From the IMG/VR virus record IMGVR_UViG_3300036781_000300, positions 1-29,844 of that record: DNA of 29,844 bases. One strand, 5' to 3'. Position numbers and translations under genes: made by a program. The notes beneath the pieces were generated by a model. The model was not told the origin of the DNA. It ran no database searches and was given only the letters and a program-made list of their open reading frames with translations. Origin of the DNA: a virus. The stretch's first letter is position 1; the number at the start of each line of letters is the position of its first letter. Positions 1 to 29,844 of this stretch are shown piece after piece.

Positions 1-1835
1 CTTACGGTCACGATCGGAGTTCCCTTGCGGTAGGCGCCGATTGTGCCGCCCTCGCCACTGTTCTGAGTCACCGCGACCGTGCGGGTGGAGTCGTAGACGT
101 TGTCGAACTTGAGACCGTAGACCCCGTAGAACCGGCTCGACACGTCCGCCAGGGTTGGGTCGTACCACGGAGCCAGGGTGATGTCACCGAAGTTGGCCGG
201 GGTGGGAGGAGGAGCGGGAGGGTAGTTGGAGATGACGACCGTCACGTGCGAGATCATGACGCCGGACGCACCCCACGCCAGCGCGTTGTTGTACTGGGTC
301 TTCGTCGCGGCGATGTGGCCGATCGTCGGCTTGCCGTACTCGAGGGTGGCCTCCATGTCCGACTGGACTCCGGTGACGACATCCATGCCGAGGATCGTCC
401 AGTGAGACTCCTGGGCGGCGAGGGTGCCGTCGCCGATCGCGGCGGGGTAGGCGTAGCCCCACGACTTGTAGCCGCGCGCGGTCGCCTGGTCAGCCCAGTA
501 GAACGATCCGATTGGTCCCTTGGCGAGGAAGCGCGCGGGGCCTCCGTGCGAGTCTGTGTAGGCCAGGAGGTTGTTGATCTGGTCGGTTGTGTTGCGCTTG
601 GCATCCACGAGTAAGACCCGGTTGGCCAGGAGCGGGTGTTCCACGACGTCCTCGAGGCGGGCAATCGGCTCCCCGGTGATCGTGTTGGTGAGGCCCTTGA
701 GCGCGGCCCAGGTGGAGGTGGTGATGTCGGGCGCGTCAGGACCGAAGAGACGGGTTGGGGTGCGGTCCTCGGAGATGACCTGCACGCCGTCGACCGTCAT
801 CCACAGCGGTACCTCGAAGGCCAGGTGCCGGTTGTAAGCCGCCGAGTTCAGGTAGGCGATGAGCGAGCCCTCGGACCAGTCGAGCTCGGAGCCGCGATGG
901 GCCACCTGCATAGGGGCGTTTGCGGGGTTGAGGAACTGGTCGACGGTCGCGATCGGGGTCTGGTCGCCAGGCGTGTCGTCGCCCGACGCCGGGGTCGGGG
1001 GGATTGCGATCTGGAACGCCCAGCCGTTGGTGGCCTGGGAGTTCGGGTAGGTCGTGTCGATCTCCTGCGAGGCCTCGGCGTGGTCAACGCTCGAGGTCGA
1101 GATGTCGGTGGTAGTGATTGAGGAGCCGGAGGCAGCGGCGAAAAACCACTCTGTGGCGCCGGAGATCGAGGAGATGCCCGTCTCAGTCGCGGTCGTGCGC
1201 TCGAAGGAGAAGCCAACCACGAGTGAGTCGTCGGCTGGTCCGGTCAGCGACAGGGCCATGTTGACGGTGGAGGAGGTAGGAGCTGTGGTCCTCGCTTTGC
1301 CAACGCCGATGGTCCAGTTGGCCACCACGTCGCCGTTGCGCACCCAGAAGAGCGCGCCGTTGAGGAAGCGGGAGTTGGTGACGTTGAAGTTGTAGGAGGT
1401 CTCCCCGGCTCCGCGCTCCCGGGCGTAGATCTTGGTGAGCATCGTGCCAACCGTGCCCCAGCCCGGCTGGAGCTCGGTCCATCCCGTGTCGGCGGGGGTG
1501 ATGGTATCGCCCGAAGGCGCGTTCACGTGTACGACCGCGATGACCCAGTCGCCGACCGCGATTGGGTTGCCGCCTGTGGGGGAGGACGGCGAGAGGTTGA
1601 TCACCGTGTTGGCGGAGGCGGGGGCAGAGGAGAAGTATCCGATCGGGGCGGAGGGAACGGCGGGCGTACCCCCTGAGTCGTCTCCCGAGTCGTCCGACGC
1701 TGAGCCGAGGGCCGCCGCCAGTTCCGGGTAGGTGGGGCCGATGATCCAGGCCACCCCGGCCTGCTTCGTGAGAGCGGCGATGCGCGCGGAGTTGACGACC
1801 TCGACCCCGCCGTACTCGATGAACCCCTCGAACAT
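1..1835 (-). CDS. Minor tail protein with degenerate GDPD-like domain (3' end beyond window)
   Basis: This reading frame starts at ATG 1835, overlapping the tape-measure stop as TGATG, and stays open to base 1, so at least 611 residues are seen and the C-terminus is missing. A gene directly after the tape measure is normally a distal or minor tail protein. Residues 47-55 carry two DSG motifs. From residue 313 the protein reads like a glycerophosphodiester phosphodiesterase: AHRG with H313, then E341 and a TVDG turn, then a VLLVDAK strand. Compared with GlpQ from memory, the Asp of the E-x-D metal site is Pro343 and the second catalytic His is Glu356, with Asp357 kept. I infer a binding or altered activity rather than a normal hydrolase, perhaps toward glycerol-phosphate wall polymers. 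The family call is moderately secure; tail location rests on synteny. Confidence 0.8.
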   Translation of the reverse strand, partial: MFEGFIEYGGVEVVNSARIAALTKQAGVAWIIGPTYPELAAALGSASDDSGDDSGGTPAVPSAPIGYFSSAPASANTVINLSPSSPTGGNPIAVGDWVIAVVHVNAPSGDTITPADTGWTELQPGWGTVGTMLTKIYARERGAGETSYNFNVTNSRFLNGALFWVRNGDVVANWTIGVGKARTTAPTSSTVNMALSLTGPADDSLVVGFSFERTTATETGISSISGATEWFFAAASGSSITTTDISTSSVDHAEASQEIDTTYPNSQATNGWAFQIAIPPTPASGDDTPGDQTPIATVDQFLNPANAPMQVAHRGSELDWSEGSLIAYLNSAAYNRHLAFEVPLWMTVDGVQVISEDRTPTRLFGPDAPDITTSTWAALKGLTNTITGEPIARLEDVVEHPLLANRVLLVDAKRNTTDQINNLLAYTDSHGGPARFLAKGPIGSFYWADQATARGYKSWGYAYPAAIGDGTLAAQESHWTILGMDVVTGVQSDMEATLEYGKPTIGHIAATKTQYNNALAWGASGVMISHVTVVISNYPPAPPPTPANFGDITLAPWYDPTLADVSSRFYGVYGLKFDNVYDSTRTVAVTQNSGEGGTIGAYRKGTPIVTV

Positions 1836-4800
1836 CAGCCCAGCCCCACTTTCTCCGCCAGGCGGTTGACGAACTCCTGCGCGACCGCCTTCGGGTCAGC
1901 TCCAGGCGACTCGAAGTGGTTGTCGATCTGGGTGCCAGGACCACCGTCTCCGTTGCCTGAGGATGAGGCTACCCCAGTGTTGGCCGCTCTCTTGAGCGCG
2001 GAGACCGCGGCGGGGAAGGCCGACAGGACCGTCTGCAGCATCTTGTTCATGAGCCCTGTGTCGACGACTGACTCAGCCTTGCCCCCTTCGCCGAGGACCG
2101 CGAGCGTGCCACCCGGACGGGGAAGGACTGTACCGCCCTGGGCGAGGTGGGGCAGCGGGGCAACGTGGAGCTTCACAGCCCCGCCCGTGATGGCACCGGC
2201 CGCCGACGCGACCTTGTTCACTCCGGAGATGAAGCCGTTGATTAGGTCGATGATCCCGTTGATCCCGCCCTTGATGAACGACTGGATGCCACCCCAGATG
2301 TTCTGCACGACCGACTTGAGTCCGTTCCAGGTCTTCGACCACGCCGTGGAGATGAGGCCGGTGGCGGTCGAGATCACGGACTTGATCTTGTTGATCGGCC
2401 CCGAGACGATCGCCACGAACCCGGACCACAGGCTGGAGAAGAACGAGGAGACCCCGCCCCAGACCGACTTCCACCCGCTCGCGATAGCGCCGATGACAGC
2501 GGCGATGACAGCCTGCATCGTGTGGATGATCGGGGTGTAGAAGGCGACGAGTCCGTTCCAGATTCCCGCGAAGAAGCTCGAGATGCCGGACCAGGCCGCG
2601 TTCCAGGCGCTCGCGATGAGGCCGACGACGGTACCGATGAAGGTCTGGATGCCGAGGATAATCGGCGTGTAGAAGGCCACCATCTGGTTCCAGATGCCGA
2701 CGAAGAAGGACGAGATCGCGCCCCACACCGTGTTCCAGAGGGAGGAGATGAAGGTGAGCACCGCTGTGATCACGTTCTTGATCACGGTGAACTCGATGAT
2801 CGCGATCGACTCCATCAGCACCCAGATCGCCTGGAAGACGCGGAAGATCCCGGTCCAGAATCCGTTCCAGACCGCTAGGAAGGGCGCGAGGATCGGGGCG
2901 AGGAAGTTCGCAATCCCGGTCAGCACCCCGGAGATGAAGTTCGAGATGTTGGTGAAAACGGAGGTGATGAAGTCCCGGATCTGGCCGAAGTGGGAGATGA
3001 TGATGCCGAGCAGGGTCCAGTTCAGGAACAGGTTCACGATGAAGTTGAGCACGTTCTTGAAGACCGTCTCGATGCCGTTCCACACGGAAACGAAGAACGA
3101 GCCGATGGCCCCGAAGACGGCCTTCCCCACCGCCAGCATCCCGTTCCACGCGGTGGTGAGAAAGTTGACGATGTTCTGCCACACGGCCTTGCCGAGCTTG
3201 GTCTGGGTGAAGAAGTAGATCAGACCCGCCACGAGCGCGGCGATGGCGGTGATGATGATGCCGATCGGGTTGGCGTCCATCGCGATGTCGAAGGCGATCT
3301 GGGCGGCGGTCGCGATCTTCGAGATGACCTCGTAGGCCTCCAGCGCCAGGTTCCAGAGCTTGAAGGCGCCCACAATCGCGAGGATCGGCGCGGCCAGCGC
3401 GACGAGGATCGGGAGGAGCGGGGTGATGAAGGAAAGCACGGCGCCAACGGCGGTGCCTACCGGCACGAGCACTTTCGACAGGTTGAGGACGAGGGGAATT
3501 ACCGTGTTCAGCGCGCTCGACAGGAGCGGGCCGACCGCGGCCGCCACAGGCGCGATTGCCACCAGGAGCTGCCCGAGGACGGGCACGAGGGTACGGAGGG
3601 CGGTAGCGAAGACCGGTCCGAGGGCCGTGAGCACGGTGCCCGCGAGGGTGCCGATGATGCCGAGCTTTTCGGCGAAGACCGGCAGAAGCGGGATGATCGG
3701 CTGGATGAAGTTGAGGACACCAGCGAAGAACGCGCTCAGACCCGTCTTGAACACGGGAGCGGAGAGGGCCTTGGCCAGCCCGGAGAACAGGGAGCCGATG
3801 GTCTGCCCCGCCCCGGCGAGGAAGCCGGAGAGGATCGGCGCGAGACTCGCGAGCATGTTGCCGATAGGGGTGAGGGCCGACATCAGCCCCTGGGCGCCTA
3901 CCGACGCGCCCTTGAAGAACGTCGTCAGTGCCGTCTGGAACGCGGGGCTGTTGACGATCTTGCCGAGCATCGCCAGCGGGGTGAGCATGTTTTGGATGCC
4001 GGCAGCCTGGGCGGCGGTGCCGATCCCGGTGAGCACCTGGACGAGCGACTTCGCGGCGTTCCACACCAGCTGGAGGATGGCGCCGAGGTTCTGGAGGTCC
4101 TTGTTGAGGGCACCGGTCGCGATCGCGTTGGTCAGCCAGGTGTTGAAGGTGGCAGCGACCTGGGAGATCCAGTAGGCGATCTGCGGGAGCAGGCTCGTGC
4201 CGTAGACCCCGAGGTTGGCGAGAATCTGTGCGAAGGGCTTGGCGGCGGGCGCGAGCTGCTTTAGCCCGGCGACCATGTTGGAGAAGATCTTCGCCAGTGC
4301 CCCCGACCCTCCCAGACTGTCCTGGAAGTCGGCGATGAAGCCCCCGAGGAAGGAGCCGAGCTCGGCGGAGACCGCCCCCAGGCCTTTCTTCGCGATGGGG
4401 AGCATGCCGTTGAAGAACGACTCCACCGGCTTCTGCGCCTTGGCCCAGAAGTTGTTGGAGATGACGTTCTGGAGCACTTTGTACTGGGTGACGGCGGCCT
4501 TGATGGCGGGCGGCGCGCCCTTGATCGCGAAGGTGACGATGGCGACGGAGGTGGCGACCGAGGCAAGGAGGCCTGGGTAGGCGAGGAGCGCGGCGCCAAA
4601 GCCGGAGACAGCCGGGAGCACAGTGAGCAGAGTGCTCCCCAGACCGCCGAGCGTGTCGAGCGCCACAGCGCCCAGCGAGCCGAAGGCCGCCGTCATCTGC
4701 GCGATCTTCGGCAGGTTGGAGAAGAACCCCGTCAGGAGTTCTCCGAAGTGCTCGAACCCTCCGGAGAGGGCGGTGATGCCGGTGAGAGCCTTGAGCTTGA

Positions 4801-5122
4801 TCGCGGCTTTGGCCAGAGCTTCATCCCGGATGTTGACTCCGAGACTGATGGCTTTGAGCGACTGCTCCTTGATCCAGACGTCCAGGCCCGCCGAGGCTAG
4901 GGCCGTGTCGACCTTGGTGCGGATGTCCAGGGCCTTGGCCGAGGCCTTCTTCACCCAGGCGGAGAGGTCCACGTTGGCGGCCGCTGTCTGCAGGGCGATC
5001 GCGATCTTCGCCTGGAGCTTCTTCGACATCTCGTCGAGCTTGGCCTTGAGGCGGGCCTCGAAGGAGGTGGTGTCCGCGACGACGTCGACGGAGACATCGC
5101 CGATGTCGTTGTCAGTCGCCAT
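1835..5122 (-). CDS. Tape measure protein
   Basis: The 1095-residue protein sets tail length and is threaded through the tail tube; at about 0.15 nm per residue it predicts a tail near 160 nm. ATG 5122 follows a strong purine-rich ribosome site (GGGAGGAGG). The N-terminus is Ala/Lys-rich and helical. Residues from about 120 to 650 contain long hydrophobic stretches typical of tape measures. From about 790 to 960 there are Trp-rich near-repeats of about 45 residues built around SSFF-GIWN-AFYTPII. The C-terminal end is Gly/Ser-rich followed by a short helix. It follows the tail assembly chaperones and precedes a minor tail gene, which is the usual order. No peptidase or lysozyme motif was seen. 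Identity is based on length, composition and position, which together are strong. Confidence 0.95.
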   Translation of the reverse strand: MATDNDIGDVSVDVVADTTSFEARLKAKLDEMSKKLQAKIAIALQTAAANVDLSAWVKKASAKALDIRTKVDTALASAGLDVWIKEQSLKAISLGVNIRDEALAKAAIKLKALTGITALSGGFEHFGELLTGFFSNLPKIAQMTAAFGSLGAVALDTLGGLGSTLLTVLPAVSGFGAALLAYPGLLASVATSVAIVTFAIKGAPPAIKAAVTQYKVLQNVISNNFWAKAQKPVESFFNGMLPIAKKGLGAVSAELGSFLGGFIADFQDSLGGSGALAKIFSNMVAGLKQLAPAAKPFAQILANLGVYGTSLLPQIAYWISQVAATFNTWLTNAIATGALNKDLQNLGAILQLVWNAAKSLVQVLTGIGTAAQAAGIQNMLTPLAMLGKIVNSPAFQTALTTFFKGASVGAQGLMSALTPIGNMLASLAPILSGFLAGAGQTIGSLFSGLAKALSAPVFKTGLSAFFAGVLNFIQPIIPLLPVFAEKLGIIGTLAGTVLTALGPVFATALRTLVPVLGQLLVAIAPVAAAVGPLLSSALNTVIPLVLNLSKVLVPVGTAVGAVLSFITPLLPILVALAAPILAIVGAFKLWNLALEAYEVISKIATAAQIAFDIAMDANPIGIIITAIAALVAGLIYFFTQTKLGKAVWQNIVNFLTTAWNGMLAVGKAVFGAIGSFFVSVWNGIETVFKNVLNFIVNLFLNWTLLGIIISHFGQIRDFITSVFTNISNFISGVLTGIANFLAPILAPFLAVWNGFWTGIFRVFQAIWVLMESIAIIEFTVIKNVITAVLTFISSLWNTVWGAISSFFVGIWNQMVAFYTPIILGIQTFIGTVVGLIASAWNAAWSGISSFFAGIWNGLVAFYTPIIHTMQAVIAAVIGAIASGWKSVWGGVSSFFSSLWSGFVAIVSGPINKIKSVISTATGLISTAWSKTWNGLKSVVQNIWGGIQSFIKGGINGIIDLINGFISGVNKVASAAGAITGGAVKLHVAPLPHLAQGGTVLPRPGGTLAVLGEGGKAESVVDTGLMNKMLQTVLSAFPAAVSALKRAANTGVASSSGNGDGGPGTQIDNHFESPGADPKAVAQEFVNRLAEKVGLG

Positions 5123-5212
5123 GATCCCGCCTCCTCCCTCGTCCTGCGGAGTCTCACGCGGGCGTTCTAACCCACGATGTGTGCGAGGCGGAGATCACGG
5201 CTCGGGTGCATC

Positions 5213-5844
5213 TTACTTCTTTGGGGCGCTCCCACCCATACTCGTTTTCAGCGCGGCGAAAGAGTTGCCCTCGTTCTGGCTGGACCAGGGCGAGCGCGGG
5301 TCGTTGACGATGGTGCCGCGGGCGGGTCGCCACAGCTGGGCGCGGAGCTTGTCCTTGTCCTTCTCGTCGGCGTTGTTGGTGAGCATCCACCAGACGAAGT
5401 TGGCGAAGCGGGCGAGGTCCATCTCCTGGAGGTGTGGCATGTTGTGCGCCACGGCGTAGCCGTCGAGGTCCGCCCACTGGTCCTGGGCGGTGGAGACGAG
5501 CCTCGCGACTACGAAGTAGGGTTTCCCGTTGCCTCTTCGGTCAGCTTGTCGATGATCTCGAAGATGTGGTCGAGGTCGAGGTCGTCCTCGGGGTCCTCGA
5601 GCCGCTCCTGGATCTGCGGGGCGACCTTCGCGCCGAACATCAGCTGGATGATCGTGTCGAAGTCACGCCCCATCTTCTCGGCGTCGCCGGACGACTTGTC
5701 GCCCTTCTTGCCCGAGTGGCGGGAGATCGCGAGGAGGAGGGCGGTCTTCGGTGTCTTGACCTGGTAGACCGTGCCGAGCAGGTCGACTCCGACTGGCTTC
5801 TTCGGAGTGGCGGAGATGTGGATTACGGGAGCGGAAGGTGACAT
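5213..5844 (-). CDS. Tail assembly chaperone G-T fusion made by -1 frameshift
   Basis: The long form begins at ATG 5844, shifts back one base on the heptamer GGGAAAC (5527 to 5521) and continues in the -1 frame to the stop at 5213. That gives 108 upstream residues plus 102 more, about 210 in all. The downstream frame is open right through the shift site and has only a GTG at 5452 with no convincing ribosome site, so it is best read as the T extension. Siphophage G/T chaperones bind the tape measure and recruit tail tube subunits, and are not in the mature virion. Sitting just before the tape measure supports this. The G-GGA-AAC phase is exactly right for tandem -1 slippage. Confidence 0.88.
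5509..5844 (-). CDS. Tail assembly chaperone, short form (G)
   Basis: This 111-residue product ends at TAG four codons after the slippery heptamer. It has a helical, acidic C-terminal half with an EDPEDDLDLD stretch, as in other actinophage first chaperones. ATG 5844 has no Shine-Dalgarno; instead TATGAT lies so that six bases (CACCCC) separate it from the ATG, which fits a leaderless transcript. A 27-base gap separates it from the gp10-like gene upstream. The role (binding the tape measure before tube assembly) is inferred from position and from the frameshift signal, which is the hallmark of this gene pair. Confidence 0.88.
   Translation of the reverse strand: MSPSAPVIHISATPKKPVGVDLLGTVYQVKTPKTALLLAISRHSGKKGDKSSGDAEKMGRDFDTIIQLMFGAKVAPQIQERLEDPEDDLDLDHIFEIIDKLTEEATGNPTS
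5521..5527 (-). other. Programmed -1 ribosomal frameshift site GGGAAAC
   Basis: On the minus strand the heptamer reads G GGA AAC in the frame of the upstream chaperone, matching X-XXY-YYZ. The zero-frame stop is nine bases past it, after CCT ACT TCG, and the -1 frame then stays open for 102 codons. No clear downstream pseudoknot was worked out. Confidence 0.85.
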
Positions 5845-5850
5845 GGGGTG

Positions 5851-5856
5851 ATCATA
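5851..5856 (-). promoter_or_regulatory. -10-like TATGAT, possible leaderless promoter for the tail chaperone
   Basis: TATGAT (5 of 6 to TATAAT) ends seven positions before ATG 5844, so initiation would fall on the A of ATG. The block TATGATCACCCCATGTC is nearly the same as the one before the gene at 6309. No clear -35 is seen. Confidence 0.45.
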
Positions 5857-5871
5857 TAGCTCGAGGGGCCC

Positions 5872-6309
5872 TCACGCGAGCGCACCTCCTGGGAGGAAGT
5901 CCACCGCCCGAGTCTTTGCCGCGGCGTTGCGAAGGAAGTTACCCGGCTTCACGCCTCGCACCCGCTTGGCGAAGACGAAGGAGTTGGAGCCCTTGGGCTT
6001 GAACACGAGGAACTGCGCCTTCTTCGGGTAGATGAACCCGATGCCCGGGGCCTCCTTTGGTGTTCCCAGTTCCTGGTAGGGGAAGTGGGCGGAGGTGTTA
6101 TAGACCTTGTACGTCGGCCGGCCCGGCGCCTTGGTCACCTTCTTCACCTTGAACCCCGACATCATCTCGCCGGTGTCGTAGCGTCCTTGGCCGATGACCG
6201 AGGCACGTGCGCGGAGGGCGATTCTCTGGGCGGCGCGGTAGGCGGCCTTGTCGGCGAGATCGCGCACCACCACGTTCAGCTTGTTGGAGTCGATGTTGGT
6301 GCCGGACAT
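5872..6309 (-). CDS. HK97 gp10-like neck / head-tail joining protein
   Basis: The 145-residue basic protein looks like the HK97 gp10 family. It has an N-terminal helix rich in Ala/Arg (residues 16-38), then RYDTGEM, the SGFKVKKV strand, a YKVYNTSAHFPYQELGT segment (HK97 gp10 members have a similar Y-x-x-x-x-E-xGT), and a basic C-terminal stretch. Proteins of this family sit at the head-tail interface or help complete the tail. It is the first gene after a 475-base non-coding region and comes before the chaperone pair, which is the usual place. The ATG start has no Shine-Dalgarno, but TACGAT lies six bases upstream. Confidence 0.82.
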   Translation of the reverse strand: MSGTNIDSNKLNVVVRDLADKAAYRAAQRIALRARASVIGQGRYDTGEMMSGFKVKKVTKAPGRPTYKVYNTSAHFPYQELGTPKEAPGIGFIYPKKAQFLVFKPKGSNSFVFAKRVRGVKPGNFLRNAAAKTRAVDFLPGGALA

Positions 6310-6315
6310 GGGGCG

Positions 6316-6321
6316 ATCGTA
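6316..6321 (-). promoter_or_regulatory. -10-like TACGAT, possible leaderless promoter for the gp10-like gene
   Basis: TACGAT ends six bases before ATG 6309 and no ribosome site is present. The string TACGATCGCCCCATGTC differs from the one at 5844 at only two positions. Confidence 0.42.
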
Positions 6322-6373
6322 CAGCGGCGGGAGGGAGAAACAGCCCAGATCTCCCGCACCTGGCTAAAACCGT

Positions 6374-6391
6374 TTATCGGCGCGCCGATAA
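6374..6391. repeat. 18-bp perfect palindrome
   Basis: TTATCGGCGCGCCGATAA equals its own reverse complement. A TTTT run follows on the plus strand, but there is no plus-strand gene for it to terminate. It could be a dimeric protein binding site upstream of the tail operon. Confidence 0.6.
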
Positions 6392-6446
6392 TTTTATGCG
6401 GAAGGCCAAATTCTTGGCTACCACGGAGTTTCGACACAGAAAACCC

Positions 6447-6606
6447 AATAAATCGACCCTCGGGTATCGCAACGGAAACAGCCCAAAAACCGCCTAGACG
6501 CTCGGCTGTATGGGGTATTTTTTGATTTATTGATTAATTGGTGTTTTAGGGTTTCTACGGAGTAGAAACCTAAAACCCGATTATTAGATAAATCAAAAAT
6601 TACCCC
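6447..6606 (-). repeat. Structured non-coding element A
   Basis: Bases 6512-6606 form a long imperfect inverted repeat of about 45 bases per arm. The outer arms are GGGGTA-TTTTTGATTTAT and its complement; the inner arms are GTTTTAGGGTTTCTA and TAGAAACC-TAAAAC around a five-base loop. On the plus strand, AATAAATCGAC (6447) and CCGCCTA (6490) precede it. The same blocks in the same order and orientation occur at 27630-27770 (element B), with 22 bases between the start of CCGCCTA and the start of GGGGTA in both copies. There is no T-run after the stem on the minus strand, so it is not an ordinary terminator. Function is unknown; leader, protein binding site or replication element are possible. 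Confidence 0.75.
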
Positions 6607-6784
6607 AGCGGCGTCCGGCGAAACATACGTTAGAAATATGTCTCTATTCGAGACCGGGAGGATGGCCTCCGTGGAATCGCCTCCCGCGCGAGCGAGACTA
6701 GGCGCTCCCGGGCGACCGGGGCCTGGAGGGTACAAACTCCCGCGGCGGAGGAGTTCGGGCCTGTACGAGGCGCCTACGGCCGCG

Positions 6785-7288
6785 TTACTCGCCGCACGGG
6801 GTGCTGTCGAGCTTGGTGTAGAACTGCCAGCTCATCCCCATGCACCCGCCGTTAGGGCCCAGCGCCTCGAAGCCGTTGACGTCGTCCACGAAGTCCCGGG
6901 TGGTCATCGCCTGGAGGATGATCCTCATGTCCGACAGCGAGAGGGAGCCGTTGGCGCCGATGCGCTCGGCCGAGGGTGGCGCGCCGGCGTTGTTCTGGAC
7001 CGCCGCACAGCGCAGGAGGGTGACCTCGACGGTTGCCGTCCAGTAGTCGATCGAGCACGGCGTCATCTGCGCCTGCTTCGTCGTGTGCGAGTAGTGCGGC
7101 ACCATGTTGGCCAGCCTCGCGGTCAGCTGACCGCCGTTGCAGCACTGGTCCCAGACGATGGACTCCCCGGGCACGACGTTGATCACCCTCGAGGGGACGT
7201 CTGAGTCAGCAGCCGTGAGCATAGCGACGATGGTGTCGAGGACCTCCGTCATCCGTTCCTCGAGAAGGACCTCCATCGGGTCGACCAT
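6785..7288 (-). CDS. Head-to-tail connector protein (probable neck / tail terminator)
   Basis: The 167-residue protein has the pattern I recognise from actinophage connector genes next to the adaptor: a helical N-terminus with LL..RM..VLDTI, P-SRVINVVPGESIVWDQC, GQLTARL, an acid-and-Cys core with LLRCAAVQNN, and a GPNGGCMGMSW turn near the C-terminus. Five Cys residues are spread through it. It starts two bases after the adaptor's TAG, and an AG-rich stretch (GAGGCGG) about 11 bases upstream of the ATG may serve as ribosome site. It likely sits between portal ring and tail tube. Which ring it forms (stopper or terminator) cannot be told from sequence alone. Confidence 0.72.
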   Translation of the reverse strand: MVDPMEVLLEERMTEVLDTIVAMLTAADSDVPSRVINVVPGESIVWDQCCNGGQLTARLANMVPHYSHTTKQAQMTPCSIDYWTATVEVTLLRCAAVQNNAGAPPSAERIGANGSLSLSDMRIILQAMTTRDFVDDVNGFEALGPNGGCMGMSWQFYTKLDSTPCGE

Positions 7289-7290
7289 TT

Positions 7291-8157
7291 CTACCGCCTC
7301 GAGCCGACGGACCAGCCGGCGCCCATGCCGCGGCGTGTCTCCGGCGAGGAGACTCCGACGTAGTCACGCGGGGTGGTCACCGAGCCGATCCAGGAGTCGA
7401 TGGTGAAGATCCCGGTTCGCCCGTCCTGGGCGTCCTGGAAGGTGGTCTGCACGATGTCCATCGACACGCCCTGGCGGGTGACGGACTGGACGCGCGAAGG
7501 CAGGGCGCAGTCGCCGTCCCCGCTCATGGCCTTGGCTAGCTCGCACGCGAGCAGTCCCGCGGCGAGCTGACCACCCATCGGAACCGGTACCCCGTGGTCG
7601 AAGTCGATGGTCCAGGTGTTCGGCGTTCCGATCGAGGCGTAGAGGTCCTGGCGGGTGGGCCACGACTGTCCATCCTGGCGAATGAGGGTATGGCCGTTGT
7701 CGACGCGGTAGGCACTCGGGTCGAGGAGGAGACCTCCGATGTCGATTGCGTTGACGTCCTGGACCGGACCAGGGAGGTGGATGGCGCGCGGATCGGCGTG
7801 CGAGCACACCAGCATGCCGCACTCGCCACAGCGGAACTCGAGCCAGGAGCCACCGAAGCCCAGGAGCGGGAGGAAACCATATCCCGGGATCGAGCCCAGA
7901 TCGTAGTACGCCGCGGGCGGGCCGAGCCCCTCGAAGGTGGATGGACGCCAGGGTGTCTTCACACGGGTGGGGCGGACGATCTCGCGCCTCGAGCCGAAGA
8001 TGCGGTTGGTCCAGTTCCAGAGGAGGTTGGCTGCCATCTCTTCGCAGTCGGCCTGGAGGGTGTTGCCGGAGTCGCCTGAATCGTCGCTGTCGGTGAATAC
8101 CGAACAGCCGGTGCCCACATAGGACACCGGCCATTCGCCTGACTCGAAGTAGACCAC
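7291..8157 (-). CDS. Head-to-tail adaptor protein
   Basis: The 288-residue protein follows the actinophage adaptor pattern: CGECG...C (residues about 111-118), LPGPVQDVNAIDIGG, YRVDNGHTLIRQDGQSWP, then the helical LAAGLLACELAKA followed by CALPSRVQSVTRQGVSMD and TGIFTIDSWI. Adaptors dock on the portal and form the first neck ring. Residues about 22-32 carry SDDSGDSG, an acidic DSG insert also found in other structural proteins of this phage. The GTG start at 8157 lacks a good ribosome site; TAGGCT lies six bases upstream, though it overlaps the preceding stop codon. Spacing to neighbours is 4 and 2 bases. Confidence 0.82.
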   Translation of the reverse strand: MVYFESGEWPVSYVGTGCSVFTDSDDSGDSGNTLQADCEEMAANLLWNWTNRIFGSRREIVRPTRVKTPWRPSTFEGLGPPAAYYDLGSIPGYGFLPLLGFGGSWLEFRCGECGMLVCSHADPRAIHLPGPVQDVNAIDIGGLLLDPSAYRVDNGHTLIRQDGQSWPTRQDLYASIGTPNTWTIDFDHGVPVPMGGQLAAGLLACELAKAMSGDGDCALPSRVQSVTRQGVSMDIVQTTFQDAQDGRTGIFTIDSWIGSVTTPRDYVGVSSPETRRGMGAGWSVGSRR

Positions 8158-8161
8158 GTGG

Positions 8162-9010
8162 TTAGCCTACGGGCTGGTCGGGGTTCTCGACGTCCTCGCC
8201 CGTGGGCTGGGCCGCGAGGTCCTCGGCAGCGGCCGCTTCCGCGTCCTTGGTCTCCTGGACTGCGGTGTTGACGTCTGGGGCAACGGCCTCGGTGACCGGG
8301 AGCGCCGCGTCAGCGTCGCCCGCGACCGTGGTGTCTTCCACTGCGCCACCCTGGTCGGGGTCGCCCTCGGGGGCTGGGTCGTCGACGGGGGCAATCGTGA
8401 CGTCCTCGGGAGCCGGCTCGGCAGCCGCAACAGCGTCGGCCTCGTCCTGGGCTGATGCGTCAGGGATTGGCTCGCCGTCGATGACCGGAGCGGCTGCCTC
8501 GGGGTTGATCGCGACCTGCTCTTCGGCCGGAGCGTCGGCGGGAACTGCCTCGCCGCTGTCGGCGACAGGTGCGTCGGTTGCCGTCACCGGGATCTCGCCG
8601 ACGGAGACGTTGCCGTCAGCGTCGACTACCTCGCCAGGTGTTCCGTCCGAGGGCGGGACGTCCTGGACGACGCCGTTCTCGTCGGTGACGATGGCCGGAA
8701 GCGGCTCGCCGGAGTCGTCGGGAACCGGAGCACCTGAGTCCTCAGCTCCCGAATCGGCCACAGGTGCCCCGGAGTCTTCGCCCGAGTCAGCCCCGGAGTC
8801 GGCTCCAGAGTCGGCTGGCGCGCCGCTGTCCTCGGCGCCGCTCTCAGGCGCGTTCTCGCCAGCGAGTTCACCTTCGAGAGCGGCCTGCTCGCCAGCGGCT
8901 GCGGCTGCGGCGTCCAGCTCGTCCTCTTCGCGCTCGAGGTCGCCGAGCTCCGCGAGGAGCTCCTTGCGGCGCGCACGGTTGCGGTCACGGATGTCGAATT
9001 TCAGGTTCAT
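8162..9010 (-). CDS. Acidic, DSG-rich low-complexity protein
   Basis: The 282-residue protein is not recognised as a known family. Residues 1-40 are charged and probably helical (DRNRARRKELLAELGDLERE). The rest is almost free of Lys/Arg and very rich in Ala, Asp, Glu, Pro and Gly. Between about residues 53 and 152 there are nine DSG motifs. The Ser codons used for them include TCC, TCA, TCG, TCT and AGC, so this is not recent DNA duplication. It overlaps the gene before it as ATGA and sits between the major tail protein and the adaptor. A scaffold, decoration or tail-surface role is possible; I infer a disordered protein and no enzymatic activity. Confidence 0.75.
   Translation of the reverse strand: MNLKFDIRDRNRARRKELLAELGDLEREEDELDAAAAAAGEQAALEGELAGENAPESGAEDSGAPADSGADSGADSGEDSGAPVADSGAEDSGAPVPDDSGEPLPAIVTDENGVVQDVPPSDGTPGEVVDADGNVSVGEIPVTATDAPVADSGEAVPADAPAEEQVAINPEAAAPVIDGEPIPDASAQDEADAVAAAEPAPEDVTIAPVDDPAPEGDPDQGGAVEDTTVAGDADAALPVTEAVAPDVNTAVQETKDAEAAAAEDLAAQPTGEDVENPDQPVG
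8164..8169 (-). promoter_or_regulatory. TANNNT hexamer before adaptor GTG start (weak)
   Basis: TAGGCT ends six bases before GTG 8157, as at four or five other starts without a ribosome site. It overlaps the end of the upstream gene, so an internal leaderless promoter here is only a suggestion. Confidence 0.2.
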
Positions 9011-9291
9011 GCGCTTGCTGCTCCAGGGGTCTCAGCGGTGTTGGCGGTTGACGGCGATGACTCGTTGAGAGTCGTCGTCTCGGTACCCGTGGCGGGAGCC
9101 TGGGCAGGCGCCGCCTCGACCGGGGCAGCGGGGGCTGTCGCGGCTGGGGCAGGCGTCACGACCGCAGCGGCCTTGCGAGCCGGCTGCGGTGTGGGCTTGT
9201 TCTGGACTACCCCGCCCGCAACGCGGGAAGGGTGGCCCAGGGGATAGATGTTCGGCTTGTCGCCGTGTCGCTCGTCGCGTCGTGTTGCCAT
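9007..9291 (-). CDS. Ala/Pro/Thr-rich small protein
   Basis: This 94-residue protein is unrecognised. The first 30 residues are basic and polar (MATRRDERHG, NIYPLGHPSR); from about 35 onward it is nearly all Ala, Pro, Thr, Val and Glu, ending in a Ser/Thr-rich tail. That composition looks like a disordered linker and offers many possible O-glycosylation residues. It overlaps the next gene as ATGA. No normal ribosome site precedes the ATG; TAGCAT sits six bases upstream. Placement directly after the major tail protein suggests a virion or assembly role. Confidence 0.68.
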   Translation of the reverse strand: MATRRDERHGDKPNIYPLGHPSRVAGGVVQNKPTPQPARKAAAVVTPAPAATAPAAPVEAAPAQAPATGTETTTLNESSPSTANTAETPGAASA

Positions 9292-9297
9292 GAGTGG

Positions 9298-9303
9298 ATG
9301 CTA
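9298..9303 (-). promoter_or_regulatory. -10-like TAGCAT, possible leaderless promoter
   Basis: TAGCAT ends six bases (CCACTC) before ATG 9291 in the 40-base gap after the major tail gene. The only purine run, GAGAGG, is about 10 bases upstream of the ATG and overlaps this hexamer. Confidence 0.33.
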
Positions 9304-9331
9304 CCTCTCGTGATCCTGGGCCGATACCCGG

Positions 9332-10030
9332 TTACGGGACGGCGACCGGCTGCTCGTCGACGACCGGGGCCGCAACCGCCGTGTCGATGAGGAGGAAGTG
9401 GTCGAACGGGTCGAGAGCGGTCGGAAGCGGGGCGGCGACTCCACCGGAGTCCTCGGCTCCCGAGTCGTCCGTGACGCCGTTCATCACGACGTCGTAGGGG
9501 CCGATTCCCCACTGGTTGCCACCACGGGTGGAGGAACCGGTGAGGTTGAAGTCGATCGCGTCTTCGCCGTCCACCTTGATGTCGTCGATGTTGCCCTTGC
9601 CTGCGTAAGGCAGGAGCATGTAGCCGTTCGCGTGGGTGTCGTTGAGGGCTCCGGAGAGTCCCGTCCACACCTCGAGCGCGTACTGGCCGACGATCTCACC
9701 CTCGGGGATGGTGAAGCCCGCGACATCTCCGGCGTAGTCCTCGTACTCGACCGCGTTGGAGACGTAGCTCAGGAGCGACGGGTTGACCCCGCAGAACTCG
9801 ATCTCGATGTCCAGGCGCTTGAACGTCGGGTTCATCTTCTCGTTGATGCAGAGCTGCCCGAAAGCGTTGCGGGTGATGATCTCCGTGCCGTCCTCGACCT
9901 GGGCCGAGAGGGTGACGGTGATGAAGCCGTCGGTGGCGATGAAGTGGGCGCCGACAGTGCCGTCGTCGTTCATCTGGGTGACCCTGATCCGCTTCCCCAG
10001 GAGGGGAGCGAACTTATGCGTGTTCGTCAT
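9332..10030 (-). CDS. Major tail (tube) protein
   Basis: The 232-residue protein matches the actinophage tail tube pattern: RIRVTQMNDDGTV near residue 14, a GFITVTLSAQVEDGTEI strand pair, N-A-x-G-x-L-C-I, and LDIEIEFCGVNPSLLSYVSN at residues 73-92. It would polymerise into the inner tail tube. Near the C-terminus (about 187-198) is DDSGAEDSGG, a DSG pair outside the conserved core, followed by an Ala/Val/Pro-rich end. The ATG has a good ribosome site (AAGGAG). It precedes the head-to-tail connector genes, whereas in most siphophages it follows them. Confidence 0.9.
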   Translation of the reverse strand: MTNTHKFAPLLGKRIRVTQMNDDGTVGAHFIATDGFITVTLSAQVEDGTEIITRNAFGQLCINEKMNPTFKRLDIEIEFCGVNPSLLSYVSNAVEYEDYAGDVAGFTIPEGEIVGQYALEVWTGLSGALNDTHANGYMLLPYAGKGNIDDIKVDGEDAIDFNLTGSSTRGGNQWGIGPYDVVMNGVTDDSGAEDSGGVAAPLPTALDPFDHFLLIDTAVAAPVVDEQPVAVP

Positions 10031-10051
10031 GATGCTCCTTCTGCTCCTGGC

Positions 10052-10858
10052 CTACGCCGGGGAGTCTCCGATTGTGACCGCAGCGAGAGCGGCGGCCTCC
10101 CACCCGATCGAGAACGTCTCCTCTGCGATGGCGTAGAGGTTGTTGTCGTCCGTGTCGAGTAGGTCGTATGAGCGCCCCGAGGTCGGAAGGACCCCAGAGC
10201 GGCGTGCTGTCATTGCCGAGGTGCACCAGGCGATGTCCTCGGGGTAGCCCTGGCCGGCAACGACTGGGGTGCCGAGCTTCGTGTAGATGCCGTTGCCCTG
10301 TGAGACCAGGCAGGCGTCGAGGGAGAGGCCGATGAGCGCGTTGCCGCGACCCATGTGGATGACCCCTCGCGAGCCGTAGTTGGCCGAGAGGTTGCGCTCG
10401 AGAGCGGCCACCATGTCGATGACCCGGGAGGTCGAATCGACGATGGTCGCGTCGCCGAGGTTTGGGGTGAGCGATCCGATGTCACCGGTGAGGACCTGCT
10501 CCACCGTGCGCTCGGCCAGAGCGAGCAGGATCTCGTTCACCCGCTCGTCCATCGTCTCCTGCGTCCAGCCAGGGCCGGGCGTGATCTTGCGCTGGGCGTA
10601 GATCGTAAAGACTCCGGCAGTATCGGTGTCGCCTGAGTAGGTGAAGGACTTTGGCAGCCCTTCGGTGTCCGACTGCGGAGTGGCGACCTGGCCGATGACA
10701 CCAAGCGCGTTGCCGCCGTCGAAGGACTGCCACTGGACTCCCGCACCCTCCCAGGTCGAGTCAGCCGTCTCGGTGAAGTCGAGCACGCTGAACAGCCCGT
10801 ACTTGACGGGGACGCGGGCAGGACCGACAACGGTCGGCTGGAGGAAGGCGTTGGTCAT
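10052..10858 (-). CDS. Virion-type protein following the major capsid gene, function unknown
   Basis: The 268-residue protein has 21- and 70-base gaps to its neighbours and an AGGAG ribosome site before ATG 10858. It has an N-terminal Pro/Val-rich arm, a middle with ERVNEILLALAERTVEQVL, and DMVAALERNLSANYGSRGVIHMGRGNALI, a helix and strand that resemble proteins encoded next to capsid genes in other actinophages. I do not know a function. An HK97-fold paralogue, a capsid vertex or decoration protein, or a neck component are possible. It contains no DSG linker. Its position between capsid and tail tube genes supports a structural role. Confidence 0.65.
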   Translation of the reverse strand: MTNAFLQPTVVGPARVPVKYGLFSVLDFTETADSTWEGAGVQWQSFDGGNALGVIGQVATPQSDTEGLPKSFTYSGDTDTAGVFTIYAQRKITPGPGWTQETMDERVNEILLALAERTVEQVLTGDIGSLTPNLGDATIVDSTSRVIDMVAALERNLSANYGSRGVIHMGRGNALIGLSLDACLVSQGNGIYTKLGTPVVAGQGYPEDIAWCTSAMTARRSGVLPTSGRSYDLLDTDDNNLYAIAEETFSIGWEAAALAAVTIGDSPA

Positions 10859-10883
10859 GAGGGGCTCCTAGGAGGTAGAGCGG

Positions 10884-10916
10884 GAGGGTGCCGGGAGGTG
10901 AGTCACCGGCACCCTC
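10884..10916 (-). other. Stem-loop after the major capsid gene
   Basis: GAGGGTGCCGG and CCGGCACCCTC form a perfect 11-bp stem with an 11-base loop, 13 bases past the capsid stop. No U-run follows, so it is more likely an RNA-stabilising or processing hairpin, or a weak terminator. Confidence 0.6.
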
Positions 10917-10928
10917 TCACTGGGTGAA

Positions 10929-12635
10929 CTAGGAGGTCGCGCCGTCGTTGAGCAGCTCGGCGCCGATGTTGGTCGTACCGTCCGAGGAGATCTGGACGGT
11001 GATGACCCGGGAGTCCGGACCCGCCTTGGCCAGGAACCAGCCCTGCTCGGTGAAGAGCACGGTGTAGTCGTTCGTCCCCAGGAGGGTCGAGTCGTACATC
11101 GTGTCGAGCGAGATGACGTCCGAGGTGCCCTCGACCCAGGTGCCGGCCGAGTACAGCAGGAACGACACGTGCGTCGGGAACGCCAGCTGGGCGGTGGCGG
11201 CGGTACCGGCGATGGACTGCCAGTCGTAGACGTACTCCAGCGAGATCCCGCGCAGCGTGAACCACGCGTTGATGTCGGCATCCGTGACGTCCAGGAGCGC
11301 GACACCGAGGCGGCGGCTCAGGTCGGCGCGGAAGGCACCCTTGATCCAGTGCGGGAACTTCGCCTCCAGGGTCGCCAGGAGCGGCATGCGGTGCGTGTCG
11401 CGGTAGTGGAGAACCTGGACCTCGACCGCGGCCAGGACCGGGGCGACCGAGCCGAGCTGGGCAGCCGTGAAGTTGATCGCCGTGGAGCCGGAGACGGCCT
11501 TGGCGATCTTCTTCGCGTTGATCAGGTGCTCGTGGGCGTCCATGACCTGGGCGACCTCTTCCGAGATGCCCTGCGGGTAGCCACGGTTCTCGAGGATACC
11601 GGCCTGGATGTGGATGCCGTCGACCTGCAGGCGGTAGTCCACCCATTCGGTTGGGGGAATCCGGTAGACCGGCTTCGGGCCGGAGACGTTGCCGCCCGAG
11701 CCTGGCTCGTAGTCACCGTCGATGTCCTGCTGCTCGGTGAAGGCGATGTAGTCAGGCGACGCGTAGACCGACGCGAACGTCGAGCCGTGCGGCATCTGGA
11801 GACCACCGTGTTCGATGCCGATGGTCGGGAAGGTCGCGAGGCCTTCCTGGCTCGACAGCTTTGGGAAGCGGTCGTAGGAGATGTCCGAGGGAGCTCCCCA
11901 ACCGCCCGAAGCGATGAGCGATCCGCCCGGGAGCTTCGTCTGGTCGCGGGCCGACTCGATCGCCTTGCGGATGACGCCCTTGGAGGCGCCCTCGCGGATC
12001 ATGCGGTCCTCGGGGATCTCGCGCTTGAACGCTGCGAACGACTGGATCGTCTTGAGCGGACGGCCCGACTTCGCCGCGTTGGCGTAGGGAGTGACGTTGA
12101 AGTTGCCGAGGCGACGGTCGAGGGCCGAGCCGAGCTTGTCCCAGTCCATCGGCGCGTCGATCGGCAGGCCCAGGCCCTCGCCGGTGGCGTAGGCAACAGC
12201 CTTGGGCTCGGCGTCGGCTGCAGCGGTGTCGGTGGCGAAGCCGGCCGTTGCCTCCGAGTCGCGGTCCGAGGCCGCCGTGATGGTCGAGCTGTCGTCGGCG
12301 ACACCCGGGGTGACCGTTGCGTCAGCGCCGCTGTCCGCTCCGGAGTCCTCGATGTCGGCCGACAGCGTGCCGGAGTTGATCGTGATGGTCGCGAACTTGT
12401 CGCGGTCGCCCTTCATGGCGGCGAACTTGTCTGCGGTGGCCTGGCGAGCACCGAGCTCGTCGGTCACCTTCGTCAGGCCCTCGGTGAGGGACGCGAGCGT
12501 CTTGCTGTCCTCGTCGGGGATCGACGCGAAGTCGTCCTTCCAGAGGGTGTCGAACTCCTCGAGGCCTGAGACGCGCAGTGCGTCGAGCTCCTCGATCGAG
12601 AGGGAGGTAAGGTCCTCCGGGAATACGGTCTTCAT
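10929..12635 (-). CDS. Major capsid protein with N-terminal scaffold-like region
   Basis: The C-terminal two-thirds match HK97-fold actinophage capsid proteins: HWIKGAFRADLSRRLG, then VTDADINAWFTLRG, YVYDWQS, FPTHVSFLLYSAGTWVEG, and LDTMYDSTLLGTNDYTVLFTEQG. About 200 residues at the N-terminus are acidic and helical, like the delta or scaffold region removed by the protease. That region contains EDSGADSGAD near residue 97. I place the start at ATG 12635, giving 568 residues, because GGAGG sits five bases before it; a TTG four codons upstream overlaps that site. A strong promoter and a 5' hairpin precede it. Confidence 0.93.
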   Translation of the reverse strand: MKTVFPEDLTSLSIEELDALRVSGLEEFDTLWKDDFASIPDEDSKTLASLTEGLTKVTDELGARQATADKFAAMKGDRDKFATITINSGTLSADIEDSGADSGADATVTPGVADDSSTITAASDRDSEATAGFATDTAAADAEPKAVAYATGEGLGLPIDAPMDWDKLGSALDRRLGNFNVTPYANAAKSGRPLKTIQSFAAFKREIPEDRMIREGASKGVIRKAIESARDQTKLPGGSLIASGGWGAPSDISYDRFPKLSSQEGLATFPTIGIEHGGLQMPHGSTFASVYASPDYIAFTEQQDIDGDYEPGSGGNVSGPKPVYRIPPTEWVDYRLQVDGIHIQAGILENRGYPQGISEEVAQVMDAHEHLINAKKIAKAVSGSTAINFTAAQLGSVAPVLAAVEVQVLHYRDTHRMPLLATLEAKFPHWIKGAFRADLSRRLGVALLDVTDADINAWFTLRGISLEYVYDWQSIAGTAATAQLAFPTHVSFLLYSAGTWVEGTSDVISLDTMYDSTLLGTNDYTVLFTEQGWFLAKAGPDSRVITVQISSDGTTNIGAELLNDGATS

Positions 12636-12653
12636 GGTGGCCTCCAAGGCGAA

Positions 12654-12670
12654 GTAGTGAGATTCACTAC
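12654..12670 (-). other. 5' leader hairpin before the capsid ribosome site
   Basis: GTAGTGA and TCACTAC form a seven-base perfect stem with a three-base loop, ending eight bases before the GGAGG of the capsid gene. A hairpin here could shield the transcript's 5' end or tune translation. Confidence 0.5.
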
Positions 12671-12719
12671 GAGGCCCTACCGAGGCTCCTCACATGGAGC
12701 GCCATCCGTCAGAGCAGAC

Positions 12720-12748
12720 ATTAGCACGCCGACGGCGAGAAATGTCAA
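12720..12748 (-). promoter_or_regulatory. Sigma-70-type promoter for the major capsid gene
   Basis: On the minus strand TTGACA (12748-12743) is followed after 17 bases by GCTAAT (12725-12720). The -35 is a perfect match and the -10 fits four of six. The 118-base gap between the Cys protein and the capsid gene holds both boxes, predicting a leader of roughly 75-80 bases. Confidence 0.7.
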
Positions 12749-12765
12749 CACTCCCCGAACGAGGG

Positions 12766-12966
12766 TCAACCCTCGATGTGCCCGCCACCGCCCCGGATGA
12801 CCGCCGCGCGCGCTCCGAGCAGGTCGAGGCCCGCTGTGCGCGTGCCGTCTGGGGCGACGTAGACCAGGCCCGAGCCTCCCCCGGACGCCACCAGAGACTT
12901 GGGCGGCGTGCCAGGGGTAGGACGACCGAGAGGGGCAGGCTTGTTGCAGTTGCAGTCTTTGGCCAT
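12766..12966 (-). CDS. Small Cys/Gly-rich protein between protease and capsid genes
   Basis: The 66-residue protein begins MAKDCNCNKP, a CxC motif followed by a Pro/Gly-rich region and a more ordered C-terminal half (LVYVAPDGTRTAGLDLLGARAA). Its ATG overlaps the protease stop as TGATG. Short Cys-containing proteins in this position occur in other actinophages; the role is unknown. CxC could bind metal or form disulphides. Confidence 0.7.
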   Translation of the reverse strand: MAKDCNCNKPAPLGRPTPGTPPKSLVASGGGSGLVYVAPDGTRTAGLDLLGARAAVIRGGGGHIEG

Positions 12967-15900
12967 CAGCGAAGCTCCTTGACACGGGCGGCGAGTGCCT
13001 CCATGTTACGCCGCTGAACGAATTCTCGGATATGCGACGAGCGGGAGTCCTTGGCCAGAGTCATGAGCTTCTCCGCCTCCCCGCCCCACGACTTCGTTTC
13101 GGCCGCGCGCTCCTTGAGGTAGAGCAGGTCCTCGATCGAGAGCGCGCCCTTGGTGCCGGGCTTGACCACGGTGCGAGGCGCGACCAGGCCAACCGCCTGC
13201 ATCGAGGTCACATTGCCCGCCGAGGCAACGAGCGCCTGGACGCGCGGGACACCGAACCCCGGGGCGTTGACCGCCAGTCCCATGACGAGCTCGAGCCGTC
13301 CCGTGTTCGGGTCTTCCCGCCAGTCTCCGGAGAGCGGCGAGGCCTTGAGGGCGCGAAGCTGGTTTGCTGAGATGTCGGGGCGAAGAGCACCGGCAACCCA
13401 GATCCCATAGGCGTCCTCGCCAACGCGAACATCAGCGCCAACCCAGCCGCTGTGGCTGTAGTGTACCAGCGTCGAGTTGAGACCCCAGATCGGGTCCGCG
13501 TGCGGGGCACCAGCAACGAGACGCCCTGTGGGTACATCGACGCCCTCCTCGGTGGTCACGTAGCCGGTGTGGAAGCCAGCGTATCCGTTGTGCGACTTGG
13601 GCGCGCGCACGCAGGTCTGCCCGAGCTCCTTCGACTCCATGTGGCACGACTGCCAGGTGGCGAGGTGGCCGTAGACCCGTCCCTCCGGGGTAACAGTAAA
13701 CGGCGTCACACCCGTTAGCTTCGGGTTGGCGAACCAGTCCTTCGGAGGCGCGACGGGCGCGAGTGTCTGGCCACCCGAGGCGACCAGCGAGGTGATGTCG
13801 GTCGGCCGGGCGCTAACGGCGATGTCGCCAGCCAGCTCCGCCTCCCAGGCCTCCAGATCGAAGGCCTCGAGTTCTGCGGCCCACCCATCCGGGATCAGCG
13901 ACTCCTTGCCGAGGGACTTCGCGCGGCTCTTGATGTGCTTCTTCGCCGCGGCGGGGTTCTTTGCCCGTCCCTGGGCCTTGATCGCGGCCTTGAGGTCCAC
14001 CACGTCGTCGATCGGGAAAGACCCGTCCGGCATTGCGGCTCCCGAGGATGCGCCCTTCTTGCGGGAGGCCGCGCTCTTGGCGCGGAAGTAGGCCTCGGCC
14101 GCGCCGACGGTGGCGAAGACGACCTCGTCCGCGTTCGCGTTGACGTGCGAAGCAGCCTTCTTGGCCTCCCACTCCGCTAGCGCCGCGAGCGACTTGGCGA
14201 CCGTGTCCGCCTTCACCCCGTTACCGCCCCGGCTCCACCTCTTCACCGTCGAGACGGCGGCGGCGATCGCGTGGCTCTCGTCCATGCCCTGGGCCTGGAG
14301 GTGCTGGGCGATCTTCTTGATGTAGTGCGGCAGGCCCCCGGTCTCCTGCACCCAGTTCTTGTGGCTGGCCGACTTGAAGGCCTCGGTGGCCGACGCGTAG
14401 CCGGTCTCCGGCTTCGCGCGCGCGGGGTTCTGCGCAATCGCGTACCCATCGTCACCCTCGTCGTCTCCGCTGTCATCCGGACTGTCGCCATCTCCGTCGC
14501 CGTCATCCCCGGAGTCGGTAGGACCCGAGGTGATGAGCGAGATGATCGCGGTCTTGAACAGGTCGAGGGCCGAGGCGATGTCCGGCACGCCGGCGTAGAC
14601 CTGGCACAGCGTACCGAGCTGGGCGAGGAGGACGGGAGCCGCGGCCGCCACCGTCGCCATGTCGCCACTGTAGGCGGCCGAGATGATCTCGCCACCCAGC
14701 GCCTCGAGGGTTTCGAGGTCGGTGGGGTCGAAGCCGGAGACGGGGTCACCGCTTCCGAGCATCGCGACGAGCCCAGTCAGGAGGCCTCCCTCGGGCGTGG
14801 AGGTCAACGCGTCCGTACCGGAGTCGCTCCCCACGTCGATCGCGCCGGAGTCGATCGCGTCCAGTCCGTCCATCACGAGGTCAGGCAAACCCGAATCCCC
14901 GCTGTCCTCGCCAGAGTCGCCAACCACGGCGTCGAAGGGTCCCGCGCTCGGGTCGTCGGCGATGATTACGACCGTGGAGCCGGACTCCACCGCGTCGAGG
15001 ATCGCCTCGTCGAGCATGTCGTCTCCGGTGTCGGTGGGGTTGACCTTGACGTTGATCCCCTCCATGCCACCTTCGCTGGAGTCCTCGCCACTGTCTCCTG
15101 AGTCACCCGAATCAGCGTCGAGCTCGAGCGTGAAGGACTCGTCTGCCGCGGACGCCGCTACGAGCACGGAGTTCTCCAGGGTCTCGTAGGCGGTCGAGGC
15201 CTCCGCGTAGACCTCGGAGCCGGTCGCCTCGTTGAGGTAGTCCTGGTAGAGAGCGCCGGTGGCCTCGTAGAACGAGGGCGCGGTGGTGAAGACCGTGTTC
15301 CAGTCGCCGGATGCCAGGGCAGCGTCGAGCGTCTCGGCGAACTCCGTGGCGGAGGAGATCGCTGTCGCGCTCACCTCGAGGCCACCGTTCGCGAGCGTCA
15401 TGATCAGGCTCTGCAGGGCCAGGCCCGGGAGCGGCATTGACTCACCCGTCACCGGGTTCTTCCACTCCGTGCCGAAGCCGACTACGCCCTGCTCGCTGAG
15501 CTCGTCGCAGCCACAGTCCTCTTCCGCTACAGCGTCGTCTCCACGAAAGGACTCGCTTCCCGCGAGGACCTCCGTCTCTCCCGCAGCCTTGGCGACAGGC
15601 GCCGAGCCGTTGATGGAGAGTCCTCGGTTGGCTGCCTCTGCCTCGAGGGCCGAGATGTCCGAGGCCTTGCCACCGTTCATGATCAGCCCACGCAGGCGCT
15701 GGAGCAGTACCGCGTCGGAGACGTCGGAGAGGTCCGCGCCGCTCGGGTTGTCCTGGGGTACGGGCACGCCACCGGAGGGTGACTTGGCCGACTTGACCGC
15801 AGCCGAGACAGCCTGCTTGGGGCTCATACCGCCCTGCACGTTGGCTCCGATGTCGTCCCAGAGCGCCTGGAACTTCGTCGGGTCCGTCGCCGTGGCCAGG

Positions 15901-18194
15901 TCGATCTTGCCCGCCTTGAACTGGGCGTTGACCTCGTCCCAGGCCTGAGCGCCCTGTTCGTATCCGGACTGCGCGGCCATTGCCTCTTCGGGCGAGTCGA
16001 AGTGGCCGAAGTCACCCTTCGAGCCGTGGTCGCCTACCGGACGCAGGAGGTAATACTGCGGCGGGTCGGCGTTGGGCTCGATCGCCCATCCCTTCGGCGG
16101 GCCTCCGAGCTGGGTACGCGCGCCGTCGAAGCCGGACTTGAAGTTGGTCGGGTCGGCTGCCCCCGCCTCCTTGAGCGACTTGGGAGTGGTCGCGATCGAG
16201 CCGTCGGAGTTGGTCTTCGGACCGGGCGGGAACGCCTCGGCCTTGGTCTCGTTCAGCGCGGTCTTGTGGCTCTTGCCAGCCTGGCGCTTGTCTTTGTAGA
16301 GCTGGGTCTGGGCAGTGTTGTTCCCGAGCGGGGAGAGCCGTCCCTGCTTCTCGGCGTGTGCGTGGAGCTGCGTCGAGGCCTGGTCGAGGTCCTTGTACGG
16401 AATGCCGTTCTCATCGGTTCCGGGCGCCTCGGGGTCTAGGGGTGGACCGTCGGGCGCGCCGGAGTCTTCCGCATCGCTGTCGGCTCCGGAATCCTCGGAA
16501 GCGTTGTCACTGCCGGTTTTCTGGAGCTTGCTGTAGTGCTGCTTGTACGGGGTACCGTCATCGCCTTCGTAGCTGACGTCGCCGCCACTTACTGCCGTGA
16601 CCGTACCGGTTCGACCCTTGTCGTCGACTACGGTGTCTCCCACCTGCGGGTCAGGCCCGGGCTTGCCCTTGTCGCTGTACGGAACCGGCTCGCCTTCGGC
16701 GGGAGTCGCCTGGTCGGATACGCCGTCGCCGGTAGTGCCGATCTTCTGCAGCTTGGTGTAGTGCTGCTTCATCGACTTGCTGCCATTGGCGACGTCGGTC
16801 TCATAGGAAACCTGGCCAGCGTTCACTCCGGTTACGGTGCCGGTGTTGCCATCACCGTCGGTGACCCGGTCACCCTCGTCCGGGTCCGGGCCGTCGTCTC
16901 CTTTGTGGGTGTAGGCCACCGGGTTGTCGGGAGATGCCCCGTCCGAGGTGTCGGAGGCACCGGAGTCCTCGGGCGCTGTGGAGCTGATCCCTTCCAGGTC
17001 ACTCGTGTCCTCGAGGTCGATCGCGCCGGAGCTCGGACCCTCGTCGGGGTTGTCGAAGTCACTCCCCTCGGGCGCGCCCTCGTCGACGGTGCTGCTGTCC
17101 CCGGTCTCGAACGAGTCGGCGTTCTGGATCTCATCGAGGGTGGCGGTGAGGTCCGCGGGAGTGGTTACGTCGCCACCCTTCTCGAGCGCGTCGAGCGTGT
17201 TCTGGAGATCGGACGCCGAGGTCTGCGCCTTGTCGACGTCGTTGGCCTGCAGGGCCTTGTCAATCTTGGCGGCCTGGTCCGTGAGCAGGTCACGTGTCCC
17301 GGGAGACAGGGACTGGCCGGGCGTGCTGGAGCCGCCGTCCTCAGACGAGGATCCGTCGAGCCACTTCCCGAGCGCGATCGAGGGCATGTCGATCCACTTC
17401 CCGTTGGACGGGTCGCGCCACTGGTCGGGGTTGTAGGCGAAGGTGCCAACCTTGTGTCCGGTGAGTGTCTCCACCTTGGAGCGCATGGCAGCTAGGGCGC
17501 GCGCCTTCGGGGAGAACTTGAACGCAGCGGCGAGCACCTCGACCTGCTTGGCGTCCCGCTCGCGCTCGGCTGTGTAGCCGGCTCGGATTGCCTCGAACTC
17601 CTCGTCCTCGGAGGCGAAGGTGGTCGAGAACGCGCCGTGGCCCACGCCGATGCGGAAGTTCGCGCCGCGGGAGGCGATGAGGGCGAGGCGGGCCTCGTCG
17701 AAGGCGGGGATGGCCACGAGGGTGGCTGCGCGAACGCGGGCCTCGTGGGTGACCAGGACGTTGGGGGCAACGCTCTCCTCGCCGTCGGCGCCGTACATGC
17801 GCACCTCGGCGTCGAACGCGTCGACCGAGTCGAGGTCCATGGACACGCCCGAGAGGAACTGGCCGCGCATGAGGCGGGCGCACTCGCGACCGTCCTTGGA
17901 GCCAAGGTCGAGCACACCCCAGGCGTAGATGTCGCCGTTGTCACGGCGCTCCACGCGGTCGATGCGGCCCACGATCACCGCACCGTCGTGTCCGCCGAAG
18001 TCGGCTGGAGCGTAGCGCAGCGGCAGCGGGAAGGTGGCCCACTCGAGGCTCTGCTCCTCGATCAGGCGTCCGTCTCCCGTCAGGAGGCCTTCCACGCCGA
18101 TGACGCCCTCGAAGGGTGCCGTGCCGCTCGGGCCGGTGAACGCGTCGTGGACTTTGAGGTCCGTCTCCGGGTCTGCGAGCAGGGTGTCAGGCAT
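12966..18194 (-). CDS. Giant capsid maturation protease with interrupted domains
   Basis: The 1742-residue protein opens with the prohead protease part (about 1-185): PLPLRY...GGHDGAVIVGRIDRVERR with a likely catalytic His, GVSMDLDS with a likely Ser, then RAATLVAIPAFDEARL. Near residue 1485 is the second part known from actinophage proteases: DWFANPKLTGVTPFTV, GRVYGHLATWQSCH, GIWVAGALRPD, LSGDWR and a VNAPGFGVPR end. These parts are normally close together in proteins of about 450-650 residues. Here the span between them holds two KOW/SH3-like repeats (about 423-486, 501-562), 13 DSG motifs in acidic linkers, helical segments, a GGLPHYIKKIAQHL segment (about 1285) and a MPDGSFPIDDVVDLKAAIK segment (about 1385, DUF6582-like). 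ATG 18194 has an AAAGGAG site. It would trim the capsid N-terminus; the insert's role is unknown. Confidence 0.85.
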   Translation of the reverse strand: MPDTLLADPETDLKVHDAFTGPSGTAPFEGVIGVEGLLTGDGRLIEEQSLEWATFPLPLRYAPADFGGHDGAVIVGRIDRVERRDNGDIYAWGVLDLGSKDGRECARLMRGQFLSGVSMDLDSVDAFDAEVRMYGADGEESVAPNVLVTHEARVRAATLVAIPAFDEARLALIASRGANFRIGVGHGAFSTTFASEDEEFEAIRAGYTAERERDAKQVEVLAAAFKFSPKARALAAMRSKVETLTGHKVGTFAYNPDQWRDPSNGKWIDMPSIALGKWLDGSSSEDGGSSTPGQSLSPGTRDLLTDQAAKIDKALQANDVDKAQTSASDLQNTLDALEKGGDVTTPADLTATLDEIQNADSFETGDSSTVDEGAPEGSDFDNPDEGPSSGAIDLEDTSDLEGISSTAPEDSGASDTSDGASPDNPVAYTHKGDDGPDPDEGDRVTDGDGNTGTVTGVNAGQVSYETDVANGSKSMKQHYTKLQKIGTTGDGVSDQATPAEGEPVPYSDKGKPGPDPQVGDTVVDDKGRTGTVTAVSGGDVSYEGDDGTPYKQHYSKLQKTGSDNASEDSGADSDAEDSGAPDGPPLDPEAPGTDENGIPYKDLDQASTQLHAHAEKQGRLSPLGNNTAQTQLYKDKRQAGKSHKTALNETKAEAFPPGPKTNSDGSIATTPKSLKEAGAADPTNFKSGFDGARTQLGGPPKGWAIEPNADPPQYYLLRPVGDHGSKGDFGHFDSPEEAMAAQSGYEQGAQAWDEVNAQFKAGKIDLATATDPTKFQALWDDIGANVQGGMSPKQAVSAAVKSAKSPSGGVPVPQDNPSGADLSDVSDAVLLQRLRGLIMNGGKASDISALEAEAANRGLSINGSAPVAKAAGETEVLAGSESFRGDDAVAEEDCGCDELSEQGVVGFGTEWKNPVTGESMPLPGLALQSLIMTLANGGLEVSATAISSATEFAETLDAALASGDWNTVFTTAPSFYEATGALYQDYLNEATGSEVYAEASTAYETLENSVLVAASAADESFTLELDADSGDSGDSGEDSSEGGMEGINVKVNPTDTGDDMLDEAILDAVESGSTVVIIADDPSAGPFDAVVGDSGEDSGDSGLPDLVMDGLDAIDSGAIDVGSDSGTDALTSTPEGGLLTGLVAMLGSGDPVSGFDPTDLETLEALGGEIISAAYSGDMATVAAAAPVLLAQLGTLCQVYAGVPDIASALDLFKTAIISLITSGPTDSGDDGDGDGDSPDDSGDDEGDDGYAIAQNPARAKPETGYASATEAFKSASHKNWVQETGGLPHYIKKIAQHLQAQGMDESHAIAAAVSTVKRWSRGGNGVKADTVAKSLAALAEWEAKKAASHVNANADEVVFATVGAAEAYFRAKSAASRKKGASSGAAMPDGSFPIDDVVDLKAAIKAQGRAKNPAAAKKHIKSRAKSLGKESLIPDGWAAELEAFDLEAWEAELAGDIAVSARPTDITSLVASGGQTLAPVAPPKDWFANPKLTGVTPFTVTPEGRVYGHLATWQSCHMESKELGQTCVRAPKSHNGYAGFHTGYVTTEEGVDVPTGRLVAGAPHADPIWGLNSTLVHYSHSGWVGADVRVGEDAYGIWVAGALRPDISANQLRALKASPLSGDWREDPNTGRLELVMGLAVNAPGFGVPRVQALVASAGNVTSMQAVGLVAPRTVVKPGTKGALSIEDLLYLKERAAETKSWGGEAEKLMTLAKDSRSSHIREFVQRRNMEALAARVKELR

Positions 18195-18301
18195 GGGGTC
18201 TCCTTTGTAGGGCGAGATAGCCGAGGTAGCGACTCAAGATCGGGTCGCTGGAACGAACTGTAGCTCCTGGAGACTGACCAGCGCCAGTGTGACGCGCCGA
18301 A

Positions 18302-19186
18302 CTACTTCGGCACGCCCACCATCACGCAGCGGCAGTTGATCGTCTCCGAAGCTGAGCCGGAAGGGTCGCCAGGGTAGCGGAGGTGTTCGCCTCCGACCTC
18401 GAACGAGGAGCCGATCTTCACGATCTGGTTGTCGGCCACCACGTGCGTGGGGCGTACCCGGTCGTCGTGTCGGGTGACCCACATCTTCTGGGTGTAGCCC
18501 GCCTTCTCGAGCTGGCGCTGCATCTGCCGGCCGAAGATCCGGGTGTAGGCGGTACGGATGTCACGCTGCATCCGGTCGCGCCAGTTGATGTCTCCGGGAC
18601 GGTCGTCGTTCTCCCAGTCGCCTGGGGTGACGAGCGTGCCGGTCGGATGCGGGGCGAGCGGGGCCTCAGGGATGAGGGTCGGGTTCTCCAGCGAGCCGCC
18701 GTTTCGGAGCTGCTTGAGGATCTGGCGGGAAATTCGGCGGCGCAGCCACGCGTCGACCTTGTCCGAGAGCGCGGCGATGAGCCCTACGACACCCTGGGTG
18801 GAGGCGTCCGGGTGGGCGAACAGGTCCGTGATCAGATCGGTCCGGTCCTCGGGGGTCGCCTGCATGTTCTTGCACGTGGCGATCGCCATCTCCGCCGCGT
18901 CGTAGGCGTCGTCGGCGAAGGGAAGCTCGTCGAGCTCGGAGATCAGGTCGGCCCGCACAGCGGAGAAGGTGGGGTGCGACATGGCTGTCGTCAGCGCGCT
19001 CTTCCAGTACCCAATCGCCGTTCCCCGGGTGATTGTTCCGGCCAGGGTGGCCGTCGTCATCTTCGCCAGGAACGACGCGAGGGCGCCGTCGCAGGCGTCG
19101 AGAATGGCCGCTTCGAGGTTCTCGGAGCGGTTCAGAGCGGCCTGCGGCGACTCGAGGTCGGGAGGCGTGATCGTGTTCTCGGCCAC
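18302..19186 (-). CDS. MuF-like head morphogenesis protein
   Basis: From GTG 19186 the product is 294 residues. The C-terminal part has the MuF signature: RHDDRVRPTHVVADNQIV, LRYPGDPSG, and INCRCVMV at the very end. Such minor head proteins bind the portal and enter the capsid. The N-terminal two-thirds are helical. The start lacks a ribosome site, but TACGCT lies seven bases before the GTG. GTG 19210 would add eight residues and has only a weak GGGG. Starts further upstream would overlap the preceding gene heavily and give an Arg/Pro-rich out-of-frame-like leader, so I reject them. A 107-base gap separates it from the protease gene; I see no clear signal in it. Confidence 0.85.
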   Translation of the reverse strand: MAENTITPPDLESPQAALNRSENLEAAILDACDGALASFLAKMTTATLAGTITRGTAIGYWKSALTTAMSHPTFSAVRADLISELDELPFADDAYDAAEMAIATCKNMQATPEDRTDLITDLFAHPDASTQGVVGLIAALSDKVDAWLRRRISRQILKQLRNGGSLENPTLIPEAPLAPHPTGTLVTPGDWENDDRPGDINWRDRMQRDIRTAYTRIFGRQMQRQLEKAGYTQKMWVTRHDDRVRPTHVVADNQIVKIGSSFEVGGEHLRYPGDPSGSASETINCRCVMVGVPK

Positions 19187-19193
19187 GGGACAG

Positions 19194-19199
19194 AGCGTA
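19194..19199 (-). promoter_or_regulatory. TANNNT hexamer before MuF-type GTG start
   Basis: TACGCT ends seven bases before GTG 19186, inside the 50-base gap after the preceding gene. It helps choose this start, since no ribosome site is visible. Confidence 0.3.
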
Positions 19200-19236
19200 G
19201 CGGGTAACACAAGCCCCAGAAAAGGGCGCGCCGAAG

Positions 19237-19722
19237 TTATCCGGGGTGGACTATGAAGATCGGAAGACCCAGACCGGAGCGAAGTCGCATGGCCAGGACG
19301 TTGAGGTGGTGCTCGTCGTTGGTCACCGCGAGGTCGTGAACGTACTGGTCGAGGATGGCCACGGCCAGTGCCGCGTCGAACTTGGGCCCATGGGTGTCGA
19401 GGATGAGCGGGACCACGTCCCACGCTCCCTTGAGGGCCTTGGTCACGATCTGGTCGGTTGCCTCGTAGTGGGTGTGCACGAGGTAGTAGGGCTTGTCGCC
19501 CCATTCGTTGTAGCGGCTCCTCTCGGCCCGGATGAGGTAGTTGCCCATCTTCTCCAACGCCTTGACCACCAGGACGTCGCAGACCGCGATCAGGGTCTGG
19601 ACGGTGTGGTCAGGGGACTCCCCGGGCTTGGCGGAGAACTCGTGCCCGCATTCCGGGCAGGTGACGACGCGGTTGTCGATGGAGGGGGCCAGGAGGGCGG
19701 AGCCGGGGTCTTGGTCGAGCAT
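19237..19722 (-). CDS. Hypothetical protein with a CPECGH knuckle
   Basis: Starting at ATG 19722, which overlaps the portal stop as TAATG, the product has 161 residues. Cys22 and Cys25 lie in TCPECGHEFSA, half of a zinc ribbon; no second Cys pair is seen. The rest is helical with HTHYEATDQIVTKALKGAWD and a C-terminal NDEHHLNVLAMRLRSGLGLP. I do not recognise a family. Its place between portal and MuF-type genes suggests a role in head assembly or packaging. An upstream in-frame start would lie within the portal gene and is less likely. Confidence 0.7.
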   Translation of the reverse strand: MLDQDPGSALLAPSIDNRVVTCPECGHEFSAKPGESPDHTVQTLIAVCDVLVVKALEKMGNYLIRAERSRYNEWGDKPYYLVHTHYEATDQIVTKALKGAWDVVPLILDTHGPKFDAALAVAILDQYVHDLAVTNDEHHLNVLAMRLRSGLGLPIFIVHPG

Positions 19723-21629
19723 TACGCGGAGACCTCGTCCCACGTGCCGAAGGCCTCGGCGTTTGCGGCCGCGGGCATCTGGGTGTTGGGGATGCCGACA
19801 CCGGAGGCGCCGCCTGCCCCACCCGGGAGCGCGCCGATGGGAGCCCTCGAGGGGTCCTTCGGCTTCCAGGGGGCGGCGGGAGCACCTGCCTGAGCAACGG
19901 CCGGCGAGAGCTGGGGAGCGGGAGCACCCTTCGAGGCGGCGGGCGCCGGCGCGATCTGCGAGGAACCAGACGAGGACTCCGCCGCGGCGCTCGCCGCCAG
20001 GCCCGACTGCGGCTCGCCGTTGAGGAGGGCCTCGATTTGCTCCACCATCACGTCCAGTCCCGGCCGGTTCATGAGCCCAGGGTTAGCCTCGACCATGGTC
20101 TTGACGATGTCGATCGCCGCCTCCTTGTTGTCGGTCTTCTTCGGAGCGTCCGACTCGTCGAAGCCGTTGGCGCGGCGGGTGGTCTCGTCCGAGAGGAGAC
20201 CTAGCTGGTACAGCGCCTGGGCGTTGGTGCCCTGGTTGGCCTGGACCACGAGTTCGGAGGTGTCGAACCAGACCGCGTAGTTCTGGGCCTGGGCGACCGA
20301 CAGGCCGTTGGCGCGGAGGACCGGGCGGAGGAACTCTGTGGTGAGGGCGCGAGCGATGAGCGCGAGGGTGGGGGAGATGTGCGAGTCGACGGTCTCCGAC
20401 TGGGTCAGCCAGGCGCTCCAGTGGTTGGAGTCGTCGGTGCCGAGGAGGAGGGCCGCGGGCGCGTCCAGCGAGAGAGCGATGCGCCGGATCGCCTCTTCGC
20501 GAAGGGCTGGAAGGGCCACGTCAAGCGGCGTGGAGAAGGAGATGAGCTCCGGGGTCTTCGTGTCGTCCGGGATCGTGACGACGTAGGGGACGACAGCCGA
20601 GGCGGAGTCGCGGTCGCCGATTGGGGTGACCATCGCGTCGATGAGCATCTCGGTGAATGGGTCGCGCGGGTCATCCTCCGGCAGGCCCAGCGAACGCTTG
20701 ATCGCCCGGCTCGCGGAGGAGCGCATGATGAGCATGCCGGCACCCGCCAGGCGCGAGTCGATCTGGGCGCTCCCGTATTGGGTGAGTCCAACCAGCTCGC
20801 GCAGTACCGGGAGGGTTGCGCGCACCGGCGAGTCCGGCACCGAGGAGTCGGCCGGGTGGGCGTTCCAGAGGGAGATGACGTAGGCGGCAGACTTCGGGAT
20901 CTTGACGACGGCCTTGCCGCGCTGCTGCGAGCCCACCTGTCGGAGCTCGAACGTGGAGTCGGTCTCGGTGAACTCCGTCACCGCCAGGGTGCGCCAGACA
21001 AGCTCGCCGATCGGCACGGTGGAGATCTGGCGCGGGGAGGTCTCGCCCTTCCACACCTCGGGAGGCGCTCCCACGAGGTAGCACGCGCCGACCACGAACT
21101 GGTTGAGGAAGGCGCGCTCGACGATCTCCTGCACGCCCAGGAACCCGTCGCCCAGCGAGTCGAAGACGATCTGGGCTTTCTTGTCCTGAGGATTCTGCGG
21201 GGCGGCCGGGGCTGCGGTTCCCGCCTCGGGAGCAGTCTGCCCCGGGAGGGTGGGGGCTGTGGCCTCGGGAAGCTCGGTGACGACGCCGTTGTTGACGGTG
21301 CCGACGAAGAACCTTGCGCGGGAGGCCCGCTTGGCCAGGGTGTTGGAGAGGAAGTGGAGCTCCCCCACCAGGTCGAACATCGTCCAGGCGTCGATCATCC
21401 AGGATTCGGTCTTGCGGTTGGTGCCGGCTCCGGAGATCTTGGTCTGGATGATGCGCTGGGCCGAGGCAACGAGCGAGGTGCCATTGCGCATGTCGATCAC
21501 GTTGGAACTGGCGACCCGACTACCCAGCTGGAAGCGGGCGAAGCGGGTCGAACGCCGCGTTCGGCGGTTCGGCACGTAGGGAGCCTGGACGTCCTGATCT
21601 ACGCGGACAGCCTCGGTTGTCTGGGACAC
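19722..21629 (-). CDS. Portal protein
   Basis: I take GTG 21629 as start (635 residues), as AGGAGG ends five bases upstream; a GTG at 21635 abuts that site. The core fits actinophage portals: WMIDAWTMFDLVGELHFLSNTLAKRASRARFFVG (an early wing helix), VQEIVERAFLNQFVVGACYLVG, RQVGSQQRG, LGLPEDDPRDPF, VVPYVVTIPDD, the LDVALPALREEAIRRIALSLDAPAALLLG crown-stem segment and NHWSAWLTQSETVDSHISPTL. The last 110 residues are Ala/Pro/Ser-rich. The dodecameric portal is the DNA entry gate of the head. No terminase lies next to it in this window. Confidence 0.9.
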   Translation of the reverse strand: MSQTTEAVRVDQDVQAPYVPNRRTRRSTRFARFQLGSRVASSNVIDMRNGTSLVASAQRIIQTKISGAGTNRKTESWMIDAWTMFDLVGELHFLSNTLAKRASRARFFVGTVNNGVVTELPEATAPTLPGQTAPEAGTAAPAAPQNPQDKKAQIVFDSLGDGFLGVQEIVERAFLNQFVVGACYLVGAPPEVWKGETSPRQISTVPIGELVWRTLAVTEFTETDSTFELRQVGSQQRGKAVVKIPKSAAYVISLWNAHPADSSVPDSPVRATLPVLRELVGLTQYGSAQIDSRLAGAGMLIMRSSASRAIKRSLGLPEDDPRDPFTEMLIDAMVTPIGDRDSASAVVPYVVTIPDDTKTPELISFSTPLDVALPALREEAIRRIALSLDAPAALLLGTDDSNHWSAWLTQSETVDSHISPTLALIARALTTEFLRPVLRANGLSVAQAQNYAVWFDTSELVVQANQGTNAQALYQLGLLSDETTRRANGFDESDAPKKTDNKEAAIDIVKTMVEANPGLMNRPGLDVMVEQIEALLNGEPQSGLAASAAAESSSGSSQIAPAPAASKGAPAPQLSPAVAQAGAPAAPWKPKDPSRAPIGALPGGAGGASGVGIPNTQMPAAANAEAFGTWDEVSA

Positions 21630-21638
21630 GGTCACCTC

Positions 21639-22076
21639 CTAGTCGATCCTCGAGCTTAGGTGGCCGACCAGGTAGTTGAGGCCCAGCGCGCCGAGGGCGA
21701 TACGCCAGATCGTACCGAGGACCGGGAGCTTACCGATAGTCGCCGTGCCGATGATGATCGCCACGCCGATCCAAAACCCCACGCAGAAAGGACAGTCGAG
21801 TCCCTTCACGAGCTTGGCCTGCCACGTTATTGGGCCCTCCCAGACGACCTTGTCGTCAACGCTTGCCACGATCTCCTCGAGAGGCCGGGTCGGGTTGGCG
21901 AGGTGCAGCTGGCGGCCGACTTCGCCCTGGGCAGCGTCCTCGTGGGTGGCAGCCCACTTCTTGGCCGGAGCGCCGAGCGCCCATTCCCCGAGCCAGTCGG
22001 AGGTAACGAAGCGGGTGAGGCGGAGCGTGGCGCCTGCAATGAGGACAAGATCTGACGCGGAGAATCGACGGGTCAC
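21639..22076 (-). CDS. Small membrane protein, DUF1360-like
   Basis: The 145-residue protein has an N-terminal hydrophobic helix (about 8-20), a polar middle and a C-terminal membrane segment around LDCPFCVGFWIGVAIIIGT followed by a second one. The CPFCVGFWIG motif is typical of DUF1360 proteins of phages and bacilli, whose role is unknown. The stop overlaps the portal ribosome site, so it is co-transcribed with the head genes. The GTG start has no Shine-Dalgarno; TACAGT lies seven bases upstream. It is the first gene of the head operon. Confidence 0.75.
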   Translation of the reverse strand: MTRRFSASDLVLIAGATLRLTRFVTSDWLGEWALGAPAKKWAATHEDAAQGEVGRQLHLANPTRPLEEIVASVDDKVVWEGPITWQAKLVKGLDCPFCVGFWIGVAIIIGTATIGKLPVLGTIWRIALGALGLNYLVGHLSSRID

Positions 22077-22083
22077 AGGCCCG

Positions 22084-22089
22084 ACTGTA
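22084..22089 (-). promoter_or_regulatory. -10-like TACAGT before the head operon
   Basis: TACAGT ends seven bases before GTG 22076 in the 99-base divergent gap to the plus-strand operon. With no ribosome site present, a leaderless head-operon transcript is plausible. Confidence 0.38.
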
Positions 22090-22175
22090 TCAGGTGGCCT
22101 ACGAACGCGCGTCCCTCTCGAGGCCTCCCGCCTCTCCCAGGTAAGCTGCGCTCCGAACGACCTGATGGGGGACCA

Positions 22176-22577
22176 ATGCTCAATGTGATCCTACTGCTGG
22201 GGGTGACCGCGTCCGCGCTCACCTCGGGAGTGCTCCTCGACGACTCCAATTCCGACCCGTTCACCGCCTTCTTCGACCATGACTGGGCCAGTGTCGGTGG
22301 CTGGTCTCTCTTCGTTTCCCTGGTGCTCTTCGTCGTCGTTGGCTCCTTCCGTGAGTGGTGGGTTCCTGGCCCCCGGAACAAGCGCAACGAGGCCCTTATC
22401 CTCACCCAGCAGAACCTGATCAAGCAGCTCGCGGACCAGGTAACGAAGCTGACTGAGTCGAATGAATTCACAAAATACGTCATGGAACAGGTCGTTCCCC
22501 GTCCCTCTAACAGGGACAGTGGGAGTACCGTGGCCCGCAGGTCCGTAACAACTGACCCCGAGGAGAGCGCGCCATGA
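22176..22577 (+). CDS. Holin-like membrane protein with C-terminal coiled coil
   Basis: The 133-residue protein has two hydrophobic segments (about 2-19 and 41-60) and then a charged helix (about 70-105, ALILTQQNLIKQLADQV) likely to form a coiled coil, ending in a Ser/Thr/Pro tail. ATG 22176 follows GGGGGA. Two-span proteins with a charged tail are typical phage holins, but no endolysin is in the window to support this. It overlaps the next gene by ATGA. It is transcribed opposite to all the virion genes. Confidence 0.7.
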   Translation: MLNVILLLGVTASALTSGVLLDDSNSDPFTAFFDHDWASVGGWSLFVSLVLFVVVGSFREWWVPGPRNKRNEALILTQQNLIKQLADQVTKLTESNEFTKYVMEQVVPRPSNRDSGSTVARRSVTTDPEESAP

Positions 22578-22789
22578 CGCTAAACCCGTTCCAGCATGCT
22601 AAGGAAGCCCGAGCACAGCAGGAGAAGGTGGCTGCCGAGCTCGAGGAGCTCCAGAAGAAGGCCGACGCCCGCGAGCCGAAGGTCAATGCACTCTGGAACT
22701 GGGCGATGAGCCGTAGAGTGTCGAACGGTGTGGGTCACGACTTCGAGTGGGACCTCTCGAACCCCCGCCACTTCGGGAGCTCAACATGA
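22574..22789 (+). CDS. Small phage protein of unknown function
   Basis: This 71-residue protein overlaps both neighbours by four bases, so it is translationally coupled. The N-terminal half is a charged helix (residues 8-33, coiled-coil-like). The C-terminal half contains W-x-x-R followed by NGVGHDFEWDL, a pattern like small proteins often placed beside membrane or lysis genes in actinophages. No membrane span or catalytic motif is visible. Confidence 0.65.
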   Translation: MTLNPFQHAKEARAQQEKVAAELEELQKKADAREPKVNALWNWAMSRRVSNGVGHDFEWDLSNPRHFGSST

Positions 22790-23373
22790 TCACAGCATCA
22801 GTGCTTCTGGCCGCACACGCCGGGGGCTTTTTCAACGCATTCAACACGTTCATCTGGATCGTGTCGAACATCCTCGTCTTCGCGATCTTTGTCTCCGCCG
22901 CCATCTTTGGTGTGGCCTACCCGCTCCTGTTCAAGATCGAGACCACGGGTGGCTGGCGCATCTGGCGCGCAATTCTCTCAATCGCCGGCTTCGGCTTCCT
23001 CTCGGTGATCGGCACCTTCATCGACCCGCAGACCACTCCGTGGTGGGCCCTCCCGCCTTCGGTCGACTGGTGGCGGCCGGTCGTTCGCTTCGTCATCTTC
23101 GGCGTCGTCGCCCAGTCGTTCATCTCCCTCGTGATCTACCTCCTACAGCGGCGGTTCAACTCCAAGCGACTGGTTATCCGCCCCGAGATCGCGCAGCTGC
23201 TCTCCTCCGACCTGTCGCTCTACTACGGCACAGGCCCAGGCATCCCCGACCACAAGAACATCGCTACCGCGCTCGTGGCCGCGGGCTGGACGAAGCCAGG
23301 CCTACTGGAACCGGCGCCGGTCACCCTCGGGGTTCAGCCGCGTCCGCTCCCGCACCGTCGAGGGCGGCGCTAG
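22786..23373 (+). CDS. Three-span membrane protein
   Basis: The start is ATG 22786 (195 residues), four bases into the preceding gene's end, behind GGGAG. Hydrophobic segments lie at about 21-47, 60-78 and 100-123, followed by a soluble tail of about 70 residues that ends very basic (PRPLPHRRGRR). The membrane part has a TTPWWALPPSVDWWRP loop. Its last 53 bases overlap the 3' end of the opposing transferase gene. With the two genes before it, it could form a lysis or superinfection-exclusion set; this is a guess from topology. Confidence 0.7.
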   Translation: MITASVLLAAHAGGFFNAFNTFIWIVSNILVFAIFVSAAIFGVAYPLLFKIETTGGWRIWRAILSIAGFGFLSVIGTFIDPQTTPWWALPPSVDWWRPVVRFVIFGVVAQSFISLVIYLLQRRFNSKRLVIRPEIAQLLSSDLSLYYGTGPGIPDHKNIATALVAAGWTKPGLLEPAPVTLGVQPRPLPHRRGRR

Positions 23374-24043
23374 CCCAGCCGGTAGCCCGCCGCACGGCCT
23401 CGATCGGGAACCGGTTGCCCGAGGAGAAGAACTGCTCCTTGCGCACGATCTCCGGTAGCTGGGCCTCGTTGAACGCCTTGACGTCGCGATGGATGAACGC
23501 GGGCCTCTCGAACGCGAGGTTCTGGTACATCGAGCGCGGGTAGGCTCCGGGCCCCAACGAGAGGGCGAGGCGCATCCGCTCCTTGTGGACCAGGATCGGC
23601 ACGTGGCGCTCGTAGTCCCAGGTGGGCTTGCGCAGCGAGCGGAGGACGTCGAGGGTCAAGTGGGCCTGTCGGCCGTACATCCCGGTGGGAGGGTTCTCCT
23701 CCAGGCGCTTACGCGCGGTGGCGCCGGCCACCCGGATGTCGTCCAGGGAGGTGGGGCGCAGGAAGTAGATGTCGTCGTTGGACCAGACGAACGGGTCGGT
23801 GATCTCGTCGTCCTCGAGGGCTGCAGAGAGCATCCGGGTCGTGTTGATCTGCCGGTCCGTCCCCTGACCCATGAACGGCAGGATTCGGCTGTAGGGGTAC
23901 TCCGCGAGGTAGGGCTCCAGCTGGATGGGCTCGCCGATGAGGATGGGCACGAGGTCGGGCGCGAACGAGGAGGCGGTCCAGAGCGCGATAGGGAGGGTCT
24001 CGTTCACGGGTTCGACCGCGACCGGGATGACGAGGGAGGTCAT
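23321..24043 (-). CDS. Stealth-like glycan or sugar-phosphate transferase
   Basis: The 240-residue protein carries FVWSNDDIYFLRP (NDD at 89-91), resembling conserved region 2 of Stealth capsule phosphotransferases, and RHVPILVHKERM (His147), like their later His motif. Stealth enzymes transfer sugar-1-phosphate to a glycan. A plain GT-A glycosyltransferase using NDD as its metal site is the alternative. It overlaps the gene before it as ATGA and is the last gene of the glycan operon. Its 3' end overlaps a convergent membrane-protein gene. An Ala/Gly-rich C-terminal tail looks disordered. Confidence 0.68.
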   Translation of the reverse strand: MTSLVIPVAVEPVNETLPIALWTASSFAPDLVPILIGEPIQLEPYLAEYPYSRILPFMGQGTDRQINTTRMLSAALEDDEITDPFVWSNDDIYFLRPTSLDDIRVAGATARKRLEENPPTGMYGRQAHLTLDVLRSLRKPTWDYERHVPILVHKERMRLALSLGPGAYPRSMYQNLAFERPAFIHRDVKAFNEAQLPEIVRKEQFFSSGNRFPIEAVRRATGWASAALDGAGADAAEPRG

Positions 24044-24735
24044 GCGCCGTAGGGCCTCGACATGCGGCGTCTCTTGTCGACTTCGATCCGTCTCGCCGTT
24101 CGTTCCTGGTGGGTCTCCGCCTTGAGGGATTCGTGCTTGACGAGCTCGGTCATGGCGTCGAGGTTACCGTAGGCGTTCTGGTAGAGCTTGTGGAGGCTCC
24201 GGTTGGTCGCGACCTGGGAGCGGGAGGCGGGTGCGTGCGACATCGCCACGGCCACTCCCCGATGACGCGGGATTGGTCCGTTGAGGGTCAAATGGGCGAG
24301 CCGCCACGAGGCGTCCTCGTAACCCCACCCCTCGAAGCGTGGGTCGAAGCCGTTGGTGGACTCGAAGGCGGCGCGGGTGAAGACGAAGACCCCGGAGGTC
24401 GCGCCCGGTGTATATACACCCTCGTCGTCGCGGTACAGGTGGTAGGGGAGGTGAACCAGCCCGTCCACGCGCGCGGCCTCTATCGCCTCCTCCAGAGCGA
24501 ACTCGTCAACGAGGGTGTCGGCGTCCGAGAGCACCATCACCTCCGAGGTCATGCCGACACGCGCGAGCCAGTTGCGGGCAGCCGAGAGGTTGAAGGGTCC
24601 GTCGGCGTAGTGGGGATGCTCGCCGGCGATGACCTGATAGCCCCGGAAGCCGTACCAGTCGCCCACGTCGCGGAAGGCCTTGAGCCTTGAGGGCTGGGGC
24701 CTCCACGGGATGCCGACCTGGACTCTAGTATCCAA
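24040..24735 (-). CDS. Glycosyltransferase, galactosyltransferase (Glyco_transf_7C) type
   Basis: The 231-residue protein starts at TTG 24735, since the first strand RVQVGIPWRPQPSR is needed and no ATG or GTG lies before it. NLSAARNWLAR and VLSDADT (DAD 71-73) give a GT-A nucleotide-sugar and metal site. GFDPRFEGWGYEDASW (GWGYED 136-141) is the acceptor-side motif of the Glyco_transf_7C domain, seen in galactosyltransferases and chondroitin-type polymerases. It overlaps the neighbouring genes by 11 and 4 bases. The product is presumably cytoplasmic and adds a hexose or hexosamine to a glycan or protein; donor and acceptor cannot be read from sequence. Confidence 0.8.
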   Translation of the reverse strand: MDTRVQVGIPWRPQPSRLKAFRDVGDWYGFRGYQVIAGEHPHYADGPFNLSAARNWLARVGMTSEVMVLSDADTLVDEFALEEAIEAARVDGLVHLPYHLYRDDEGVYTPGATSGVFVFTRAAFESTNGFDPRFEGWGYEDASWRLAHLTLNGPIPRHRGVAVAMSHAPASRSQVATNRSLHKLYQNAYGNLDAMTELVKHESLKAETHQERTARRIEVDKRRRMSRPYGA

Positions 24736-25408
24736 AGCCAGATCGCTTCCCGTCGTGGTGGACTCGCTCGCCCGGCAGGAAGCCGAACCGAAAGCCCTGC
24801 TGGGCGAGCCTGTCGCGCATACGGTCCTCCGACCACTTGCCCGAGGGCCAGCCCTGGGAGGTGATGCCCGACTGCCAGACGGCTGGGTTGCAGGTGAAGG
24901 TGCCGTCCTGCTCGATGATGTCGATCCCGGCGACCTCGCGCTCCACCATCACGGTGTCCGGGAGCCGGCGCTGCAGGCCCGCGAGGAGGGAGCCGGCTGC
25001 GATCTCGTTCGGGAAGAACGGCTGACGCAGGAGGGCGAGTTGGGCGAGCTTCGGCTCGGCCACGAGGACCGTCGCCATCTCCTCCAGGTCGAAGTCCTCG
25101 GTGGCGATGAAGTCCTCCTCCCAGAACATGAACCGTTCGCCGCCCGCCGCCCGGCACACGGCCTGCATTGCCCGGGTGTAGCCGACACGGGGGAGCACAA
25201 CCACCTTCGGCACAACCTCGATCGCGGGGAGGGCCGCACCCGGGAACGCGGAGAGGGTACCGGAACTAGAGAAGATCGAGTCCCAGTTTTGCCCGCCTGA
25301 GTCGTCGATGATCGTGATGCCGGTCACACCAACCGCGTGCTCCCAGATCGAGTCGAGCGCTCGTTGCGCGAGCTCGAGGCCTCGGTAGGCACCGATGATG
25401 ATCTTCAT
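24725..25408 (-). CDS. Glycosyltransferase, GT2-like
   Basis: The 227-residue protein begins with MKIIIGAYRG and ITIIDDSGGQ (33-40), the nucleotide-binding start of GT-A enzymes. RVGYTRAMQAVCRAAGGERFMFWEEDF follows, with EED (97-99) in the place of DxD. The C-terminal end has GFLPGERVHHDGKRSGFGY, close to other phage-encoded glycosyltransferases. It overlaps both neighbours (ATGA upstream), so it is translated as part of the glycan operon. Its DDSGG lies in the catalytic fold and is not one of the virion DSG linkers. Confidence 0.78.
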   Translation of the reverse strand: MKIIIGAYRGLELAQRALDSIWEHAVGVTGITIIDDSGGQNWDSIFSSSGTLSAFPGAALPAIEVVPKVVVLPRVGYTRAMQAVCRAAGGERFMFWEEDFIATEDFDLEEMATVLVAEPKLAQLALLRQPFFPNEIAAGSLLAGLQRRLPDTVMVEREVAGIDIIEQDGTFTCNPAVWQSGITSQGWPSGKWSEDRMRDRLAQQGFRFGFLPGERVHHDGKRSGFGY

Positions 25409-25887
25409 GGTTGGTACCTCGGGTGTAGTGGACCGGACGCGCCCTCTGTCCGGTCGTCGGTGGAGGGGAGGCGGGTGCCGCGCGCTCGGAGCTCGGTCGA
25501 GGACCAGTCTCCGGTGCGTGGAACGTAGGCGAGGGCGATGTGGTGCTCGTCAAGCCAGTCCTGGGCGATGTCGAGCTGGGCGAGGTAGTCCTTGCGCGCC
25601 CAGTCGCTCCCGATCACGAGGAGGTTTGGGTTGATCTTGGCGATGAGGTCTCCCTGGCTGCCACCGTCGTTCTCGAGCACGAAGTCGACACCTCGGAGGG
25701 CCCTGACCATCGCGACCCGCTCGCTCGTGTGGAAGCGCGGCTGGGTCTTGAACCGGGTTACGAACTCGTCGGTGTTGACCGAGACGACGACTACGCCGGA
25801 GTCTCCAGCGAGACGACGGCACCAGTCGAACAGGCCGAGATGGCCTGGGTGGAGCATGTCGAAGCTTCCGAGGGTGAGGACCTTCAT
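25405..25887 (-). CDS. Cytidylyltransferase, TagD / heptose-nucleotidyltransferase type
   Basis: From ATG 25887, four bases inside the upstream gene and after GAGG, the product has 160 residues. GSFDMLHPGH (7-16) is the HxGH nucleotide-binding motif and SSTELR (129-134) is the matching SST-x-x-R motif. These enzymes join CTP (or ATP) to glycerol-3-phosphate or a sugar phosphate, making an activated donor. Length and motifs fit glycerol-3-phosphate cytidylyltransferase, but HldE-type sugar nucleotidyltransferases look alike, so the substrate is open. The last 25 residues are a polar tail. It probably supplies the donor for a neighbouring transferase. Confidence 0.82.
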   Translation of the reverse strand: MKVLTLGSFDMLHPGHLGLFDWCRRLAGDSGVVVVSVNTDEFVTRFKTQPRFHTSERVAMVRALRGVDFVLENDGGSQGDLIAKINPNLLVIGSDWARKDYLAQLDIAQDWLDEHHIALAYVPRTGDWSSTELRARGTRLPSTDDRTEGASGPLHPRYQP

Positions 25888-26630
25888 AGCGGCCTCGTGA
25901 TCTGGCGCGGAGGCGACCACAGGGCCGCGAGTGACTTCTCCTGGGCCAGACGTTCACTGGATTCGAGCCATCTCCACCACACCATACGGTCCTCGCGGTT
26001 GCGTGCGTCGTTGTGCTGGGTCTCGCGGTAGGTGTCGTCGACCTCCGCCTCCCCGTTGTCGAGGTGGTGGTGCTGGATGCGAACGTCACGGGTGAAGTGG
26101 CAAACGCTGAGCGCCTTGGCGAGGTCCATCCACACGTTGTCGACGAGGATGTGTTGCAGGCCCGGGAGCGCCAGGAAGCCGAGTGTCGTGACGAACGTCG
26201 CGGTCAGGAAGGGAGCGGAGGGCACCTGCCCGTCCTCCCACACTCCGTCAGGACCGTAGGCCAGTCCAAAGGGCTCATCTCCGATCAGGTCTTTGTAGGC
26301 CCTGTCCCACCCGACAGTGATCGCCTCGTGATCGTCGTTGGGAACGAAGACGTAGCGGTGGCCGCCCTCCCGGATGAAGTCGACGGTGGCGTTGAGCTTG
26401 TCCGGGTAGGTGGCATCCGACGCCACGAACATCGAGTCGAAGTTGATATGCAGAGAGGGTGTGTAGGCCCAGAGCTGTGAGACGGTCTCGTTGTAGAGCT
26501 CCTGCTCGCCCTCGGAGAGCACCAGGAGGATGTCGACCGGCTCCGCCGCTGTCTTCCACAGGCTGTTGACCAGTCGTTCGAGTTGGGCGGGACGTCCCTT
26601 GGTGGGGATGACGACGAGGGTGTCGCTCAC
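25884..26630 (-). CDS. Glycosyltransferase, GT-A fold
   Basis: GTG 26630 overlaps the preceding stop as GTGA, giving 248 residues; a GTG five codons earlier would reach further into that gene. VVIPTKGRPAQLERLVNSL is the typical GT2 opening. FVPNDDH (98-101) is the metal site, and CHFTRDVRIQHHHLDNGEAEVDDTYRE near the C-terminus is the acidic, His-rich end seen in phage glycosyltransferases. It leads the run of five overlapping glycan genes. Donor and acceptor are not known; candidates are virion proteins, phage DNA bases or the host surface. Confidence 0.8.
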   Translation of the reverse strand: MSDTLVVIPTKGRPAQLERLVNSLWKTAAEPVDILLVLSEGEQELYNETVSQLWAYTPSLHINFDSMFVASDATYPDKLNATVDFIREGGHRYVFVPNDDHEAITVGWDRAYKDLIGDEPFGLAYGPDGVWEDGQVPSAPFLTATFVTTLGFLALPGLQHILVDNVWMDLAKALSVCHFTRDVRIQHHHLDNGEAEVDDTYRETQHNDARNREDRMVWWRWLESSERLAQEKSLAALWSPPRQITRPL

Positions 26631-26839
26631 TGTCCCAGCGCCCACTGCCAGAGCCGGATGACGAACGGAATGGCGACTGCGAGGATCAGTAGTCCGATCA
26701 CTACCAGCACGGTCTTGCCGGTCGCCCCGAGAGGTTCCGCCTCCTTCTTGGGCTTGGGCTCGGTCTCCGTCGGAGGGCGGAGAGTGTGGCCCTTGGTCCT
26801 GGGGTCAGGGCCGCGTTCGCCGTACTTGGGATCAGACAC
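26627..26839 (-). CDS. Single-span tail-anchored membrane protein
   Basis: From GTG 26839 (after AAAGGA) the product has 70 residues: a polar, Pro/Lys/Glu-rich N-terminal part and one hydrophobic helix at about 43-63 (VLVVIGLLILAVAIPFVI). It ends eight residues later, as tail-anchored proteins do. A longer upstream reading frame overlaps the preceding gene and is not used. It is coupled to the first glycosyltransferase by a GTGA overlap and could tether the glycan enzymes at the membrane; this is a guess from operon position. Confidence 0.65.
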   Translation of the reverse strand: MSDPKYGERGPDPRTKGHTLRPPTETEPKPKKEAEPLGATGKTVLVVIGLLILAVAIPFVIRLWQWALGQ

Positions 26840-26865
26840 GGGTGGTTCCTTTCGTTGAGTGGATG

Positions 26866-27189
26866 TTAGCGCGGGTCGATGACCTCGAGGAGCCGCGTCA
26901 CGAGGTGGTGTGCGTAGCCCTCGATTGCAAGGCACTGGTACTCCGGCAGGCACTTGACCTCGGGCGAGTGGTTGTGGCCGTCCATCCAGGTCTCGCGATC
27001 GGCCCTGAACTCTTTGCGCTCGTCCTCGGTCAGGTTCGTCATTCCCCAGGCTCCGTTGCCGGGCGTCTTGTACTTGACCCAGTGCCGGATGCGCTCGTCC
27101 TGATCGTTCTCCTTGAAGCCGGTGTAGATCCCGGGGTCGTTCCACTCCCGGGCCTCTGCGACGAGGGCCTCGATGTCTGGATCGCTCAT
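26866..27189 (-). CDS. Hypothetical acidic protein
   Basis: This 107-residue protein is unrecognised. It is rich in Asp/Glu, Trp and His, with a GIYTGFKENDQDERIRHWVKY segment and a helical end (LAIEGYAHHLVTRLLEVI). ATG 27189 directly follows the preceding gene's stop. It lies early in the operon that ends with the glycan genes. Confidence 0.65.
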   Translation of the reverse strand: MSDPDIEALVAEAREWNDPGIYTGFKENDQDERIRHWVKYKTPGNGAWGMTNLTEDERKEFRADRETWMDGHNHSPEVKCLPEYQCLAIEGYAHHLVTRLLEVIDPR

Positions 27190-27190
27190 G

Positions 27191-27334
27191 TCAGTTCCAA
27201 TGTCCGAAGTGCTGGTGGCGAACCCACAGAACGCGGCGTCGCGGGGTGGGGAGGGTGAACAGGTAGAAGACCAGATAGATGCACATCACGATGACCATGA
27301 AGATCACGGCGGCGACGGTGGTGACAATCTTCAT
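27191..27334 (-). CDS. Small single-span membrane protein (47 aa)
   Basis: ATG 27334 overlaps the upstream stop as TGATG. The product starts MKIVTTVAAVIFMVIVMCIYLV, one membrane helix covering about residues 5-27, and ends with a basic, His-containing tail (RRRVLWVRHQHFGHWN). The stop is one base before the next gene's ATG. No function is known. The tight coupling on both sides is the main reason to believe it. Confidence 0.65.
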   Translation of the reverse strand: MKIVTTVAAVIFMVIVMCIYLVFYLFTLPTPRRRVLWVRHQHFGHWN

Positions 27335-27570
27335 CAGCTGTGATCCCGGAGCGAGTGCATGAACCGGGCGCGCTCGACGGACTCATCCCACGTCTCGTCC
27401 GCCCACATCGCGCCGTAGTGGTGGTAGGCCCCGGAGGCGTGCGTTGTGAGTACGACTGTGCTTCGCCCCTCGTACTCGCGAGGGATCAGGGCGGTGATCT
27501 CCTCCCCTGTCGGGAGCACATCTCCGACCTTCATCTCGCCGTATTTCGTGTCACCTGTGAGGGTTGCCAT
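27334..27570 (-). CDS. Small hypothetical protein
   Basis: From ATG 27570, after AAGGAAAGGA, the protein has 78 residues; a longer ORF starting at 27630 would run into element B and lacks a ribosome site. It has a KVGDVLPTGEEI turn, a beta-rich middle (STVVLTTHASGAYHHYG) and an acidic helical end (ETWDESVERARFMHSL). I do not recognise it. It is the first gene behind element B and so the head of the glycan operon. Confidence 0.65.
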   Translation of the reverse strand: MATLTGDTKYGEMKVGDVLPTGEEITALIPREYEGRSTVVLTTHASGAYHHYGAMWADETWDESVERARFMHSLRDHS

Positions 27571-27629
27571 CGTGTCCTTTCCTTCCGATTGACTAAGGTA
27601 CCACCCGGAGGTAATACCCACCTCTATCA

Positions 27630-27770
27630 AATAAATCGACGGCTTCTACTTCCCGCCTAAACACTGGGGACTTCGGGGTATTTCTTGATTATTTGGTTTC
27701 TAGGAGGTGTGTATGGGTACTAAGAGGTACCCATACACACCGTTAATCAATAAATGAATCAAATAACTCC
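27630..27770 (-). repeat. Structured non-coding element B
   Basis: The 206-base gap 27571-27776 holds a second copy of the element seen at 6447-6606. Plus-strand blocks are AATAAATCGAC (27630), CCGCCTA (27653), GGGGTATTT-CTTGATT (27675) and, after the hairpin, AATCAA. The central stem is a perfect 15-bp pair: GGTGTGTATGGGTAC (27706-27720) with its complement (27727-27741) around TAAGAG. The stem sequence differs from that in element A while the flanks agree, which points to a conserved structure. No T-run follows the stem on the minus strand. It stands upstream of the operon holding the glycan genes. Confidence 0.75.
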
Positions 27771-27776
27771 GCGGCC

Positions 27777-28190
27777 CTACGCGCCGATCTCCGGGCTTTT
27801 GGGCCACGGACTGACGTATGTACCATCCGGGGTCTGTTCGCCCGGGAGCGCGTCAGGCGTGGCCGGGTCGAGGGCCCTCCAGAGGATGACCAGTTGGTTG
27901 TAGACCGTGAGGCGCTCGTCGAGGTCGGCAATGATGTGATCGTCGAGCGAGTCAGCCAGCCCACGCAATTCCTCTCGGGCTAGCTTCACAAGGCCACGGG
28001 AGGCCGCGAGGTCGGCCGCTAGTCCCTGCATCGCGTAGAGGAGGGTCAGGGTGAACTTGTCGCCCACGAGGTTGTCCGTCTTCACGCTCCAGGGCTCGCC
28101 GTGTCGGAAGGCCTGCATCTTGTAACCCTCGGTGAGTTCAACGGCGTACTTGCCGCCCTCCCATTCGATGCGTTCGGGCTTAGTGGTCAT
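27777..28190 (-). CDS. Hypothetical protein
   Basis: From ATG 28190 (ribosome site GGAAGGA, ATGA overlap with the preceding gene) the product has 137 residues. It has a beta-type N-terminal third (RIEWEGGKYAVELTEGYKM), then a long helical stretch from about 50 to 105 (LLYAMQGLAADLAASRGLVKLAREELRGLADSL) and a Pro-rich C-terminal tail. No family is recognised. The longer ORF reaching 28409 lies inside the preceding gene in another frame and is a shadow. It ends just before element B. Confidence 0.65.
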   Translation of the reverse strand: MTTKPERIEWEGGKYAVELTEGYKMQAFRHGEPWSVKTDNLVGDKFTLTLLYAMQGLAADLAASRGLVKLAREELRGLADSLDDHIIADLDERLTVYNQLVILWRALDPATPDALPGEQTPDGTYVSPWPKSPEIGA

Positions 28191-28594
28191 GGTGTTCCTT
28201 CCGGTGGGTTGTTGCGGTGGAGGACGGCGGAGCCGCCGTAGGACTTGAGGGCGGAGCGCTGCCAGAGGATCGAGACGCGAGCACCGAACAGCGTGCGGTA
28301 GAACCCGTCCCACTCGCTCCCGCCTCCCTCGTAGGCGAGGTCGAACCGCACACGCCACGGACGGCGCTGATTGCGGAGCTCCCGGCGACGGACGTGCCGC
28401 TCGCGCCAAGTCATCGGCACCATCGCGTCCGGGAGCTTGTTGTGTCGCTTGGCGTACTTCTCGTCACGGGGAACCGTGTTGAGCGTCCACCATCCACACC
28501 AGCAGACCCACATCTCCCGGTCGTCGCCGTGACCGGTGCCTTCGTAGAAGACCAGGCTTGCGTGGTGGGCACGGGGCTTGAGGAAGGTAGTCAC
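28187..28594 (-). CDS. Hypothetical Trp/Arg-rich protein
   Basis: The 135-residue protein starts at GTG 28594 with GGAG upstream and a GTGA overlap. EMWVCWCGWW (27-36) is a Cys/Trp cluster, followed by a strongly basic segment (TWRERHVRRRELRNQRRPWRVRF). That combination could bind nucleic acid, but no known fold is recognised. Confidence 0.65.
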   Translation of the reverse strand: MTTFLKPRAHHASLVFYEGTGHGDDREMWVCWCGWWTLNTVPRDEKYAKRHNKLPDAMVPMTWRERHVRRRELRNQRRPWRVRFDLAYEGGGSEWDGFYRTLFGARVSILWQRSALKSYGGSAVLHRNNPPEGTP

Positions 28595-29031
28595 TCTCCG
28601 TTCCCCTCCATCCGGTACTGCGCGGCCGAGCCGAGTTCATCCACGAGGTCCATCAGGCGGAAGGCCTTGGACCGGTCGATGCGAACGCGGAAGACCACCG
28701 TGCCGGGCTTCACCGGACGCCACTTGCCGTCGGCCTCCTCGAGGATGGTGAACTCCGTGAAGTGAGTGGAGGGCCACGAGTGCCCGGGGCTGTACTGCTT
28801 GGCCACCCGCTCGAGGACGGTCTCCAACGGAAGCTCCTCCTCGTTGACGCCTTGGACTTCAACCCCATTGTGACGGGGCACCCACTCATCGTCGTCGACC
28901 CGCTCCCATTGGAGGCCGTTGCCGCCTCGGATGCGTCCGCCGATTGGAACCGCGGCCAGCTCCATCAGCCGGTCGTAGGCCTCCTGGTCCAGCCGCATCT
29001 TCCGCCGTTGGTTGTCCAGTTCCTTGCTCAT
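28591..29031 (-). CDS. Hypothetical protein
   Basis: From ATG 29031, overlapping the preceding stop as ATGA, the protein has 146 residues. It has an N-terminal charged helix, a central mixed part (RVDDDEWVPRHNGVEVQGVNEEELPL) and a beta-type C-terminal half (HFTEFTILEEADGKWRPVKPGTVVFRVRID). No domain is recognised. The stop overlaps the next GTG start as GTGA. Confidence 0.65.
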   Translation of the reverse strand: MSKELDNQRRKMRLDQEAYDRLMELAAVPIGGRIRGGNGLQWERVDDDEWVPRHNGVEVQGVNEEELPLETVLERVAKQYSPGHSWPSTHFTEFTILEEADGKWRPVKPGTVVFRVRIDRSKAFRLMDLVDELGSAAQYRMEGNGE

Positions 29032-29306
29032 TTGCGTGCTCTCGCTTCCTTGATTGCTTGGGCCTCGGCCTTCGCCAGGGCCGTGAGGCACTTCTGGCAG
29101 GTCTCGGAGTCCTTCTTGGGTGTCTTGCTCCGGGAGATTTGCAGTTCCCCGAGAATGTTCGAGCGGGTGTACCCGCACCACGCGACATAGGTGCCCCACT
29201 TCCCGCCGTCCTCCTTGGCGAGGTGCCACCTCGGGGTCTGATTCTTGAAGTCGCCGTAGAACGCGCCACGCTTGAATGTGACGACCACGGGCCTATCGTT
29301 TGGCAC
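29028..29306 (-). CDS. Small protein with three cysteines, possible zinc finger
   Basis: The 92-residue protein starts at GTG 29306 after AAGGAG. One Cys lies in YVAWCGYTRSN and two in ETCQKCLTALAKA, followed by an Ala/Lys/Glu helix. This resembles small phage zinc-binding proteins, but with only three Cys the metal site is uncertain. It overlaps the upstream gene by 14 bases. Confidence 0.65.
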   Translation of the reverse strand: MPNDRPVVVTFKRGAFYGDFKNQTPRWHLAKEDGGKWGTYVAWCGYTRSNILGELQISRSKTPKKDSETCQKCLTALAKAEAQAIKEARARK

Positions 29307-29616
29307 GCTGCAACTCCTTCGGGATCGGGTTGGCCTTGAGCCAGTCGAAGATCGGGTTCAGACCTCCGGAGGTCCAGGCGTTGAAGAGCATCACCGTCTC
29401 CGGGTAGGCCTTCGCCATCTCCGCGCGGCGAACGATGTCGGCCTCCAGGAGCACCTTGAACACGCCCTCGGCGTAACGGGAGACGAACGGAGTCCGCTCG
29501 AAGAACTCGACCCGGGCTGCGGTCTGGTTGTGGCCCACGTTCACCGCCAGGAAGGTCACCGCCTCGTAGGCGAGCGAGTCCGGCAGGAGCCGACCGTCCT
29601 CGGTCCAGATTGTCAT
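29293..29616 (-). CDS. Hypothetical helical protein
   Basis: The 107-residue protein begins MTIWTEDGRLLPDSLAYEAVTFL and is mostly helical, ending basic (PKELQRAKR). ATG 29616 overlaps the preceding gene as ATGA. No family is recognised. Confidence 0.65.
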   Translation of the reverse strand: MTIWTEDGRLLPDSLAYEAVTFLAVNVGHNQTAARVEFFERTPFVSRYAEGVFKVLLEADIVRRAEMAKAYPETVMLFNAWTSGGLNPIFDWLKANPIPKELQRAKR

Positions 29617-29819
29617 GACGGCTCCCTTCCAGGCTCCTCCGCCATTACAGCGTCGGCGAGACCGTGGAGGGCACGCGACATCTGCTCGCGCGGGACCGGG
29701 ATCGGGTTGTCGTCCTCCTCGACCTCGTTGAACCGGGCCTCGAGGTTGCCATTCTCGCCCCAGGAGAGGAGGACTACGGCCGCGAGGGTGTTGGGCACCT
29801 CCAGATGCAGGAACGCCAT
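29613..29819 (-). CDS. Hypothetical small acidic protein
   Basis: The 68-residue protein has a beta-type N-terminal half and an acidic loop (RFNEVEEDDNPIPVP), then a helix. ATG 29819 overlaps an upstream stop as TGATG, so it belongs to a longer operon entering the window. Confidence 0.62.
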   Translation of the reverse strand: MAFLHLEVPNTLAAVVLLSWGENGNLEARFNEVEEDDNPIPVPREQMSRALHGLADAVMAEEPGREPS

Positions 29820-29844
29820 CAGGGTTCGTCCTCCGTCTCCGGCT
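29819..29844 (-). CDS. 3' end of an upstream gene (partial)
   Basis: Only the last codons are inside the window. They read PETEDEP and then TGA at 29821-29819, sharing its A with the next gene's ATG. The overlap is the only reason to believe a gene ends here. Confidence 0.45.

Follow-up and report, generated by a model that had tools for sequence, protein, structure and literature searches.

Genome layout and DSG-bearing proteins

The window, the whole 29.8-kb stretch of DNA analyzed here, is an IMG/VR virus record from a phage whose hosts are probably actinobacteria. Its minus strand carries a glycosyltransferase (GT) cassette and the genes for the portal, a MuF protein, a protease fusion and the major capsid protein, together with those for the major tail protein, an acidic protein, the adaptor, neck, tape measure and tail (Table 1). 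The top matches of the capsid protein in a phage collection were Microbacterium phages, with 35–40% identity over nearly the full protein. Two of these phages, FuzzBuster and SM23, have the same head/tail gene set as the window and major capsid proteins 39–40% identical to its own but, unlike the window, show no DSG excess and lack homologs of GT23321, GT24040 and GT24725. Part of the head region had no match in a near-DNA search of the phage collection, and scans of genome contigs retrieved no bacterial or prophage relative. No convincing minus-strand gene was seen in the ~1.2 kb that separate the gene at 21639 from the GT cassette (22076–23321).

The tripeptide Asp-Ser-Gly (DSG) occurs 30 times in six unrelated proteins of the virion module, most of them structural. 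The original prediction, made from the sequence, had assigned two copies to the tail protein, two to the adaptor, nine to the 282-a.a. acidic protein, two each to the major tail protein and the N-terminal region of the capsid protein, and 13 to the protease, and our counts reproduced these numbers exactly. Of the six carriers that it had described as virion proteins, the acidic protein is not a recognized one; it has no family match and is only located in the structural operon. The carrier that it had called a protease is in fact a 1742-a.a. fusion protein. The tape measure, portal, MuF and neck proteins of the window contain no DSG, and the only other copies in minus-strand genes are two single ones, both in protein cores, one in a glycosyltransferase (a conserved IDDSG/VDDSG) and one in the nucleotidyltransferase. 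As predicted, all of the virion-module sites lie outside the recognizable cores, in acidic, low-order linkers: order-promoting residues make up 7–24% of the sequence near DSG versus 19–37% in the same proteins, and the net acidity is higher. One linker stretch bearing DSG is DSGDSGDSGEDSS. In the alignment of the major tail protein, the DSG pair is an inserted NGVTDDSGAEDSGGV where the related phage G036 has NNDSPGV.

Table 1 Features of the window, with the DSG clusters (copies in parentheses); G036, L070 and FuzzBuster are related phages
Feature	Coordinates	Strand	Match or remark
Tail protein with GDPD-like phosphodiesterase domain, runs off the window	3..1835	-	phrog_17803 E 3e-31
Tail protein DSG cluster (2), DDSGDDSGG	1671..1691	-	between short N-terminal part and Ig-like/GDPD-like domains
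Head-tail adaptor	7291..8157	-	phrog_783 E 9e-61
Adaptor N-terminal loop DSG cluster (2)	8065..8082	-	insertion vs G036, L070, FuzzBuster
Acidic 282-a.a. protein, probably disordered	8162..9010	-	syntenic acidic protein of G036 without DSG
Acidic protein, ninth DSG	8552..8560	-	
Acidic protein DSG array (8)	8708..8830	-	
Major tail protein	9332..10030	-	phrog_792 E 1e-50
Major tail protein loop DSG cluster (2)	9443..9466	-	8-residue insertion vs G036 and L070
Major capsid protein	10929..12647	-	phrog_777 E 1e-108; NF033847 E 1e-123
Capsid N-terminal region DSG cluster (2)	12327..12347	-	upstream of conserved SLIASGGW
Head protease fusion, 1742 a.a.	12966..18194	-	phrog_21470, phrog_18402; protease-type core = C-terminal 275 residues
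Protease fusion DSG cluster (2)	14466..14516	-	
Protease fusion DSG cluster (5)	14817..14918	-	
Protease fusion DSGDSGDSG run (3)	15087..15113	-	three different Ser codons
Protease fusion DSG cluster (2)	16458..16493	-	
Protease fusion linker, single DSG	16959..16967	-	
Portal protein	19722..21635	-	SLVASAQ
GT23321, cassette protein	23321..24043	-	phrog_7999, a PHROG of unknown function, sole match
GT24040, glycosyltransferase with GT7C motif (WGYED)	24040..24735	-	PF02709 E 2e-8
GT24725, glycosyltransferase	24725..25408	-	phrog_3047 galactosyl transferase
RfaE/TagD-like nucleotidyltransferase	25405..25920	-	PF01467 E 6e-17
25884, glycosyltransferase	25884..26645	-	phrog_14945

DSG is enriched as an exact peptide word

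The frequency of DSG in the virion proteins, which the original prediction had proposed to compare with the Asp, Ser and Gly content, far exceeded it, with 30 copies observed against 3.4 expected from composition. Shuffling within 30-a.a. windows (n = 2000), which keeps the local acidity, produced a mean of 4.4 DSG and a maximum of 11. After neighboring copies were merged, 13 separate clusters remained versus 4.3 expected, a number reached by none of the 2000 shuffles; the same was true of the 8 copies (1.8 expected) left when the two richest proteins were removed. The number of proteins hit, six, was by itself just mildly unusual (3% of shuffles).

The enrichment was specific to the order and identity of the three residues. 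Across all 25 window proteins tested, the reordered words DGS (3), SDG (4) and GSD (4) occurred at the expected 4.0, and the counts of SGD (16) and GDS (9) are partly a consequence of DSGD runs. Substituted words were not enriched in the window (ESG, 3 vs 2.4; DTG, 4 vs 3.3; DSA, 1 vs 4.4). At the nucleotide level, the 30 copies use six Ser codons (TCC 12, TCG 6, AGC 5, TCA 4, TCT 2, AGT 1) and form 19 distinct 9-mers, with a mean pairwise identity of 0.741, as compared with 0.788 for independent codon draws. An origin by tandem DNA repeat expansion is thus ruled out, since the codons vary as much as they would in independent draws.

DSG recurs in a second lineage at other positions

Relatives were collected by scans with the protease core and with the major tail protein, which yielded some 60 loci; several of these overlap within one record. 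We then measured the enrichment of any tripeptide word in 51 sets of homologous virion proteins, in which one record was represented twice. Two sets were far outliers, both for DSG: the relative L070 (23 vs 1.7, z 14.9) and the window (30 vs 3.4, z 13.9). About 47 further relatives had no comparable word, and the next best word in any set reached z 7.4. When the acidic protein of L070, encoded between its portal and MuF genes, was added, the L070 count rose to 28 versus 2.1. The picture in L070 resembled that in the window, with a word specific to Ser: DTG (1 vs 2.2), DSA (2 vs 3.4) and ESG (7 vs 1.8). A third phage, L071, gave a weak DSG signal (6 vs 0.9, local shuffles). Acidic linkers are frequent among the relatives, and the generic acidic linker as a full explanation is ruled out by the exact-word test and the 51-set comparison. 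The acidic protein of L071 between portal and MuF (G003 35818–36606) carries an APVESES repeat and its variants instead of DSG arrays, and this repeat may be another Ser motif that plays the same part.

The positions of DSG in L070 differ from those in the window: L070 has a long protease array right before RALVASG, where the window has none. In L025, which comes from another sample and is 98.6% identical to L070, all of the 22 protease DSG copies are kept. The 66 DSG codons of the protease showed three synonymous and no non-synonymous changes between the two, and elsewhere there were 44 synonymous and four non-synonymous changes, so the DSG codons are not a separate proof of selection. DSG-pattern scans of viral contigs returned many matches that consisted of simple DDSG/DDTG repeats confined to one gene; only L025 and L038, the same phage as L070, turned out to be related to the window.

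The closest relative, G036 (L119), shares the gene order of the window and has a protease fusion of similar length, with capsid, portal, adaptor and major tail proteins that are 59–61%, 63%, 60% and 78–80% identical, respectively. Its virion genes contain no DSG at all. The portal and capsid trees placed the window, G036 and L070 in one supported clade, with G036 as sister to the window; L071 was placed in that clade by the portal tree only. Given these trees and the DSG-free sister, DSG either disappeared from G036 or arose on more than one occasion.

The statistics and the reappearance of DSG at non-homologous sites in a second lineage show that DSG is held by peptide-level selection. Selection acts on DSG as a peptide word, and DSG is a lineage-specific, position-free motif, neither a by-product of linkers nor a DNA repeat. 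The proposal that the peptide, not the DNA, is kept or re-evolved is thus strongly supported by the codon scrambling, the 51-set comparison and the L070/L025 substitutions. Even without glycosylation, one exact tripeptide is under selection in six proteins that are unrelated to each other, and a second lineage has it at new positions. Such a proteome-wide linear motif is an unusual case in a virus, for which the motif-free sister G036 provides a natural control.

A glycosyltransferase cassette upstream of the portal gene

A cassette of glycosyltransferase-family proteins and a nucleotidyltransferase sits 1.7 kb upstream of the portal gene. GT23321 lies upstream of the portal gene in four related phages, the window, G036, L070 and L071; among the records of the protease-core relatives, it was found only in L070 and L071, and GT24725 and GT24040 only in L071, upstream of the portal gene and in the same order as in the window. 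G036 has GT23321, a 25884-like gene and, judged by eye, a GT4-like gene, and lacks both GT24725 and GT24040. In L070, a phosphodiesterase gene adjoins GT23321, and because the contig is truncated this phage does not count among the decidable cases. In the decidable cases within the clade, the window and L071 have both the GT24725/GT24040 pair and DSG, and G036 has neither. This association is suggestive, coming from a few lineages of one clade and being confounded by kinship.

Outside the clade, Gordonia phage Octobien14 (L005), Alice and C1 mycobacteriophages, as well as the contigs L117, L304, L305 and L311, carry homologs of GT24725/GT24040 but no DSG tracts. A universal link between the pair and DSG is ruled out by these phages and, judged from such gene contents, the pair is not sufficient for DSG, because homologous pairs occur without DSG tracts. 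GT23321 is likewise present without DSG in G036 and L182. The GT-bearing phages Octobien14, Alice and A3Wally had no alternative tripeptide of their own of comparable strength. L304, L305, L311 and Octobien14 are otherwise different actinophage contigs, in which the pair is in places accompanied by a 25884-like gene.

The models of two of the GTs (mean pLDDT 66 and 59, low confidence), including that of GT24040, showed GT-A-like folds only. The top Foldseek match among the GT models was a PBCV-1 capsid glycosylation enzyme (TM about 0.4), and VIA-align ranked cytidylyltransferases first; given the low-confidence models and the TM of about 0.4, these fold matches were not used as evidence for protein acceptors. 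GT24040 also has a profile match to beta-4-galactosyltransferase 7 (E 7e-4), which we treat as a lead only. No Glycos_transf_1-type match, the type of SdgA/SdgB, was found in the five cassette proteins at Pfam E 0.1, three of which have weak or no Pfam matches.

DSG as a candidate glycosylation acceptor

The observation behind the original prediction is confirmed, and is stronger than first stated. As its mechanism, we tentatively favor Ser-directed glycosylation by a phage glycosyltransferase, with DSG as the candidate acceptor, a reading to which we give somewhat less than an even chance. This option of the original prediction has gained independent context from the GT cassette upstream of the portal gene, some genes of which accompany DSG within the clade; the modification itself is what we infer. 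D-S-G would serve as a short linear recognition motif in exposed disordered linkers, selected as a peptide, and its recognizer would most likely be the phage's own cassette. A first enzyme would attach a sugar to the DSG serine in the cytoplasm of the host, either ahead of assembly or while it proceeds, a second cassette enzyme might extend it, and the nucleotidyltransferase could provide the activated sugar or polyol. If an unfolded acidic DSG suffices for recognition, any virion protein gaining the tripeptide would become a substrate, and this would account for the presence of DSG in unrelated proteins and for its shifting positions. The decoration might shield the particle, protect the linkers from proteolysis, increase solubility or bind the host surface. 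A more specific version, in which a phage-encoded cytoplasmic O-glycosylation system uses a strict D-S-G sequon on many virion-module proteins, internal head linkers included, and the sequon re-evolves at new positions, is possible but rather doubtful.

Some data fit the glycosylation reading poorly. The motif in L070 is as strong as that in the window, yet neither GT24725 nor GT24040 is on its contig as far as that extends. The 13 copies in the protease fusion and the two capsid copies upstream of a probable cleavage site are probably inside the prohead, an odd location for a glycan shield. The sequence downstream of the capsid pair, SLIASGGW, resembles a maturation cleavage site. A surface coat with a purely protective role therefore fails to account for all of the sites, because most are in proteins of head assembly and the capsid pair precedes SLIASGGW. 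Related (S/T)L(V/I)AS(G/A) motifs recur in the protease (SLVASGG and ALVASAG) and the portal protein, are conserved in relatives and are likely maturation cleavage sites, to judge from their sequences.

The main rival is a multivalent docking or assembly motif, the assembly signal of the original prediction, by which a phage protein such as the protease, the scaffold-like acidic protein or the portal gathers head, adaptor and tail proteins without covalent modification. Most of the DSG copies are in head-assembly or neighboring proteins (13 in the protease fusion, nine in the acidic protein and two in the capsid N-terminal region), and selection for an exact word with free position is as compatible with a short linear motif for binding as with a site of modification. 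We nevertheless consider docking unlikely, since DSG also occurs in the tail protein and in a loop of the major tail protein, no candidate reader domain was found, and the motif is dispensable in G036, which has none despite the same gene order and proteins up to 80% identical. The motif could also reflect neutral or weakly selected flexible linkers, with D, S and G favored in disordered spacers and local duplications followed by synonymous drift. All of the copies do lie in acidic disordered linkers, which are common in the relatives, and the DSG(D/E) runs resemble short duplications; this explanation too seems improbable in view of the order specificity (DGS, SDG and GSD at expectation), the lack of E-S-G, D-T-G and D-S-A enrichment in the window, the six unrelated carriers, codons no more alike than independent draws, and relatives whose equally long linkers have no word of such strength.

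It is quite improbable that the Ser carries a modification other than a sugar, such as a phosphate added by a host Ser/Thr kinase or a glycerol phosphate transferred by way of the TagD-like enzyme. Acidophilic kinases favor acidic flanks, which DSG has, and the cassette includes a TagD/RfaE-like nucleotidyltransferase; on the other hand, a strict need for Gly at +1 is not expected of a kinase, and the motif is missing from the nearest relatives, whose hosts are presumably similar. The calcium-binding loops proposed in the original prediction found no support in the sequence and are very improbable: stretches such as DSGDSGDSG and DDGDGDGDSPDD are Asp-rich, but there is neither a fixed, alternating-Asp spacing nor the aromatic/hydrophobic register of RTX or EF-hand-type loops, and DSG also occurs at isolated sites with variable flanks, often Ala or Pro.

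If DSG is indeed a glycosylation acceptor, the sequence of a phage could tell where its particles are modified: from an exact acceptor of three residues one could predict which proteins are decorated and match a glycosyltransferase to its target, and DSG would be a transplantable minimal tag.

Comparison with known glycosylation systems

Freeman et al. 2023, as cited in later papers (PMC12363180, PMC11256854, PMC12619734), reported glycosylated virions of the mycobacteriophages Che8, Corndog and Myrna, with glycans at the C-termini of the capsid and tail tube (PMC12619734). These phages resemble the window as actinobacteriophages with phage-encoded glycosyltransferases, and several virion proteins would carry the mark in the window as well. 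In the window, by contrast, the candidates are copies of one exact tripeptide that lie in internal linkers and N-terminal regions of six proteins, and the glycan is putative. In staphylococci, SdgB adds GlcNAc to the DSD serines of Ser-Asp repeat proteins (PMC3794999), and the window shares with this system an acidic disordered Ser repeat in several proteins, an Asp before the modified (here candidate) Ser, and glycosyltransferases encoded beside some of the substrates. The staphylococcal motif is D-S-D repeats rather than D-S-G, its substrates are cell-surface rather than virion proteins, and the Pfam matches of the window cassette are GT7C/GT2-type. DSD was not enriched in the window virion proteins (3 vs 2.7 expected), and the likeness to Ser-Asp repeats drawn in the original prediction holds as an analogy only. 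The general O-glycosylation of Bacteroidetes uses D(S/T)(A/I/L/V/M/T), extended to include G (PMC8550257), which is likewise a three-residue site starting with Asp-Ser; it accepts Thr and many third residues, whereas the window is enriched only for Ser and Gly, as seen in the DTG and DSA counts above.

Further features of the DSG-bearing proteins

Between a protease-like part at its N-terminus and the protease core at its C-terminus, the protease fusion contains two similar 'GPDP..GD.V.D..G.TGTVT' domains of ~60 a.a. each and two similar helical units. The GDPD-like domain of the tail protein has a homologous piece in L070 (2–817) that directly precedes GT23321, and this domain is possibly a wall-teichoic-acid depolymerase.
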